This document shows positions 1 to 64,000 of a stretch of 64,000 nucleotides of DNA, in pieces. Every line of letters begins with the position of its first letter. Positions within the stretch are counted from its first letter, which is position 1. The DNA is taken from NCBI RefSeq assembly GCF_003097495.1, contig NZ_QEOP01000001.1:124001-188000 (forward strand), given 5' to 3'. The position numbers were made by a program, and so were the translations under genes. Source of the stretch: Amnibacterium flavum. GTDB taxonomy: Bacteria; Actinomycetota; Actinomycetes; Actinomycetales; Microbacteriaceae. The notes under the pieces are model-generated. The model worked only from the letters and a program-made list of their open reading frames with translations. It was not told where the DNA came from and searched no databases.

Positions 1-2
1 TC

Positions 3-1019
3 GCCAAGGCCGTCGCGAGCGTTCCCGAGACCGCGCCCGGCGGCGGCGCACTTCTGTACGAGCCCAAGTGGGACGGTTTCCGTGCGATCGTCAGCGTCGA
101 CGGCGACGACATCGAGATCGGGAGCCGCGGCGCCAAGCCCCTCACCCGGTACTTCCCGGAGTTGGTCGAGGCCTTCCGGTCTCAACTGCCGGATGGCTGC
201 GTGCTCGACGGCGAGGTCGTGCTGAGGCGAGGGGCGAGCGGGGACGAGCGGCTCGACTGGGAGACGCTGTCGCAGCGCATCCATCCCGCCGCCAGCCGCA
301 TCGCGAGGCTGTCGGCGGAGACCCCCGCCTCCTTCGTCGCCTTCGATCTGCTCGAGGAGGGCGGCGAGTCGCTCCTCGATCTGCCGTTCGGCGAGCGCCG
401 TGCACGACTCGAGAAGCTGGGCGCACGACTCTCCGCGCCACTGCACCTGACCCGCGTGACGGACGATGTGGAGCTCGCGCGCACCTGGCTCGTCGAGTTC
501 GAGGGGGCGGGCCTCGACGGGGTCGTCGCGAAGCCCGCCGACGCCGTCTACCAGCCCGGCAAGCGCGCGATGCTGAAGATCAAGCACGCTCGCACCGCGG
601 ATTGCATCGTCACCGGGTACCGCACCCACAAGAGCGGCTCGGGCGTCGGGTCGCTGCTCCTCAGCCTGTACGACTCGGAGGGCGAGCTGCGCGGCGTCGG
701 CGGGATCTCGGCCTTCACCGACAAGAAGCGGCAGGAGCTCGTCGACGAGCTCGAGCCGTACCTCGCTCGTGGCGAGGATGGGGAGCCGATCCGCGGGGAG
801 GGCGAGCGCAACCGCTTCTCCTCGTCGAAGGACACCTCGTTCGCGGTCCTCCGCCCCGAGCTCGTCGTCGAGGTGAAGTACGACCAGATGGAGGGCGACC
901 GGTTCCGGCACACCGTCCAGTTCGCGCGCTGGCGTCCCGACCGCGACGCCCGGTCCTGCACGTTCGACCAGCTCGAGGTGCCGAACGCCTACGACCTGGC
1001 CCAGGTGCTCGACAGCTGA
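3..1019 (+). CDS. ATP-dependent DNA ligase (LigC/LigD-ligase type), 5' end outside window
   Basis: Seals nicks or double-strand breaks in DNA using ATP. The frame is open from the first complete codon, so the N-terminus lies upstream of the window. Visible motif I is YEPKWDGFRA, whose lysine (about residue 23 of the visible part) is the expected adenylation site. Motif IV-like LDGVVAKP and motif V-like LKIKH (MLKIKHARTADC) follow, then an OB-fold region with GVGGISAF. The visible 338 residues fit a stand-alone LigC-type ligase of about 350 residues. A separate LigD-type polymerase lies 530 bases downstream on the other strand, so ligase and polymerase are split here. The family is secure; LigC versus a LigD ligase fragment depends on the missing start. 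Confidence 0.9.
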   Translation, partial: AKAVASVPETAPGGGALLYEPKWDGFRAIVSVDGDDIEIGSRGAKPLTRYFPELVEAFRSQLPDGCVLDGEVVLRRGASGDERLDWETLSQRIHPAASRIARLSAETPASFVAFDLLEEGGESLLDLPFGERRARLEKLGARLSAPLHLTRVTDDVELARTWLVEFEGAGLDGVVAKPADAVYQPGKRAMLKIKHARTADCIVTGYRTHKSGSGVGSLLLSLYDSEGELRGVGGISAFTDKKRQELVDELEPYLARGEDGEPIRGEGERNRFSSSKDTSFAVLRPELVVEVKYDQMEGDRFRHTVQFARWRPDRDARSCTFDQLEVPNAYDLAQVLDS

Positions 1020-1052
1020 GCCGGGCGAGCGGCCCGCTCGTAGGCTGGAGGG

Positions 1053-1532
1053 ATGTCCTCCTCCGATTGGCAGACCCGCGTCGACGACCTGTGGCTCACC
1101 CTCGACGAACAGGAGCCCGAACGTTTCGTCGCGGCGATGCAGGAGCTCGCCGACGAGCACCCCGGTGATCCCGTCGCGCTCTTCGAGCTGGCAGGAGCGA
1201 ACGACTCGACGGGTGCGACCGACCTCGCGGTCCCGCTCTACCGGCAGGCACTCGCGGGAGGGCTCGACTCGTCACGTCACCGGCAGGCATCGATTCAGCT
1301 CGCCAGCTCGTTGCGCGTGCTGGGCCGGTTCGACGAGTCCGTCGCGATCCTGACGGACGAGTCGGCGCGGGTGTCGGACGATCTGGACGACGCCGTCCAC
1401 GCCTTCCTCGCGCTCGCCCTGGTGGACGCCGACCGGTCGCGCGAGGCGGTCGCCCTTCTGCTCACCGGGCTCGCCCCGCGGCTCCCCCGCTACCGGCGCT
1501 CGGTCACGGCCTACGCGGCGGCCCTGCGCTGA
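1053..1532 (+). CDS. Small tetratricopeptide-repeat protein
   Basis: A 159-residue protein made largely of helical TPR-like pairs (for example ALFELAGANDSTGATDLAVP and ASIQLASSLRVLGRFDESVA), with no signal peptide or membrane segment. The ATG is preceded by GGAGG at good spacing (CTGGAGGGATG). It resembles the short actinobacterial TPR family often annotated as tetratricopeptide repeat protein, a probable protein-protein interaction module. It starts 33 bases after the ligase stop and may be co-transcribed with it. No partner or function can be read from the sequence. Confidence 0.8.
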   Translation: MSSSDWQTRVDDLWLTLDEQEPERFVAAMQELADEHPGDPVALFELAGANDSTGATDLAVPLYRQALAGGLDSSRHRQASIQLASSLRVLGRFDESVAILTDESARVSDDLDDAVHAFLALALVDADRSREAVALLLTGLAPRLPRYRRSVTAYAAALR

Positions 1533-1548
1533 CCCGATCCGACCGCGG

Positions 1549-2574
1549 TCAGTCGGCGACGGGCTTGCGAGCCTTCGACGGCTGCACGCGCGGCGGCTCA
1601 CCGGGCATCTTCGGGTAATCCGGTGGGTAGGGCATCTCGCCCTGGCCGTTCGCCAGGTCGCGCTCCCACCACTCGAGGAGGGTGTCGAGCACGCCGGGCT
1701 CCGGCGCGTCCTCCCAGGCATCCCCGCGCTCGGCGAGGATCGCAGGCGTCGACAGCACCGTGAAGTCGCCCGGAGCGATATCGGCCAGGTCGTCCCAGCG
1801 GACGGGCATCGAGACCGTCGCACCCGCCGTCGCTCGCGGACTGTAGGCGCCCGCGATCGTCCGGTCGCGCGCCGCCTGATTGAAGTCGACGAAAACGCGT
1901 TCCCCGCGCTCCTCCTTCCACCACGCGGTCGTCACGTCGTCGGGCATCCGCCGCTCGAGTGCGCGCGCCGCGGCGATGACCGCGTGCCGCACCTCGATGA
2001 AGTCCCAACGCGGCTCGATCCGGGTGAAGACGTGGACGCCCCGGTTGCCCGACGTTTTGATCATGGGGCTGAGGCCCGCCTCGTCTAGGACCTCGCGCAG
2101 CACGAACGCGGCCTCGACCGCGTCGGGGAAGCCCTTGCCCTGCTGCGGGTCGAGATCGATGCGCAGCTGATCGGGGTGGTCGATGTCGCCCGCCCGTGAC
2201 GGCCACGGGTGGAAGACGACCGTGTTCATCTGCGCCATCCAGACGAGCGAGGCCGCCTCGTCGGCTACGAGCTGAGGGTGCGACCGCGCGCTCGGGTAGG
2301 TCACCATGACTTCGCGGAGGAATGCCGGCTTGCCCTTCGGCGGGTTCTTCGAGAAGAACATCTCCCCATCGACCCCTGCGGGATAGCGCTCGAGCGCGAG
2401 CGGACGGTCACCGTTGGCGCGCAGGAACGCCGGCGCGACGGCGACGAGGTACTCGACGAGCTGCAGCTTCGTGACCCCGGCCTCGGGCCAGATCACGCGT
2501 GACGGGCTGGACACCCGCATGTCCCGAGGACCGTCGGGACCCTCGACCGGGATGGTCACGGCTTCACTGGCCAT
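1549..2574 (-). CDS. LigD-type primase-polymerase domain protein (non-homologous end joining)
   Basis: Archaeo-eukaryotic-primase-like polymerase that fills and adds nucleotides at DNA ends during non-homologous end joining. Diagnostic blocks are VSSPSRVIWPEAGVTKLQLV at the N-terminus, the catalytic DLDP, SGNRGVHVF, and the FVDFNQAARDRTIAGAYSPR block. At 341 residues it is a stand-alone polymerase domain without fused ligase or nuclease domains. It converges with the TPR gene (16-base gap). The ATG at 2574 precedes MASEAVTIPV. The ligase partner is probably the gene at the window's left edge; no Ku gene is visible. Confidence 0.92.
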   Translation of the reverse strand: MASEAVTIPVEGPDGPRDMRVSSPSRVIWPEAGVTKLQLVEYLVAVAPAFLRANGDRPLALERYPAGVDGEMFFSKNPPKGKPAFLREVMVTYPSARSHPQLVADEAASLVWMAQMNTVVFHPWPSRAGDIDHPDQLRIDLDPQQGKGFPDAVEAAFVLREVLDEAGLSPMIKTSGNRGVHVFTRIEPRWDFIEVRHAVIAAARALERRMPDDVTTAWWKEERGERVFVDFNQAARDRTIAGAYSPRATAGATVSMPVRWDDLADIAPGDFTVLSTPAILAERGDAWEDAPEPGVLDTLLEWWERDLANGQGEMPYPPDYPKMPGEPPRVQPSKARKPVAD

Positions 2575-2726
2575 CGGGCGCCTCCTGCGGGTCGTGAGGC
2601 CCGGCGCGGCGCCGGGCGTGTGCCCAAGCTACCCCGCGCTCTCGACACGCGCCCGAGTGCGCGGCTCGCGGCGACTGGTCGCGTCAGACTGTTAGCCGCT
2701 CTCAACCCGACCCGCATGGAACCGTC

Positions 2727-4580
2727 ATGACCGCAGCCGCGCAACGACCGCGCGAGACCCGCCTCGGCGGACTCGACGGGCTCCGCGCCATCGCGGTCGT
2801 CTTCGTTGTCGTCTTCCACCTGGTGCCCGCCGCCGCACCCGGCGGCTACCTCGGCGTCGACGTCTTCTTCGTCGTGAGCGGATTCCTCATCACCACCCTG
2901 TTGATGCGGGACCGGGCTGCACGCGGCGTGCGACTCGGACCGTTCTGGATCCGCCGCGTCCGACGACTGGTTCCCGCCCTCGTCGTCATGATCCTCGTCT
3001 GCTGCTCGCTGGCCGCGCTGATCGGCGGAGACGTCCTCGTCGGCATCGGCCGCCAGCTGCTCGGAGCTGCGACGTTCTCGAGCAACTGGATCGCGATCGG
3101 CATCGACGACGACTACTTCACGGCGACGTCGCCCCAGCTCTTCCGCAACCTCTGGTCGCTCGGCGTCGAGGAGCAGTACTACCTGCTGTGGCCGATCCTT
3201 CTCGCGGTGGTCTGCCTCACCCCGTACCCCGCCCGCCGTGCGGGCATCGTGCTGGCCGGTGCCGTCGCGTCGGCCGCGACGATGGCGGCCCTCGCCCTCT
3301 GGGTCGACACCTCTCGCGCCTACTACGGCACCGACTCGCACGCGTTCGGACTGCTCATCGGTTCGGCCCTCGCGCTGGCCCTGGCAGCCCCGCTCTCCGC
3401 GTACCGACGGACGGGCCTCGAACGGTTCCGGCGGGGTCCTGCGCAGGCGATCGGGGTCGTGGCGCTTCTGGGGGTCCTCGTCGCCGGGTTCGCGCTGTCC
3501 GAGCGCGACCAGGCCCCGTTCCTCGGCGGCATCGCCCTCGTCACCGTCCTCGTCGCCATCGTCGTCTGGGTGTGCACCGCGCCGGGCGCCTGGTTGGGAC
3601 GTGTCCTCGACGTCCGCCCGCTCCGCTATCTCGGAGAGAGGTCCTATGCGATCTACCTCTGGCACTGGCCGCTGCTCGTCCTCGTCACGGCTGTGGTCCC
3701 GGGGTGGCGCGGGCGGCTGTTCGAGAGCATCGCGGTGCCCATCGCCGTCGCCGCGCTGACCCTGCTCGCCGCCACCATCTCGTACCGACTCGTCGAGATG
3801 CCGATCCGGCGCGAGGGGTTCACCGGCGTGCTCAAACGCATCCCGGTGCGTCCGTTCGTCGCGACCCTCGGATGCGCGCTCCTCCTCGTCGGGGTCGGCG
3901 GGACCGGGGCGGCTGTCGCGAATGCACCGCAGCAGACCGAGGCGGCGGCGCTCATCGCCGCCGGAGCGCAGGCCCTCGACGAGGCCGGGCCCGCGGGACC
4001 TGCCCCGACGACCTCGCTGCCCCCGACACCGGAGCCCACCTCACCGGTCGAGGCGGCCTCCGACGCCACTCCCCCGCCGTCGTCTGCACCGGCACCTCCG
4101 CCGACCGAGCCGATGGCCGGCGACGACATCACCGCCATCGGCGACTCGGTGATGCTGGCCGCCACACCCGCACTGCAGAGCCGGTTCCCGGGGATCTCGA
4201 TCGACGCTCAGGTGTCCCGGCAGTTCGATACGGCTCCGGACATCATCCAGGCGGACCTCGACTCCGGTGCGCTGCGGGGGACACTGGTCGTCGCGCTCGG
4301 GACCAACGGCGCCGCCGGCTGGAGACAGCTCGAGCGGATCCGGGACGAGGCCGACGGTCGGAGGATCGTCTTCGTGAACGTCTACGGCCCCATGGAGTGG
4401 ACGGGTGCGGTCAACCAGACCCTCGTCGACTTCGTCGCCCAGACACCGAACGCGACCATCGCCGACTGGAACAGTGTCGCCGCCGCGAACACGGGCCTCC
4501 TCGCCTCCGACCAGATCCACCCGACCGGTGGCGCGGGCGACCTCTACGCCGACTGCCTCGCCGCAGCGCTCGATCGCTGA
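2727..4580 (+). CDS. Membrane O-acyltransferase (acyltransferase 3 family) with C-terminal SGNH domain
   Basis: Probably O-acetylates a cell-surface polysaccharide or peptidoglycan. Residues 1-390 form a polytopic domain of about ten membrane segments, starting with LGGLDGLRAIAVVFVVVFHL, which includes the family's catalytic histidine near residue 31, and VDVFFVVSGFLIT. A Pro/Thr/Ala-rich linker (about 400-460) leads to an extracytoplasmic SGNH-hydrolase-like domain: GDSVML near residue 470 (nucleophile Ser), GTNGA, and the DxxH of SDQIHPTG near residue 593. This OafA-like fusion of 617 residues has the usual length. The gene stands alone and converges with rplQ. Confidence 0.9.
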   Translation: MTAAAQRPRETRLGGLDGLRAIAVVFVVVFHLVPAAAPGGYLGVDVFFVVSGFLITTLLMRDRAARGVRLGPFWIRRVRRLVPALVVMILVCCSLAALIGGDVLVGIGRQLLGAATFSSNWIAIGIDDDYFTATSPQLFRNLWSLGVEEQYYLLWPILLAVVCLTPYPARRAGIVLAGAVASAATMAALALWVDTSRAYYGTDSHAFGLLIGSALALALAAPLSAYRRTGLERFRRGPAQAIGVVALLGVLVAGFALSERDQAPFLGGIALVTVLVAIVVWVCTAPGAWLGRVLDVRPLRYLGERSYAIYLWHWPLLVLVTAVVPGWRGRLFESIAVPIAVAALTLLAATISYRLVEMPIRREGFTGVLKRIPVRPFVATLGCALLLVGVGGTGAAVANAPQQTEAAALIAAGAQALDEAGPAGPAPTTSLPPTPEPTSPVEAASDATPPPSSAPAPPPTEPMAGDDITAIGDSVMLAATPALQSRFPGISIDAQVSRQFDTAPDIIQADLDSGALRGTLVVALGTNGAAGWRQLERIRDEADGRRIVFVNVYGPMEWTGAVNQTLVDFVAQTPNATIADWNSVAAANTGLLASDQIHPTGGAGDLYADCLAAALDR

Positions 4581-4665
4581 CCCGACCGCCCGTCGACCGG
4601 CCCGCCGACTGACCAGACCGTCGGATCGATCGGGCGCCGGACCCAGTCGGGTGCGTCAACGACGA

Positions 4666-4710
4666 ACCGCCCGGCCCCTCCACCGCCGAAGCGGGGAAGG
4701 ACCGGGCGGT
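4666..4710 (-). terminator. Hairpin between rplQ and the acyltransferase gene
   Basis: Perfect 9-base arms ACCGCCCGG (4666-4674) and CCGGGCGGT (4702-4710) enclose partly complementary CCCCTCC/GGGGAAGG, giving a long stem. It lies just after the rplQ stop and 86 bases after the acyltransferase stop, so it could end transcription from both sides. No clear T-run follows on either strand, so efficiency is uncertain. Confidence 0.5.
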
Positions 4711-4727
4711 CCGTCGAGCAGCTGGTG

Positions 4728-5315
4728 CTACTTCGTGTCTTCTGCGGCGTCGGCGGCGTCAGCCTCGACCTCGGCGGCCGCCTCGGACGGGGCCTCCTCG
4801 GTGACAGGCGTCGACTCCTCGACGGTCTCGGTCTCCTCGACGGGGACCTCGGACTCGGCGGGCGTGTCGCTCACGGTCTCCTCCTCGGCAACGGGTGCGG
4901 CAGCAGGCGCAGCAGCGGCGGTCCGACGCGAGGTCGTGGCCGAACGCTTCGGCGTGACGGGCTCGAGAACGAGCTCGATCACGGCGAGCGGCGCGTTGTC
5001 GCCCTTGCGGAAGCCGATCTTCGTGATGCGGGTGTAGCCGCCCTGACGGTCGGCGACCTGGGGTGCGATCTCCGCGAAGAGCTCGTGCACGGCGCTCTTG
5101 TCGCGGATGATCTGCTGAACCCGACGGCGGGCGTGCAGGTCGCCGCGCTTGCCGAAGCTGACGAGACGCTCGGCGAGAGGCTGAAGACGCTTGGCCTTCG
5201 TCTCCGTCGTCGTGATCGACTTGTGCGTGAAGAGCGCGGTCGCGAGGTTGGCGAGGAGCAGACGCTCGTGCGCCGGCCCTCCACCGAGGCGGGGGCCCTT
5301 TGCAGGTCTAGGCAT
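4728..5315 (-). CDS. rplQ: 50S ribosomal protein L17
   Basis: L17 of the large subunit, last gene of the alpha operon. The core (residues 1-118) starts [20 protein letters not shown] and contains the [20 protein letters not shown] segment. A roughly 75-residue Ala/Glu-rich acidic tail follows; such tails are common on actinobacterial L17. The ATG at 5315 has GAGGAAAC upstream. It lies 37 bases after rpoA. Confidence 0.97.
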
Positions 5316-5352
5316 TATTTGTTTCCTCGTTGATCAGAAATCGGAAAAAGAA

Positions 5353-6339
5353 TCAGGACTCTTCGTCGTCGTAGCTGTAGTAGTGCGCGCCGTCGAATCC
5401 GGGCACGGCATCCTTCAGCGACAGGCCGAGCTCGACGAGCTTGTCCTTGACCTCGTCAACCGACTTCTGACCGAAGTTGCGGATGTTCATGAGCTGCGTC
5501 TCGGACAGCGAGACGAGCTCGCTGACCGTGTTGATGCCCTCACGCTTGAGGCAGTTGTACGAGCGGACCGACAGATCGAGGTCCTCGATCGGCATGGACA
5601 GCTCGCTGGAGAGGACGGCGTCGACCGGCGCGGGGCCGATCTCGATGCCCTCGGCCTGGTTGTTCAGCTCGCGGGCCAGACCGAACAGCTCGGTCAGGGT
5701 GCGGCCGGCCGATGCGATGGCGTCGCGCGGCGTGATGGCCGGCTTCGTCTCGACGTCGACGACCAGACGGTCGAAGTCGGTTCGCTCACCGGCACGAGTC
5801 GCCTCGACACGGTAGGTGACCTTGAGGACGGGCGAGTAGATCGAGTCGATCGGGATCTGACCCGATTCGCTGAACTCGCTGCGGTTCTGCGATGCCGTCA
5901 CGTAGCCGCGGCCACGCTCGATGGTCAGTTCGAGATCGAACTTGGCCTTCTCGTTCAGCGTCGCGATGACGAGGTCGGGGTTGTGGATCTCGACACCCGC
6001 CGGGGCGGAGATGTCGGCAGCCGTGACGGGGCCCGCGCTCTGCTTGCGCAGGTAGGCGGTGATGGGCTCGTCGTGCTCGCTCGAGACGACGAGGCCCTTG
6101 ATGTTCAGGATGACCTCGGTGACGTCTTCCTTCACGCCGGGGACCGTCGTGAACTCGTGCTGGACGCCCTCGAGACGGATGCTGGTGACAGCCGCTCCCG
6201 GGATCGACGAGAGGAGGGTGCGGCGAAGCGAGTTGCCGAGCGTGTAGCCGAAGCCGGGTTCGAGCGGCTCGATGACGAACCGCGAGCGGAACTCCGAGAT
6301 GTTTTCTTCAGCGAGCGTCGGGCGCTGTGCGATGAGCAC
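5353..6339 (-). CDS. rpoA: RNA polymerase alpha subunit
   Basis: Alpha subunit, 328 residues, which nucleates polymerase assembly. Residues 1-230 are the dimerising N-terminal domain ([20 protein letters not shown]). Residues about 245-328 are the C-terminal domain with its helix-hairpin-helix ([20 protein letters not shown]), which contacts UP elements and activators. The start is GTG at 6339 (VLIAQRPTL, as is usual in Actinobacteria) with AAAGGAAA upstream. A 189-base gap separates it from rpsK. Confidence 0.98.
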
Positions 6340-6390
6340 TTATTGATTTCCTTTCGAAAGAGTGTCCGCTATATGACACGTCTTTGGTGG

Positions 6391-6403
6391 CTATTCAGTT
6401 GTG
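6391..6403 (-). repeat. 13-base repeat CTATTCAGTTGTG, copy 1 (rpoA leader)
   Basis: CTATTCAGTTGTG (minus strand CACAACTGAATAG) occurs here in the 189-base rpsK-rpoA gap and again, identically, at 7475-7487 in the rpmJ-rpsM gap. Both copies lie in unusually long gaps of the alpha operon on the transcribed strand. The role is unknown; RNA processing or an internal promoter are possible. Confidence 0.6.
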
Positions 6404-6528
6404 AGAGCTTGCGCTTCTCGTACGCCGCACTGGGTCACAGAACGGCTGAGCGGGAGGGCGCATCACCGGCGACTCGGAACGCCGCAGCACGCGGGCTGCG
6501 ATGGACCGACCGGCTAGCGCCCTCGACG

Positions 6529-6927
6529 CTAGACGCGGCGGCGCTTGGGGGGACGAACTCCGTTGTGAGCCTGGGGCGTCACATCGTTGATCGAACCGAC
6601 CTCGAGGCCGGCGGCCTGAAGTGAACGGATCGCCGTCTCGCGACCCGAGCCGGGTCCCTTGACGAAGACGTCGACCTTCTTCATGCCGTGCTCCTGCGCC
6701 TGACGCGCAGCGGACTCGGCGGCGAGCTGTGCGGCGAAGGGAGTCGACTTGCGGCTGCCCTTGAAGCCGACGCCACCTGACGAGGCCCAGCTGATCACCG
6801 CACCAGTGGTGTCGGTGATCGAAACGATCGTGTTGTTGAACGTCGACTTGATGTGGGCCTGGCCCACTGCGATGTTCTTCTTTTCCTTGCGGCGAGGCTT
6901 GCGGGCCGCTGCCTTCGGTGCTGCCAT
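6529..6927 (-). CDS. rpsK: 30S ribosomal protein S11
   Basis: Platform protein S11, 132 residues. The basic N-terminus is followed by the conserved [20 protein letters not shown] and [20 protein letters not shown] blocks, and it ends KRRRV. ATG at 6927. It follows rpsM in the usual alpha-operon order. The longer gap downstream, before rpoA, is where the 13-base repeat lies. Confidence 0.98.
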
Positions 6928-6979
6928 CGTGGCTGTCTCCTAGATCCTGAAAGTCTTCTCGGCGGGAAGTAACCTGCGG

Positions 6980-7360
6980 TTACTTGCGGCCGGCCTTCTT
7001 CTTGCCGGCGACGGTGCGCTTCGGGCCCTTGCGGGTGCGAGCGTTCGTCTTGGTGCGCTGACCGTGGACCGGAAGACCACGACGGTGGCGGATGCCCTGG
7101 TAGCTGCCGATCTCGACCTTGCGGCGGATGTCGGCGGCGACCTCGCGTCGAAGGTCACCCTCGACTTTGTAGTTGCCCTCGATGAAGTCACGGAGCGCGA
7201 CGAGCTGGTCGTCGGTGAGGTCCTTGACTCGGATCTCCCCGCTGATGCCGGTCTGCTTCAGCGTGTCGAGTGCGCGGGTACGGCCAACGCCGTAGATGTA
7301 GGTGAGTGCGACTTCCACGCGCTTATCGCGGGGAATGTCTACTCCAGCAAGACGTGCCAT
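6980..7360 (-). CDS. rpsM: 30S ribosomal protein S13
   Basis: S13 of the small-subunit head, 126 residues. It opens [20 protein letters not shown], has the [10 protein letters not shown] helix-two-turn-helix region and the [20 protein letters not shown] tail that contacts P-site tRNA. ATG at 7360. It sits between rpmJ and rpsK; the 208-base gap to rpmJ holds copy 2 of the 13-base repeat. Confidence 0.98.
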
Positions 7361-7474
7361 GTTTGGCAGCTCCTCGTTCGGATCGAGAGGTCTGAACCAG
7401 CTCCGGTGCCCGGGCCTCTCACCCGAGGTGTCCCCCGGCCCTCGTGGACCGGGATCTGAAGCTGATCGTGATGT

Positions 7475-7487
7475 CTATTCAGTTGTG
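7475..7487 (-). repeat. 13-base repeat CTATTCAGTTGTG, copy 2 (rpsM leader)
   Basis: Identical to the copy at 6391-6403 and also in the leader of an alpha-operon gene. The rest of this 208-base gap (7361-7568) has GC-rich self-complementary stretches (GGGCC/GGCCC) around 7405-7440 but nothing I can name. Confidence 0.6.
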
Positions 7488-7568
7488 GTGCGCAGGGTCT
7501 CGATGCGTCACGGCGAGCGCGCCGCGACTACTCGACCTGACGGCTGCGATGCTCGCGCACCGCGGCCG

Positions 7569-7682
7569 TCAACCCTGGCGCTGCTTGTGACGAGGGTTGT
7601 CGCAGATGACCATCACGTTGCCGTGGCGACGGATGACCTTGCACTTGTCACAGATGCGCTTGACGCTGGGGTTGACCTTCAT
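7569..7682 (-). CDS. rpmJ: 50S ribosomal protein L36
   Basis: A 37-residue gene, [20 protein letters not shown] followed by [17 protein letters not shown]. Cys11, Cys14, Cys27 and His32 form the zinc ribbon, so this is the zinc-binding (C+) form. ATG at 7680-7682 with AAGGAAAGAAC upstream; TGA at 7569-7571. Its place between infA and rpsM is the classical one. Confidence 0.97.
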
Positions 7683-7738
7683 TGTTCTTTCCTTCGCTGG
7701 CGTCGTACCCTTGCGGGCCGTTCCTTATGCAGCGATTC

Positions 7739-7960
7739 CTACTTGTAGCGGTAGACGATGCGGCCGCGGGTCAGGTCGTAAGGGCTGAGCTCCACGATCA
7801 CCCGGTCCTCGGGGAGGATTCGGATGTAGTGCTGTCGCATCTTGCCCGAGATGTGGGCGAGAACTTTGTGTCCGTTCGTCAGTTCAACGCGGAACATCGC
7901 GTTGGGCAGAGCCTCGACGACAGAGCCCTCGATCTCGATTACGCCGTCCTTCTTGGCCAT
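7739..7960 (-). CDS. infA: Translation initiation factor IF-1
   Basis: IF-1, a single S1/OB-fold domain of 73 residues, [20 protein letters not shown] through [16 protein letters not shown]. It occupies the ribosomal A site during initiation. It is the first gene of the infA-rpmJ-rpsM-rpsK-rpoA-rplQ run. ATG at 7960 with GAGGATATGG immediately before it. The 211-base upstream region (7961-8171) should hold the promoter; candidate -10 boxes such as TAGGAT (8107-8112) lack a convincing -35. Confidence 0.98.
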
Positions 7961-8171
7961 ATCCTCACTTCATTACAGGCAGAGATCTGCTGGTCGTGCG
8001 GTTAGAGTGCGGTGCGCACCATATCGATCGGTTCTCGAACCATGGGGAACGAGACACCTCAGAAGGTCGAGGCGGACGTAGAAGTCGCCTAGCGCACCAA
8101 CGGGATATCCTATGCGAATCTGCGGCGCGCCGCCACCCGGCGTGTCCGCCTGGAGCGTACGGTTCCGCCGT

Positions 8172-8810
8172 TCATCCGAGATCGCGCACGAAGTCCGCCG
8201 TCGAGTCGGCCGCAGACGACAGATGCTGCGCGGATGTCAGCCCTGTGAGCTTCACCCTCGGGCGGAAGTCGTGCTCGCCATCCTCGAGCCAGACGACCCT
8301 AACGGCGCCGGACAGCGGGTACCGGGCCACCTCTTCCGCGGTTCCGAGCGGGTCGCGCGTTCCCTGGACGATCAGCGCGGGTGTGGTCAGGCCCTCGAGA
8401 TGGGCGACCCGCAGCTTCTCGGGGGCACCCGGCGGGTGGAAGGGGTAGCCCAAGCAGACGAGGCCCGACACCGTTCCTTCCGCCGCGAGCTCGTCGGCGA
8501 CCATGCTGGCGACTCGACCGCCCATCGACTTGCCGCCGATCACGACAGGTGCGTGCGATCTCGAGACGAGCTCGGCGACGGCCTCGCGATATTCGTCGAT
8601 CAGCTTCTCGGCCTTGGGAGGCGGCTTGCGCGCTCCCCCGCGTCGGGCCGCCATGTAGCCGAACTCGAACCTGGCGACCCGGATGCCGCGCTCTGCGAGG
8701 AGGCCGGTGACCGTCTCCATCCACGGCGAGTCCATCGGTGCACCGGCTCCGTGGGCGAGCACGAGGACGGGGCCATCCGCCGGTCCGGTCCACAGCAGGT
8801 CGACGCTCAC
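8172..8810 (-). CDS. Alpha/beta-hydrolase, KANL3/Tex30-like or dienelactone-hydrolase-like
   Basis: Probable serine hydrolase of 212 residues. LVLAHGAGAPMDSPWM supplies the oxyanion-hole region, GGKSMGGRVA is the nucleophile elbow (Ser of GKSMG), IVQGTRDPLG carries the acid and DGEHDF the catalytic His. This pattern matches small bacterial hydrolases often annotated as alpha/beta family hydrolase of the KANL3/Tex30 type. The start is GTG at 8810. The substrate is unknown. It lies 20 bases downstream of the methyltransferase and may share its transcript. Confidence 0.85.
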   Translation of the reverse strand: MSVDLLWTGPADGPVLVLAHGAGAPMDSPWMETVTGLLAERGIRVARFEFGYMAARRGGARKPPPKAEKLIDEYREAVAELVSRSHAPVVIGGKSMGGRVASMVADELAAEGTVSGLVCLGYPFHPPGAPEKLRVAHLEGLTTPALIVQGTRDPLGTAEEVARYPLSGAVRVVWLEDGEHDFRPRVKLTGLTSAQHLSSAADSTADFVRDLG

Positions 8811-8830
8811 GCGATCAGCCTAGACAGGCG

Positions 8831-9712
8831 TCAGATCAGGCGCTCGGGCTCGATGCCCAGACGCTCGCTCATCACCCTGACCGCGTCGGGGCTCTCGTCC
8901 ACGAGCACGAATCGGCGGTCGAGCGCGCGCGCCGCGGCACCGGTCGTGCCGCTGCCGGCGAAGAAGTCGAGCACCCAATCGCCGGGCCTGCTGCTCGCGG
9001 CCACGATACGGCGCAGCACTCCGAGGGGCTTCTGCGTGGGGTAGCCGGTCTTCTCCTTGCCGGTCGGCGAGACGATCGTGTGCCACCAGACATCCGTGGG
9101 GAGCTTGCCGAGCGCCGCCTTCTCCGCTGTCACGAGTCCCGGCGCCATGTACGGCTCCCGGTCGACCTCGGCGCTGTCGAAGACGTAGTCCTCGGGGTTC
9201 TTCACGTAGACCAGGATGTTGTCGTGCTTGGCCGGCCAGCGGTCCTTGGCCCGTCCGCCGTAGTCGTAGGCCCAGATGATCTCGTTGAGGAACGAGTCCC
9301 GGCCGAAGAGTGCGTCGAGGAGGACCTTCGCGTAGTGGACCTCGCGGTAGTCGAGGTGCAGGTAGAGCGTGCCGTTGTCGGCGAGCAGTCGCCACGCCTC
9401 CACGAGTCGGGGTTCGAGGAACTCCCAGTACTCGGAGAACGTGTCGGCGTAGCGCAGGGTCGCGCCGCGGACCGTCTCGTAGCTGCGGCCTTTGAACCCG
9501 ATCCGCGGCCCGTCCGCCGCGCGCACGGTGCGCATGCTGCGCCGCGCCTGCGTTTTTCCGGTGTTGAACGGCGGGTCGATGTAGATGAGCGGGAAGCTCG
9601 CATCCGGCAGCGTCTGGATGAAGGCCAGGTTGTCGGAGTGGACGATGAGGTCGGGACCATCCGGTCGCCAGATCCCGCCCGTCTCCGGGGAATCGGGCTG
9701 CAGCACGGTCAC
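8831..9712 (-). CDS. Solitary site-specific DNA methyltransferase (beta-class amino-methylase)
   Basis: Transfers a methyl group from S-adenosylmethionine to an exocyclic amino group in DNA. Catalytic motif IV, IDPPFNTGKTQ, comes before the AdoMet motif FFAGSGTTGAAARALDRRF, the order of beta-class methylases. DPPF favours N6-adenine, but N4-cytosine is not excluded. The length of 293 residues is normal. GTG start at 9712. No restriction enzyme or specificity gene lies beside it, so it is either an orphan methylase or a relic. The recognition sequence cannot be read from the protein. Confidence 0.9.
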   Translation of the reverse strand: MTVLQPDSPETGGIWRPDGPDLIVHSDNLAFIQTLPDASFPLIYIDPPFNTGKTQARRSMRTVRAADGPRIGFKGRSYETVRGATLRYADTFSEYWEFLEPRLVEAWRLLADNGTLYLHLDYREVHYAKVLLDALFGRDSFLNEIIWAYDYGGRAKDRWPAKHDNILVYVKNPEDYVFDSAEVDREPYMAPGLVTAEKAALGKLPTDVWWHTIVSPTGKEKTGYPTQKPLGVLRRIVAASSRPGDWVLDFFAGSGTTGAAARALDRRFVLVDESPDAVRVMSERLGIEPERLI

Positions 9713-9781
9713 GTTCCCAGGCTAGGCGCGCGACCCGCGATCCCGGGACCGACGCCCCGCCACCACCCTCCCGCACCCGCA

Positions 9782-9955
9782 CTTTCCCTCAGCAGGAGAT
9801 CTCACCCCGCTCAGCAGGAGAAACCGGTCTGTCCCTCTCCCTCAGCAGGTAGAAATGCGCCCAGCAGGTTGAATCCGGCGAATTCCACCTGCTGACGGCA
9901 TTTTCACCTGCCGAGGGAAGGGAACAGAGGGGTCTCGCCTGCTGAGCGAGAGGGA
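9782..9955. repeat. Nested palindromic element built from CAGCAGG/CCTGCTG copies
   Basis: The gap between mtlD and the methylase holds seven CAGCAGG-type cores: four on the plus strand (about 9790-9797, 9813-9818, 9844-9849, 9861-9867) and three inverted. The inner palindrome (9838-9918) pairs TCCCTCAGCAGGT with ACCTGCCGAGGGA, then GAAATGC with GCATTTTC, then CCAGCAGGT with ACCTGCTG around a loop near GAATCCGGCGAATTC. An outer pair joins GCTCAGCAGG (9809-9818) to CCTGCTGAGC (9938-9947). It could be a large terminator for the mtl operon or a REP/MITE-like element. Confidence 0.75.
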
Positions 9956-9983
9956 CGGTCAGGAGTGGACGGCGCGGGCCGAG

Positions 9984-11147
9984 TCAGCGGTGCGGGCGGG
10001 CGGCCGCGACCACCGTTGCGACGGCGGGTGCCAGCGGATGCGCCGGCTCGAGGCCTGTCAGCTCCCGCACGAGCTCGGGCGTCTCCGTGTCGCTGCGCAG
10101 CAGCTCCTGCAGGGTCACGCTCTCGGGGTCGTCCGGGACGTCGAAGCGGACGGCCGACCCGATCGCCCGGACCAGGGCGTCGGCGGGCAGCCCGCGCTCG
10201 GAGAGTTCGGCTGCGGGGCCGACGAACCGCTCGTGCCGGCTGATCTTGCGCAACGGCGCCCGGCCGACGCGGATGACCGTGTCCGAGAGCTGCGGGTTGG
10301 CGAAGCGCGCGAGGTTCTTCTCGAGGTACGCCTCCTGCTGCTCCGGAGTGAAGTCGTGCTTGGCGACCAGCAGGGCCTTCGTCTCCTCGAGCACCGCCTT
10401 CACCTCGGCGAACACCTCGGGCATCTCGAGGGCATCGGCGAGAGTCTCGGCGCCGTGCGTGTAGCCGTGGTACGCGAGCGTCGCATGCCCCGTGTTCACG
10501 GTGAAGAGCTTGCGCTCGATGTAGGGCGTCAGGTCGTCGACGAACGTCGCCTCGGGGATGTCGGGGATGTCGTCACCGAACGGGCCCTGCTCGATGACCC
10601 ACTCGAAGAAGTCCTCGACCGTGACGTCGAGCCCGGCGTCGTGAGCTTGGCCCGGCACGATCCGGTCGACGGCGGTGTTCGCGAAAACGCCCTTCGCGAG
10701 CACCGCGTCGCGCTCGTCGTCGCCCAGGATCGCCGAGATCTCGCCGCGGAGGGTGTCGGTCGCGCCGATCGCGTTCTCGCAGGCCATCACCCGCAGCGGT
10801 GGCAGATCCGCGTCGCGAGCGCGCAGTCCCGCGGCGATGACGGGGGCGATGAACTTGAGGATGCTCGGACCGACAGCCGTCGTCGCGACGTCGGCAGTGG
10901 CCAACTCGGCCACCACATCGGCCTCAGCGGTCCGACTGTTCAGCGCGCGGAACCGGTCCACGGTCCAGTCGCGGCCCTTCTCCCCCACCTCGTGCACCAC
11001 GTACGAGTCGGCGGCGGCGAGCGCGTCGATCAGCTCGGCGTTCACATCCGCGAAGACGACCTCGTAACCCGAGTTGTGCAGGATGAGTCCGACGAATCCG
11101 CGACCGATGTTGCCGGCGCCGAAGTGGACAGCGGTGAGGGTGGCCAC
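9984..11147 (-). CDS. mtlD: Mannitol-1-phosphate 5-dehydrogenase
   Basis: Oxidises mannitol 1-phosphate, delivered by the PTS, to fructose 6-phosphate with NAD+. The N-terminus [20 protein letters not shown] is the Rossmann dinucleotide-binding fold. Later family blocks include [15 protein letters not shown] and [20 protein letters not shown]. The 387 residues are full length. GTG start at 11147, three bases after the mtlF stop, so the two are almost certainly co-transcribed. It is the last gene of the PTS operon. Confidence 0.95.
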
Positions 11148-11150
11148 GCG

Positions 11151-11585
11151 TCAGTCCTCGTTGACGTCGCCGAGGAGCGTGTACACCTCTTGGGCGGACC
11201 CCGCATCGAGCAGCTTCTGCACCTCGTCCTCTTCGCTGAAGACGATCGCGAGCTTGGAGAGGATCTCGAGGTGCTCGTTGTTGAGACCCGCGATGCCGAC
11301 GACGAAGCGGACCTCGTTGCCGTCCCAGTCGATGGGCTCGTCGTAGCGGATGATCGACAGCGCGGACGACTTGATCGAGTCCTTCGCGTCGTTCGTGCCG
11401 TGCGGGATGGCGAGGTAGTTCCCCATGTACGTCGACACGGTGTTCTCGCGGTCGAACATGGCGTCGACGTAGGCGGGTTCGACCGCGCCGGCTGCGACGA
11501 GGGCGGCACCGGCTTCGCGGATGGCGTCGTCGCGGGTGCGGGCGGTTCCGCCCAGGACGATCCGGTCGAGTTCGAGCACTGCCAT
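11151..11585 (-). CDS. mtlF: Mannitol PTS enzyme IIA
   Basis: Cytosolic phosphocarrier that takes phosphate from HPr and passes it to the EIIB domain of MtlA. It is a separate 144-residue protein; the phospho-histidine is His62 in NYLAIPHGTNDAKDSI, the EIIA-mannitol/fructose signature. GLNNEHLEILSKLA lies in the second half. ATG at 11585 with AGGGAGAG upstream. It sits between mtlA and mtlD. Confidence 0.95.
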   Translation of the reverse strand: MAVLELDRIVLGGTARTRDDAIREAGAALVAAGAVEPAYVDAMFDRENTVSTYMGNYLAIPHGTNDAKDSIKSSALSIIRYDEPIDWDGNEVRFVVGIAGLNNEHLEILSKLAIVFSEEDEVQKLLDAGSAQEVYTLLGDVNED

Positions 11586-11695
11586 GGGTCTCTCCCTAAA
11601 GATTGTTCGAAAGCTGTACGAGTGGCTGCGGGGAGCCGGATACCCGACTCCCCGCAGCCATCATTCCCCTCCGCGGCCGGAACCGCCTGAGGGTC

Positions 11696-13213
11696 CTACT
11701 TGTTCTGCTCGGCGACCAGCGTGACGACCTCGTCGTAACGCGGGCTGTTCATGAAGTTGTCCACCGAGACGTGCTGAGCGTGCGGCGCCCGCTGCTCGGC
11801 ACGGGGCGTCAGCTCGCGCTGGGTGATGACCAGGTCGGCGCTGTCGTCGAGGGTGTCGATCGCCTTGTTGACGACGGTCACGCCTTCGATTCCGGCCTTC
11901 TTGATCTTGTTGCGCAGCACCGTGGCGCCCATCGCACTCGATCCCATGCCCGCGTCGCAGGCGAACACGATGTTCTGGACCTTCGTCGCGACCGCGGTCG
12001 AGGTGATGCCCGCCACCTCGGCATCGTCCTCGGCACGCTCGGCCTGTGCACCGAGACCCGAGAGGACGGAGCTCGACTTGCCCTTGGCGGCCTCGGTGCG
12101 AGCGACGGCGGCGGCGAGGTCGCCGGCACCCTCGCGCTCGAGGTCGCGCTTACGGCTGGCCCGCAGGATCACGGCGGCCACGACGAACGAGACGGCGGCC
12201 GAGAGCACGACCGACAGGATCACACCGACCATGCTGCCGAGGGGCGTCTGGATGAGGACGGCGATGATGCTTCCCGGGGAGGCGGGGGCTCGAAGACCGG
12301 AGCCGAACACCACGTTCGTGAAGACACCGGTCATGCCGCCCGCGATCGCCGCGAGGATCAGGATCGGCTTCGACAGCACGTACGGGAAGTAGATCTCGTG
12401 GATGCCGCCGATGAACTGGATGAGGATCGCGCCGGGAGCGCTGGAGCGGAACAGGCCGATGCCGAAGATCGCGAAGGCGAGCAGGATGCCGAGACCCGGA
12501 CCGGGGTTCGCCTCGAGCAGGAACAGGATGGACTGTCCGTCCTCCTGCGCCTGGACCGTGCCGAGAGGCGTCAGCACGCCCTGGTTGATCGCGTTGTTGA
12601 GGAACAGCACCTTGCCGGGCTCGATGAAGAGGCTCACCAGGGGCAGCAGGCCGACGGAGACCAGGAAGTCGACGCCCTGCTCGAGCAGTCCGCTGAGGAA
12701 CGTGACGGCCGGGGCGATTCCGAAGAAGCCGAGGATCGCGAGCAGCATGCCGAGGATTCCGGCGGAGAAGTTGTTGACGAGCATCTCGAAGCCGGCCTTG
12801 ATCTTGCCGTCCCAGATGCGGTCGACCTGCTTCATCACCCATGCGGCGAGCGGGCCCATGATCATCGCGCCGAGGAACATCGGAATCGAGGATCCGACGA
12901 TGACACCCATGGCTGCGATCGTTCCGACGACACCGCCGCGGACGCCGTAGACGAGGCGGCCACCGGTGTTGGCGATGAGCAGGGGCAGCAGGTAGGTGAT
13001 CATCGGGCCGACCAGGGCGGCGAGCGGCTGCTCGGCTCCCTGGGTTCCGGCGATGAGGTTCCACCACCCGTCGGGGATGAAGATCGCCGTGATGAGGCCC
13101 CAGGCGATGAACGCCGCGATGTTCGGCAGGACCATGTTCGAAAGGAACGAGCCGAAGCGCTGAACGCCGACTCGGGCTCCGCCCCTCTTCGGTTCGACTG
13201 ACGTCGCTGTCAT
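11696..13213 (-). CDS. mtlA: Mannitol PTS permease, fused EIICB
   Basis: Membrane transporter that imports and phosphorylates mannitol. Residues about 20-350 are the multi-span EIIC domain (QRFGSFLSNMVLPNIAAFIA, the FIGGIHEIYFPYVLSKP sugar-site region). Residues about 410-505 are EIIB with the phospho-cysteine Cys419 in FACDAGMGSSAMG. EIIA is encoded separately by mtlF, giving the split IICB + IIA layout. ATG at 13213, 46 bases after ptsI. Confidence 0.95.
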   Translation of the reverse strand: MTATSVEPKRGGARVGVQRFGSFLSNMVLPNIAAFIAWGLITAIFIPDGWWNLIAGTQGAEQPLAALVGPMITYLLPLLIANTGGRLVYGVRGGVVGTIAAMGVIVGSSIPMFLGAMIMGPLAAWVMKQVDRIWDGKIKAGFEMLVNNFSAGILGMLLAILGFFGIAPAVTFLSGLLEQGVDFLVSVGLLPLVSLFIEPGKVLFLNNAINQGVLTPLGTVQAQEDGQSILFLLEANPGPGLGILLAFAIFGIGLFRSSAPGAILIQFIGGIHEIYFPYVLSKPILILAAIAGGMTGVFTNVVFGSGLRAPASPGSIIAVLIQTPLGSMVGVILSVVLSAAVSFVVAAVILRASRKRDLEREGAGDLAAAVARTEAAKGKSSSVLSGLGAQAERAEDDAEVAGITSTAVATKVQNIVFACDAGMGSSAMGATVLRNKIKKAGIEGVTVVNKAIDTLDDSADLVITQRELTPRAEQRAPHAQHVSVDNFMNSPRYDEVVTLVAEQNK

Positions 13214-13259
13214 GGGAGTGTCTCCTTGATTTCGTGAATGGTGGGTGGTGCGGGAAGGG

Positions 13260-14921
13260 TCAGTTGTGCAGTGCGAGAGCGGCGCGCACGGCCTCGCGCG
13301 CGCCCTTGGCGCTGTCCGCGCCGAGGGCTTCGGCGGCGAGCCGCTGAGCCTCCTCGCGCGTGTGCTGCGCGAGTTCGGCCCTCACATCGCCGATCGCCGA
13401 GGGCGACATCGAGAGCGAGGTCGCCCCGAGTCCGACGAGAACGACGGCGAGCAGCGGGTCCGCGGCAGCCTCACCGCAGATGCCGACGGGCTTGCCGAGC
13501 GCGGCGCCGGCGCGGCCGACCTCGGCGATCAGGGTCAGCACGGCGGGGTGCCACGGATCCTGGAACGACGAGACGGTGCCGAGCAGCCGATCGGCGGCGA
13601 GTGTGTACTGGGTGAGGTCGTTGGTGCCGATGCTCGCGAACGCCGCATCGCGGAGCACACGGTCGGCGAGGATCGCGGCCGACGGGACCTCGACCATGAT
13701 GCCGGCGGTCTTGATGCCGATCTCGTTCGCGAGGTTCACGAACCAGGTCGTCTCCTCCGCGGTCGAGACCATCGGCGCCATGACCCACAGGTCGGCGTCG
13801 GTCTCGGACTCGGCGCGGACGAGTGCGGTGAGCTGGTCGCGGAGGATCTGCTCGGTCGCGCGGAGGGCGCGGAGGCCGCGCAGGCCGAGCGCCGGGTTCT
13901 CCTCCTTCGCGTCGTTGAGGAAGGAGAGCGGCTTGTCGGCGCCGGCGTCGAGTGCGCGCACGACGACCTTCTTGCCCGGGAAGCCGCGGAGGAGCTTCGA
14001 GTACTGCGCGTACTGGGCGGCGACGCTGGGGGCGGAGGTGGCGTCGAGGAAGAGGAACTCGGTGCGGAAGAGGCCGACGCCCTCGGCTCCCGCCTCGACG
14101 GCCTTCTCGATGCCGTCAACCGAACCGAGGTTCGCCAGCAGCGGGATGTGGGTGCCGTCGGCGAGACGCCCCGGACCGATCGGCACGTCGCCGCGCTTGT
14201 CCTGCGCGCCGATGGCCGCCTCGGCCGCGGCGAGGTCTTCGAGGGTGGGATCGACGACGATCTCGCCCGCACCCGCGTCGACGATCAGCAGATCGCCGTC
14301 GGCGAGACCGAGAGCGCCGCTGACGCCGACGATCGCGGTGATCGACTTCTCGCGGGCGAGGATCGCGGTGTGCGAGGTGGGTCCTCCGTCGCTCGTGACG
14401 ACGGCGAGCACCTTGTCGAGGTCGAGCAGGGCGGTGTCGGCGGGCGCGAGGTCGCGGGCGACGAGAACGAACGGGGTGTCGCTCTCGGGCACACCCGGCG
14501 CCGCGACCCCGGTCAATCGCGCGATGATCCGCTGGGCGACGTCGTCGAGGTCGGCTGCGCGCTCGGCCATGTATCCGCCGAGGCCGACGAGCATCTCGCG
14601 GAAGCCGTCGAACGCCTCGAACACCGCGCGCTCGGCGGTGGCTCCGCCATCGATCTTCGAATCGATCTCGCTGCGGAGAGTCGGGTCGTCGGCCATCAGC
14701 GCCTGCGCCTCGAGCACCTCCTGCGCCTTGCCGCCGGACTTCTCGCCGCGCGCGCGGATGTCCTCGCCCGCGGCGGCGAGAGCGCCGGTGGCGCGCTCGC
14801 GTTCCGAGTCGGGGCCGATGGTGCTCGGCATGGTCGACGGCTCGGGCAGCGGATCGGGCATGCGCAGGACCGGCCCGACGACGATGCCGCGGCCGATCCC
14901 GATTCCGGTGAGGGTGGTCAT
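13260..14921 (-). CDS. ptsI: PTS enzyme I (phosphoenolpyruvate-protein phosphotransferase)
   Basis: First PTS step: autophosphorylates from PEP and phosphorylates HPr. The active histidine is His184 in TSDGGPTSHTAILAR. The PEP-binding barrel shows GVGLFRTEFLF, LRALRATEQILRDQ and CGEAAADPL with the catalytic cysteine. The 553 residues are full length. Its ATG overlaps the ptsH stop (ATGA, 14918-14921), so translation is coupled. The general PTS gene sits inside a sugar-specific operon, which suggests that mannitol is a principal PTS sugar here. Confidence 0.97.
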   Translation of the reverse strand: MTTLTGIGIGRGIVVGPVLRMPDPLPEPSTMPSTIGPDSERERATGALAAAGEDIRARGEKSGGKAQEVLEAQALMADDPTLRSEIDSKIDGGATAERAVFEAFDGFREMLVGLGGYMAERAADLDDVAQRIIARLTGVAAPGVPESDTPFVLVARDLAPADTALLDLDKVLAVVTSDGGPTSHTAILAREKSITAIVGVSGALGLADGDLLIVDAGAGEIVVDPTLEDLAAAEAAIGAQDKRGDVPIGPGRLADGTHIPLLANLGSVDGIEKAVEAGAEGVGLFRTEFLFLDATSAPSVAAQYAQYSKLLRGFPGKKVVVRALDAGADKPLSFLNDAKEENPALGLRGLRALRATEQILRDQLTALVRAESETDADLWVMAPMVSTAEETTWFVNLANEIGIKTAGIMVEVPSAAILADRVLRDAAFASIGTNDLTQYTLAADRLLGTVSSFQDPWHPAVLTLIAEVGRAGAALGKPVGICGEAAADPLLAVVLVGLGATSLSMSPSAIGDVRAELAQHTREEAQRLAAEALGADSAKGAREAVRAALALHN

Positions 14922-15184
14922 GCTGCGTCGTGATCCGTGGTGAGCAGTTCGGTCAGCTCGTCGAGCAGGGCATCCGCGCCCTCGCCCTCGACCGCGATGA
15001 CGACCTCGTCGCCGTGGTCGATGCCGAGGGAGATGACCCCGAGGATGCTGGCGGCGTTGACGCTCTTGGCGCCCTTGCGGACGGTGACGGGCACTCCTCC
15101 GCGTGCGGCGGCCTGGCTGAACAGGGCGGCGGGGCGGGCGTGCAGCCCGTGGGCTGATGCGACGACGACGGTGCGTTCTGGCAC
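14918..15184 (-). CDS. ptsH: Phosphocarrier protein HPr
   Basis: 88-residue HPr. His15 in SAHGLHARPAALF is the phosphorylated residue; Ser46 in NAASILGVISLG matches the regulatory serine of Firmicutes HPr, although HPr kinase is not generally present in Actinobacteria. GTG start at 15184. It overlaps ptsI by four bases and follows the EIIB-like gene by three. Confidence 0.97.
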   Translation of the reverse strand: MPERTVVVASAHGLHARPAALFSQAAARGGVPVTVRKGAKSVNAASILGVISLGIDHGDEVVIAVEGEGADALLDELTELLTTDHDAA

Positions 15185-15187
15185 GGA

Positions 15188-15526
15188 TTACTCCTTCGAT
15201 TCGGTGAGGCTCGTGGTCTCACGGTAGGCAAGCGGACCGCGCGCGACGAGGTCGTGGACCGCGTGCACAGCGGACTCCGAGCCACCCGGACCATAGGCGT
15301 TCGCAGGGAGCACGACGACCGGCAGACCGCCGGCCTGGCGCTCGATCATCGGAAGCTCGGTCGCGAGCTGCGGGGCGACGAGGATGACGTCGGCGCCGCG
15401 CACTGCGGACGCGAGATCGGTGACGCTCGACACCGTGACGGTCAGTGAGGGGTCGCTCTCACGCATTCGGCGAGCGAGGAAGGTTCCCGATACGCCTGCG
15501 ACGCACACCAGCGCGACAGTAGTCAC
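15188..15526 (-). CDS. PTS EIIB-like protein, lactose/cellobiose type
   Basis: 112-residue cytosolic protein with a Rossmann-like alpha/beta fold. Cys8 in ALVCVAGVSGTFLARRM matches the phospho-cysteine loop of lactose/cellobiose-type EIIB domains. GADVILVAPQL resembles the second half of that fold. No matching EIIC is adjacent, so it may relay phosphate to a regulator such as MtlR or serve a distant permease. GTG start at 15526. It is the first gene of the mtl-pts operon, divergent from mtlR across 142 bases. Confidence 0.8.
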   Translation of the reverse strand: MTTVALVCVAGVSGTFLARRMRESDPSLTVTVSSVTDLASAVRGADVILVAPQLATELPMIERQAGGLPVVVLPANAYGPGGSESAVHAVHDLVARGPLAYRETTSLTESKE

Positions 15527-15668
15527 GGGTCGCCTCCTCGCGGTCCGGGCCGATCAGGTTCCTTGCGTCTGTCAGTCTCGCCGCGGCGCGAGGCCGTCGC
15601 CAGCGAGTTCTCTTCCGCCGCCGCGGAAGCAGCCGTACGCGGCCGATTCCGCCTAGGTTGGTTGCGTT

Positions 15669-17579
15669 ATGGCCGACAAGATCCCTCAGCTCCTCGAGCA
15701 CCTCTCCCGTGCGGACGGCTGGGTGTCGGCGGGCGAACTCGCGGATCGTCTCGGCGTGAGCACGCGCACGGTCCGCAGCTACATCACCGCCGTGAAGTCG
15801 GCGGCCAGCCCGCTCGATGTCGTCGCCTCCTCCCCCAACGGGTACCGGCTGAACCACGACGAGTACGCGCGCTACACCGCCGGGGCCGCCGCGGCATCCG
15901 CGAGCCCCGACCGACCGCGCGAGCGGGTGAGCTATCTCATCAACCGCCTGGCTCAGTCGTCCGCCGGGCTCGACGTGCACGCGCTCGCGGGAGCGCTGTT
16001 CGTCAGCGACTCGACTCTCGAGAGCGATCTGCGCCGCGTGCGGTCCGCTGCCAAGGAGGCCGGTCTCGAGCTCGTCCGCGACGGATCCGAAGTGCGGCTC
16101 GACGGGCCGGAGGAAGCCCTTCGCCGGCTCATCAGCCGGGTGTTCCGCGAGGAGACCATGCATGGTCCCGTCGATGTGGCCCAGGTGCAGGCCGCGTTCG
16201 GGATCGGCGACCTGTCGGCGTTCAAGACCGACCTCATCACCCTCCTCGAGGACGAGGGCTACGCGGTGAACGAGTTCGGGCTCGATGGCGTCCTCGTCCA
16301 CGCCGCGATCGCCGTCGAGCGCTCTCGAAGCGGTCACGGCCGGGCCCCCGAAGTCCGGAGCGCTCAGGACGGCCTCGAGGGTTCGCTCGCTCCCCTGGTG
16401 ACCAAGCATCTCGGCGGTGAGCTGCCCGAAGGCGAGCTGACGGCTCTGGCGACGCTGCTCACGACCCGGGTCGGCACACGGATCCCCGCGGGCGAGGCGA
16501 GCGCACCGGATGCCGATACCCCGCCAGACGAGAACCTCGGCTATGTGCGCGGACTGCTCGGGCGGGCGGCACGGGAGTTCCTGGTGGAACTGGACGACCC
16601 CGGATTCTCCGCGCGCCTGTCGATGCACGTCGGCAATCTCGTGCGGCGGGCCCGCAACGGCCAGGCGACCAACAATCCGCTGACCCGGTCCATCAAGTCC
16701 GCTTACCCACTGACCTACGAGCTGGCCGTCTACCTGGCGAGCGAGATCCAACGCGAGTACTCGATCTCGGTCAGCGACGACGAGATCGCCTTCATCGCGC
16801 TGCACATCGGCGCCTACCTCGAACGTCACACCGGGCCCGCGGATGCGGTGACCTGCACGATCGTCAGCCCCGGCTACCACGACCTCGCGCAGCTCCTGCG
16901 CGACCGGCTCGAACGCGAGCTCGGGCGCGACATCCGCGTCGAGCAGGTGGTGAGCCGCACCGACCCGCAGCCCGAGCATCTGCAGAGCGAACTGATCGTC
17001 TCGTCGACACCCACGCTCGCGCGGACCGAGAACGTCGTGCTCGTGCAGCCCTTCCCGACCGAGGCCGACATCGATGCCGTGCGCGCCGCCGTTGCGCGGA
17101 TCCGCCGCCATCGGCGCCGGGCGCGACTGAAGAGCGAGCTGCTGCTGTACTTCGACGAGCGGCTGTTCCTGCGCAACGTGTCAGCGCAGGACCCCGAGAC
17201 GATGATCCGGGCCCTCGGCGAGCGGATCGTGCGGTTGGGGATCGCCGACGACAGCTACATCGACGGTGTCATCGAGCGGGAGGCGCTGTCATCGACCGCC
17301 TTCACGGAGCACCTCGCGGTGCCGCACTCGATGACGATGACCGCCCGACGGACCGCTATCGCGATCACCCTGAACGAGACGCCCATGCAGTGGGGCGAGA
17401 ACCGGGTGAACGTCGTCGCGCTCGCGGCGTTCAGCGCCGACGACCGGGCCGCGTTCCAGACCGTGTTCGAGCAGTTCGTCGAGGTCTTCGCCGATCACGG
17501 CGACGTGCAGCGCCTGCTCCGCGGGTCCGAGGACTTCCCGTCGTTCATCGACGAGCTGGTCCACCTGATCGACTCCTGA
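15669..17579 (+). CDS. mtlR: PRD-containing transcriptional regulator of the mannitol operon (MtlR/BglG type)
   Basis: Phosphorylation-controlled activator of 636 residues. Residues 1-65 hold an N-terminal helix-turn-helix (AGELADRLGVSTRTVRSYIT), followed by a second winged-helix region. Two PTS regulation domains carry histidines (near LVHAAIAVERSR, and SMHVGNLVRRAR plus FIALHIGAYLER). An EIIB-like domain (about 400-490) and a C-terminal EIIA domain with His in EHLAVPHSMTMT complete it. It is transcribed away from the pts-mtl operon, the usual arrangement. Its DNA-binding, rather than RNA-binding, N-terminus makes it MtlR-like and not a BglG antiterminator. Confidence 0.92.
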   Translation: MADKIPQLLEHLSRADGWVSAGELADRLGVSTRTVRSYITAVKSAASPLDVVASSPNGYRLNHDEYARYTAGAAAASASPDRPRERVSYLINRLAQSSAGLDVHALAGALFVSDSTLESDLRRVRSAAKEAGLELVRDGSEVRLDGPEEALRRLISRVFREETMHGPVDVAQVQAAFGIGDLSAFKTDLITLLEDEGYAVNEFGLDGVLVHAAIAVERSRSGHGRAPEVRSAQDGLEGSLAPLVTKHLGGELPEGELTALATLLTTRVGTRIPAGEASAPDADTPPDENLGYVRGLLGRAAREFLVELDDPGFSARLSMHVGNLVRRARNGQATNNPLTRSIKSAYPLTYELAVYLASEIQREYSISVSDDEIAFIALHIGAYLERHTGPADAVTCTIVSPGYHDLAQLLRDRLERELGRDIRVEQVVSRTDPQPEHLQSELIVSSTPTLARTENVVLVQPFPTEADIDAVRAAVARIRRHRRRARLKSELLLYFDERLFLRNVSAQDPETMIRALGERIVRLGIADDSYIDGVIEREALSSTAFTEHLAVPHSMTMTARRTAIAITLNETPMQWGENRVNVVALAAFSADDRAAFQTVFEQFVEVFADHGDVQRLLRGSEDFPSFIDELVHLIDS

Positions 17580-17588
17580 CCCGCCCCC

Positions 17589-17838
17589 CCTGACCTGGGC
17601 GTTCCGGGCGAGGTCGCACGTTGCGGCCGGCCCCGGACGCCGGAACGTGCGCGCAATCGCTCTGACCCGCCGTCGATAGCTCGGCCGGTCTGACTCCCCG
17701 ATCCCGAGTCGCGTCCCGCGCGTCATACCGCCTCAGCGCGCACCGAAAGGTGATCGCTCGATCCGTCGCGCGTCCGTTCCGGCGCGTGGGGCCGGCCGGA
17801 ACGTGCGCGCTCGCCCGGAACGCCCAGCCTGGGTCAGG
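17589..17838. repeat. Large inverted repeat between convergent mtlR and adk
   Basis: The gap between mtlR and adk consists of a roughly 50-base imperfect inverted repeat. The left arm (17589-17632) reads CCTGACCTGGGCGTTCCGGG onward, and the right arm (17787-17838) is its near-complement, ending at the adk stop. The loop is about 150 bases. CCGGAACGTGCGCGC recurs within it and in the right arm. It may act as a bidirectional terminator; the internal repeats also resemble a small non-coding mobile element. Confidence 0.7.
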
Positions 17839-18430
17839 CGGCCTTGAGGCCTCGCTGCGCCAGGGCGCCGAGGATGCGGCCGGTCACCACGTCGATGTCG
17901 CCGAGGCCGTCGACCTGCGTGAGCAGTCCGCGGTCCTCGTACAGGTCGAGGAGGGGCGCGGTCTGGCGCGCGTACAGCTCGAGGCGGTGACGGATCACAT
18001 CCTCGGTGTCGTCGCTGCGGCCCTCGAGCGTCGCACGCTTGAGCAGGCGTGCAACCGTCTCATCGGTATCGGCGACCAGCTCGATGACCGCGTCGAGGTC
18101 GTGATCGTTGCGCGACAGCATCTCGTCGAGCTTCGCCGCCTGAGCAGGCGTGCGGGGATAGCCGTCGAGCAGGAAGCCGCCGTCGGCGTCGGTCCAGCTG
18201 AGTCGATCCGCCACGAGGTCGTTGGTGAGGTCGTCCGGTACGTACGAACCGCTGTCCATGAAGGACTTCACCTGCAGACCGAGCTCGGTCTCACCGCGCA
18301 CGTTCTCGCGGAAGATGTCACCGGTCGAGATCGCCGGGATGCCGTAGGCGGCGGCGAGGCGCGAAGCCTGGGTGCCTTTGCCGGCACCCGGAGGGCCGAC
18401 GATGAGCAGCCGCGCTCCAGGTGTCCGCAT
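17834..18430 (-). CDS. adk: Adenylate kinase
   Basis: Interconverts ATP + AMP and 2 ADP. The P-loop [10 protein letters not shown] is followed by [12 protein letters not shown] (AMP site) and [10 protein letters not shown]. It lacks a zinc-binding LID insertion, as in the short actinobacterial enzymes. ATG at 18430 has GGTGAG upstream; a GTG at 18439 overlaps the secY stop and would add three residues. The usual secY-adk order is kept, but map and infA do not follow. Confidence 0.96.
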
Positions 18431-18435
18431 GCCGC

Positions 18436-19758
18436 TCACCGTAGCAGGCCCTCATAGTGCCGCTGCTGCAGCTGGGAGTCGATCTGCTTGACCGTCTCGA
18501 GGCCGACTCCGACGATGATCAGGATCGAGGCGCCGCCGAACGGGAAGTTCTGGTTGGCACCGATCCAGACGAACGCGATCAGCGGGATCAGGGCGATGAG
18601 GCCCAGGTAGATCGAGCCGGGCAGCGTCACGCGGGTGAGCACGTAGTCGAGGTACTCGGCGGTCGGTCGACCGGCACGGATGCCGGGGATGAAGCCGCCG
18701 TACTTCTTCATGTTGTCGGCGACCTCTTCGGGGTTGAAGGTGATCGCGACGTAGAAGTAGGTGAAGCCGACGATGAGCAGGAAGTACAGCGCCATGTAGA
18801 GCGGGTGGTCGCCCTGCACGAGGTAGTTGTTGATCCAGGTGACCCACGCCTGCGGCTCCTGGCCTGCGGCCGGCTGGTTGAACTGGGCGACCAGCGCAGG
18901 CAGGTAGAGCAGCGACGAGGCGAAGATGACCGGCACGACGCCCGCCATGTTGACCTTGATCGGGATGTAGGTGTTGTTGCCGCCGTAGGTGCGCCGACCG
19001 ACCATGCGCTTGGCGTACTGGACGGGGATGCGCCGCTGGGACTGCTCGACGAACACGACGGCCGCCACGATGAGCAGACCGATCGCGATGACCAGCAGGA
19101 AGAGCTCGAAGCTCTGCGTGACGGCGATCGACCAGAGCGACGCGGGGAAGGTCGCGGCGATCGAGGTGAAGATGAGCAGCGACATGCCGTTGCCGACGCC
19201 GCGCTCGGTGATGAGCTCACCCATCCACATGATGAGGCCGGTGCCCGCCGTCATCGTGATGACGATGAGGAGGATCGCGTACCAGGCGTCGTTCGTGATG
19301 AGCTGCGTGCAGGCGGGCGAGCTGTTCTGCGGGAACAGCGCACCGCTGCGGGCGACCGTGATGAGCGTGGTCGACTGGAGTACACCGAGCGCGAGGGTGA
19401 GGTAGCGCGTGTACTGCGTGAGGCGCGCCTGGCCCGCCTGACCCTCCTTGTAGAGGGTCTCGAAGTGCGGGATGACCACGCGCAGCAGCTGCGTGATGAT
19501 CGACGCCGTGATGTACGGCATGATCCCCAGCGCGAAGATCGACAGCTGCAGCAGTGCGCCACCGCTGAACAGGTTGACGAGCTCGTAGAGGCCCGACGTG
19601 CCCTGGTTCGACGCGAGGCACGACTGCACGTTCGCGAAGTCGACGAACGGGGCGGGGATGAAGGATCCCAGCCGGAAGAGCGCGACGATGCCGAGCGTGA
19701 AAGCGATCTTCCGACGCAGATCCGGTGTCCGGAAGATGCGTCCTATTGCCTTGAACAC
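18436..19758 (-). CDS. secY: Preprotein translocase subunit SecY
   Basis: Pore subunit of the Sec translocon, 440 residues, ten membrane helices. Family blocks: [20 protein letters not shown], the plug region after FIPAPFVDF, and [13 protein letters not shown]. It follows rplO by 122 bases. Every exported protein encoded at 30-64 kb must use this channel before SipW-type cleavage. Confidence 0.97.
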
Positions 19759-19880
19759 GCGGTAGTGCCTGCTTTCGTTCGTGTAACCGACGACGTGGCC
19801 GGGGTTAGCCGGCCACGTCGTCAGAAGTGGAACCCGCGGGGCTCCGACTGGACTCGCGATGCGTCTGCACCGCGGAGCAC

Positions 19881-20561
19881 TCAGTTGATGGAGCCGCCAG
19901 CGGCCAGGATCTTCTGCTCAGCGGAGCCGGAAACCTTGTCGACAGCAACATTGAGCTTAACCGCAATGTCGCCGTTACCGAGGACCTTGACCTTCTCGTT
20001 CTTGCGGACCGCGCCGCGGGCGACGAGACCATCGATCGTCACGTCACCGCCCTGCGGGTACAGCTCGGCGAGAGTGGCCAGGTTCACGACCTGGTATTCG
20101 ACCCGGAACGGGTTCTTGAACCCGCGGAGCTTCGGGGTGCGCATGTGCAGCGGCATCTGCCCACCCTCGAAGCCGGGACGCACCTGGTAGCGCGCCTTCG
20201 AGCCCTTGGTACCACGGCCCGCGGTCTTACCCTTGGAGCCTTCACCACGGCCGACACGCGTGCGGTCCTTCTTGGAACCGGCGGCGGGACGGAGGTGGTG
20301 GACCTTGAGCACGCGCTCACGGGGAGCGACGTCGTCCGACTTCGCAGCCGAGTTGCGGGCGGCAGCCGACGTCGACGGGGTCGACGCGGCGGCGGCCGAC
20401 TCGGACGCTGCCGGCTTCTTCGCGGCGGGCTTGCTCGCGGCGGGCTTCTCAGCAGCCGTGTCGCCGGACGCCGCGGCAGCCTTCGCTGCCGCGTTCTTGG
20501 CTCGCGTCGCCGCGGCCTTCTGAGCCGGGGTCAGCTCTTCCTTGTTGGCTTCGTCAGCCAT
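19881..20561 (-). CDS. rplO: 50S ribosomal protein L15 with long N-terminal extension
   Basis: The L15 core begins near residue 84 ([20 protein letters not shown]) and runs through [20 protein letters not shown] to the end. The first 80 residues are an Ala/Lys/Pro-rich low-complexity segment absent from textbook L15. The ATG at 20561 overlaps the rpmD stop, and no good internal start with a ribosome-binding site is apparent at the core, so the extension is probably real. Confidence 0.94.
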
Positions 20562-20746
20562 TAGTCGATCTCCTCAACCTTGACGAGGTGAGCGACCGTG
20601 CGGACGTAGCCACGGTTCTGCTGGTTGTCCTCGCGGACGACGACGTCGCCGATCCGCTTGAGGCCCAGCGACCGGAGCGTGTCGCGCTGGTTCTGCTTCT
20701 CACTCACCTTGGACTTGATCTGGGTCACCTTGAGACGCGCGGCCAT
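20561..20746 (-). CDS. rpmD: 50S ribosomal protein L30
   Basis: 61 residues, [20 protein letters not shown] through [12 protein letters not shown], the short bacterial form. It overlaps both neighbours by one base (rpsE stop, rplO start), so translation is coupled. Confidence 0.97.
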
Positions 20747-21495
20747 CAGGCACCAACCTTCGCCTCAGCGGCAGCGTGCTCGGCAGCCGCCTTTTCGGCG
20801 CGCTGCATGCGGGCCGTGATGACATCTTCCAGGGGAAGGCCGCGACGGGCTGCGACGGCGCGCGGCTCTTCGAGGCTCTTCAGCGCTGCGACGGTGGCGT
20901 GCACGATGTTGATCGTGTTGCTGGAGCCGAGCGACTTCGAGAGGACGTCGTGGATACCGGCGCACTCGAGAACGGCGCGGACGGGACCACCGGCGATGAC
21001 ACCGGTACCGGCAGCTGCGGGACGCAGGAGCACGACGCCGGCGGCGGCCTCACCCTGCACGGGGTGCGGGATGGTGCTGGCGATGCGGGGGACGCGGAAG
21101 AAGTTCTTCTTCGCCTCCTCGACACCCTTCGAGATGGCGGTCGGGACCTCGCGGGCCTTGCCGTAGCCGACGCCGACCATGCCGTTGCCGTCCCCGACGA
21201 TCACCAGGGCGGTGAAGCTGAAGCGACGACCACCCTTGACGACCTTGGACACGCGGTTGATCGTGACGACGCGCTCGAGGAACTGGCTGTCACGGCCACC
21301 GTCGCGTCCGCCACGGCCGCCATCGCGGCCGGCGGGACGCTCGCGGCTGCCGCGGCGCTGTTCGCGGGGCTCGCTGCGGCTGTCGCCGCCCCCGCGGTTG
21401 TTGCTGTCGCTCGAAGCGGCGGTCTCGACCGGCGCCTCGACTGTCTCAGCGGCTGTCGTTTCAGCTGCTGCTGTTGTGGCTGCTGCATCACTCAC
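20746..21495 (-). CDS. rpsE: 30S ribosomal protein S5
   Basis: The S5 core starts near residue 70 ([20 protein letters not shown]) and has [20 protein letters not shown]. An N-terminal Ala/Thr tract followed by an Arg/Gly/Asp-rich tract is fused to it, and the C-terminus is Ala/Glu-rich. S5 contributes to decoding fidelity and mRNA unwinding. Its ATG overlaps the rplR stop (ATGA, 21492-21495). Confidence 0.97.
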
Positions 21496-21863
21496 AGGTC
21501 CAGCCCACCTTCCCGAGCTCCTTCGGCGATCGCCGCGATGCGGCCCGCGTACTTGTTTCCACCGCGGTCGAAGACGACCGCGTCGATTCCGGCGTTCTTG
21601 GCGCGCTCGGCGACGAGCTCACCGACCTTGCGTGCCTTGGCGGTCTTGTCGCCGTCGAAGGTGCGCATGTCGGCTTCGAGGGTCGATGCCGACGCGAGGG
21701 TGTGACCCTGTGCGTCGTCGACGACCTGGACGAAGACGTGGCGTGCAGAACGTGTGACGACGAGGCGCGGCCGCAGGGCCGTTCCTTCGATCTTCTTGCG
21801 CAGGCGGCTGTGGCGACGGCCGCGCGCGGCCGACTTGCTCTTGCCGCGGATGACGGTGGCCAT
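21492..21863 (-). CDS. rplR: 50S ribosomal protein L18
   Basis: 5S-rRNA-binding protein of 123 residues. The basic start ([20 protein letters not shown]) is followed by [20 protein letters not shown]. It is two bases from rplF and overlaps rpsE. Confidence 0.97.
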
Positions 21864-21865
21864 GA

Positions 21866-22402
21866 TTACCTACCTGACTTTCCGGTCTTGCGACGGACGT
21901 TCTCTCCGGCGTACCGGACGCCCTTGCCCTTGTAGGGCTCCGGCTTGCGGATCTTGCGGATGTTCGCTGCAACCTCGCCGACGGCCTGCTTGTCGATGCC
22001 GGAGACCGTGAGCTTGTTGTTGCCCTCGACCTGGAACGAGATGCCTGCCGGCGGCTCGACCGTGACGGGGTGCGAGAAGCCGAGGGCGAACTCGATCGAG
22101 CTGCCCTTGGCGGTGACGCGGTAACCGGTACCGACGACCTCGAGGCTCTTGGAGTAGCCCTGGGTGACGCCGATCACGTTGTTCGCGATGAGGGTGCGAG
22201 TGAGGCCGTGGAGCGAGCGCGACTCGCGCTCGTCGTCGGGACGGGTCACGACGACCTGACTCCCGTCGATGGCGACCTCGATGGGGGCGGCGACGGTGAG
22301 CGCGAGCTCGCCCTTCGGGCCCTTGACGGTCACGAGGCGACCGTCGACGTTGATGTCGACACCCGAGGGGATGTCGATGGGTGCTCTACCGATACGAGAC
22401 AT
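21866..22402 (-). CDS. rplF: 50S ribosomal protein L6
   Basis: 178 residues, two repeated L6 folds, beginning [20 protein letters not shown]. The C-terminal signature [20 protein letters not shown] contacts the sarcin-ricin region. It follows rpsH by six bases. Confidence 0.98.
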
Positions 22403-22408
22403 GGACGG

Positions 22409-22807
22409 TCACCACACGTAGGCGAGGACTTCTCCGCCTACACCCTTCTTGGAGGCCTGGCGGTCTGTGAGCAGACCCGACGAGGTGGACAGGATGGCGA
22501 CGCCGAGGCCGCCGAACACCGTGGGGATCTCGGTGGACTTCGCGTAGACGCGGAGGCCGGGCTTCGAGACGCGCTTGATGCCGACGATGCTGCGCTCGCG
22601 GTTGGGGCCGTACTTGAGGTCGAGGGTCAGCGTCTTTCCGACGCGGGCGTCCTCCACCTTCCAGTCGGCGATGTAACCCTCCGACTTGAGGATGTCGGCG
22701 ATGTGGCCTTTGAGCTTCGAGTGCGGCAGCGAGACCGTCTCGTGGAAGGCCGAGTTCGCGTTGCGGAGCCTCGTGAGGAGGTCGGCAACCGGATCGGTCA
22801 TTGTCAT
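22409..22807 (-). CDS. rpsH: 30S ribosomal protein S8
   Basis: 132 residues from [20 protein letters not shown] to [13 protein letters not shown]. The frame is open a further 87 bases upstream, but the family start MTMTDPV at 22807, with GAGAAG before it, fixes the beginning. S8 binds 16S rRNA helix 21 and is the spc-operon translational repressor in E. coli; whether the stem-loops just upstream serve this here is unknown. Confidence 0.97.
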
Positions 22808-22838
22808 GGATGTACTTCTCTCATTCACCAGGTTTCGC

Positions 22839-22933
22839 CATCCGGTACACCGGATGAGGACCTGTGGTGCTTGTCCGACGGGTTCGCCGGACAAAGGGAT
22901 GCTCTCCCAGGCGCAAGAAACGCCCGGGAGAGC
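22839..22933 (-). other. Three consecutive stem-loops in the rplE-rpsH gap
   Basis: Perfect or near-perfect hairpins lie in tandem: CATCCGG/CCGGATG (22839-22856), TGTCCG/CGGACA (22872-22893) and GCTCTCCCAGGCG/CGCCCGGGAGAGC (22901-22933). On the transcribed (minus) strand they form the rpsH leader. No rpsN is encoded here, where many bacteria carry it. They may be an attenuator, an S8-binding element or an RNA-processing site. Confidence 0.7.
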
Positions 22934-22953
22934 TTACTTCACTTATGTACTTG

Positions 22954-23544
22954 CTACGCGTTCTCGGCGTTGCGGAACGGGAAGCCGAGGGCCTTGAGCA
23001 GTGCTCGGCCCTCGTCGTCCGTCTTCGCAGTGGTGACGATGGTGATGTCGAAACCACGGACGCGGTCGATGCGGTCCTGGTCGATCTCGTGGAACACGCT
23101 CTGCTCCTGGAGACCGAAGGTGTAGTTGCCGTTCCCGTCGAACTGCTTGTCCGAGAGGCCGCGGAAGTCGCGGATGCGGGGCAGGGCGAGCGAGATGAGG
23201 CGGTCGAGGAACTCCCATGCGCGGTCGCCGCGAAGCGTCACGTGGGCGCCGATCGGCTGTCCCTCGCGGAGCTTGAACTGTGCGATCGACTTGCGAGCCT
23301 TGGTGACCTGCGGCTTCTGGCCGGTGATCTTGGTGAGGTCTGCAACAGCACCGTCGATGATCTTGCCGTCGCGGGCGGCTTCGCCGACACCGGTGTTGAC
23401 GACGACCTTGACGAGGCCGGGAACCTGGTGCACGTTGCCGAAACCGAATTCCTCCTTGAGTGCGGGGAGGATCTCAGCGCGGTACTTCTGCTTCAGGCGC
23501 GGCTGGATTTTGCCAGCGGGCGCGGCAGTCGTTGTGTCGGTCAT
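22954..23544 (-). CDS. rplE: 50S ribosomal protein L5
   Basis: 5S-rRNA-binding L5, 196 residues, with an N-terminal extension ([15 protein letters not shown]) before the core [39 protein letters not shown] and [20 protein letters not shown] are family blocks. It overlaps rplX by one base. The three hairpins follow its stop. Confidence 0.98.
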
Positions 23545-23903
23545 TACAGGTCCTTACCTGACTTCTTGGCGTAACGGACGCGCACGTCCTTGGTGACGCC
23601 GTCCTTGGTCACCTGCTCCACGCGGTGTCCCACGCGGGTCGGCTTCTTGCTGTCGGGGTCGACGAGCGCGATGTTCGAGATGTGGATCGGGGCCTCGACG
23701 GTCTCGATGCCACCGGTCTTGGTGCCGCGCTGGGTCTGGCCGACGCGGGTGTGCTTGGTGACGAAGTTGATGCCTTCGACGATCACACGGTTCTGCTCGA
23801 CGAGCACCTCGATGACGCGACCCTGCTTGCCGCGGTCACCGCCGCGGGTCTGGCTTGCGCCCGAGATCACCTGGACGAGGTCGCCCTTCTTGATCTTTGC
23901 CAT
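23544..23903 (-). CDS. rplX: 50S ribosomal protein L24
   Basis: Assembly initiator L24, 119 residues, with the KOW motif in [20 protein letters not shown] and [17 protein letters not shown]. It lies three bases after rplN and overlaps rplE. Confidence 0.97.
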
Positions 23904-23906
23904 TTC

Positions 23907-24275
23907 TCAAATCACCTCCGGTGCGAGAGACACGATCTTCATGAACTTCTTGTCGCGCAGCTCGCGGCCGACGGGGCCGAAGATGCGCGTTCCACGGGGG
24001 TCGCCGTCGTTCTTGAGGATGACGGCGGCGTTCTCGTCGAACTTGATGTAGGAGCCGTCGTTACGACGGGTCTCCTTGACGACGCGGACGATGACAGCCT
24101 TGACGACGTCGCCCTTCTTGACGTTGCCGCCGGGGATCGCGTCCTTGACCGTCGCGACGATCACGTCACCGAGTCCGGCGTAGCGACGGCCGGAGCCACC
24201 GAGAACGCGGATGGTGAGCAGCTCCTTGGCGCCGGTGTTGTCGGCGACCTTGAGCCTTGACTCTTGCTGAATCAC
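23907..24275 (-). CDS. rplN: 50S ribosomal protein L14
   Basis: 122 residues; a GTG start at 24275 gives [20 protein letters not shown], the family N-terminus. It ends [10 protein letters not shown] 32-base gap separates it from rpsQ. Confidence 0.98.
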
Positions 24276-24307
24276 TTCTTATCTCCTGTGTCGAAGAAGG
24301 CCGAGGC

Positions 24308-24622
24308 CTACTTGGCCTTCTCGAGGACCTCGACGAGGCGCCAGCGCTTGGTGGCCGACAGCGGACGGGTCTCGCTGATGAGGACGAGGTCGCCCACACC
24401 GGCGGTGCCGAGTTCGTCGTGCGCCTTCACCTTGGTGGTGCGGCGGATGACCTTGCCGTACAGCGGGTGCTTCACGCGGTCTTCGACCTCGACGACGATG
24501 GTCTTCTCCATCTTGTCGGACACGACGTAGCCGCGGCGGCTCTTGCGGTAGCCGCGCTCGCCTTCGACCTTGACGTCGTGGGCCGCGGACTCGTGGCCCG
24601 TGGGTGCCTGAACCTTGGCCAT
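24308..24622 (-). CDS. rpsQ: 30S ribosomal protein S17
   Basis: 104 residues. The S17 OB-fold core starts at [20 protein letters not shown] after a 25-residue N-terminal extension. It ends with [17 protein letters not shown]. One-base overlap with rpmC. Confidence 0.97.
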
Positions 24623-24966
24623 TACTTGGTCTCCTCAGCGGTTTCGGCCGCGTCGTCGGCAGCGGGCTTCTCGGCCACGGCTGCGTCGGACTTCTTCGCG
24701 CGGCTCTTCTTCTCCGCCTTCGCGGGGGCCTCGACGGGCGCCGGGGTGGCGCGGATGCCGAGCTCGCGCTCACGGATGACGGTGTAGATGCGGGCGATGT
24801 CGCGCTTGACGGCGCGGACACGTCCGTGGCTCTCGAGCTGACCGGTGGCCGACTGGAAGCGCAGGTTGAACAGCTCTTCCTTGGCCTTCTTCAGCTCGTC
24901 GACGAGGCGCTCGTCCTCGAGGGTGTCGAGCTCGGTGGAGGCGAGCTCCTTGGATCCGATAGCCAT
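24622..24966 (-). CDS. rpmC: 50S ribosomal protein L29
   Basis: The L29 core (residues 8-75: [40 protein letters not shown]) is followed by a C-terminal Ala/Lys/Glu-rich tail of about 35 residues. L29 lies at the nascent-chain exit. One-base overlaps with rplP and rpsQ. Confidence 0.97.
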
Positions 24967-25385
24967 CAGGCGTCTCCCTCCTCGCGCTTGATGATGCGTG
25001 CCTTGAGCGGCAGCTTGTGAATGGCCCGGGTGAGAGCCTCGCGGGCGAGGGTCTCATCGACGCCGGCGACCTCGAAGAGGACGCGGCCCGGCTTGACGTT
25101 GGCGACCCACCACTCGGGCGAACCCTTACCGGAACCCATGCGGGTTTCGGCGGGCTTCTTGGTGAGCGGACGGTCGGGGTAGATGTTGATCCAGACCTTT
25201 CCACCACGCTTGATGTGACGCGTCATGGCGATACGAGCGGACTCGATCTGACGGTTGGTCACGTACGCGGGGGTGAGTGCCTGGATTCCGAACTCTCCGA
25301 AGCTCACCTTGGTGCCACCGGTGGCCTGGCCACTGCGACCCGGGTGGTGCTGCTTGCGGAATTTGACCTTGCGGGGGATCAGCAT
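24966..25385 (-). CDS. rplP: 50S ribosomal protein L16
   Basis: 139 residues, [20 protein letters not shown], with [21 protein letters not shown]16 helps shape the A-site tRNA pocket. It follows rpsC by two bases. Confidence 0.98.
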
Positions 25386-25387
25386 GA

Positions 25388-26152
25388 TTAAGCGCTCGCT
25401 CCTTCTGCGACGGGAGCCGGCGCGTTGTCACGCGGTCCACGTCCGCGGGGGCCGCCGTCGCGGCGCTCGGGGCGCTGCGACTTCTGGTTGGCCTGCTCGC
25501 GGGCGAGCTCCTTGTTGGTGATGTCGCCCTTGTAGATCCAGACCTTCACGCCGATGCGACCGAACGTCGTCTTGGCCTCGTAGAAGCCGTAGTCGATGTT
25601 GGCGCGGAGCGTGTGCAGGGGCACGCGGCCCTCGCGGTAGAACTCGGAGCGGCTCATCTCCGCACCGCCGAGGCGGCCGGAGACCTGAACGCGGACGCCC
25701 TTGGCGCCGGCGCGCTGAGCGCCCTGCAGGCCCTTGCGCATGGCGCGACGGAACGCGACACGTGCGGACAGCTGCTCGGCGATGCCCTGGGCGACGAGCT
25801 GAGCTTCCTGCTCGGGGTTCTTGACCTCGAGGATGTTCAGCTGGATCTGCTTGCCGGTCAGCTTCTCGAGGTCGGCGCGGATGCGCTCGGCCTCGGCGCC
25901 GCGGCGGCCGATCACAATGCCCGGACGGGCGGTGTGGATGTCGACGCGCACACGGTCACGGGTGCGCTCGATCTCGATCTTGGCGACACCGGCACGGTCG
26001 AGCTGCTTCAGGAGCAGCTGACGGATCTTGACGTCCTCGGCGACGAAGTCGCTGTAGCGCTGTCCGGCCTTGGTGCTGTCGGAGAACCAGCGCGAGACGT
26101 GGTCGGTGGTGATGCCGAGACGGAAACCGTACGGGTTTACTTTCTGTCCCAT
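25388..26152 (-). CDS. rpsC: 30S ribosomal protein S3
   Basis: 254 residues. The N-terminal KH domain includes [20 protein letters not shown]; the C-terminal domain has GCKV-type [16 protein letters not shown] Gly/Arg/Pro-rich tail ends the protein. S3 lines the mRNA entry channel. One-base overlap with rplV. Confidence 0.98.
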
Positions 26153-26553
26153 TACTTGCTCGCCTTCGCGGTCTTGCGCGCCGGGCGGCCAGCGACGATG
26201 ACGTCGGGGGTCGCGAGCACCACGGTGATGTGGCTGGTGCGCTTGTTGATGCGGAACGCGCGGCCCTGGGCACGCGGCTGGAACCGCTTGAGCGTGGTCC
26301 CCTCGTCGACGAACGCCTTGGCGATGACCAGGTCGCTCTCGTCGAGGTAGCTGTTCTCCTGGTCCGCCTTGACACGTGCGTTGGCGATGGCGGCTGCCAC
26401 CAGCTTGTACACGGGCTCACTGGCACCCTGCGGCGCGAACTTCAGGATCGCGAGCGCTTCGGTGGCCTGGCGGCCGCGGATGAGGTCAACGACGCGACGG
26501 GCCTTCTGAGGGGTCACGCGGATGTGTCGCACGCGTGCGATCGACTCAACCAT
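26152..26553 (-). CDS. rplV: 50S ribosomal protein L22
   Basis: 133 residues, [20 protein letters not shown]; the extended hairpin that lines the exit tunnel lies around residues 80-100 ([20 protein letters not shown]). ATG at 26553 with AAGGAGGAGAG upstream. Confidence 0.98.
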
Positions 26554-26580
26554 CTCTCTCCTCCTTCTGTCGTCACCGCG

Positions 26581-26862
26581 TTAGCGGCGACGGCCCTTCT
26601 TGTCGTCCTTCTCGTGGCCGCGGAAGGTGCGGGTGGGCGCGAACTCGCCCAGTTTGTGGCCGACCATCGTCTCGGTGACGAACACCGGGATGTGCTTGCG
26701 GCCGTCGTGCACGGCGATGGTGTGGCCGAGCATGGCGGGGATGATCATCGAACGGCGCGACCAGGTCTTGATCACGTTCTTGGAGGCCGTCTCGTTGGCG
26801 ACCTGCACCTTGCGGAGCAGGTGGTCGTCGACGAAGGGGCCCTTCTTCAGACTGCGAGGCAT
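26581..26862 (-). CDS. rpsS: 30S ribosomal protein S19
   Basis: 93 residues, [20 protein letters not shown], with the family block [21 protein letters not shown]19 lies in the head beside S13. It follows rplB by ten bases. Confidence 0.98.
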
Positions 26863-26872
26863 CTACCTATTC

Positions 26873-27712
<840 letters not shown>

Positions 27713-27729
27713 GTGTGTTTCTCCTGCGC

Positions 27730-28029
27730 CTAGCCGACAGCCGTGAAGATGTCGATCGAGCCGGACTTCAGCGTGACGATGGCGCGCTTGGTGTCCTTGC
27801 GCTTGCCGAGGCCGAACTTGGTCCGACGCGTCTTGCCGTTGCGGTTGAGGGTGTTCACCGATGCGACCTCGACGCCGAAGATCTTCTCGATGGCGAGCTT
27901 GATCTCGGTCTTGTTCGCGCGCGGGTCGACGACGAAGGTGTACTTGCCCTCGTCGATCAGGCCGTAGCTCTTCTCGGAGACGACGGGCGAGACGATGATG
28001 TCGCGCGGGTCCTTGTTGTAGCCGCTCAT
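27730..28029 (-). CDS. rplW: 50S ribosomal protein L23
   Basis: 99 residues. L23 is the docking site for trigger factor and SRP at the tunnel exit. [20 protein letters not shown] and [20 protein letters not shown] are characteristic. Its ATG overlaps the rplD stop by four bases (ATGA, 28026-28029). Confidence 0.98.
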
Positions 28030-28655
28030 GCGGTCACCTCGTTCTTCGTCTTGGAGGCCACGAAGGCGTCGAAGGCCTGCTTGGTGAAGACGATGTCGTC
28101 GGAGACGAGCACGTCGTAGGCGTTCAGCTGGTCCCAGGTGATGACGTGCAGGTTCCGCAGGTTCCGGACGCTCTTCCAGCTGACCTCGTCGGCGCGGTCG
28201 AGAACGATGAGCACGTTCTTGCCGGCGATCGAGGCGAGCAGCTCAGCGGCGGCCTTGGTTGAGGGGAACTCGCCCTGCGAGAGGGTCGAGACCACCTGGA
28301 GGCGGTCACCGCGGGCGCGGTCGGAGAGTGCTCCGAGGAGTGCGGCGGCGATCATCTTCTTGGGGGTGCGCTGCGAGTAGTCGCGGGGCACGGGTCCGTG
28401 CACGACGCCACCACCACGGTGCTGGGGCATGCGGACCGAACCCTGACGGGCGCGGCCGGTGCCCTTCTGCTTGAACGGCTTGACACCGGAACCGGACACT
28501 TCGCCGCGGTTCTTGGTCTTGTGGGTGCCCTGGCGGGCTGCGGCGAGCTGCGCGACGACGACCTGGTGCAGCAGCGGCACGTTGGTCTGGACGTCGAAGA
28601 GCTCGGCGGGAAGCTCGACGCTTCCGGTGCCGCCCTTGATCTCGAGCGAAGCCAT
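28026..28655 (-). CDS. rplD: 50S ribosomal protein L4
   Basis: 209 residues, including the tunnel-lining loop [20 protein letters not shown] and the C-terminal [12 protein letters not shown]-like segment. In E. coli L4 autoregulates the S10 operon. It follows rplC by two bases and overlaps rplW. Confidence 0.98.
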
Positions 28656-28657
28656 GG

Positions 28658-29311
28658 TCAGGCTCCCTTCACGGCGTTGCGGACGAAGACGTTGCGGCCG
28701 CGGGCGCCGGGGACGGCGCCGCTGACGAGCAGCAGGCCCTTCTCGACGTCGACGGCGACGACCGTCAGGTTCAGGATCGTGGTGCGGTCCCCACCCATGC
28801 GGCCGGCCATGCGCATTCCCTTGAAGACGCGGCTGGGCGTCGAGGAGGCGCCGATGGAGCCGGGCTTGCGGTGGTTGCGGTGAGCACCGTGCGAGGCGGA
28901 GACGCCCTTGAAGTTGTGACGCTTCATGACACCGGCGAAGCCCTTGCCCTTGCTGGTGCCGACGACGTCGATCCTGGTTCCGACGGGCAGAGCCTCGACG
29001 GTGATCTCCTGGCCGAGCTCGTAGTTCGCCGCGTCAGCGGTGCGGACCTCGGTGAGGTGGCGGCGCGGCGTGACGCCGGCCTTGTCGAAGTGACCGGTCG
29101 CAGGCTTGTTGACCTTGCGGGGGTCGATGGCGCCCGACGCGATCTGGATGGCTGCGTAGCCATCCTTCTCGGGGGTGCGGATCTGGGTCACGACGTTGGG
29201 CGTGATGTGGATGGCGGTGACCGGAACGAGCTTGCCGGTTGCATCCCATACCTGGGTCATGCCGAGCTTGGTGCCCAGCAGGCCCGTGAATGTCCGTGTA
29301 GCGGTAGACAC
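28658..29311 (-). CDS. rplC: 50S ribosomal protein L3
   Basis: 217 residues. GTG start at 29311 ([20 protein letters not shown]). [20 protein letters not shown] and [20 protein letters not shown] are diagnostic. It lies ten bases after rpsJ. Confidence 0.98.
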
Positions 29312-29321
29312 TGGCGGTTCC

Positions 29322-29630
29322 TTAGAGCTTGATCTCGATGTTGACGTCGGCCGGGAGGTCGAGTCGCATGAGGGAGTCGACGGCCTTGGGCGTCGGGTCG
29401 ATGATGTCGATGAGGCGCTTGTGTGTGCGCATCTCGAAGTGCTCCCGACTGTCCTTGTACTTGTGCGGCGAGCGGATCACGACCACCACGTTCTTCTCGG
29501 TGGGCAGCGGCACGGGGCCGACGACGCTCGCACCCGCGCGGGTGACCGTGTCGACGATCTTGCGTGCGGAGCTGTCGATGACCTCGTGGTCATACGACTT
29601 GAGTCGGATGCGGATTTTTTGTCCCGCCAT
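29322..29630 (-). CDS. rpsJ: 30S ribosomal protein S10
   Basis: 102 residues, [21 protein letters not shown]10 also serves as NusE in transcription antitermination. First gene of the S10 operon, with ribosome-binding sequence GAAGGAAG shortly before the ATG at 29630. Confidence 0.98.
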
Positions 29631-29702
29631 CTGTCACTCACTTCCTTCGTTCGTGTTGCCCTGCAAGCAGGACGTGTCGTGTCGCAGACCGTTGCGGGCC
29701 TG

Positions 29703-29731
29703 CGTTTCTCGCAGCACTGTTCTTCTGTCAA
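29703..29731 (-). promoter_or_regulatory. Possible rpsJ promoter in the rpsJ upstream region
   Basis: A perfect -35 hexamer TTGACA on the minus strand (29731-29726) lies about 100 bases before rpsJ. The hexamer at 17-base spacing (GAAACG, 29708-29703) is a poor -10, so the assignment is tentative. The remaining 440 bases up to the next gene (29732-30170) contain no open frame I can support. I also see no clear terminator for the neighbouring RCC1 gene there. Confidence 0.3.
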
Positions 29732-30170
29732 TGGGCCGACCCGCTCCACCTGGGCACGCGTTCGCACACGTGTTCCCGGCGCACTCCTGAAGGAGGATCC
29801 GAGAGGATGGAGCCTGACGACAGCCCGCGCACCCGGTGCGGGGCTTCCTGTTCTTCTGCCTGCGGCCTAGCCCGTATCCCCCGCGAACGGAGTAGCTATG
29901 CACTGCCTGGCAGTGATCCTGCGCCGCGCGTGGAACACAACGGCCGGAATGTGGAACTAGAAGAGTTTGCCACACCCCCACCCACCGTGCAACCCGGGCG
30001 TGTCGCGGCTCGTCAGCTCGCAGAGCGCGGCTTGACGGCGCAACAGTCCGACGCTGCACACGCGAAGGGTCGACTCTCAGCTCGTGCCATCCGTTGCCCG
30101 TTTGACAGAGCCCGTGCGGACTGTCGGCCGAACGGGGCGGCGAGCCCCATTCGAGGTGGTTCGATCGTAC

Positions 30171-31937
30171 TCAGCGCTTCGCCAGAACCAAGGCAGCATT
30201 CGTCGGTACGGAGATGTCGGCCGTCGCAGCCCTGCCGTCACCGGCCTGATAGGTGCCGAACCCCCAGCAGGCGACACGTCCGTCGTTGAGTTGCGCACAG
30301 CCACCGTAGGGCTTGGTTTGAAGGGCCACGACGTTTCCATCGGCCAGTAGCCCTCCCACCATGGTCGGACTGGCGTAAGCTCCACCCGACTTGCCAGTGG
30401 CCAGCTCGACTACGTTCTGCGTGCCCCAGCAGAAGACACGTCCCTCATCCAGCAGGCACAGCCCCGAGAGGGTGGACGTCAAGGTCTCGAAGTGATCGTG
30501 GCCGGGAATACGCATCGGCGTCGGGCGAGATGTCGAAATCGGCTTGCCTGCAGCGTCGATCCCTCCCCCCGCTTCGCCCCAGCAGTACCGAGTGCCGCTC
30601 GCTCCGACGGCGCACAGTGTGGTCGCTCCATCCCCGTCCTCCAGCCTGACGAGCTTGTCGCCCTCAGGAACGAGGCTGAGATCAGCGGGCACGGGGGCGG
30701 AATAAGCCTTGCCGACTGTTCCGTCGCCGAGAAGGCCTCGCCGAGCCACATCGTCTCCCCAGCAATAGATGGACGATTCTCGAGTCAGGGCGCATATGCC
30801 TCCGGCACCGACCTCGACCTGCGTCACCTCGCGCGTCGCGAGATCGCCAGCGATGAGCCGCGGCGTCATCACGAACGTCTCGCCCGGGGTATACGGCCCG
30901 GCGAGCAGGTTCACGTTGTATCCCCAGCACCACACACGACCGGCAGCGTCAACGGCGCATTTCTTGTCCCCGTTGACGGACACATCAGCGACTCGCCCCA
31001 GATTCGCGGGCTTGCGCAACACCCCGTCCTTGGTGGTCTTGGTGGATGACCCGTCGCTGTACCCCACGCAGAACAGCTCCTGCTGCGTCGAGAGTATGCA
31101 GGTATCCGAAGGAGAGGTGGCCACTCGCGCAGGAACGACGCCCGCGGGAACGGCCAGCGTCTGCGGCGTGGGCTGCGATTGCTTCGCGGAGAAGCCTTCC
31201 GTGAACGTGCCGTCGCCCATACGTCCCCACGACGTAGATCCCCAGCACTTGACCGTATCGCTGGAATCGATGAGGCAGCTGCCGTGATCGCCCGCGCCAA
31301 GGTAGCTGGGTTGGAAGGATTCGACCGCTGACGGAAGCCTCGTGGGAGCACCGTTCTGAATGGCGTTGATGACGACATCGAAAGTCGCCTGGGCTCCCTG
31401 GAACTCGTTGCCGGAGTCGACGGAGAGCCAGACGCGGATCTCCACACGGGTCGTCCCACCGGCGGCGAGACCGCTCCCGGCGGTCTGGTAGGCGCCCGAT
31501 GTCGCGGCGATCGGCAGCGAGCCGAGGGTCTGCACCTGCCCGAGAGCGATGCCCTGCTCGCTGAAGAGCTGGAATCGGAAGTTCGCAAGCTTCTCGGCGG
31601 CGAGAGGCGCCTGTGCCTTCGGGTTCACGACCGAGAGGGTCCAGTCGAGGGGGAGACTGCCCGTGTTGCGGACATTGATCCACTCGGATCGTGCGCCACC
31701 CCCCGCCTGGCCGTCAGTCATGGGGTAGACCCCCGAGACGGCGACGGTGGTCTGGGCTGATGCACCTATCTCCCCGATGCTGAGCGTCGCGCCTGTGATC
31801 GAAGCGCGCGCGGAAGAGCTCGCGGTGAACCAGGCCCCGGAAGCGACTGTCCCAAAGCCGACCACGCCGAGAATCAGTGCCACGGCGCCAAGCGCCGCAA
31901 CTCCTGCGCGGGCTCCGCGCCTCGTCGTTCTTTCCAT
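30171..31937 (-). CDS. SipW-exported TasA-like/RCC1 protein, one 7-bladed propeller (no FN3 frame)
   Basis: Predicted surface protein of 588 residues. A basic N-terminus and hydrophobic stretch (about 12-33) end in the SipW-type motif SGAWFTA (34-38 = GAWFT). Residues 40-200 form a TasA/camelysin-like beta domain (LSIGEIG, YPMTDGQ, EWINVRNTGSLPLDW, the FQGAQATFDVVINAIQNG end). Seven RCC1 blades follow, each with a closing C-[WV]-G and a second cysteine 8-10 residues earlier. Unlike its paralogues it stops after the last blade and has no fibronectin return segment. ATG at 31937 has GGGGGGAACTGAC before it. It is monocistronic, with the TTCG-N5-CGAA site 137 bases upstream. Ligand unknown. Confidence 0.85.
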   Translation of the reverse strand: MERTTRRGARAGVAALGAVALILGVVGFGTVASGAWFTASSSARASITGATLSIGEIGASAQTTVAVSGVYPMTDGQAGGGARSEWINVRNTGSLPLDWTLSVVNPKAQAPLAAEKLANFRFQLFSEQGIALGQVQTLGSLPIAATSGAYQTAGSGLAAGGTTRVEIRVWLSVDSGNEFQGAQATFDVVINAIQNGAPTRLPSAVESFQPSYLGAGDHGSCLIDSSDTVKCWGSTSWGRMGDGTFTEGFSAKQSQPTPQTLAVPAGVVPARVATSPSDTCILSTQQELFCVGYSDGSSTKTTKDGVLRKPANLGRVADVSVNGDKKCAVDAAGRVWCWGYNVNLLAGPYTPGETFVMTPRLIAGDLATREVTQVEVGAGGICALTRESSIYCWGDDVARRGLLGDGTVGKAYSAPVPADLSLVPEGDKLVRLEDGDGATTLCAVGASGTRYCWGEAGGGIDAAGKPISTSRPTPMRIPGHDHFETLTSTLSGLCLLDEGRVFCWGTQNVVELATGKSGGAYASPTMVGGLLADGNVVALQTKPYGGCAQLNDGRVACWGFGTYQAGDGRAATADISVPTNAALVLAKR

Positions 31938-32025
31938 GTCAGTTCCCCCCGAGGTGACCTACGCCCCGCACTCGAAACCACTGAAATCGAATTAATGTGG
32001 TCCCGCGCGATATTCATGCAAAGAA

Positions 32026-32086
32026 ATTTTCCCATCCGTAGTCCGGCGGGCAAAATCTGCGCCTATCCGGATATTCGCCGGGCGAA
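32026..32086 (-). promoter_or_regulatory. Candidate promoter with TTCG-N5-CGAA operator (RCC1 gene at 30171-31937)
   Basis: The palindrome core is TTCGCCGGGCGAA (32074-32086), extended to ATTCGCCGGGCGAAT. Exactly 42 bases downstream on the minus strand is a -10-like GAAAAT (32031-32026). A TTTGCC at 17-base spacing is the -35 position. The gap is otherwise AT-rich for this genome. I see no good terminator for the gene ending at 32262 in this 324-base region. Confidence 0.55.
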
Positions 32087-32261
32087 TGCTGCTCTCCGAC
32101 GCCGCGAAGGCGACTTGGACTTATTCGCGACAGCGGAGCACCCGCGAACGGAGTCTCCATTCATGCGCTGTCAGCTCGTCGGCCAGCGCTCCCGCGATGA
32201 GGATGGGCGCGGCGCGAGCGTGGTTGCGCCTCCGAGACACTCAGCTCGCCGAGGCCTGCCC

Positions 32262-33950
32262 TCAGCTGCGTGCGGCGGTGATCGACGGGCTCACCCACGC
32301 GCTCCCGTAGTTGGGGATCTTGTAGGAGACGCGATACGAGTACTTGACCGAAGGGTCGAGGGAGCAGCCGGAGCTCGTCACGACCGCCTGCCCGGCACAG
32401 CCGGGTCCGAATGCGAGGAGGGGGGTGGGCGTCAGACTCGCCCTGTCAGTTACGGCGTACCCGTACATCTGTCCTTTGCCCCAACAGGCGATCGTCCCGG
32501 CATTGCTGACGGCGCAGCTGTCGGTGCCATCGACCATGAGACCGCGCAACGGCGCCGAGCCGATCAGGCCAGCCGAGTCGTCAACGGTTCCGATGGAAAG
32601 CTCCCGCCATCCCTGCCCCTGCCATCCGGTCCAGATCCCTCCGCTCGACCGGGGATACCGGGTAGTGGTGGCCGTGCCGACCAGCGCAGCCGTCCCCCAG
32701 CAGACGATCTGCGCGGATCGCGCCGCACAGGCGGTCGCGCTGCCGCCGCCCGAGACGGCGACGCGGGTGAAGTCGCCCCCGACCGGGATCTTCTGGGCCT
32801 GCGAATCCGACGGGAACTTGGATCCCGTGTCCGTCATCGAACTGAACCAGCAGGTCACCTCGCGGGCTGCGCCGACGATGGCGCAGAACGCCCCCTGGCC
32901 AGCAGCGATGCTCTGGACGCCCGTGATGGCTGCACCGTTGGCGTACATCATGGCGAACGGGGCGGGACGCGATTTGAGGGTTTGGTAGTAGGCGGCCTGC
33001 GCGCCCCAGCAGTAGACCCCGGCCGGCGTCACGGCGCAGGTGAGGTCGTTCGATGCCGCGATGGCGGTCGGCTGGTTCTGATAGAAGACTCGCGGAGCAG
33101 CCGGGTCCGTCGCCGATCGCGAGAGAACGATCGGCGTCGTGCTCTGCGTGGTCGAACCGGGTCCGAGCTGACCGTAGTAGCCGTACCCCCAGCACCAGAT
33201 CATCGACGCGTTGTCCAGAACGCACACGTGCGCTTTTCCGACCGCGATGTCGGCGACGCCCTGTCGCGCGAATGCACCCGTGGGGTCGACCACCTTGGCC
33301 GCGGTGAGCGGGCGGCTCGTCTTGGTTCCGTCGCCCAGCTGCCCGTAGCTGTTGTCCCCGCCGCAGTAGACGGCTGTCGCGGTCATACCGCAGTAGAAAT
33401 TGGACCCGGCGGAAAGTTTTGTCACGCCTGCCGGAAATCCGGACACCTCTGTCGGGCCGCCGGGGGCGGCTGCTCCGAACCGGTAGAAACGTCCCCCGAC
33501 CCTCACGACCCGTGTCGCGTCGACGCCGTTGCTCTCACTGATGAGATCGGCATTTCCGACGAGGCGGGACCAGACGTTCGCGGTGCTGCCCGTTGCACTG
33601 TCGACGAAGGTGCGATTCGGCCCCTGATAGATGGTCGTGGCGTCCCGGAAGTCCCCCGACGCCGAGCGTTCGACGGTGTATTGCGGTACCGCGTCGGCGG
33701 GCCATCCCGTCAGGTCGGGAGACGACCAGGAGAGCTCGGTGGACTGTCCGCCGGAGGCGCCTTTCGCGGCGATCGCGACGGCGGGCAGCGAGGCAGCAGC
33801 AGCGGTATTGGCTGAGGTCGAACCGCTGGCCGTGAAGTAGGCGCCCGTCGAAGGTATGGTCAGCGCGCCGAGCATCGCCAGCCCCGCCGCCGCGATGGCG
33901 ACGGCGCGATATGGCCACCGGATGGCGCGAAAACGCTTTCGAATCCGCAT
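32262..33950 (-). CDS. SipW-exported FN3-split RCC1 protein, one 7-bladed propeller
   Basis: 562 residues. The signal region ends PSTGAYFTA (GAYFT 36-40). There is no TasA-like domain: residues about 65-120 are the first half of a fibronectin-III-like fold (TELSWSSPDLTGW, YTVERSASGDF, YQGPNRTFVDS). Blades 1-7 follow, blade 1 (VVRVGGRFYRFG) without cysteines, the rest with C...C[W/G]G pairs. One blade reads CWFSS in place of CWG. The chain then returns to the fibronectin fold with C-x10-C-SL and KYSYRVSYKIPNYGSAWVSP. Strong GGGGGGAT ribosome site before the ATG. Monocistronic, with operator 122 bases upstream. Confidence 0.85.
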   Translation of the reverse strand: MRIRKRFRAIRWPYRAVAIAAAGLAMLGALTIPSTGAYFTASGSTSANTAAAASLPAVAIAAKGASGGQSTELSWSSPDLTGWPADAVPQYTVERSASGDFRDATTIYQGPNRTFVDSATGSTANVWSRLVGNADLISESNGVDATRVVRVGGRFYRFGAAAPGGPTEVSGFPAGVTKLSAGSNFYCGMTATAVYCGGDNSYGQLGDGTKTSRPLTAAKVVDPTGAFARQGVADIAVGKAHVCVLDNASMIWCWGYGYYGQLGPGSTTQSTTPIVLSRSATDPAAPRVFYQNQPTAIAASNDLTCAVTPAGVYCWGAQAAYYQTLKSRPAPFAMMYANGAAITGVQSIAAGQGAFCAIVGAAREVTCWFSSMTDTGSKFPSDSQAQKIPVGGDFTRVAVSGGGSATACAARSAQIVCWGTAALVGTATTTRYPRSSGGIWTGWQGQGWRELSIGTVDDSAGLIGSAPLRGLMVDGTDSCAVSNAGTIACWGKGQMYGYAVTDRASLTPTPLLAFGPGCAGQAVVTSSGCSLDPSVKYSYRVSYKIPNYGSAWVSPSITAARS

Positions 33951-34023
33951 TGTTCGTATCCCCCCGACCCATTCGACCCTGACCTTCGCCAGGCCAAAAG
34001 AAGTCGACTAAATGCGCATATCC

Positions 34024-34084
34024 AAGCTACGGCCGTCCACCAATTCCCGCATCTTGCTATATGCCCCGATATTCGCGTGACGAA
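34024..34084 (-). promoter_or_regulatory. Candidate promoter with TTCG-N5-CGAA operator (RCC1 gene at 32262-33950)
   Basis: Operator core TTCGCGTGACGAA at 34072-34084. A -10-like TAGCTT lies at 34029-34024, again 42 bases from the core. The -35 position (about 34047-34052) is a poor match, as expected for an activator-dependent promoter. Confidence 0.6.
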
Positions 34085-34218
34085 CATCGCTTGATCTGTT
34101 CGCGGATGTCACAGCTGCGGGTGGCCGGAGCCGGGGCGGTGAGCACGAGACCATCCAGAGAGGTCATTCGATGGTCGCCGCCCGGCCATCGGCGACAGCG
34201 GGGCCCTCGCCCAGACGG

Positions 34219-34254
34219 GAGGCGCATGCCCGGGTCATCCCGTGCATGCGCCTC
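34219..34254 (-). terminator. Hairpin after RCC1 gene 34275-36449
   Basis: Perfect 10-base arms GAGGCGCATG (34219-34228) and CATGCGCCTC (34245-34254), about 20 bases beyond the stop codon. No T-run follows. Confidence 0.6.
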
Positions 34255-34274
34255 GGACCGCCGTGCGGTGAAAC

Positions 34275-36449
34275 TCAGCTTCGGGTTGCGCGGACGAACG
34301 GACTCGTCCAACCCGAAACCCCTGCGACCGTGTAGCTGACGCGGTAGTAGTACGCACCGTCCGTGCGCAGCGAGCACCTGTTCGCGTCGATCTTGTTGGC
34401 AGTGCCGCAGGTCGTTGCGGTGTTGACGGTGCTGACCGTCTTGTCGCCGGCGACCCTCACCGCGGTGCCCGACTTGTTGTAGTCGGCAACTCCCCACTGA
34501 TTCGATCCCCAGCAGCTAACCGATCCGGCCGAGGTGAGCACGCAGGTGTCCCTGTTCTGGGCGACGAGCTGCGTCACCGACTGCGTGGCCAGGATTCCGC
34601 TCGTCAGCTTGGTCGGCGTGTTCTTGGTCTGGGCGCTCCCGAAGCCGAGCTCGCCCGACACGTCGGTCCCCCAGCAGTAGACGTTTCCCTCTTGGAGGGC
34701 GCACAGGCCCGATGCGGTGACGGCGATCTGCGAGATGTTGGTCAACGAGCCGGTGTCCACCTTCGTGGGCTTGCCGCCGAAGTCCTTCCAGCTGCCGAGC
34801 TTGCCCCAGCAGTACACGTTGCTCGCACCGGTCAGCGCACAGACGACGTTCTGTCCCCCCACGATGGATGAGATGCCCTGACCGGTCATCATGCTCGTGT
34901 CGACGAGGACGGGCGTTGTCGTTCCCTTCAGGTCGTACTCGGCCGGCAGTGTCGTCCGGACGCGCGGGTTCGTGACGGTTCCCGCACCGCCGTTGCCCAG
35001 CGAGCCGTTCAGGTTGGTGCCCCAGCAGGAGATGGTGTTGTCGGTTGCGGAGGCACAGGTCACCGAGACGGCCGAGGTGATGTGGCGAACGGTGCGCGTC
35101 GCGAGGGAACCGGTGCTCATATTGATCGGCACACCCTGATCGGAGAAGGAACCGATCGCTCCGTAGTGGGGGTGCCCCCAGCAGCCGACCTTTCCGCGGT
35201 TCGTCACGAAGCAGGTCCCGCCGTAAAGGTAGTTCTGCGTCAGTTCCGCCGCCGAGTCGTTCGAAAGCGGCGACGTGCGAGTCACCGACACCGGCCAAGG
35301 CTCGGTCGAAAGATTGCCGTTGCCCGAATACCCGCCGCGGCAGTGGATGCCGCCGTCGAGCACGATGCTGCACGCGTCGCCCCAATCGTCGACGGACGGC
35401 GTGCCCACGGCGTAGGTGTTGGCCAGAGTTCCCGTGAGGCGAACGGGCGCGGTCGGGCCCATCGACTGGTACCACACGCCAGGACCCCGTTCCACTCCGT
35501 TCGCCTTTCCCCAGCAGGAGACGCTGCTGTCGGCGAGACGCGCACAGGCCGTCGAGCCGCCCAGGGCGATCGACCGCGCCTCTGAGCCCATCAACACATT
35601 GCCGGGCTGTCCGTCGGGAAGCACGGGGGCTCCGTCGACGTCGTCCGATGCAGTGGTGCCGATTCCGGAGTAGACGACCGAGGATCCTGCGAAATCGGGG
35701 TTATCCGCCCGTTCGACGGTATAGGTCGGGGCGCCGGATATCCCCGAAGAGGCGAGGGCGGAGGACACGTCGGTCCACGACAGCGCGGTCGACGCACCCG
35801 CAGGCTGGCCGCTCTTGACCGCCGTGAGCGACTGCGCGATCGACGGGAATCCGCCGGCGCCGTTCTGGATGCCGTTGATGACGACGTTGAACGCGGCTCG
35901 GGCACCCTGGAACTCGTTCTGCGACTCGGCCGAGAGCCAGACGCGCAGCTCGACCTTCGTCTGTCCTCCGGCGGCGAGGGCGCTCCCCCGAGTCTGGAAG
36001 CCTGCCGGCATCACGGTGGCAGGCATGGCCCCGAGCGTGAGCGGAGCGGTGAGGGCGGTGCCGGCCTCGTCGTAGAGACGGAAGCGGAAGTTCGCGAGCT
36101 GAGCGGCGGTCAGCGGTGCTGTCGCCTGGGGGTTGACGATCGACATCGTCCAGTCCAGCGGAATGGTGCCGGTATTGCGCACCGTCACCCACTCCGACCG
36201 TGCTGACACGGCCGCTTGATCGTCGGTCATCGGGTACACATCGGCCACCGCGACCGTCTTCTGATCGCTGGTCTTGCCGATCTCGCCGATGGTCAGCAGC
36301 GCGCCGGTCACGCTCGCGGACGCCGACTTGGTGGCGGTGAACCACGCGCCCGAGGCGACGGTGCCGACACCGGCGATACCGGCGATGAGCGCCAGCGCTC
36401 CGATGATCGAGATCGCCCGGCGCGTGCGCCCGGCTGCGGTCTTCTGCAT
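34275..36449 (-). CDS. SipW-exported TasA-like + FN3-split RCC1 protein, one 7-bladed propeller
   Basis: 724 residues in four parts. (1) Signal with SGAWFTA (GAWFT 34-38). (2) TasA-like domain, about 40-200, with YPMTDDQAAVSARSEWVTVR and the NEFQGARAAFNVVINGIQNG end. (3) First half of a fibronectin-III fold (TALSWTDVSSA, YTVERADNPDF). (4) Seven RCC1 blades, all with paired cysteines (for example TCASATDNTISCWGTNLNGS), then C-x8-C-SL and the fibronectin return YYYRVSYTVAGVSGWTSP. AGGGGAC ribosome site. It stands alone between its own operator (36617) and hairpin (34219). It probably displays the propeller outside the cell. Confidence 0.87.
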   Translation of the reverse strand: MQKTAAGRTRRAISIIGALALIAGIAGVGTVASGAWFTATKSASASVTGALLTIGEIGKTSDQKTVAVADVYPMTDDQAAVSARSEWVTVRNTGTIPLDWTMSIVNPQATAPLTAAQLANFRFRLYDEAGTALTAPLTLGAMPATVMPAGFQTRGSALAAGGQTKVELRVWLSAESQNEFQGARAAFNVVINGIQNGAGGFPSIAQSLTAVKSGQPAGASTALSWTDVSSALASSGISGAPTYTVERADNPDFAGSSVVYSGIGTTASDDVDGAPVLPDGQPGNVLMGSEARSIALGGSTACARLADSSVSCWGKANGVERGPGVWYQSMGPTAPVRLTGTLANTYAVGTPSVDDWGDACSIVLDGGIHCRGGYSGNGNLSTEPWPVSVTRTSPLSNDSAAELTQNYLYGGTCFVTNRGKVGCWGHPHYGAIGSFSDQGVPINMSTGSLATRTVRHITSAVSVTCASATDNTISCWGTNLNGSLGNGGAGTVTNPRVRTTLPAEYDLKGTTTPVLVDTSMMTGQGISSIVGGQNVVCALTGASNVYCWGKLGSWKDFGGKPTKVDTGSLTNISQIAVTASGLCALQEGNVYCWGTDVSGELGFGSAQTKNTPTKLTSGILATQSVTQLVAQNRDTCVLTSAGSVSCWGSNQWGVADYNKSGTAVRVAGDKTVSTVNTATTCGTANKIDANRCSLRTDGAYYYRVSYTVAGVSGWTSPFVRATRS

Positions 36450-36567
36450 GGTGTGTCCCCTGTGGTTGGCCGGCCCTGCGGCTCGCGGCCCCTGGCCGGA
36501 TGTCGCAGTCGATGATCGGCTCGTAATTTCAAAGAGCCGGAATCATCCGCCGATATTGATTGAAACC

Positions 36568-36629
36568 ACGCTATCGACGGAATAAGTGCGAGGACAACTA
36601 ATGCAAGTGCGAGCTATTCGCCGTACGAA
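36568..36629 (-). promoter_or_regulatory. Candidate promoter with TTCG-N5-CGAA operator (RCC1 gene at 34275-36449)
   Basis: Operator core TTCGCCGTACGAA at 36617-36629 (ATTCG...CGAAT). A -10-like TAGCGT (36573-36568) lies 43 bases away and TTGTCC (36597-36592) is a fair -35 at 18-base spacing. Confidence 0.6.
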
Positions 36630-36664
36630 TATCGCTGACTCGATGAGCAATTTCGTCGCAAAAG

Positions 36665-36705
36665 AATCGAGGGGCGCGGCGGTTATCCCGTCGCACCCCT
36701 CGATT
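36665..36705 (-). terminator. Intrinsic terminator of RCC1 gene 36738-38963
   Basis: Arms AATCGAGGGG (36665-36674) and CCCCTCGATT (36696-36705). On the minus strand the stem is followed by TTCTTTTG, a partial U-tract. It sits 33 bases after the stop. Confidence 0.75.
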
Positions 36706-36737
36706 GAGCCGCCTCGTCCGCGGCGGCGTCACGCTGC

Positions 36738-38963
36738 TTACCGGCGGACGGCGGTGACCGTCTCGCTGGACCAGTCGGCGACGTCGGGCGTGGTGTAGCC
36801 CACCCGGTAGCTGTAGGCGACCTTGGGAGAGAGACCGCACGTGCTGTCGCTCAGCTTGGGCGCACCCGCCGCGCAGACCAGCGAGGTGCTCTGTCCGTCG
36901 AGGTTCGTGCCGGCGAGCTTGACCTGGACGGGGACGTTCGTCGTGCCCGCGCCGTTCACCTTGCCCTGACCATCGGTGCCGGTGTCGTCGTTGCCCATCT
37001 GGAACTGGTGCGACAGGCCCCAGCAGGCGACCGCGCCCGCAGCGTTGATCGCACAGGTGTGCGTCCAACCGGCGGCGACATCGGTGTAGGACGAGCCGTC
37101 CAGCGCCTTGTTCGTGTCGGTGATGGCGGCGGGCTTGTAGTTCGCGTCGTTGGTGTTTCCGCGGCCCAGCTGTCCTGCCCAGTCGTTGCCCCAGCAGTAG
37201 ACGGCCGACGCCTTGCCTGCGCAGGCGACGCTCGTGCCGAGCTCGAGGAAGTCGAATCCGGTCGCCGAGGTGGTGATCCGCGCCGGCGTGCTGGAGCTGT
37301 TCGTGCCGCCGTCGCCGAGCAGGCTGCGGTCGTTCAGACCCCAGCAGACCACGTTGGCAGCCGTCGTGGCGTTGGTGATCACGCAGGCGGTACCCGATGC
37401 GGTCGAGATCTGCGATGCGCCCACGAGCAGTCCGGCGGTGTCCTTCACGAGCACCGGGGTCGCCGAATCGGTCGACATCGCGGCGCCGAGCTGGCCCGAA
37501 CCGGCCTCGCCCCAGCACGCTGCGGACTTACCCGCAGCGGCGCTCGTCGGAGCGAGCACGCAGGCGAAGGAGCCGCCCGCCGAGATCTTCGCCGGAGTCG
37601 CGCCGAGCACGGCCGCGGGAGTCGAGCTGCCCGTACCGTTCACGACGACGGGCACGTTCGACGTGCTTCCCGCGGTGGAGGAGCCGAGCTGCTTGTGCGC
37701 GTTGTCACCCCAGCAGCCGACGGTCCCGTCCGAGGCGAGAGCGCAGGTGAAGTACTCCCCCGCGTCGACCTGGACGATGCGCTTGCCGGTGAAGACGCCG
37801 TTCGTGTCGGTCACGGCGACCGCGCCGTTCAGCGCGTCGTTCGTCGAGCCGTTTCCGAGCTGTCCCCGGCCGTTGAAGCCGGCGCAGTAGACCTGCCCTG
37901 TCTCGATGACGGCGCAGAAGTGATCGCGGCCGGCGGACATCTGGGTGACGGCACCCGGGAAGCCGGTGATCTCCTGCGCCTTGCCCGTCTGCAGCCAGTA
38001 GTTGCCCGCGGAGCGGAGGTCGGCCTTGTAGATGGAGCCCCAGGCGTAGACCTTGCCGCCGATGAGCGCGAAGGTGGCGTCCTGACGCGATGTCGCGGTG
38101 ATCTGCGACGCGTCGCGGTTCCCGGTCGGAGTGCCGGTGCCGACCGTGTCGTCCTTCGTGAGCAGCGGGCCGGTGTAGACGGTCGTCGCGTCGGAGAAGT
38201 CGCCGGTCGCGGAGCGCTGCACGGTGTAGGTCGGTGCGCTGGCGAATCCTCGGGCGGAGAGCTGCGCTCCGGCGTCGGACCACTCGATCCTGGTCGAGGC
38301 TCCCGAGGGGGTGCCGGTGCTGACGGGCGTGACCGTCAGAGCGCTGAGTCCGACGGGGAGGTTGACGGGCTGGGGCGCCTCCCCCTGCATGGCGTTGATG
38401 ACGATGTCGAAGGTCGACTTCGCGCCCTGGAACGCGTCGCCAGATTCGGGCGTGAGCCAGGCGCGGATGCCGATGCGCTGCGAGGCGCCTGCGGCGAGAC
38501 CCGTTCCCCAGAAGAGGTGGTCGCCCGCGACGGCGGTGGGGCCGAACGAGTCGAGGGTGCGGATGCCGGAGACCGGCTGGCCGGCCTCGTTGTAGAGCTG
38601 GACCTTGAAACCGGACAGCTGCGCCGCGGTGAGCGGGGCGACGGCCTTGGGGCCCGCAACCGAGATCGTCCAGTTGAGCGAGATCGTTCCGGTGTTGCGA
38701 ACCGTGACCCACTGCGACGGGGCCATCGTGGGCGCCTGAGCATCGGTCATGGGGAAGACGTCGGCGACGGTGATGGAGGTCTCATCGGACGCGCCGATGT
38801 TCCCGATCGAGAGCGTCGCGCCGGTGATGGTCGCGGTGGTGCTCGTCTTCGCCGTGAACCAGGCACCGGATGCGACGGTGCCGAATCCTGCCAGGCCGAC
38901 GATCAGCGCTGCCGCGCCGAGTACGGCGGCCCCGCGCTTCGTCGTGCGTGCGGACCAGGTCAT
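36738..38963 (-). CDS. SipW-exported TasA-like + FN3-split RCC1 protein, one 7-bladed propeller
   Basis: 741 residues. The frame is open to 39209, but MTWSARTTKRG at 38963 has GGGGGAGAGAAACTC before it and places GAWFT at 33-37, as in the paralogues; the longer form would run into the operator. TasA-like domain about 40-210 (LSIGNIGASDE, FPMTDAQAPTMAPSQWVTVR). The fibronectin first half ends at YTGPLLTKDDTVGTG. Blade 1 (FALIGGKVYAWGS) is cysteine-free; blades 2-7 have C...C[W/A]G. The return segment C-x9-C-GL then AYSYRVGYTTPDVADWSSE closes the fold. Confidence 0.87.
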   Translation of the reverse strand: MTWSARTTKRGAAVLGAAALIVGLAGFGTVASGAWFTAKTSTTATITGATLSIGNIGASDETSITVADVFPMTDAQAPTMAPSQWVTVRNTGTISLNWTISVAGPKAVAPLTAAQLSGFKVQLYNEAGQPVSGIRTLDSFGPTAVAGDHLFWGTGLAAGASQRIGIRAWLTPESGDAFQGAKSTFDIVINAMQGEAPQPVNLPVGLSALTVTPVSTGTPSGASTRIEWSDAGAQLSARGFASAPTYTVQRSATGDFSDATTVYTGPLLTKDDTVGTGTPTGNRDASQITATSRQDATFALIGGKVYAWGSIYKADLRSAGNYWLQTGKAQEITGFPGAVTQMSAGRDHFCAVIETGQVYCAGFNGRGQLGNGSTNDALNGAVAVTDTNGVFTGKRIVQVDAGEYFTCALASDGTVGCWGDNAHKQLGSSTAGSTSNVPVVVNGTGSSTPAAVLGATPAKISAGGSFACVLAPTSAAAGKSAACWGEAGSGQLGAAMSTDSATPVLVKDTAGLLVGASQISTASGTACVITNATTAANVVCWGLNDRSLLGDGGTNSSSTPARITTSATGFDFLELGTSVACAGKASAVYCWGNDWAGQLGRGNTNDANYKPAAITDTNKALDGSSYTDVAAGWTHTCAINAAGAVACWGLSHQFQMGNDDTGTDGQGKVNGAGTTNVPVQVKLAGTNLDGQSTSLVCAAGAPKLSDSTCGLSPKVAYSYRVGYTTPDVADWSSETVTAVRR

Positions 38964-39090
38964 GAGTTTCTCTCCCCCGAATAACTGCGACGACCCTGTC
39001 GGACGCGACCCCCCGGTCGTCATCCACGGTGCGTGTTCCGAATTCCCGGATGCGGGATATTCGTTCGCGGTCGCATGTGGTGCTCGGCAG

Positions 39091-39151
39091 AATCTATCGA
39101 TATGCAGGGCGATATCCCAGCGGGCGTGTGCCGCGCTATTCGCTCTGCGAA
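39091..39151 (-). promoter_or_regulatory. Candidate promoter with TTCG-N5-CGAA operator (RCC1 gene at 36738-38963)
   Basis: Operator core TTCGCTCTGCGAA at 39139-39151. TAGATT, a good -10 hexamer, lies at 39096-39091, 42 bases away. The -35 position (TGGGAT) is weak. Confidence 0.6.
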
Positions 39152-39238
39152 CAAGGCCTTTTTCCGGCGTGGTGAACGCCCGAAAACGCCGTCGTGCGCG
39201 GCCGTTCACCCCCTGCGACGAAGGGCGCGGCGAAGCTT

Positions 39239-39258
39239 CCGGCGGGATCCACCGCCGG
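39239..39258 (-). terminator. Hairpin after RCC1 gene 39308-41431
   Basis: Perfect 7-base arms CCGGCGG/CCGCCGG around a 6-base loop, 50 bases beyond the stop. Without a T-run it is only a modest terminator candidate. Confidence 0.45.
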
Positions 39259-39307
39259 GTCTCGACGTGACGCCCGGGCAGCCGTCAGCCCGACGCCGAA
39301 GGGTCAC

Positions 39308-41431
39308 TCAGGCGCGAGTGGCGACGCCTGCGGGCGCGATGACGGAGTTGCCGGTGACCGTGTAGGTGACGCGGTAGTAGTAGGTGCGGGACGGCTCGAG
39401 TGAACAGGTCGCACCGGAGGCGACGGAACCGCCCGCGCAGCCGAGCGCATCCAGTCCGGAAACCGCGGTGGGCGCCAGGACGTAGGCGGGAGACGGAGCA
39501 CCGGTGGCACGTCGGGACCCGTTGTCACCCCAGCAGCGCACCTCGCCCGAGGTCGAGAGCGCGCAGGTCGTGTCGTAGCCCGCGGACAGAGCGGCGACCG
39601 TACCGGAGGCGAAGCCGACGTCGACCGTACGAGGAGTGGGGCTCGTGTTCTGGTTGTCACCGGTTCCGAGCTGCCCCGATGCTCCCCAGCCGAAGCAGAC
39701 GAGGCCTGCATCGCCCGCTGCGCAGGTGTGCGCCTGACCAGCCGTGACCCGGTCGAATCGGCCGGGTACCAGCTGAGTGGGAAGCCCCCGCGACTGGGAC
39801 CCCGTACTGGTCGATCCGATCTGCCCGTTGGCGTTGAAGCCGGCGCAGAAGAGCTGATGCGAGGTGGTCACGGCGCAGATCGAACCCCAGCCGACGGAGG
39901 TGTCGAGAACGCCGGAGGAGGTGTTCGGGAAGCGCGACGGAGTGAGCTGACTGCGCATCGGGACATAGTTCGCGCGGCCGTCGCCCGATGTCTGACCGAA
40001 TGATGCGTCGCCCCAGCAGTAGAGACCGTCGGTCTTGATTGCGCACATGTTGAGCTCGCCGGCGACGAGACCGGTGATGCTTCCGCCGTCCAGCACCGCG
40101 GGTCGGCCGCCCGTCGCATCCGCGACAGCTGCGGGCGTCGCGCTGTAGCTACCGCTGATGCTTCGCCCGAGCGCTCCGTAGGTGTTGTCGCCCCAGCAGG
40201 CGATGACGCCGTCGCTGGTCAGCACGCAGGTGGTGCGGCCTCCGGCTGCGATGTCGATGATCTGCTTGCCCGAGAGCGTCGCGGTCGGGGCGATTTCGAG
40301 GGCGCTGGAGACGTTCGCGCCGCCGGCCCCGGTTCCGAGCTGCCCGTAGCTGTTCTCGCCGATGCAGAAGATCCTGCTCGTGGAGGTGCGGGCGCACAGA
40401 TGCGCCGACCCGGCGGATGCCTGGACGATGTCGGAGGGGAAGCCCGGGATCGCCACGGGTGCCGAGGCGGACCCGCCGATCAGCTTGCCCCAGCCGTAGA
40501 GCGTCCCGCCGATGACGACGTAGCTCGACCCGCTGTAGGTCGCGTTGCTGGTGGTGATGTCGGTCGCCGAGCCGACGGCTCTGCCGGTCGTATCGACGAC
40601 GGAGCGGTCCTGCCCCGTGTAGACGGTCGTGGGCGAGGCGAAGTCGGGGGTCTCGGATCTCTCGACCGTGTAGGTCACGTCGGATGGGGTGATGGCGCCG
40701 GCCGAGGAGACGGCAGCCGACCAGTCGACTTTGGTCGCCGAACCTGCAGGCGAACCGGCCTTCGTCGCGGTCGCGGTGACGGGCAGCAGGCTGGAGGCCT
40801 GGGGTGCACCCGACTGCATGGCGTTGATGACGATGTCGATCTTCGCCGAGGCGCCCTGGAACTCGTCGCCCGACTCCGGCGCCAGCCAGGCGCTCAGCTG
40901 CAGTCGGTACTCGCCTCCGGCGGGGATCTCGGGCCCGGTGTAGAGGGCGCTGGTGGAGCTCGCCGCGGCGGGGAGCTGCGAGAAGATGCCGATCGGGCTC
41001 AGCGCAGAGCCGTCGGCCGCGAGCAGACGGTACTTGAAGCCGGCGAGCTGGGCCGACGTGAGCGGGGCGACGGCCTGCGGGTTGGCAAGCGAGATGGTCC
41101 AGGTCAGTGGGATCGTTCCCGTGTTCCGCACCGTGACCCACTGCGCGGGAGCGAGGGTGCTCGACTGGGAGTCCGTCATCGGGAAGACGTTCGCGACGCT
41201 GATCGTGGTGGCGTCGCGTGTGACCCCGACCTCGCCGATCGAGAGCGTCGCGCCGGTGACGGTCGCGGCGCTCGACGCGCTCGCGGTGAACCAGGCGCCC
41301 GACGATGCGACCCCCACGCCGGCCACTCCGAGGCCCAGCACCAGAGCGGCCGCGAGCGTGACGCCGCCCCGGCGGCGGACGAGTGCGGTCATCCGCGCGC
41401 GCAGGCGCGCGGATCGAGTGGTGCTGGACAT
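39308..41431 (-). CDS. SipW-exported TasA-like + FN3-split RCC1 protein, one 7-bladed propeller
   Basis: 707 residues; GAWFT at 45-49. TasA-like domain (LSIGEVGVTRDATTISVANV, FPMTDSQSS) to about residue 215, fibronectin first half (VDWSAAVSSAG, YTVERSETPDF, YTGQDRSVVDTTG), seven blades (blade 1 YVVIGGTLYGWGK without cysteine; later ones such as TCVLTSDGVIACWGDNTYGA with two). C-x8-C-SL and YYYRVTYTVTGNSVIAPAGV finish the fibronectin fold. Start ATG 41431 after GAGGAGCTCCG. Only 44 bases separate it from the upstream SipW gene, so this RCC1 gene is probably co-transcribed with its own peptidase, as in the two duplicated modules. Confidence 0.87.
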   Translation of the reverse strand: MSSTTRSARLRARMTALVRRRGGVTLAAALVLGLGVAGVGVASSGAWFTASASSAATVTGATLSIGEVGVTRDATTISVANVFPMTDSQSSTLAPAQWVTVRNTGTIPLTWTISLANPQAVAPLTSAQLAGFKYRLLAADGSALSPIGIFSQLPAAASSTSALYTGPEIPAGGEYRLQLSAWLAPESGDEFQGASAKIDIVINAMQSGAPQASSLLPVTATATKAGSPAGSATKVDWSAAVSSAGAITPSDVTYTVERSETPDFASPTTVYTGQDRSVVDTTGRAVGSATDITTSNATYSGSSYVVIGGTLYGWGKLIGGSASAPVAIPGFPSDIVQASAGSAHLCARTSTSRIFCIGENSYGQLGTGAGGANVSSALEIAPTATLSGKQIIDIAAGGRTTCVLTSDGVIACWGDNTYGALGRSISGSYSATPAAVADATGGRPAVLDGGSITGLVAGELNMCAIKTDGLYCWGDASFGQTSGDGRANYVPMRSQLTPSRFPNTSSGVLDTSVGWGSICAVTTSHQLFCAGFNANGQIGSTSTGSQSRGLPTQLVPGRFDRVTAGQAHTCAAGDAGLVCFGWGASGQLGTGDNQNTSPTPRTVDVGFASGTVAALSAGYDTTCALSTSGEVRCWGDNGSRRATGAPSPAYVLAPTAVSGLDALGCAGGSVASGATCSLEPSRTYYYRVTYTVTGNSVIAPAGVATRA

Positions 41432-41475
41432 CGGAGCTCCTCGGAGCGGTGTTGTGTCGCCGACGCGACGGGTGA

Positions 41476-42855
41476 TCAGGAGGCGCGGCGGCGGCCGTGC
41501 CGGGGACGGCGCAGCGGAGCGGCGTCGGAGGTGCCGGCGTACTCGAGTACCGGGGCGAGACCCGCGGCCGCGTGCTGAACCGCGGCGCTGGCCGGAGCGG
41601 CGAACGCCGTGGCCGGCGCGACGGGCATCGGGGTCACCGATGCGGACGACGGCGACGGAGCCGCCACGGCGAGAGCCGCCGCGAGGGCCGAGGAGTCGAG
41701 GTCGAGGCTGATCCTGACTCGCGGCTGCCCGTCGAGCCCGTCGACGACGGTGATCGAGTAGCCGGAGGAGTGACTGATCCCCGCTTCTGCTCCGACACCT
41801 GCCGGAACGCCCACCAGGTTGGCCACATTGTCGACCTCGTCGATGTCATCGAGGTCGACGTCGAGCACGAACTCGGTGGCGGCGTACGAGGCGCCGGGCT
41901 GGCCGGCGACGAGAGCCGCGCTGAGCGGCGAGAACGGGGACGCCTCGACGGGAACGGAGGTGACCGCGGAATCCGCGAGGGCGACCGGCCCGGTCTGCGG
42001 ACGCGTGATGTCGCGCTCCTCGGCGGCGGGCGCCGTGGGCACGGTCTCCACGCTGCTCGTCGGCTCGGCAGCGGAGTAGGTCGAGCGGAAGGCGACGGGC
42101 TCCGAGTCGACGGCGTCGGCGCGACGGCTCTGCTTGACGAACCCGAACAGGCCGCGAGTGCGCTCGGTCGCGGTGTCGGCGTGGGCCGAACGTGCACCGC
42201 GAGGGCGCGACGACTTCGGCTGCGGGGCCGCGGCGCGACGACCGCCGGAACGACGACGAGTGCGCTCGGCCACGGGTGCTGCGACGGCTGCGACGACCGT
42301 CGACGCTGCGGAAGCGATGGCGGCAGGAGCAGCTTCCACGACGGGAGCGGGAGCCGGCGCGGCCGGCACCGCATCAGGAGCGGCGGCACCGCCCCGACGT
42401 GAGCGGAGAGGCAGAAGGGCGAAGCCCAGGATGATGGCGAGCAGGCAGATGCGCAGAGGCCACTGCTGGAGCTGGATGACGAGCATGGCCCACGGCTGGC
42501 CCAGGTGGAGCTCCACGACGCCGCGAAGCTGGTCGAGAGTGACCGAACCGGGGTCGGCGGCGGCGTTGCCGTCGCCCTTGAGGCTGACGGATCCGTCGTC
42601 GTTCACGGTGAGGATGCGGTGCGTGTAGTAGTCGCCGTTTCCATCGATAGCGGTCACCACGTTGCCGACGACGAGGTCGGCCTCCGTCGGTTCGCGGACG
42701 AGGATGATGTCGCCGACCTGGTAGGTGGGGGTCATGGACTCCCCATCCACCTCGACGATGAGCCGGCCGCCGACACTGACGGCGAGCGCCGGGATCGCGA
42801 GCGCCAGCGTGAGAACGCCGACGATGATCCATCGCACGATCGAGATGGTGCGCAT
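41476..42855 (-). CDS. SipW-type signal peptidase with long Ala/Pro-rich C-terminal extension
   Basis: S26B (ER/SipW-type) peptidase that should cleave the GAWFT-type signal peptides encoded here. Membrane segment 1 spans residues 7-29. Catalytic Ser40 (VDGESMTPTYQVGD), His79 (YYTHRI) and Asp95 (LKGDGN) sit at the same positions as in all four paralogues; His in place of Lys marks the SipW/eukaryotic type. A second membrane segment is at about 131-150 (PLRICLLAIILGFALLPL). About 300 further residues are Ala/Pro-rich, with a conserved-looking patch YSITVVDGLDGQPRVRISLD. At 459 residues it is more than twice the usual SipW length. GGGGGAGGAG ribosome site. Confidence 0.9.
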   Translation of the reverse strand: MRTISIVRWIIVGVLTLALAIPALAVSVGGRLIVEVDGESMTPTYQVGDIILVREPTEADLVVGNVVTAIDGNGDYYTHRILTVNDDGSVSLKGDGNAAADPGSVTLDQLRGVVELHLGQPWAMLVIQLQQWPLRICLLAIILGFALLPLRSRRGGAAAPDAVPAAPAPAPVVEAAPAAIASAASTVVAAVAAPVAERTRRRSGGRRAAAPQPKSSRPRGARSAHADTATERTRGLFGFVKQSRRADAVDSEPVAFRSTYSAAEPTSSVETVPTAPAAEERDITRPQTGPVALADSAVTSVPVEASPFSPLSAALVAGQPGASYAATEFVLDVDLDDIDEVDNVANLVGVPAGVGAEAGISHSSGYSITVVDGLDGQPRVRISLDLDSSALAAALAVAAPSPSSASVTPMPVAPATAFAAPASAAVQHAAAGLAPVLEYAGTSDAAPLRRPRHGRRRAS

Positions 42856-42915
42856 TGTGTGCTCCTCCCCCGGGTCTCCGAGGCTTGTGCAACCTCTTCC
42901 GAGGTGTTGGGGGTG

Positions 42916-43039
42916 GGACTGGAAAAAAAGGGGGGAGGACGACCAGGGTACGAAAGCCGGTCGCCCTCCCGGGAGCCCCTGATCGAGGGTGAATGTGGGG
43001 ATCCTCGATCAGGGGCCTGTTCCGCGGGGGATCGCGGAA
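42916..43039 (-). terminator. Three-hairpin terminator block between TasA-like gene and SipW gene
   Basis: Reading the minus strand: TTCCGCG/CGCGGAA (43039-43020), then CCCCTGATCGAGG/CCTCGATCAGGGG (43015-42976), then GGGAGGGCGACC/GGTCGTCCTCCC followed by CCTTTTTTTCC (to 42916), a textbook intrinsic terminator. It separates the abundant-looking subunit gene (43051) from the peptidase gene (42855). It can therefore lower peptidase and RCC1 expression or isolate it on its own transcript. Confidence 0.85.
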
Positions 43040-43050
43040 CGTCGAGGGGC

Positions 43051-43668
43051 CTACTGCTTGTTGATCTGCATGGCGGACGCGTTGGCGTCGAAGCTCACGC
43101 TCGCGCCCTGGTAGGTGTCATCGGTGGTCGCACCGGCGAAGTAGACGCGCAGCTTGATCTCCGAGGTGACCCCCGCGGCGAGGTTGGTGATGGTGAACTG
43201 CGACGGGGCGGTCGTCACGATGCTGGAGAGCAGCGTGGGGGTTCCCCAGGCGGTGCCGTTCCAGATCGAGACCTTCACGTTGCTCGTCGAGAGGTTCGCG
43301 CCCGACTGGCCGGTGACCTTGAGGTTCGACAGGACCGTGGATGCGGTGAGGGGCAGGGTGCCGGTGTTGCGGATCTTGATGACCGCCTCCGGGATCGACG
43401 TGTCGGCGGCGTTGACGGCCTGCGCGTCGGTCATCGGGTAGGCGTTGCTGGCCTGGACGAGGCCCGTGGCGCTGTCGCCGAGGTTGCCCAGCGACAGGGT
43501 GCCCGCGGTGACCGTGTTGCCGGTCGCGGTCTTGGTCGCGGTGAACCAGGCGCCCGTGGTCTGCACGGCGGCGCCGGCGACACCGGCGGTCAGGATCGCG
43601 GCGGCCAGGCCGATCGCGATCGCACGGTTGCGCTTGCGAGGAGCCGGGGTCGAGATGAATTCAGACAT
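43051..43668 (-). CDS. SipW-dependent TasA/camelysin-like exported protein
   Basis: 205 residues: basic start RKRNRAIAIG, hydrophobic stretch 16-37, motif TTGAWFTAT (GAWFT 39-43), then a single beta-rich domain (LSLGNLGDSATGLVQASNAY, VIKIRNTGTLPL) ending TYQGASVSFDANASAMQINK. This is the fold fused to RCC1 in four neighbours. By analogy with B. subtilis TasA it may polymerise into surface fibres. It has a near twin at 52610-53230, with a 238-base stretch that is almost identical. AAGGAACG ribosome site; 76 bases after the previous gene. Confidence 0.87.
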   Translation of the reverse strand: MSEFISTPAPRKRNRAIAIGLAAAILTAGVAGAAVQTTGAWFTATKTATGNTVTAGTLSLGNLGDSATGLVQASNAYPMTDAQAVNAADTSIPEAVIKIRNTGTLPLTASTVLSNLKVTGQSGANLSTSNVKVSIWNGTAWGTPTLLSSIVTTAPSQFTITNLAAGVTSEIKLRVYFAGATTDDTYQGASVSFDANASAMQINKQ

Positions 43669-43744
43669 GTGTTCGTTCCTTCTGATTGATGTGATGCAGT
43701 GATGGTTGGTTGATCAGACACAGAGGCGTCCGTTGGCACCGGCT

Positions 43745-44581
43745 TTATGCGGCACCGGTCTGGATGGCCTCGAGGAGTGTTGTGAACTCCGCTTTGGCGC
43801 CTTGGGCGTCATTGGTGACGTCCTTGTCGAACCAGAATCTGAAGGTGACAGTGACCTTCGTGCTCCCCGTAGCGGCGAGATTGGACCCGGTGATCGCGGT
43901 CAGCGCCGCGAGCTTCACCGGGGTGGACCAGGTGGTTCCGCCGTTGACCGTGTAGCTCACGTTGGTGAGCGACGCGACGTCGACGGTGCCGGCCGTGGTC
44001 TTGAGATCTTTGAGGGAGAGGCTCCAGTTGATGGGAACCGAACCCGTGTTCCGGACGACGAGGTCGAGGCGCGAACCCTTGGCGGGGTTGGCGGCGTCGG
44101 CGGGCGACAGCGGAAGGATGTTGGCGACCTGCACCGTCGCGGACGGGTCCAGGTCGGGCCCGACGCCGGCGACCTTGACCATCGCGGCTCCGACGGTGTT
44201 GCCGACGGTCGTCTGCTTGGCCGTGAACCAGGCGTGGGTGCTGCTGACGTCGGCCTGCGACAGGACGGCCGCGAGAGCGGCGGTCAGCGCGACGGCGGCG
44301 ATGAGCGCGCGCCCTTCGGTGCGGCGCCGCGTGGGACGGGCCTGGCGGACGGCGGGAGCGGGACGGCTGCGGTGCGAGCGACGAGTCGGTGCCGCATCCG
44401 CTGCGGCAGCCGCGACGGCAGCCGCGGCGATCGAGGGGATCTGCTCGGCGATCGTCGTCGGGCCGACCGGCACCGCGAGGCGCTGGTTGCGGCGGGCGAC
44501 ACTGCGGCCCGCCTTCTCGGCGGCGCGCAGCATGCGCTTCATCTCGGCGCGGCTGATGCTGCGCGTACGCTCGCCGGTCAT
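43745..44581 (-). CDS. SipW-dependent TasA-like protein with long cytoplasmic N-region
   Basis: 278 residues. The first 89 residues are Ala/Arg-rich and cytoplasmic; the hydrophobic span is about 90-109, then STHAWFTAK (HAWFT 116-120). The exported domain (ILPLSPADAAN, LDLVVRNTGSVPINWSLSLK, FWFDKDVTNDAQGAKAEFTT) is TasA-like. Such a long N-region is unusual for a signal peptide and may have a role of its own. The ATG overlaps the stop of the upstream membrane-protein gene (ATGA, 44578-44581). Confidence 0.83.
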   Translation of the reverse strand: MTGERTRSISRAEMKRMLRAAEKAGRSVARRNQRLAVPVGPTTIAEQIPSIAAAAVAAAAADAAPTRRSHRSRPAPAVRQARPTRRRTEGRALIAAVALTAALAAVLSQADVSSTHAWFTAKQTTVGNTVGAAMVKVAGVGPDLDPSATVQVANILPLSPADAANPAKGSRLDLVVRNTGSVPINWSLSLKDLKTTAGTVDVASLTNVSYTVNGGTTWSTPVKLAALTAITGSNLAATGSTKVTVTFRFWFDKDVTNDAQGAKAEFTTLLEAIQTGAA

Positions 44582-45291
44582 GCCGACACCTCCATGGCGT
44601 GTGCGACCAGGGCGTAGGTGAGTTCGCTGCCCTGGAGGTCGTTGGTGATGGACGCGGTCGTCGCGGCCTGCATCGTCACCGTGAGCGCTTCACCTGCACG
44701 GAGTCGGATGGGCGCGCTGATCGCGGTGTTGGCGCTGAGGACTCCGTCGATCAGCGGGGCGCCCGTGCAGCCGCATGCTGCGGTGACGTGGACGAACGGC
44801 GCGAGCTGGCGGACGTCGTCGAGGATGTCGGTGGAGAACGCGATCGAGATCGTCCCGTTCGTGACATTGGTCACGGTCACGCGCTCGGTCTCGACGAGCG
44901 AGCTGCCCAGCAGGACCGAGCCGGCCCCCCTGCGATCGATGCTGTAGGAGATGAGGTCGCAGTCGTCAGCGGTGCTCGCGTCTGCGGTCGTCTGCTCGGC
45001 GGCGTGGGCGCTCGTGGTCGATGCGAGGAGCATCGCGCCGGAGAAGCCGACGGCGATGATGGCGGCGAGACCGATCGAGGAGATGAGCGGGCGAGCGCTC
45101 GTCGCATCGTTCTCGGCACGTCGGCGGCGGGCCGCGACGACGAGGGCTACTCCGAGGATCAGGAGTGCGGCGGCCACGGCGATGGGGAGCACGAGATCGA
45201 AGCCCGTGACGGCCATGGGCGTTCCGCCGGCCGCACTGTCGACCAGCACGCACGGCCGAGTCGCCGTGTCCTGCACGTCTGTTGCGTTCAT
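44578..45291 (-). CDS. Membrane protein with N-terminal sorting-signal-like segment and exported domain
   Basis: 237 residues from the ATG at 45291 (GGGGGGAAACG upstream). A short start (TRPCVLVDS) leads to AVTGFDLVLPI, a hydrophobic span and RRRR, the shape of a cell-wall sorting signal but at the N-terminus. A second hydrophobic span ends ASTTSAHAAEQ, resembling an ordinary signal-peptidase site. The outer domain (CDLISYSIDRRG, VTVTNVTNGTISIAFSTD, a CGC pair) is beta-rich. A paralogue is at 61442-62107. Function unknown. It is the first gene of the 43051-45291 group, behind a roughly 300-base leader. Confidence 0.75.
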   Translation of the reverse strand: MNATDVQDTATRPCVLVDSAAGGTPMAVTGFDLVLPIAVAAALLILGVALVVAARRRRAENDATSARPLISSIGLAAIIAVGFSGAMLLASTTSAHAAEQTTADASTADDCDLISYSIDRRGAGSVLLGSSLVETERVTVTNVTNGTISIAFSTDILDDVRQLAPFVHVTAACGCTGAPLIDGVLSANTAISAPIRLRAGEALTVTMQAATTASITNDLQGSELTYALVAHAMEVSA

Positions 45292-45598
45292 CGTTTCCCC
45301 CCTTTCAGGCATGCCGAATAGCGCTGCCGTCTGGGCAGCACGAATCACCCCGTGCGGGTCGTACTCCGCACGGAAGATGTAGAAGCTGTGGGTCGCTAGT
45401 CCGGCTGACCGGCGAATGCGCCGCTGACGCGGAACCGCGTCTCAGGCAACGCATTCATGTCGAGATCCCCACCTTGATTTTCCGGCCCGCGGCTGACCGC
45501 GTCGCTTTCCCCGCAGCCCGTCCCGATCGTGATCGATCCGGTCTGCAGCACCACGCATTTCTCATTCGTGGACCGGTCCGGTTTTTCCGGACATCATC

Positions 45599-45659
45599 AT
45601 CTTGAGGGCCTGATCTTGGCGCCGCAAACGGCCCGAGGCCCAGATATTCGCTGTCCGCA
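45599..45659 (-). promoter_or_regulatory. Candidate promoter with TTCG-N5-CGNA operator (gene group 43051-45291)
   Basis: Half-conserved operator TTCGCTGTCCGCA (45647-45659), -35 TTGCGG (45627-45622), 17-base spacer, -10 CAAGAT (45604-45599). The same -35, spacer length, -10 and operator distance (42 bases from -10) occur at 53862-53922. The predicted leader before 45291 is about 300 bases and holds a GGACCGG/CCGGTCC-type and a GTCCGG-TTTTT-CCGGAC hairpin (near 45570-45590). Otherwise I see nothing coding in 45292-45812. Confidence 0.6.
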
Positions 45660-45761
45660 CATATGAGGACATGAGAGGGCAGTATGACCCTCATTCGGGG
45701 GACTTCGCGGCCCGAATCCGATCGGACCGGCAGGTTGCAGCAGGTATTTCCGGGCATGACG

Positions 45762-45806
45762 AAGCCACCCGCGCGCGGTCTGCTCAGATCGCGCGCGGGT
45801 GGCTTA
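45762..45806 (-). terminator. Terminator of the 14-bladed RCC1 gene 45813-48788
   Basis: A perfect 16-base stem, AAGCCACCCGCGCGCG against CGCGCGCGGGTGGCTT, with a 12-base loop, starts seven bases after the stop codon. Only TTCGTC follows on the transcribed strand. Confidence 0.75.
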
Positions 45807-45812
45807 GGAGGG

Positions 45813-48788
45813 TCAGCGGGTGACGGACTGGAGTGGACTGAGCCAGTTGTCCGCACCGGCGACGGTGTAACGCATCTGGTAGTAGTAGGTGCGGTTGGGG
45901 CTCAGGGAGCAGGTGTTGCTGTCGATGAGCGCGGCACCATCGAGGCAGTATCGGGTTCCGCCGCCGGAGAGGACGCCCGAAGAGGTGCGGACGGCTATCG
46001 GGTTGAACTGGTCGGTCGTGTTCCCCTGGCTGGTCTGATAGTTCGCGCCGCTGCCCCAGCAGAACAGTCCTCCCTTGGCAGTGACCGCGCAAGCGTGCAC
46101 CCAGCCTGCGGACACCGAGGTGATCCCTTGTCCGAGCATCGTGGGTGATACAACGGCTCCCGCCGTCAGGGCGTTCGAGTTGGCCGACCCGCCACGGCCG
46201 AGCCAGCCGTTGTCGTTCGTGCCCCAGCAGTCGATCGCGTCAGTGCGCCACCCGCACGCGAGACGAGTCCCCACAGTGATCCCGGAGTAGGTACCGGAAC
46301 TGGCGAGGGTGAGCACCCCGGCCGGGGAGGGATCGGTCTTGGTCCCCGTACCGAGCACGCCCCAGCGGTTGTCTCCCCAGCAGTAGACCTTCCCGACGTT
46401 GGGGGCGCTGGCTGAGATGGCGCAGGTGTTGTACCAGTCTGCGGCCATCATCTTCACGGGGGTGGTGCCGAAGAAGTTCGACGGATCGCTCACCCGGATC
46501 GCGGTCGCACTGTCGTTTCCGCTCGAGTTGGCTGCTCCCAGCCTGTTGGAGGCGCCGGACCCCCAGCACGCGATTCCCCCGCCTGCGCGTGCGGCGCACA
46601 CGTGGAGGGACCCTGCGACGATGTCGACAGCTTTACCGGAGGCACCTGACAGCTCGCTTCCGGGTGAGGCGATGAGAGGCGTCGAGGAGGACGCCGGCGT
46701 GGTGAGACCGAAGGAGAAGTTGCTGTTCAATCCCCAGCATCCGATCGTCCCGTCCGAGGTGAGCGCGCAGTTGAACTGGCGTCCCGCCGTGATCTTCACG
46801 ATGGTCTTGCCCGCGAACACGGCGTCGTTGACCTTCACCGCGGACGTCAGCTTATCCACGGTCGTCCCGTCACCGAGCTGACCGTAGCGGTTGCCGCCCG
46901 TGCACCAGATCCCCTTCGAGGTGCCGCTCGGCACGAGAGCGCAGGCGTGCTGTTCACCCGTGACGAGCTGCGTGATCCCGTCCGGGAAACCGGTGACCGC
47001 GGTGGCCGTGGTCTTCGTGGTGAGCGTACTGCCCGTCTCAGCAGTGGTGCCCCAGTAGTAGACCGTTCCGCCGACGACGGCATAGGTCACGTAAGCGTCG
47101 GAACCTGCGGCGACCTGCGTCGCGATGGGAGTGAGAGCTGGCGTGTCGACCGGTACGACATCGAGCGAGTTCACCTGGATGGGAAGCGGTGTCGAGGAGG
47201 AAGTCGTGTTACCGCGTGCGAGGTTGCCGGATGAGCCATTGCCCCAGCAGGCCATGCCCTTCTTCACTGTGACGACGCAGTTGGTGTTGTGGTTCGACGC
47301 CATCGCCTTGATGGGATCGCTGCCGAACGATGACGGGGTGGTGTTCATCGGGCCGGCCTTGTAGAACCCGTTGACGCCGAGAGACCCGCCTCGTCCGAGT
47401 TGACCGGACTGATTCTGACCCCAGCAGGTGTAGGCGTTCCCTCGCGATGCGCATGCGGTGTCACCGCCGACGGTCAGGTTCGTGAAGCCCGTCTGGGTCT
47501 CCGTCGTCTGCAGCTGGGTCGGATAGGCGTAGGTCGACGCGGCTCCATCTCCGAGGAGTCCCAGCCCCCCGCCGCCCCAGCAGGCCACATTGGCGAGCGT
47601 GCCCGTCTTGTCGTTCAGGACGCAGGTGACGCCGTGGGCGACCTGGACCTTGGTGACCCCGGTCAGGACGGTGTTGTTGTCCTGGATGTTGACCGGAACG
47701 GGGTTGACGTCGCGAATGGTCTGGTTGCCGAGCTGATTCCAGTTGTTGCGGCCCCAACAGGCCACTACTTCGTTGTTGCCGGGAGCCGTACCCGAGGACG
47801 AGGGCCCCTTGATGGCGCACATGCCCCAGGGGCCGGCGTCGACCTGGATCGGCTTGTAGGTGGCGAACACGTCCGTCTGTCCCGACGGGACGGTGAGCTT
47901 GACGGGAACCAGACTCTGGGTCGTGCTGGCTGCGACGCCGAGCTGGCCGTAGTTGTTGAGCCCCCAGCAGCCGATCGTCCCCTTGCTCGTCAGCGCACAG
48001 GTGAAGTACTCGCCCGCCGTGATCTGGATGATGGGCTCGTTGTTGAAGACGGTGTAGGCGTTGATCTCGACGGCGGTACCGCCTGCGGCCGTCGTGCTGT
48101 TGTTGCCCAACTGCCCGTTGCCGTTGTTACCGAAGCAGAAGACTCGACCCGTGACGGTCAACGCGCATCCATGCTCGAGACCCACCGTGACCTGCGTCAC
48201 CTCCTCGGGAATACCGGCTACCGCCGTGGGGGTCAGCACCTGGGTCAGCCAGCTGGTGTTGGCGTGGGAGCCCCACCCGAAGACCTTCCCTCCGATCACA
48301 GCGAAGACGCCGGCGCCGTCGTCCGACATGCCGACGGCGGAGACCTCGCTGCCGCTCAAACTCGATCCCCCGGTTGTGTCCACGACCGAGGTTCCATTCG
48401 TCGTCGGCAAAGTCACCGGCGAGGAGGCCGACGAGAAGTCGTTGACCGAGGAACGCTGGACGGTCGCCGTCGTCGTCGGGGTCGCGCCGGCCGCCGTGAA
48501 TGCGGACAGCGAGGGCGCGGTCCAGGCGACCGTGGTGGTCGTACCGGTCGGGCTCCCGGACTTCGTCGCCGTCAGGTCGGCGACCGACGGAAGCGTCGTG
48601 AGCGTGCCCGTCTGAGCGGCTGTCGTCAGCGCGCTCGTGAAGTAGGCGCCGGACGAGACCACGACCGCGGATCCGCCGACGGCGACCAGCGCGACGAGCG
48701 CGGCGAGCCGACGCGACACTCGCGTGCGCGCTCCAACGCGACCGCGCAGCTTCATGCTGCGGTGCTGACGGGCCGATGCTGCACCCAC
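45813..48788 (-). CDS. SipW-exported FN3-split RCC1 protein with two 7-bladed propellers
   Basis: About 991 residues from GTG 48788 (GGGGGATCAC before it); ATG 48842 or 48755 are alternatives. Signal motif SSGAYFTSA (47-51), no TasA domain. The fibronectin first half (TTVAWTAPSLSAF, ATVQRSSVNDF, TNGTSVVDTTG) is followed by 14 blades in two sets of seven. Each set opens with a cysteine-free blade (VFAVIGGKVFGWGS; YAVVGGTVYYWGT) and the other twelve carry cysteine pairs (FTCALTSKGTIGCWGLNNYG). Return segment C-x10-C-SL and YYYQMRYTVAGADNWLSP. Last gene of the module that starts at 52241; follows the large SipW gene. Confidence 0.87.
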   Translation of the reverse strand: MGAASARQHRSMKLRGRVGARTRVSRRLAALVALVAVGGSAVVVSSGAYFTSALTTAAQTGTLTTLPSVADLTATKSGSPTGTTTTVAWTAPSLSAFTAAGATPTTTATVQRSSVNDFSSASSPVTLPTTNGTSVVDTTGGSSLSGSEVSAVGMSDDGAGVFAVIGGKVFGWGSHANTSWLTQVLTPTAVAGIPEEVTQVTVGLEHGCALTVTGRVFCFGNNGNGQLGNNSTTAAGGTAVEINAYTVFNNEPIIQITAGEYFTCALTSKGTIGCWGLNNYGQLGVAASTTQSLVPVKLTVPSGQTDVFATYKPIQVDAGPWGMCAIKGPSSSGTAPGNNEVVACWGRNNWNQLGNQTIRDVNPVPVNIQDNNTVLTGVTKVQVAHGVTCVLNDKTGTLANVACWGGGGLGLLGDGAASTYAYPTQLQTTETQTGFTNLTVGGDTACASRGNAYTCWGQNQSGQLGRGGSLGVNGFYKAGPMNTTPSSFGSDPIKAMASNHNTNCVVTVKKGMACWGNGSSGNLARGNTTSSSTPLPIQVNSLDVVPVDTPALTPIATQVAAGSDAYVTYAVVGGTVYYWGTTAETGSTLTTKTTATAVTGFPDGITQLVTGEQHACALVPSGTSKGIWCTGGNRYGQLGDGTTVDKLTSAVKVNDAVFAGKTIVKITAGRQFNCALTSDGTIGCWGLNSNFSFGLTTPASSSTPLIASPGSELSGASGKAVDIVAGSLHVCAARAGGGIACWGSGASNRLGAANSSGNDSATAIRVSDPSNFFGTTPVKMMAADWYNTCAISASAPNVGKVYCWGDNRWGVLGTGTKTDPSPAGVLTLASSGTYSGITVGTRLACGWRTDAIDCWGTNDNGWLGRGGSANSNALTAGAVVSPTMLGQGITSVSAGWVHACAVTAKGGLFCWGSGANYQTSQGNTTDQFNPIAVRTSSGVLSGGGTRYCLDGAALIDSNTCSLSPNRTYYYQMRYTVAGADNWLSPLQSVTR

Positions 48789-48930
48789 GTGATCCCCCTG
48801 TTGTTCCCATTCGCGCGAATTCCTGCGCGCTCTTGCCTGCATGTTGCTGTTCCCCACGGCAGCCGCAGCCGTTTCACCATACGATCGGCTTCGGCGACCC
48901 TCGGGGCGACACTCCGCCGAGCGGTCCGTG

Positions 48931-49911
48931 TCAGCGCGTCGCGCGACGACGGCCGTGCTCCTGAGCAGCCCGAGCGGAACGCCGCGTCGGCACCGCGGTG
49001 TCGATGGATCCCGCCGTACGGGACCAGAGCAGCTCCTGGGCGGCGACACTCCCCGGGTTGTCGAACGGAACCGCTGCCGTCATCCGCTCGTCACGCCGCC
49101 GCACGGGGACGGGTACCTGACCGACCGCAGCGTCGACGTGAGCCGCCGGCTTGTCACGTGGTCGGATCTTCTCCGAGATGTCGATGACGACGTGCAGGTC
49201 GGGGAAGTCGCTCGAGGACTGGGTGGTCGTCACCGTGTATTCGCCGACCAGCCGTCGGTCCGAGCTGAGGAGAACACGGGCGGTCTCGGAGCGGATGGAA
49301 TCCATGAGCTCGAGTGCGACCGCCGGGTGCCCCGTCGCACTGTCCTCCGCGGGTGTGCGCTTCGGCTCGGTTCGAGCGCTTCGTCTCCCCCGAGTCCGGT
49401 CCGCTCGTCGTCGACCTTCGGGCCGCGCTTCGTGCGGTTCGGACCCCGCTCCGGGCATGAGCACCGGGACGAAGATGAGGGCCACGACTATCGCGAGGAG
49501 GCAGACACGGAGCGGCCAGTCCTGGCTCTGCAGCGCGAGAGTCGCCCAGAAGCCCCCCAGGTGGCCGTCGACGACACCGATGACGCGGTCGACGGGCACG
49601 GTAGCCGGGTCGTCCGCCTCATTGTTGTCGCCCCGCAGCAGCAGTGATCCGTCTTCGGCGACCTGTACGACACGGTGCGTGTAGCGGTCGCCCTCCGGTC
49701 GCTGCACGGTGACGACGGCGCCGACGACGAGGTCCGAAGGTGCGGCCGGGCGGATCGTGACCACGTCGCCCATGAGATAGGTGGGCTCCATCGACTGGCC
49801 GTCGACCTCGACGACCGTGTGACCGGTGAGAGTGACGGCGACCGCCGGAACAGCGAGCGCAGCGACGAGGAGCGTGATGGCACTCCAGCGCGCGATCGTC
49901 GAGACCCTCAT
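48931..49911 (-). CDS. SipW-type signal peptidase, large form
   Basis: 326 residues from ATG 49911 (MRVSTIARW), the start that puts Ser40 (VDGQSMEPTYLMGD), His79 (RYTHRV) and Asp95 (LRGDNN) in register with its paralogues. Two membrane segments (9-28; about 134-152, PLRVCLLAIVVALIFVPVL). A cytoplasmic C-terminal region contains ALELMDSIRSETARVLLSSD and FPDLHVVIDISEK, shared with 57081-58046. It probably processes the TasA-like protein just upstream and the RCC1 protein just downstream. It starts 16 bases after the TasA-like stop. Confidence 0.9.
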   Translation of the reverse strand: MRVSTIARWSAITLLVAALAVPAVAVTLTGHTVVEVDGQSMEPTYLMGDVVTIRPAAPSDLVVGAVVTVQRPEGDRYTHRVVQVAEDGSLLLRGDNNEADDPATVPVDRVIGVVDGHLGGFWATLALQSQDWPLRVCLLAIVVALIFVPVLMPGAGSEPHEARPEGRRRADRTRGRRSARTEPKRTPAEDSATGHPAVALELMDSIRSETARVLLSSDRRLVGEYTVTTTQSSSDFPDLHVVIDISEKIRPRDKPAAHVDAAVGQVPVPVRRRDERMTAAVPFDNPGSVAAQELLWSRTAGSIDTAVPTRRSARAAQEHGRRRATR

Positions 49912-49927
49912 GCTTCGACTCGATCCG

Positions 49928-50668
49928 TCAGTACGCCGTGCCCGCGTCGGCGCCGCTCTGGATGCCACGGGTCGTGATGGTGAAGGTGATGGCCTTGCCC
50001 TGCAGGGCGTCGGGCGCTGCCGAGTCGAGGTAGAAGCGCAGCTTCATCGACCGGGTGGTGTTCGCGGCCATCGTGAACTCCGCCGTCTTCGGCGATGCGT
50101 TCGCGGCGACCACCGTGGTCCAGTTGCTTCCGTCGTAGATGGCGACGCGTACCCACGGAAGAAGGGCACCCGATGCGTTGTCGGTCACGTTGGTGACCGC
50201 GACGGTGCCCCGCGTATCGAGCGACGCCGAGGCCACATCGAAGTTCACGATGCTGCCCGTCGACACGGAGGTGGCCGTGGTGGACGACAGGGGAACCAGG
50301 TTGGCGAGGGTGAACGACGGCGCGGTGTTGAGCGCGATCGTCCCCGGGTTCACAGCGTTGGTCTGCACGAGACCCTGCGAGGTGAAGTAGGCGTTCGTCG
50401 TGAAGACGACGATGCCGGAGAAGGTCGCGGCGATCGCAACCACAGCGATGACGAGTCGCAGCGTCAGGCGCGCGGGCGAGAAGCGACGGCGCCCGGTGGT
50501 ACGCGTCCTCACCGGCACGTCGGGTCCGGTAGATGACGGAGCATAGGCCGTGTCGTCGAGTCCGCGGAGGCGAGCCGGCCGCGCGGGAGCCTCCGCGAGT
50601 GCGGACTGGTCGATACCGCGGCGGTAGCGGGCAGCAGCTCGGGGCCGGTCGAGGACGGGGGCGGTCAT
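49928..50668 (-). CDS. SipW-dependent TasA-like protein with long cytoplasmic N-region (module B, second subunit)
   Basis: 246 residues. About 65 cytoplasmic residues precede a hydrophobic span (68-88) and FTTNAYFTSQ (NAYFT 92-96). The exported domain of about 150 residues has VTNVTDNASGALLPWVRVAI and MKLRFYLDSAAPDALQGKAI, then the ITFTITTRGIQ-type end. Positional and domain match to 58075-58884. The ATG overlaps the small-SipW stop by four bases (50665-50668), so peptidase and substrate are translationally coupled. Confidence 0.83.
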   Translation of the reverse strand: MTAPVLDRPRAAARYRRGIDQSALAEAPARPARLRGLDDTAYAPSSTGPDVPVRTRTTGRRRFSPARLTLRLVIAVVAIAATFSGIVVFTTNAYFTSQGLVQTNAVNPGTIALNTAPSFTLANLVPLSSTTATSVSTGSIVNFDVASASLDTRGTVAVTNVTDNASGALLPWVRVAIYDGSNWTTVVAANASPKTAEFTMAANTTRSMKLRFYLDSAAPDALQGKAITFTITTRGIQSGADAGTAY

Positions 50669-51204
50669 CGCACACCCAGTTCCGCGGTGGTGAAGAGCAG
50701 CTCTCGCGTCGAGAGCTCGAACATCGCGGGCTCGGTGACCGAGGTCTCACGGCGCAGCGGCAGCAGCGCGAGTCCGAGGGCTGTGACGAGGAGCGAGAGT
50801 CGCATCGGCCATTCCTGGAGTTGGATCAGTATTCCGCCGAGTACGGCGGGAAGCACCGTCTCGACCTGCCCGACCACCTGGTCGGGTGTGCGAACCGTGT
50901 CATCGGCGAATTCGTTCGCGTCGCCCTTCAGGTGCAATCCGCCCTCAGCGTCGATGCTCACGATCCGGTGCGTGAAATAGGTCCCGCCCGGGTCCTTCAC
51001 CGTGACCATCATTCCGACGGCCAGATCCTCATCCGCGACGGGACCATCGATGACGACGCTGCCGCGGTAGAAGGTCGGCATCATCGAGCCGCCGTCGATG
51101 GCGACGACGGTGCGCCCTCCGATGAGCAGGTATCCCGCCGGCACGACGAGCGCGGCCGCGAGGATGCCGATGGCGATCCAGCGGATCAGGTTGAGCTTGC
51201 GCAC
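50665..51204 (-). CDS. SipW-type signal peptidase, small form
   Basis: 179 residues from GTG 51204 (VRKLNLIRW), which has GAGAGG seven bases upstream and puts Ser40 (IDGGSMMPTFYRG), His79 (YFTHRI) and Asp95 (LKGDAN) at the paralogue positions. Membrane segments at 8-28 and about 135-153. It lacks the C-terminal extension of the large forms. The frame is open upstream to 51456 through a 36-base repeat array that would encode a 12-residue proline-rich repeat; I reject that extension. Probably cleaves the SAYFTD-type protein of 51543-52241. Confidence 0.88.
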   Translation of the reverse strand: MRKLNLIRWIAIGILAAALVVPAGYLLIGGRTVVAIDGGSMMPTFYRGSVVIDGPVADEDLAVGMMVTVKDPGGTYFTHRIVSIDAEGGLHLKGDANEFADDTVRTPDQVVGQVETVLPAVLGGILIQLQEWPMRLSLLVTALGLALLPLRRETSVTEPAMFELSTRELLFTTAELGVR

Positions 51205-51242
51205 GGGTACCTCTCGGGTGGCGGAACGGACTTTCCAGCGGA

Positions 51243-51536
51243 CGGGGTGCCGTGGAGAAACGGGTGGCTCCTCCACAACGGGGTGCCGTGGAGAAACGGG
51301 TGACTCCTCCACAACGGGGTGCCGTGGAGAAACGGGTGGCTCCTCCACAACGGGGTGCGGTGGAGAAACGGGTGGCTCCTCCACAACGGGGTGCGGTGGA
51401 GAAACGGGTGACTCCTCCACAACGGGGTGCGGTGGAGAAACGGGTGGCTCCTCCACAACGGGGTTCTCGGGGAAACGGGTGGCTTCTCCGAGATGGGGAC
51501 GGGGGTGGGGGAACGGGTGGCTCCCCCACGCCCGTC
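51243..51536 (-). repeat. Eight-hairpin array between TasA-like gene and small SipW gene
   Basis: Six 36-base tandem units (hairpins starting 51252, 51288, 51324, 51360, 51396, 51432) each carry a GTGGAG/CTCCAC stem. Two variants follow with different but still complementary stems: TCTCGG/CCGAGA (51465-51493) and GACGGG..GTGGGGG/CCCCCAC..CCCGTC (51498-51536). All eight share the loop AACGGGTGRCT (minus strand AGYCACCCGTT). The last one lies six bases from the stop of the TasA-like gene and is the likely terminator; the six-fold expansion lies beyond it, before the peptidase start. Confidence 0.85.
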
Positions 51537-51542
51537 ACATCA

Positions 51543-52241
51543 TCAGTGAGGCTGTTCGGCGTTGACGCGCAGCGTGTAGCTGAGCTTCACGTTCTGGTAG
51601 TTGTTCGAGACCGCGGAATCCATGTAGAAGCGGACGACCTTGTTGACCGTCGTTCCCGCCGTCAGGGAGGTCTGCGCGATCTCCTTGTTCGTGGACGTCT
51701 GCGAATCGGCCAGCGTGCGGGCCGTCTCCCAGGTGACGGCCGTGGGGACGCCGTTGCCGTCGAAGGCAGTGGGCGTGCCGAACTGCACGTAGATGTTCGC
51801 CTGAGCGTCAGTCGAGCTCGGCGACCCTCCGCCGGTGGTGCCCGGGAGGGCGCTTCCATCGGTCTTGGTGAGGACGAAGGTGTCGATGTCGCCGGTCCAG
51901 TTGAAGTCACCGGTTCCGGAGTTCTTGACGTTGAAGACCTTCATCACGGGCTTGTAGGCCGCCAGGTCCGCCGTGGTGTACGGGGCGAGGTTGGTGATCG
52001 CGAACGTCGTGAGAGCGGAGGTGGTGCGCTCGTTGTTGAGAGCGATCGAGATGGAGTTGGTGCTCACCGTGTTGGTGGTGACGGTCTTCTCGTCGGTGAA
52101 GTACGCACTCGAGGTGACGACCGCACCGGCGACACCCGCCGCCACGACGACTCCTGCAAGCCCGAAGGCGACGAAGCGCCGACGTCCCGACGACTTCTTG
52201 CTCTGTGCGGGAACTCGGGTCCCGGTCACGGTTGCGGTCAT
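51543..52241 (-). CDS. SipW-dependent TasA-like protein (module B, first subunit)
   Basis: 232 residues from ATG 52241 (MTATVTGTRV). Hydrophobic span 24-42, TSSAYFTDEK (SAYFT 45-49), then one beta-rich domain with LAPYTTADLAAYKPVMKVFN, GTGDFNWTGDIDTFVLTKTD and a conserved end VKLSYTLRVNAEQPH. Close paralogues: 59522-60223 and 60652-61356. It is the first gene of module B and probably its main structural subunit, followed by the hairpin array. An imperfect dyad lies 61 bases upstream. Confidence 0.87.
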   Translation of the reverse strand: MTATVTGTRVPAQSKKSSGRRRFVAFGLAGVVVAAGVAGAVVTSSAYFTDEKTVTTNTVSTNSISIALNNERTTSALTTFAITNLAPYTTADLAAYKPVMKVFNVKNSGTGDFNWTGDIDTFVLTKTDGSALPGTTGGGSPSSTDAQANIYVQFGTPTAFDGNGVPTAVTWETARTLADSQTSTNKEIAQTSLTAGTTVNKVVRFYMDSAVSNNYQNVKLSYTLRVNAEQPH

Positions 52242-52301
52242 GCTCTCTGCTGCTTTCTCTCGACGCTTTCGGTGATGGGCGACGGTCGCCTCATCCTTGA
52301 C

Positions 52302-52319
52302 CCTCAAGTAGACCTTGAA
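52302..52319 (-). promoter_or_regulatory. Imperfect dyad upstream of module B (TCAAG-N5-CTTGA)
   Basis: Minus strand TTCAAGGTCTACTTGAGG, followed by GTCAAGG. Very similar elements precede module A (60379-60398) and the 62107 gene (62189-62209). The dyad resembles MerR/SoxR-type operators, or it could fold as a leader hairpin. In the rest of 52320-52539 I recognise nothing. Confidence 0.5.
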
Positions 52320-52539
52320 CCACGGGCACAGATGCAAGTGTGCGGTCCGAACGCGCCGTAGGCGTGAGACACGCCGAAAGTTCTGCGACGAGAATTAACG
52401 ACCGAAATCGGATTGCAGTGCGAAGAAGACGTAGCCGCTTTCAGGACCCGAAGGGTTCAGGTCTCACGGGAAAACGGTTCGATATGAGCATTGTCATTCA
52501 TCGCGTTCATTAACGTCCCCCGACCCGCTAATTCAGCGT

Positions 52540-52595
52540 AATCGCGGGGTACAAATAAGGAAGGGCACCAGACGCGAGGCGCCTGGTGCCCTTCC
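52540..52595 (-). terminator. Intrinsic terminator of TasA-like gene 52610-53230
   Basis: Arms GGAAGGGCACCAG (52559-52571) and CTGGTGCCCTTCC (52583-52595), then TTATTTGT on the transcribed strand. It starts 15 bases after the stop. Confidence 0.85.
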
Positions 52596-52609
52596 GGACT
52601 GCGAAGTGA

Positions 52610-53230
52610 TTACTGCTTGTTGATCTGCATGGCGGACGCGTTGGCGTCGAAGCTGACCGTTGCACCCTGGTAGGTGTCGTCGGTGGTCGCACCGGCGAAG
52701 AAGACGCGCAGCTTGATCTCCGAGGTGACACCCGAGGCGAGGTTGGTGACGGTGAACTGGGCCGGAGGCGTGGTCACGATGCTCGAGAGCAGGACCGGGG
52801 TGCCCCAGGCGGTGCCGTTCCAGACCGAGACCTTCACGTTGCTCGTGGCGAGGTTGGCGCCGGTGGTGCTCTTGACCTGGAGGTTCGACAGCACGGCCGA
52901 GGCGGTGAGGGGCAGCGTTCCGGTGTTGCGGATCTTGATGACCGCCGCGGGGATCGCGGTGTCGGCGGCGTTGACGGCCTGCGCGTCGGTCATCGGGTAG
53001 GCGTTGCTGGCCTGGACGAGGCCCGTGGCGCTATCGCCGAGGTTGCCCAGCGACAGGGTGCCCGCGGTGACCGTGTTACCGGTCGCGGTCTTGGTCGCGG
53101 TGAACCAGGCGCCCGTGGTCTGCACGGCGGCGCCGGCGACACCGGCGGTCAGGATCGCGGCGGCCAGGCCGATCGCGATCGCACGGTTGCGCTTACGAGG
53201 AGCCACCGGGGCGGCGTTGACTGCGGTCAT
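52610..53230 (-). CDS. SipW-dependent TasA/camelysin-like exported protein, twin of 43051-43668
   Basis: 206 residues, GAWFT at 40-44. Same domain as 43051-43668, including the NASAMQINKQ end. The region coding for the signal peptide and first part of the domain (about 52960-53197) differs from 43401-43638 by only about two bases, while the C-terminal half has many amino-acid changes, which suggests gene conversion. AAAGGAACG ribosome site. It follows an unknown cytosolic gene by 91 bases and has its own terminator. Confidence 0.87.
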   Translation of the reverse strand: MTAVNAAPVAPRKRNRAIAIGLAAAILTAGVAGAAVQTTGAWFTATKTATGNTVTAGTLSLGNLGDSATGLVQASNAYPMTDAQAVNAADTAIPAAVIKIRNTGTLPLTASAVLSNLQVKSTTGANLATSNVKVSVWNGTAWGTPVLLSSIVTTPPAQFTVTNLASGVTSEIKLRVFFAGATTDDTYQGATVSFDANASAMQINKQ

Positions 53231-53321
53231 TTTCGTTCGTTCCTTTGTTGTGGTTGTTGCGATTGGTGTGATTGGTGTGATTGAGGATGTGATGAGTAAG
53301 CAGCGAGTGGGCGCGCGTGAC

Positions 53322-53753
53322 TCAGGCGAGCTGGGTCACGACCATCGCCGGCCCGTCGGACGGGTAGTCGGCGAGCACGAGCGAGTCGCCGGCGACGAAG
53401 AGCGACGCGCGATCGGCCGTGGCGGCAGGTGCGTCGCGCCGCGCCGACGCGGCGAGGCTGTCGAGCACCTCGCGGACGCGGATCACGTCGCGAGATCCCA
53501 TGCGCAGCAGCGAGTCGGCGGCCTGGGCGGTGAAGGCGAGCCGGCCGCGGCGGTAGGGAAGAACCTCGAAGCCGCCGCCGCGGAGCGTGCGGACGAACCA
53601 GAGTCCCTCGTCGAGCGTCTGCGTGCTCTCGGAGATCCCGAAGGCCCCGACGAACCGGTCGACCAGACGGGCCAGTGCACCGGCGAGCGAGTAGTCGCGG
53701 TCGATGCCGAAGCCGCCGTCGACGGCGCCGGAAAGTGTTGCGGTTGCGGTCAT
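53322..53753 (-). CDS. Unknown cytosolic protein in an operon with a TasA-like gene
   Basis: 143 residues from ATG 53753 (MTATATLSGAV); the frame extends seven residues further but only this start has a usable ribosome site and matches the MTA-type starts nearby. No signal peptide, membrane span or cysteine-rich motif. Notable segments: LARLVDRFVGAFGISESTQT, EVLPYRRGRLAF and a C-terminal VLADYPSDGPAMVVTQLA. I do not recognise the family. Its position directly behind an operator-bearing promoter and before an exported subunit suggests a chaperone or regulator, but nothing in the sequence proves it. Confidence 0.65.
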   Translation of the reverse strand: MTATATLSGAVDGGFGIDRDYSLAGALARLVDRFVGAFGISESTQTLDEGLWFVRTLRGGGFEVLPYRRGRLAFTAQAADSLLRMGSRDVIRVREVLDSLAASARRDAPAATADRASLFVAGDSLVLADYPSDGPAMVVTQLA

Positions 53754-53861
53754 GTCGCCTGTCCCCCCGAACAAGTCGTACCCGGATTCGGGAGGGGCGG
53801 GAGTGCTTACGCAGCCCCGATCCGACCCCCCGGATCTGTCCGCCGAAATGCGGACTTGTTC

Positions 53862-53922
53862 ATCTTGGGGATCGTCGAATGACGCCGCAACCGCGGGCGT
53901 TCCGAGATGTTCGCTGTCCGTA
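53862..53922 (-). promoter_or_regulatory. Candidate promoter with TTCG-N5-CGTA operator (53753-52610 operon)
   Basis: Operator TTCGCTGTCCGTA (53910-53922), -35 TTGCGG (53890-53885), 17-base spacer, -10 CAAGAT (53867-53862). The match to 45599-45659 covers all four elements and their spacing, so these are paralogous promoters. Predicted leader about 100 bases. Confidence 0.65.
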
Positions 53923-53989
53923 CATGACGGCTCGGATCAGCCGTTTTCTCCCCTCACTCGGGGGGCGAAACGATTCGATCCGGAGCTAT

Positions 53990-56900
53990 TCAGGACCTCG
54001 CGGCGGACGCGGTCGGACTGACCCAGGTATCAGCTCCGGGCAGCGTGTAATTGACCTGATACCAGTACGTGCGCCCCGGGACGAGCGAGCACGTCGTCGA
54101 ACTCGTCTTGAGCGCGCCGTCGAGGCAACTGGTCGACACGCCGCTGATGGGAGGCGACGCAGGGTCGGTCCCCGACCAGACCAGCGACGGATTGGCGAGG
54201 TTGGTGGTGTTGTTGAGGTTCTGCTGCCCGAGCGCCTGGAGGTTGTTCAGGCCCCAGCAGGAGAGCGATCCCGTGGTGGCCAGCATGCACATCGCCCCCC
54301 ACCCGCCCGAGAGCATTCTGGCCGATCCGCCGACCAGCACCGAGTTGGAGTCCACGACCGCGGTCGCGACGACGTATCCCGCCGTGGTGACGCCGTTGCC
54401 GATACCACCGCTGTCGCGCAGGCCCCAGCAGTAGGGACCGGTCGCCGTCGTCGCGCAGACGTTGAGACCGGCGACGGACACGTCCGTCGCGGCCGTCGTG
54501 AATGCCTCGGTGACGGTCTGGGTGGCGCTCGTCGCAGACGACGCGTTGCCCATCTGACCGTCGCCGGCCCTGCCCCAGCAGTAGGTGTACGAGTTCGAGG
54601 CGGCGACCGCGCAGACCGTGGTGCGGCCGGCGTCGAGGGCCGTGACTCCGGCGGCGAAGCGATTGTTCGGGTCGGTGATCTTGATCGCGGTGGCCGAGTT
54701 GGCGAGTGACGTCGCCACTCCCGCGCCGAGCGGATACTCGAAGTTGGAACCCCAGCAGGCGATGTACCTCGTACCGGACGGTCCCGCCTCGACGCAGATG
54801 GTGTCCCACCCCGACGTGATCTTCGTGGCCTTGCTCGCGCTTCCCACAGAGAACAGAGTTGAGACGACGGCGACCGGCGCGTTGCTCGACGCAGGACTGT
54901 TCGCCGGCTGCCCCAACTGCCCGACGTCGTTCTGACCCCAGCAGCCGATCGTCCCGTCGCTCGCGAGGGCGCAGGTGCCCATGTCCCACGCGGTGATGTC
55001 GATGAGGGTCTTGCCGGTGAACACTCCGGCGGAGTCGTTCACGAGCGTCGCAGCACTGCTCGTGCCCGCCGTGGTGTTGCCGAGTTTGCCGTTCGCGGAG
55101 TTACCCACGCACCAGATGCTGTTCGTCCCATTGATGGCGCAGGCGTGGTAATAACCGGCGGCCATCTTCGTGACGTTGGCCGGGAAGCCGGTCAGCTCGA
55201 CGGGCACCGCCGAGACGGTGTCGTCCAGCTTGCGGCCCCATGAGTAGTACTTGCCGTCGATGCGGGCGACCTGGTACTCGTTACCGGAGTTGACCGCGAG
55301 GAGGTCTGCGCTGCCGCCGGGGAGAACCCGGGCGCCGTTGAAGATGACAGCGCGCGGAGCTGTCATGTCGCTGGTCGTCGCACCCTGTCCGAGGCCGTAT
55401 CCATCGCCCTCGCCCCAGCACCACAAACCACCCGCGGTGCCGCTCGCGCATGCGGAGTACGGCCCTACCGAGAGGGTATTGATGGAACCGGTCGTCATTC
55501 CGGGCATGGTGGTGAGGTTCCGCGGGGTGAACGGGCCGGTACCGGTCGTGCCGATGCCGAGCTGCCCCGAGGCGTTCATTCCCCAGCAGGTGAAGGCGGC
55601 ATCCTTCGACGCGCAGCCGACGGTGTAGCCGACCGTGACGTCCGAGTATCCGGTCACCATTCCGGACGGCGGGGCGCTGATGGCTCTCGGAGTCGGGTTG
55701 AGCGACGTCCCGCCGTCGCCCAGCATGCCGAGACCTCCACCACCCCAGCACGCCACATTCGCCTGAGTGGTGTCCCCGTTGAGCACGCAGTAGACAGCGT
55801 GGCCTCCGACGATCTTCGTGACACCCTGCAGGACGTTGTTCGGGTCGGCGATGTCGACAGGTGTTCCGTGAGCACTCGAGTCCGCGGTCGTGCCGAGCTG
55901 CTGCCAGTTGTTCCTGCCCCAGCAGGCGAGGCGGTTGTTCTGGCCGGGGTAGGTGGGCTCGAGCTTCGCGTCGTAGGTCGGGCCCTTCGCCGCGCACATT
56001 CCGTAGTTGCTGGCGCCGATGACATTCGGTTTGAACGTCGCGAAGACGCCGGTCCCGATGACGGCGACGGGGGTGAGACGGTTCGTCGTCGTGCCGTCTC
56101 CGAGCTGACCGTAGGTGTTGTCCCCCCAGCAGCCGATCACCCCATCCGACGCCAGCGCACAGGTGAACTTGTCGCCCGCGGTGATGGAGATGATGGTCTT
56201 TCCCGCGAGGGCGCCGTAGCTGATCTCCTTGGCGGTCGTCGGCCCACTGGTGCTGCCGTCGCCGATCTGTCCCGACCCGTTGAAGCCGACGCAGAAGACC
56301 TTGCCGGTGACGGACAGCGCGCACAGGTGGTCGAGGCCCGCCGCCATCTGGCGGATGTCCTCGGTGAAACCGGGGATGGGGGTCAGGATCGGGCTGTTGA
56401 AGTCGGGCCCGGTCACGGTGGTCGCAGTGGCCCAGGTGATCCCGGTCCCGTCCTTCTTGGCGGTTCCCCAGCGGTAGACCTGACCTCCGATGAGCGCGAA
56501 GCTGCCGGTGTTGGCGTCGCCGGTCGACGCCGCGACACGCAGAGTCGCGACCTGGGTGGCCTGTCGCGCACCGACCGGTGCGCCGCCGACCGTGTCGGTG
56601 AGCGACGTCGTCGTCGGCGTCGTGAGTGTGGTGGCGCCGGCGCCCAGGGCGAAGGAGTTCACCGAGTTGCGCTTCGCGATGTAGACCGGGTTGGTGCCGG
56701 TGCTCCCCGTGAGGGTCGGCGCGGTCCAGGAGACGGAGCTCGACTGGCCGCTGACCGTCTGGCCGCTGTTCGTGTCGATGCTCTTGGTCGCGGCCAAGCT
56801 CGTCACCGCTGCGAGCGCGCCCGCCGAGCCGCTCTGCGCTGCGGAGACCGACTGGTTCGTGAAGTAGGCGCCCGTTGAGCCGATCGCGACGACGGTGAGC

Positions 56901-57034
56901 GCGGAGAAGGCGGCGACACTGGCCACGATGTAGCGGCGGCGGCGGGTGCGCGTGCCGACTCGGGCCCGGGAGCCGCGCGCTCCGGTGATTCCAGCCCAGA
57001 GCTGGGTGGCGCGGGTTTCGCGTCGGCCGTTCAT
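53990..57034 (-). CDS. SipW-exported FN3-split RCC1 protein with two 7-bladed propellers
   Basis: 1014 residues from ATG 57034 (GGAGAGAACTCG upstream). Signal motif STGAYFTNQ (55-59). Fibronectin first half SSVSWTAPTLTGS, VYIAKRNSVNSF, TTSLTDTVGG. Fourteen blades follow; blades 1 (FALIGGQVYRWGT) and 8 (VARIDGKYYSWGR) are cysteine-free and open each propeller. The rest carry pairs such as TCALASDGVIGCWGDNTYGQ. Blade 4 of the first propeller has a longer loop in both this protein and 45813-48788. Return: C-x10-C-SL, YWYQVNYTLPGADTWVSPTA. Last gene of module A, 46 bases after the large SipW. Confidence 0.87.
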   Translation of the reverse strand: MNGRRETRATQLWAGITGARGSRARVGTRTRRRRYIVASVAAFSALTVVAIGSTGAYFTNQSVSAAQSGSAGALAAVTSLAATKSIDTNSGQTVSGQSSSVSWTAPTLTGSTGTNPVYIAKRNSVNSFALGAGATTLTTPTTTSLTDTVGGAPVGARQATQVATLRVAASTGDANTGSFALIGGQVYRWGTAKKDGTGITWATATTVTGPDFNSPILTPIPGFTEDIRQMAAGLDHLCALSVTGKVFCVGFNGSGQIGDGSTSGPTTAKEISYGALAGKTIISITAGDKFTCALASDGVIGCWGDNTYGQLGDGTTTNRLTPVAVIGTGVFATFKPNVIGASNYGMCAAKGPTYDAKLEPTYPGQNNRLACWGRNNWQQLGTTADSSAHGTPVDIADPNNVLQGVTKIVGGHAVYCVLNGDTTQANVACWGGGGLGMLGDGGTSLNPTPRAISAPPSGMVTGYSDVTVGYTVGCASKDAAFTCWGMNASGQLGIGTTGTGPFTPRNLTTMPGMTTGSINTLSVGPYSACASGTAGGLWCWGEGDGYGLGQGATTSDMTAPRAVIFNGARVLPGGSADLLAVNSGNEYQVARIDGKYYSWGRKLDDTVSAVPVELTGFPANVTKMAAGYYHACAINGTNSIWCVGNSANGKLGNTTAGTSSAATLVNDSAGVFTGKTLIDITAWDMGTCALASDGTIGCWGQNDVGQLGQPANSPASSNAPVAVVSTLFSVGSASKATKITSGWDTICVEAGPSGTRYIACWGSNFEYPLGAGVATSLANSATAIKITDPNNRFAAGVTALDAGRTTVCAVAASNSYTYCWGRAGDGQMGNASSATSATQTVTEAFTTAATDVSVAGLNVCATTATGPYCWGLRDSGGIGNGVTTAGYVVATAVVDSNSVLVGGSARMLSGGWGAMCMLATTGSLSCWGLNNLQALGQQNLNNTTNLANPSLVWSGTDPASPPISGVSTSCLDGALKTSSTTCSLVPGRTYWYQVNYTLPGADTWVSPTASAARS

Positions 57035-57080
57035 CGAGTTCTCTCCAGGGGTGCGTCGGGGTCTGGGGACGGGGCGGTGC

Positions 57081-58046
57081 TCAGCCACGACGTCCTCTCT
57101 GGGCGCGTCGCCTTCCGCGCTGGGACTGCGCACGGTGCGCGCGGCGGCGCTCCGACATCTCCTCGGAGTCCGTTGCGGCGACTTTCGCCGGACGGGCGGG
57201 TGAGACGCGGCGCGACTCGGTCGCCTCGCGCGCCGCGCGACGGCTGAGGGGCTGAGCCGGCGCCGCGATCGCGGGACTCGGACTCTGTTCGGCGCGATCC
57301 GGTGCGGGCTTCTCCACGATGTCGATGACGACGCGCACCTCCGGGAAGTCGCCGCGGCCGGGCTTGGTCGTGACGGAGTAGGTTCCGCTCAGCCGGCGAT
57401 CCGAGGCGAGGAGAACACGGGCGACCGCGCTGCGCATCGAGTCGACGAGGTCGAGGGTCTCCTGATGACTTCCCTCGTGCTTCTCCGACGCGACGGGCGC
57501 ATCGACCTTCGCAGCCTTCGCCGGGCGTTCCCGGCGGGGCCGTTCGGGCATCTCCTCCTCGGCGCGGCGGGAGGACGGTGCGGGCGCCTGCCCGGCCATC
57601 GGAATGAAGATGAGTCCGAGGATCATCGCGAGCACGCAGAGCCGGAGGGGCCAGCTCTGCAGCTGCATGATGAGCGTCGCCCAGATCCCGGTGAAGTGAT
57701 GGGCGACGACACCCACCACCTTGCCCGGGTCGACCGGGTCCGTATCGTTGAAGTCGTTCGCATCGCCGCGGAGGATGAGCCGACCATCGTCCTCGACGCT
57801 CACGATGCGGTGCGTGTACCGCTCGGAGTCGCCGTCCTTCACGGTCACGACCGTGCCGGCGACGAAGTCGCCCGACTGCGGGGGACGTATGGTGACGACG
57901 TCGCCGATGCCGTAGGTCGGAGCCATGGACAGACCATCGACCTCGACGACCGTGAGGTTCGAGGCGGTCACGATGATCGCGGGCAGCGCGAGCACGGCGA
58001 TCAGCACGCTGAGCAGCACCCAGCGCAGCAGGTTCAGCACTCGCAC
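57081..58046 (-). CDS. SipW-type signal peptidase, large form
   Basis: 321 residues from GTG 58046 (VRVLNLLRW; AAGGACACGACC before it). Ser40 (VDGLSMAPTYGIGD), His79 (RYTHRI), Asp95 (LRGDAN); membrane segments 8-27 and about 134-153. The C-terminal cytoplasmic part has TLDLVDSMRSAVARVLLASD and FPEVRVVIDIVEK, the patch shared with 48931-49911, and ends in an Arg-rich tail. It sits between the TasA-like gene (28-base gap) and the RCC1 gene. Confidence 0.9.
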   Translation of the reverse strand: MRVLNLLRWVLLSVLIAVLALPAIIVTASNLTVVEVDGLSMAPTYGIGDVVTIRPPQSGDFVAGTVVTVKDGDSERYTHRIVSVEDDGRLILRGDANDFNDTDPVDPGKVVGVVAHHFTGIWATLIMQLQSWPLRLCVLAMILGLIFIPMAGQAPAPSSRRAEEEMPERPRRERPAKAAKVDAPVASEKHEGSHQETLDLVDSMRSAVARVLLASDRRLSGTYSVTTKPGRGDFPEVRVVIDIVEKPAPDRAEQSPSPAIAAPAQPLSRRAAREATESRRVSPARPAKVAATDSEEMSERRRAHRAQSQRGRRRAQRGRRG

Positions 58047-58074
58047 GGTCGTGTCCTTCTGATGGTGGCCGCGC

Positions 58075-58884
58075 TCATGAGAACGACGCGTTCGGATCGG
58101 TCATCGAGATGCCGTTCTGGATGACCTTGGCGGTGATGGTGTAGTTGACGCTCGTGCTCTTCATCGAGTTCGGCGTGGTCGAGACGAGGAAGAATCGCAT
58201 CGCGAGATTCGCGCTGGTGCCGGCGGCGAGGGCGGTGCCCGTCGCCGAGACGGGGGTCGCCGCGTTCAACGCGACCGGGGTTCCCCAGGTCGTCCCGCCA
58301 TCCGTCGACAGCGCGACTCGTACGTACTGGGTCAGCGCCGAGACGGGGGTGGTGACCTGGTTGACGGTCAACGACCAGTCCGACGACACCGACCCGTCGT
58401 TCGAGAGCTGAATGGGAACGATGATCCCCTTCGCGGCACTGGTCGTGTCGTTCGCATCGGTCGTGCTGAGGGGGAGGAGTCCCGTCGCCGTCCAGGTCGG
58501 GCTGGGCGCCGAGCCGTTCTTGAGCGAGACCTTGACCGTCGCGGACGTCGAGGTGTTGGAGCCGATGGACGCCTGATTGGTGAAGTAGGCGCCGGTCGCG
58601 AAAACAGCGGTTCCGGTGAGGGTGGCGATGACGGCGATGACCGCGAGCACCCCGCGGGAGATCCCCTTGAGGGCTCGAGCGCGGATCGAGATGCGCGCAC
58701 GTGCCGGACCGGCGGCGGTCGTCACGCGACGCCGCCGGGGTGCGGGCACCTCGTCGACGATGCGGTGCCAGGCCCTGTCGAGCTCGTCGTCCTCGGCCGT
58801 GCGAGGAGCAGTGCTCGGCGCACCCTCGGCCCGCAGCCCCGAAGCGGCCCGGCGGCCTCGATTCGTTGTCATGACCGCACTCAT
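58075..58884 (-). CDS. SipW-dependent TasA-like protein with long cytoplasmic N-region (module A, second subunit)
   Basis: 269 residues. The start MSAVMTTNRG at 58884 overlaps the small-SipW stop (ATGA, 58881-58884), as its counterpart 50668 does. About 75 cytoplasmic residues precede a hydrophobic span (78-96) and FATGAYFTNQ (GAYFT 98-102). The exported domain includes LLPLSTTDANDTTSAAKGII, SSDWSLTVNQVTTP and ANLAMRFFLVSTTPNSMKST, ending IQNGISMTDPNASFS. Confidence 0.83.
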   Translation of the reverse strand: MSAVMTTNRGRRAASGLRAEGAPSTAPRTAEDDELDRAWHRIVDEVPAPRRRRVTTAAGPARARISIRARALKGISRGVLAVIAVIATLTGTAVFATGAYFTNQASIGSNTSTSATVKVSLKNGSAPSPTWTATGLLPLSTTDANDTTSAAKGIIVPIQLSNDGSVSSDWSLTVNQVTTPVSALTQYVRVALSTDGGTTWGTPVALNAATPVSATGTALAAGTSANLAMRFFLVSTTPNSMKSTSVNYTITAKVIQNGISMTDPNASFS

Positions 58885-59414
58885 CGGGCATGCACCTCCG
58901 CAGGAGCGGTGGCGAGCGCGACGGGCTCCCACTCCTCTTGATCTGCATCGTCGGAGCGGCGGCGCAACGGGAGCAGCGCCAGACCGAGGATCGTCACGAG
59001 CACGGAGAGACGCAGCGGCCACAGCTGGAGCTGGACGAGGATCGTTCCCCACGGCGGCGTCAGGATGTTCTGGACGGCGCCGAGGACGTCGTCGGGGTAG
59101 CGGGTCGAGACATCGACCGCAGGATTGGCATCGCCCTTGAGATGGATGCGCCCGTCCGCGTCGATCGAATCGATGCGATGCGTGTAGTACGACTGGTCGT
59201 CGCCGCGTACCGTCACGATCATGCCGGGGTGGAGTCCGTCTCCCGACAGCGGCCCGATGATGACCACGTCGCCGCGCTGGAGCACGGGCGCCATCGATCC
59301 GCCGTCGACGGTCACGACGGTGCGCTGGCCGGCGTAGATGTACCACGCGGGAGCGACGAGCGCGATCGTCAGGATCGTGACGGCGATCCAGCGAGCGGAA
59401 CTGAGGGCGCGAAT
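58881..59414 (-). CDS. SipW-type signal peptidase, small form, probable ATT start
   Basis: 178 residues if translation begins at ATT 59414 (IRALSSARW), preceded by AAGGAAACTCCG at ideal spacing. No ATG, GTG or TTG lies near, and this start puts Ser40 (VDGGSMAPVLQRGD), His79 (YYTHRI) and Asp95 (LKGDAN) exactly where the other four SipW proteins have them. Membrane segments 10-28 and about 134-152. ATT starts are rare (infC is the known example). An upstream GTG in the frame has a poorly spaced ribosome site. Translationally coupled to the next TasA-like gene. Confidence 0.85.
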   Translation of the reverse strand: MRALSSARWIAVTILTIALVAPAWYIYAGQRTVVTVDGGSMAPVLQRGDVVIIGPLSGDGLHPGMIVTVRGDDQSYYTHRIDSIDADGRIHLKGDANPAVDVSTRYPDDVLGAVQNILTPPWGTILVQLQLWPLRLSVLVTILGLALLPLRRRSDDADQEEWEPVALATAPAEVHAR

Positions 59415-59485
59415 CGGAGTTTCCTTGGTTCGGGTCCGAAGGACGGGTTCGGGTCGTGAGGGCTGTCGGGTTCGGGGCACTGCCT

Positions 59486-59516
59486 CGGGGAGGGACGCGC
59501 ACGGCGCCCCTCCCCG
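59486..59516 (-). terminator. Hairpin between module-A TasA-like gene and small SipW gene
   Basis: CGGGGAGGG (59486-59494) pairs with CCCCTCCCCG (59507-59516), six bases after the TasA-like stop. It occupies the same position as the eight-hairpin array of module B but is a single copy with a different loop. Confidence 0.7.
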
Positions 59517-59521
59517 ACGGA

Positions 59522-60223
59522 TCAGTGGATCTGCTCGGCGTTGGCCTTGAGCGTGTACTGCACCTTGACGTTCTGGTAGTCGTTCGTCGCCGACGTGTCG
59601 AGGTAGAAGCGGACGACCTTCGTCGAGGTCGCGGCAGCCGACAGCGTCGTGCTGGCGATCTCCTTGTTGCCCGCGGTCTGCGAGTCGGCGAGCGTGCGCG
59701 CGGTCTCCCACGTCACGGCCGTCGGGACGCCGTTGCCGTCGAACGCGGTGGGTGTTCCGAACTGGACGTAGATCTTGCTCCCGGCGTCGGTCGCGCTCGG
59801 CGAGCCCGATCCGGTGGTACCCGGCAGCGCGCTTCCGTCGGTCTTGGTGTAGACGAGCGAATCGATGTCACCGGTCCAGGTGAAGTCACCCGTTCCGACG
59901 TTCTTGACCGTGAACACCTTCATGGCGGGCTTGAGGTTGGTCAGGTCCGTCGAGGTGAACGGGGCCAGGTTCGTCAGCGAGAAGGTGGCGAGCGCGGACG
60001 CTGCGGTCTGCCCGTCGAAGAGTCCGAGCTTGATCGAGTTCGTGCTGACGGTGTTGGTCGCCACTGTCTGCTCGTCCGTGAAGTACGCGCTCGAGGTGAC
60101 GACGGCGCCGGCGACACCGGCGGTGACGACGAGAGCGGCGAGGCCGATCCCGAAGGTGCGCTTGCGGCTCTTGGCCGGCTTCTGGGACGAAACGGGGCGA
60201 CGGGTCGCCGCGGTTGCGGTCAT
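59522..60223 (-). CDS. SipW-dependent TasA-like protein (module A, first subunit)
   Basis: 233 residues from ATG 60223 (MTATAATRRP). Hydrophobic span 24-42, TSSAYFTDEQ (SAYFT 45-49). The beta-rich domain has SIKLGLFDGQT, LAPFTSTDLTNLKPAMKVFT, GTGDFTWTGDIDSLVYTKTD and ends VKVQYTLKANAEQIH. It heads module A (59522 down to 53990). The upstream 428 bases hold a dyad at 60379 and the terminators of the next TasA-like gene. Confidence 0.87.
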   Translation of the reverse strand: MTATAATRRPVSSQKPAKSRKRTFGIGLAALVVTAGVAGAVVTSSAYFTDEQTVATNTVSTNSIKLGLFDGQTAASALATFSLTNLAPFTSTDLTNLKPAMKVFTVKNVGTGDFTWTGDIDSLVYTKTDGSALPGTTGSGSPSATDAGSKIYVQFGTPTAFDGNGVPTAVTWETARTLADSQTAGNKEIASTTLSAAATSTKVVRFYLDTSATNDYQNVKVQYTLKANAEQIH

Positions 60224-60378
60224 GGGAGGATCTGCTTTCTGTTGTGCCTGGAGCATGCGACGGACGTCGACGCTTTCGTAGTTCGGGTGTCGGTCGCGCT
60301 ACGAAATGCAGGCCACCCTCGACAGCCAAGTCGCGACCCCACCTCGTGATGGACCGGGCCGCGACTCCTCCCCCGAAC

Positions 60379-60398
60379 CCTCAAGTTGACCTTGAAGG
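60379..60398 (-). promoter_or_regulatory. Imperfect dyad upstream of module A (TCAAG-N5-CTTGA)
   Basis: Minus strand CCTTCAAGGTCAACTTGAGG followed by GTTCGGGG. Same layout as 52302-52319, but 156 bases from the start codon. It could be an operator or the base of a leader hairpin; I cannot place a convincing -10. Confidence 0.5.
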
Positions 60399-60569
60399 AG
60401 CTGTCTGGATGCAATTTTCGGGCCGACGCGCGGTTCGGACGGAAGACACGCCGCCGATTTGATCTTTTTCTTTTCGCCGAATTCGCCGCCCGTGAGCCGC
60501 CTGAATATCGCCCCTCGCTATCAGGCCGAATAGAGACGACGCACGGTTCGCGACGCCGCGAAAAAGCCG

Positions 60570-60644
60570 ACATCCGGCGCAAATAATTGCGTCGGATGCC
60601 GGCCTATTCGGTTATCGGCGGGGACGTATCAGGCGTCCCCGCCG
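60570..60644 (-). terminator. Double-hairpin terminator of TasA-like gene 60652-61356
   Basis: Directly after the stop, CGGCGGGGACG/CGTCCCCGCCG (60616-60644) is followed on the transcribed strand by an ATCCG-CGCAA/TTGCG-CGGAT hairpin (about 60570-60600) with an AT-rich loop. Confidence 0.75.
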
Positions 60645-60651
60645 AGACGAC

Positions 60652-61356
60652 TCAGTGGATCTGCTCGGCGTTGACCTTGAGCGTGTAGGTCAGTTTCACG
60701 TTCTGGTAGTCGTTCGTCGCCGTGGGGTCCATGTAGAAGCGCACGACCTTCGTGGAGGTCACACCGGCCGCGAGGGTGGTGACCGCGATCTCCTTGTTGG
60801 TCGACACGAGGGCATCCGTCAGCGTGCGAGCGGTCTCCCAGGTGACGGCCGTCGGAACACCGGCCGACAGGGTCGTCGGCGTGCCGAACTGGACGTAGAT
60901 CTTGGCCTGGGCATCGGTCGCACTGGGCGAACCGCCGCCGACGACAGTGGTACTCGGGAGGGCGCTTCCATCGGTCTTGGTCAACGAGAAGGTGTCGATG
61001 TCGCCGGTCCAGGTGAAGTTTCCGGTGCCCACGTTCTTGACGGTGAACACCTTCATCGACGGCTTGAGCGCCGTCAGGTCGGCCGAGCTCGCGGGGGCGA
61101 GGTTCGCGAGCGAGAAGGACGTGAGCGCCGAAGCATCGGTTGCACCGTCGAAGAGGCCGACGGTGATGCTGTTCGTCTGCACCGTGTTCGTGGTGACGGT
61201 CTTCTCGTCGGTGAAGTAGGCGCTCGAGGTGACGACGGCCCCGGCGACACCGGCGGCGACGACGACACCTGCCAGGCCGAGCGCGAGGAAGCGCTGACGC
61301 CTACGGGCCGGGTCCACGCTCTGCGATTCGCGACGGCGGGTGGCGATTGCGGTCAT
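60652..61356 (-). CDS. SipW-dependent TasA-like protein (third SAYFTD-type subunit)
   Basis: 234 residues from ATG 61356 (MTAIATRRRE). TSSAYFTDEK at 43-52; domain SITVGLFDGATDASAL, LAPASSADLTALKPSMKVFT, GTGNFTWTGDIDTFSLTKTD, end VKLTYTLKVNAEQIH. It is closest to the first subunits of modules A and B but has no peptidase gene of its own. It follows 61442-62107 by 85 bases and precedes module A; it is probably processed by a small SipW. Confidence 0.87.
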   Translation of the reverse strand: MTAIATRRRESQSVDPARRRQRFLALGLAGVVVAAGVAGAVVTSSAYFTDEKTVTTNTVQTNSITVGLFDGATDASALTSFSLANLAPASSADLTALKPSMKVFTVKNVGTGNFTWTGDIDTFSLTKTDGSALPSTTVVGGGSPSATDAQAKIYVQFGTPTTLSAGVPTAVTWETARTLTDALVSTNKEIAVTTLAAGVTSTKVVRFYMDPTATNDYQNVKLTYTLKVNAEQIH

Positions 61357-61441
61357 GTTCGTGCTGCTCTCTCTCATGAAGGGTGATGACACGGAACACC
61401 GGTCGTCGGCGTCCCGCGGTCGGAATGTGTCGCGGAACCGA

Positions 61442-62107
61442 TCAGGGGATCTGGGCGGCGCTCGCGACGAGGTTGTAGACGGCGCTCTGGTTCTGCGTGC
61501 TCGCCGGTGCCGACGAGACGAGGCTCCCCTCGAACACGACCCGGATCGTCTGCCCCGCCTCGACCCGGGTCGCGGGCCCGGCAGTCGTCGACGAGAGGAC
61601 GTCGTCGTACATCGCCGCAGGGTTGCACAGAGCGCAGTCACCCACGAGACGAACCCAGGGGGCGAGGTCGCCGGTGTCCTGGGTGACCTGGGTGCGGAAC
61701 GAGATCTCGATCGGGAACGTCGTGATGTTGGTGAGGTCGACTGTCGTCAGCTCCTGCGGGATCGCACCGACGGTGGTCGACGACGTGCTGCTCCCCTGGA
61801 GCAGCGACCACGAGAGCAGCTCGCAGGTCCCGGACGTGGCTTCCGCGGCCTGGGCGCGCTGGCCGGGACTGATGCTCAGGGCCGAGGCGAGGATGAGCGC
61901 CAGCGAGACGCCGACAAGGGTGCGCGAGCGACCGGATCCGGTCCCCTTCCCTGAGCCCCTGCCGCGGCGCCGGATGAGCACGATGGCGAGCAGCAGCACG
62001 CCGAGCGCGATCGCAGCTCCTGCCACGACCACCCATGTCGACACGTCGACACCCGTCGTTCCGAGCCGGACATCGGTCGGTGTCAAAACGCAAGCCGTCG
62101 AATCCAC
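61442..62107 (-). CDS. Membrane protein with N-terminal sorting-signal-like segment, paralogue of 44578-45291
   Basis: 221 residues from GTG 62107 (VDSTACVLTPTD), preceded by AGGGGGCGCC. RLGTTGVDVSTW, a hydrophobic span and IRRRGRG resemble an LPXTG-type sorting signal placed at the N-terminus. A second span ends ISPGQRAQAAEAT, a likely ordinary signal-peptidase site. The outer domain has CELLSWSLLQ, LTTVDLTNITTFPIEISFRT and a CALC pair, matching 44578-45291 in layout. Like that gene it heads a TasA-like group. Function unknown; an anchor or assembly platform for the fibres is possible. Confidence 0.72.
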   Translation of the reverse strand: MDSTACVLTPTDVRLGTTGVDVSTWVVVAGAAIALGVLLLAIVLIRRRGRGSGKGTGSGRSRTLVGVSLALILASALSISPGQRAQAAEATSGTCELLSWSLLQGSSTSSTTVGAIPQELTTVDLTNITTFPIEISFRTQVTQDTGDLAPWVRLVGDCALCNPAAMYDDVLSSTTAGPATRVEAGQTIRVVFEGSLVSSAPASTQNQSAVYNLVASAAQIP

Positions 62108-62188
62108 GGCGCCCCCTAGAAAATCGCTGACGCGCGCGCCGAGAGGGTCCGAAACCGACGTCCCCCGATGCGCAGGGCTCCCCTGAAC

Positions 62189-62209
62189 CCTTCGATGACC
62201 ACTTGAAGG
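62189..62209 (-). promoter_or_regulatory. Dyad variant upstream of 61442-62107
   Basis: Minus strand CCTTCAAGTGGTCATCGAAG then GGGTTC, 82 bases before the GTG. It shares CCTTCAAG, the GA[A/G]GGGTTC end and overall spacing with the elements at 52302 and 60379. CCTTC/GAAGG still pair despite base changes. Confidence 0.45.
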
Positions 62210-62325
62210 TTGGTCACGGATTGCATCGTTCCCTGAGAAACCGGCCAGACCTCGCCGACACGCCGCAGAAACTCCCGACGACATATGCAGGGGATGCGCG
62301 GGGCGAAGGGAGAGGTTAACGAGAA

Positions 62326-62356
62326 GGGGGGAAGAACGCCCCCGCGTTCTTCCCCC
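62326..62356 (-). terminator. Terminator of the sensor kinase gene
   Basis: GGGGGGAAGAACG (left arm, ending 62338) pairs perfectly with CGTTCTTCCCCC (62345-62356), about 118 bases beyond the kinase stop. CCTTCTCGTT follows on the transcribed strand. Any transcript starting inside the kinase gene would have to pass it. Confidence 0.75.
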
Positions 62357-62455
62357 AGGTCCGCGAAATGCGACGGCGGACTCGTCTGTTTCCTGCGCCC
62401 CTACCCGAAGTGCGCGATCCAGGAGGAAGCTACCCGGCGTCCTCTGGTGATGACG

Positions 62456-62517
62456 AGTCTGGCGTGGGACGGATCAGTGGACCAATTCGGCCGTCGGCGC
62501 GATGTTCGCGCTGCGAA
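62456..62517 (-). promoter_or_regulatory. TTCG-N5-CGAA site inside the 3' end of the sensor kinase gene
   Basis: ATGTTCGCGCTGCGAACAT (62502-62520) is the most symmetrical copy of the motif. TTGGTC (62485-62480) and CAGACT (62461-62456) fall at the -35 and -10 positions. It overlaps the last codons of the kinase and the terminator at 62326 lies downstream, so it may be fortuitous. Confidence 0.35.
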
Positions 62518-64000
62518 CATTCGTGCGCAGCGGGATCGTCGCGAGCGAGAGCACGGCGCCGTTCTCGCCGGTGACGGTCCAGGTGCCGCCCATCGTCCTG
62601 AGGAGCGCTCCGACGAGGCCGCCTTCCGACGGTGCCGCCGGCGCGAAGCTGCCGTCGTTCTCGCAGCGGACCTCGAGCACGAGGCGCTTGGCGGAACCGG
62701 GGCCGCCGGACTCCGGCTTCGCGTGGACCGACAGCCGCGCGTGCCGTGCCCGACCGTGGCGCGCCGCATTCGTGATCATGTCGACGACCAATTCGCTCAC
62801 CGTAGCGCCGAGCGCGGCATCGGCCTCGAGGAACATCGACGCGACGGGATCGTAGGTCCAATCGATCTCGACGATGCCGCTCCAGTCCGTGCGGAGCGAG
62901 CTGAGAACGTCGTCGACCGAGTGTCTCTCCGTGCGGACGGTCGCCAGCTCCGCCAGATCCGCGGTCGCGGCCCGGATCAGCTCGGCGGTCTCCTCGATGA
63001 CTTCGGCGGTCGTGCGGTTCGACTGGCGACTCAGGTGGAGACCGAGAAGCATCGATGCCGCCGACAGTCGCCCCTGGACGGGACCGTGCAGCAGGGCTGC
63101 GACCCGGCGCCGGACATCGTCGGCCTGCAGGTGCGCGCCGTGTGCAACGGCCTCGAGCTCCTGGTTCATCAGTTCCAGCTCGTTCATCAGACCGAGCGTC
63201 TGACGCCGCGTCGCGACCGCGATCGAGGTCATCAGCGTTCCCAGAGCGACGAGCGGGACGAAGAGGAAGATCGGCGTCAGTTGGGTGTCGACCTTGAAGT
63301 TGGGCCCGATCCCTTCGACGAGCGGCGGGACGAGTCCGACGCCCGCCGCGATGAGAACAAGCAGGCCCCACTGGAAGAGCGCAGCCCGTCGGTTGCTCAT
63401 CGGCGCCGAGAAGTGCTCGACCAGGGTGAGGACCACCGTGGCGGCCAGGATGGCGCCGGTTCCGAGAAGCACCGTGCCGAGCCCCGACGTGCGGAAGATC
63501 TCCGGACCGGTGCCCAGGATGATCATGAACGAGCCGACCCACGGCCAGGTGATCGGGCGCATCAGCACCTCGAGCACGATGTTGTTGAAGATCCGCGGGC
63601 GGCGCATGCTCCGCTGCATCTCGATGCTTCCCGGCTCGACCACCTGGTGGCTGGTCAGGCGGACGACGTCGTCGGAGACGCCCTTGATCTCGCCCGCGAG
63701 GTTCTTCAGCACATTGCGGGTGAGGCTCGAGTTGATGGCCGCGACCCGCTCGCTGAGGCGATCGATGTGAGGCTGCACCGCGGTGCGGACAGCGGCGGAG
63801 AGCGCAGCGGTCTGCTCCTCCAGGCTCGTCTCGGCGCTGTCGCGGATGCGCTCGAGACGGCGCTTGTTGGCCTCGAGCTCCTCGAGCCGCTGGCGCCGGA
63901 TGTCGAGCATGGCCTGCACGATCGCCGCGGCGGGGACCCAGACCACCGCTCCGCAGATCGATCCGACGAGACGCAGCACCAGGTCGGGATCCGCGTCGGT
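62474..64000 (-). CDS. Sensor histidine kinase, NarL/DesK-type, 5' end outside window
   Basis: At least 508 residues; the frame stays open to the window edge. A membrane segment (about 3-23, numbering from GTG 63979) is followed by a coiled coil (25-60), a membrane block of about four helices (140-257), a second coiled coil, the phospho-acceptor His298 in VAALLHGPVQGRLSAASMLL, and a HATPase domain with N-box LVVDMITNAARHG. H-G-P-V-Q-x-x-L is typical of kinases paired with LuxR/NarL response regulators. No such regulator is in the window; it may lie upstream. It is the best local candidate to control the export cluster. Confidence 0.88.
   Translation of the reverse strand, partial: TDADPDLVLRLVGSICGAVVWVPAAAIVQAMLDIRRQRLEELEANKRRLERIRDSAETSLEEQTAALSAAVRTAVQPHIDRLSERVAAINSSLTRNVLKNLAGEIKGVSDDVVRLTSHQVVEPGSIEMQRSMRRPRIFNNIVLEVLMRPITWPWVGSFMIILGTGPEIFRTSGLGTVLLGTGAILAATVVLTLVEHFSAPMSNRRAALFQWGLLVLIAAGVGLVPPLVEGIGPNFKVDTQLTPIFLFVPLVALGTLMTSIAVATRRQTLGLMNELELMNQELEAVAHGAHLQADDVRRRVAALLHGPVQGRLSAASMLLGLHLSRQSNRTTAEVIEETAELIRAATADLAELATVRTERHSVDDVLSSLRTDWSGIVEIDWTYDPVASMFLEADAALGATVSELVVDMITNAARHGRARHARLSVHAKPESGGPGSAKRLVLEVRCENDGSFAPAAPSEGGLVGALLRTMGGTWTVTGENGAVLSLATIPLRTNVRSANIAPTAELVH

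Follow-up and report, generated by a model that had tools for sequence, protein, structure and literature searches.

The locus at positions 30171 to 61.4k of the window (the whole stretch of 64,000 nucleotides of Amnibacterium flavum DNA that was analysed) has the appearance of a new, enlarged version of a TasA-type surface-fibre system, in which RCC1 propellers would serve as binding heads. It spans about 32 kb, is read in a single direction on the minus strand, and encodes fifteen proteins with SipW-type signals (eight small TasA-like and seven RCC1 proteins) together with five Ser/His signal peptidases. These counts, as well as the coordinates, had been proposed in an earlier note and were correct on recheck of reading frames and motifs. 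For several genes, the true start was internal to the longest open reading frame.

Organisation of the locus

Genes are designated below by their lowest position in the window, all being on the minus strand. The upstream end was occupied by T1 (61442..62155, start position inferred), which combined an xTG-TM-RRR segment, a second TM with an AxA site and a Cys-bearing domain whose C-terminal half was weakly TasA-like. It was followed by the subunits S1a (60652..61356) and S1b (59522..60256), both with the junction SSAYFT, the peptidase PEPc1 (58881..59414), the subunit S2a (58075..58884, TGAYFT), the peptidase PEPb1 with its long basic tail (57081..58046) and an RCC1 protein with two propellers (53990..57034, TGAYFT, orthologue L026:3786). 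The central part comprised gene X (53322..53753), the subunits S4b (52610..53230, TGAWFT) and S1c (51543..52241, SSAYFT), PEPc2 (50665..51204), S2b (49928..50668, TNAYFT), PEPb2 (48931..49911) and another two-propeller RCC1 protein (45813..48755, SGAYFT; PF25390 298.7 bits). Further downstream came T2 (44578..45291), S3 (43745..44581, THAWFT), S4 (43051..43668, TGAWFT), PEPa with its long low-complexity tail (41476..42855) and the remaining RCC1 proteins, at 39308..41431, 36738..38963, 34275..36449 and 30171..31937 (all SGAWFT) and at 32262..33950 (TGAYFT).

Several genes had been missed by the earlier note. T1 (orthologue L026:10129) and its paralogue T2 each carried an ordinary signal of the AxA type and a domain weakly resembling TasA; the N-terminal part of T2 resembled an LAxTG-TM sorting segment (NF058583, E 8.6e-7, below cut-off), and the profile of four T proteins aligned to the subunits with a probability of 83% (E 9e-6). 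X, a small conserved protein lacking a signal and matching neither Pfam nor NCBIfam, had an orthologue of 52.6% identity in the corresponding position of a second species of the genus (G005). A histidine kinase-like gene (62474..63979, minus strand) was directly upstream of the locus, with a response regulator next to it just beyond the window (G000:C1, about 188.7-189.9k). The kinase had a 66% identical counterpart at the same place in G005 and a distant copy (28%) adjoining the S10 operon in G008, a genome without the SipW locus, and no match in the rest of the genus.

The gene order and place of the locus, beside the S10 operon, were identical in G005, while a third species of the genus displayed an empty site. 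About 14 genes formed a core shared with the second species, including the same subunit classes, and this core was enlarged in the window by tandem duplication of the cassette S1-PEPc-S2-PEPb-RCC1. Since the same genes stand in the same order and place in the other species, two of the five peptidases can be attributed to this duplication. The dedicated 32-kb export locus described earlier was retained as a dedicated SipW-type locus, refined to a core plus a duplication, with simpler SipW-RCC1 units recurring in other genera. Among 300 genomes of the family, the fusion of TasA-type domain and RCC1 propeller turned up in 2, both of this genus. No relatives were retrieved by the A1 profile among genome contigs or viral contigs, and PEPa had no match among plasmids, so that a plasmid or viral origin of the locus was rejected on the absence of plasmid and viral-contig matches.

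Signals, peptidases and exported proteins

All fifteen exported proteins began with basic residues and one hydrophobic span, followed by [GSNH]A[WY]FT with aromatics right past the cut. This motif occurred 15 times in the 10,807 residues of the locus against a single occurrence in 376,460 residues from other loci of the family, a frequency far above chance. The claim of SipW-dependent signals stood on these features, but not on the curated signal model TIGR04088, whose cut-off of 19 bits was passed by none of the 12 proteins scanned (closest 60652, 14.3 bits; 39308, 45813 and 53990 were outside the NCBIfam scan). An aromatic P2' residue hinders LepB, and TasA carries Phe at P2' (PMC10269814). 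C-terminal sorting signals were sought in the fifteen proteins and none was seen, so sortase anchoring of these proteins was discarded.

The five peptidases all displayed the Ser...His dyad motif DGxSMxP...Y[TF]HR and exceeded the cut-off (51.85 bits) of TIGR02228, the curated archaeal/SipW-type model, with 58.7 bits for PEPc1, 56.0 for PEPb1, 59.3 for PEPc2, 64.2 for PEPb2 (also above the Peptidase_S26 cut-off) and 57.9 for PEPa, which bears out their proposed S26B type. The SipW model NF046067 matched them at E 5e-8 to 7e-10, far under its 190-bit Bacillus-specific cut-off, and better than did ordinary signal peptidase I. Such peptidases are common: 122 of 200 genomes of the same family gave TIGR02228 matches that exceed its cut-off. 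PEPa was found beside substrates with A|WFT sites, PEPb and PEPc beside those with A|YFT sites; the peptidase tree had no starred forks.

No curated Pfam or NCBIfam model passed its cut-off with the subunits, and their membership in a named family was therefore not retained. The direct match to PF12389 (TasA/camelysin) was below cut-off (best E 0.021, for one member; E 2.2 for 43745 in the genome search), but the subunit profile joined that of ordinary SipW-exported relatives (family A4; hhalign probability 98.4, E 5e-15), eight of nine of which matched PF12389 (E up to 0.01, best 1.8e-7). Judged from profiles, and through these intermediate members, the subunits belong to the TasA/camelysin superfamily; their earlier designation as TasA-like held at this level and not as a direct family match. 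AbpX chains in the PDB (9rhp, 9sj2) also matched the subunits (E 7e-4 and 9e-4). TIGR04089 proteins were not kept as direct relatives, the alignment being limited to the signal region. For the AlphaFold model of S4b (pLDDT 67), a subunit 86% identical to S4, TasA was the top VIA-align match (Z 7.5 / 7.2, 15-17% identity), a modest score slightly above unrelated beta-sandwiches and in the range of common arrangements; with Foldseek alone, TasA was absent from the top rows.

The RCC1 propellers are certain. Each RCC1 protein in the scan exceeded the PF13540 cut-off, the 12 repeats of 53990, which was outside the scan, being recognised by the C[WVI]G motif. The modelled propeller of 34275 (residues 286-669, model pLDDT 59) superposed on UVR8 with Z 35.8. 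The earlier view of propeller proteins as the largest substrates was supported. The mature proteins contained 14-26 Cys, always an even number. An N-terminal TasA-type domain, which the earlier note had not recorded, was present in four of the seven and absent from 32262, 45813 and 53990; that of 30171 matched subunit 43051 with a BLAST E of 4e-15. A split Ig/Fn3-like domain was assigned in 39308, 36738 and 34275 besides the TasA-type domain and the propeller, and in 32262 besides the propeller alone; 30171 lacked an Ig/Fn3-like tail. This assignment relied on recurrent flanking motifs and predicted strands, because the joined halves gave only weak Ig-like matches (at best 4e-5, in a relative; E 0.054 for fn3).

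Proposed fibre assembly and alternative explanations

With moderate confidence, the locus is proposed to make and export an extracellular TasA-type surface structure with polymerising subunits and propeller heads. Signals, peptidases, domain make-up, conservation and duplication are directly established, while cleavage, polymerisation, display and binding would follow from what is known of TasA. All fifteen proteins would be exported by Sec, and their signals cut off by the five membrane-bound SipW-type peptidases at A|W/Y-F-T sites, of a kind that ordinary signal peptidase I handles poorly. The freed N-terminus would act as donor strand, allowing the cysteine-free subunits S1-S4 to polymerise into a filament that would also take up the four TasA-RCC1 fusion proteins, each as a subunit bearing a propeller. 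The three other RCC1 proteins may sit at filament ends or be otherwise associated; their attachment by donor strand was unsupported because their early mature parts were not significantly subunit-like (45813 and 53990 no better than shuffles, 32262 weak), and they were rejected as TapA-like donor-strand caps for the same reason. A capping or anchoring role is possible for T1 and T2, ligand binding would fall to the disulphide-braced propellers as heads, and control may lie with the two-component system encoded upstream. A more specific version, a donor-strand-exchange pilus of Gram-positive bacteria with built-in propeller heads, in which each peptidase is matched to its own subunit class and peptidase choice sets the order of assembly, can be put forward only tentatively.

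Bacilli and archaea are known to make TasA-type fibres; among actinobacteria, the literature search gave only SipW loci, as curated family models. No description of SipW with RCC1, or of SipW with Microbacteriaceae, was found in the papers searched, in line with the earlier view of the locus as undescribed. As in the tapA-sipW-tasA operon of Bacillus subtilis and TasA/CalY of B. cereus, a dedicated Ser/His SipW peptidase adjoins its substrates, aromatics lie past the cleavage site and the subunits are predicted TasA-type beta-sandwiches. In contrast to that operon and its single peptidase, five peptidases of three conserved types accompany eight subunits of four types and seven RCC1 proteins, four of them fused to a TasA-type domain. 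A counterpart of TapA or CapP was not identified in the locus, T1, T2 and the RCC1-only proteins being candidates for the TapA-type part. The subunit profile links the locus to the AbpA/AbpX bundling pili of archaea, from which it differs by its actinobacterial host, propeller fusions and peptidase arrays; fibres of TasA (PMC9674648) and of AbpX (PMC11952670) are donor-strand exchanged. Actinobacterial SipW loci with TIGR04089 or TIGR04088 proteins likewise place a SipW-type peptidase beside small alternate-signal proteins, but with mostly 1-3 substrates in the neighbourhoods examined. Tandem arrays of secreted actinobacterial RCC1 propeller proteins also occur in bee-gut bifidobacteria, with LPxTG sortase anchoring and Flg_new repeats (PMC4449606) instead of the SipW-type signals and TasA-type domains seen here. 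Cys-paired RCC1 propellers were moreover fused to pilin-like N-termini in other Micrococcales (Glaciihabitans, G218), which, together with the bifidobacterial proteins, suggests that propellers were repeatedly used as surface heads.

SipW may alternatively be an export route only, the RCC1 proteins being secreted or membrane-near binders, such as inhibitors or receptors that seize foreign proteins as BLIP-II does, and the TasA-type domains folding or anchoring them without polymerising. Three of the seven RCC1 proteins lack the TasA domain, BLIP-II was among the structural neighbours of the 34275 propeller (Z about 21), and in three loci of other genera (L133, L158, L167) RCC1 proteins with SipW-like junctions stood beside a SipW-type peptidase with no TasA-like neighbour recognised. 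This explanation appears rather unlikely given the eight free subunits in the same locus, whose classes were kept in two species, and the fibres formed by the known superfamily members TasA and AbpX. The fibre is favoured by these free subunits, by the four RCC1 proteins into which a TasA domain is fused and by the gene order shared with G005.

Less probable still, the array could mainly be a diversity store, in which surface propeller paralogues multiply and diverge under phage, predator or host pressure and recombination switches the exposed one. Whole-cassette duplication, the near-identical S4 pair and the unequal RCC1 copy number of the two species are compatible with this, as is the duplication under diversifying selection of the bifidobacterial proteins (PMC4449606). 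Against it, RCC1 paralogues within the window were mostly just 24-38% identical, while several of them had clear one-to-one orthologues in G005 (39308 50%, 45813 49%, 34275 41% identical), a pattern that fits fixed roles. That the small proteins are camelysin-type metallopeptidases, after the Pfam name (Camelysin metallo-endopeptidase) of the PF12389 family matched by their relatives, is very improbable and was rejected for want of metal ligands, since mature subunits that lack Cys and the HExxH motif and contain no more than one His are unlikely to hold a zinc site and their closest solved fold is TasA, a fibre protein.

If the proposed fibre is real, fused propellers would add tip or side adhesins to the TasA fibre class, and the locus would suggest an extracellular role for Cys-braced RCC1 propellers. 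Its five peptidases and fifteen substrates form a natural set for asking how SipW-type enzymes pick their targets.

Locus architecture and export machinery

The locus spanned 62.2k to 30.2k of the minus strand and comprised 22 genes and the small conserved gene 53322, with the S10 ribosomal operon (rpsJ, rplC, rplD) downstream. Fifteen locus genes encoded proteins with basic residues, a single hydrophobic span and the motif [GSNH]A[WY]FT, which occurred 15 times in 10,807 locus residues versus once in 376,460 ORF residues taken from further loci in the family. A cut after the alanine would leave aromatic residues at P2' in all 15 proteins. Proteins 61442 (T1) and 44578 (T2) displayed two membrane spans together with an AxA site of the ordinary kind.

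The five locus peptidases contained DGxSMxP...Y[TF]HR, all exceeded the cut-off of TIGR02228 (the curated model for archaeal-type signal peptidase I), and the Bacillus SipW model scored above the bacterial signal peptidase I model. A Ser-His dyad replacing Ser-Lys is a hallmark of ER-type enzymes, SipW among them. Phenylalanine or another aromatic residue at P2' makes a poor substrate for the ordinary enzyme, as described for TasA and LepB (PMC10269814). The locus peptidases are candidates for cutting the 15 signals. W-type signals (WFT after the alanine) mainly adjoined peptidase type PEPa and Y-type signals PEPb/PEPc (6:1 vs 1:7, Fisher p 0.01, duplicates not being independent). Upstream of peptidase 50665, the frame at about 51205-51456 read as tandem copies of VEE(S/P)PVSPPHPV, which are probably non-coding repetitive DNA ahead of the true start.

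Small subunits and propeller proteins

The earlier note had proposed TasA-like subunits alongside RCC1 propellers. RCC1 repeats were unmistakable in all proteins scanned, and the model of 34275 matched UVR8 (Z 35.8 over 336 residues); the TasA/camelysin assignment was recovered through SipW-exported relatives rather than directly, as the small subunits had nothing over cut-off in Pfam or NCBIfam. Their profile (A2) gave a 152-column alignment to profile A4, built from nine ordinary SipW-exported proteins found in the window's own bacterial family (probability 98.4, E 5e-15); eight of the nine matched PF12389 (TasA/camelysin). Against the PDB, the subunit profile matched the archaeal bundling-pilus protein AbpX (E 7e-4 and 9e-4), and the best VIA-align match of the AlphaFold model of 52610 (pLDDT 67) was TasA (Z 7.5, rmsd 4.1, 133 residues, 15% identity), barely above unrelated sandwiches. 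Taken together, these three matches make it likely that the small subunits belong to the TasA superfamily. TasA fibres form by donor-strand exchange through residues directly after the signal (PMC9674648), and AbpX fibres are likewise donor-strand exchanged (PMC11952670); the subunits may polymerise through donor strands as well. In the RCC1-only proteins, nothing resembling the subunits' presumed donor strand was found.

Alignment revealed a subunit-homologous N-terminal domain in 30171, 34275, 36738 and 39308 (BLAST of 30171 vs subunit 43051, E 4e-15). In most, the propeller was flanked by VERS..DF..VYTG and C..CSL.P..YYYRV.YT, which read as an Ig/Fn3-like domain interrupted by the propeller, with weak profile support. 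Cysteines were paired within blades, numbering 14 to 26 per mature propeller protein, every count even; mature subunits had zero. Proteins 45813 and 53990 carried two propellers each.

Conservation in the genus and distribution beyond it

Within the genus (nine genomes), the locus was shared by the window's genome (G000) and G005 alone, and in both it sat at the corresponding position adjoining rpsJ. The G005 order was T1-S1-PEPc-S2-PEPb-RCC1(double)-X-T2-S3-S4-PEPa-RCC1-RCC1-RCC1, where S1-S4 are small subunits and X is the counterpart of 53322-53753. The window held in addition a second S1-PEPc-S2-PEPb-RCC1 cassette, a further copy each of S1 and S4, and two additional RCC1 genes; the five peptidases therefore fall into three conserved types, of which two are present in duplicate. 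Gene X, small, signal-less and lying between propeller and subunit genes, had no family match (G005 orthologue 52.6%) and is possibly regulatory.

The upstream histidine kinase (62474-63979), adjoining the locus, and the response regulator behind it (G000:C1 ~188.7-189.9k) shared 65-66% identity with G005, and this two-component system may control the locus. G008 is an empty site: a distant kinase/regulator pair stood directly before rpsJ, with nothing between and no SipW locus. Neither pair nor locus was present at the corresponding place in G003 and G004.

SipW-type peptidases were common, exceeding the cut-off in 122 of 200 family genomes; RCC1 repeats were rarer and occurred in 53 of 300. 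Strong matches to the TasA-RCC1 fusion were confined to the two species (2/300 in the family), with no further strong match among 396 genomes of the phylum. RCC1 proteins with SipW-like junctions recurred in other genera (G129, G027, G011, G032, G061, G087), often immediately adjoining a SipW-type peptidase, and in G129 formed a three-gene unit including a TasA-like subunit. Such a peptidase lay within ~8 kb in 6 of ~51 RCC1 loci of other genera retrieved by RCC1 or A1 profile searches (L093, L094, L130, L133, L158, L167; RCC1 signals in L130 looked ordinary). About 0.35 to 0.7 loci were expected by chance (Poisson P ~1e-6 to ~1e-4), assuming 1.5 to 3 peptidases per genome, a density estimated from the 200-genome family scan. 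In HGW-Actinobacteria-5, outside the named family, such a peptidase adjoined a 15-repeat RCC1 protein (junction LASYTD); at L169:411-1745 of the same organism, a SipW-type peptidase was fused to an extracellular domain with a LAYTG-TM-RRR sorting-like end, beside an RCC1 gene.

Elsewhere in G000, SipW-signal RCC1 genes were observed at C1 ~363.8-366k (L027:5760-8060) and C2 ~813.5-816k (L028:5552-8260), one of them with a TasA-type domain and neither with a peptidase in the stretches fetched. A separate small SipW-type unit at C2 ~737k (L197:5787-7946) had a substrate over the PF12389 cut-off.

Possible surface display and relation to described systems

RCC1 propellers seem to have been combined with a variety of surface anchors or filament components. 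In other Micrococcales, Cys-paired propellers with pilin-like N-termini, judged by eye rather than by profile, were encoded on the Glaciihabitans sp. INWT7 plasmid NZ_CP043654.1 and in G218; at L202:8236-10194 (this plasmid) and L159:6718-8952 the fused N-terminus looked like that of a type IV pilin. On Pseudarthrobacter chlorophenolicus pACHL01 (L203:5530-7257), an RCC1 gene lay amid genes for a T2SS-type ATPase, F protein and prepilin peptidase, and bee bifidobacteria anchor tandem RCC1 proteins via LPxTG (PMC4449606). This repeated joining favours a display role. The propellers would act as binding heads, and T1/T2 perhaps as caps.

Among the papers searched, none treated SipW together with RCC1, nor SipW with Microbacteriaceae. 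Of the systems already described, tapA-sipW-tasA, archaeal AbpX and the sortase-anchored arrays of RCC1 proteins come closest. The locus is of the TasA/SipW kind, in a new form.
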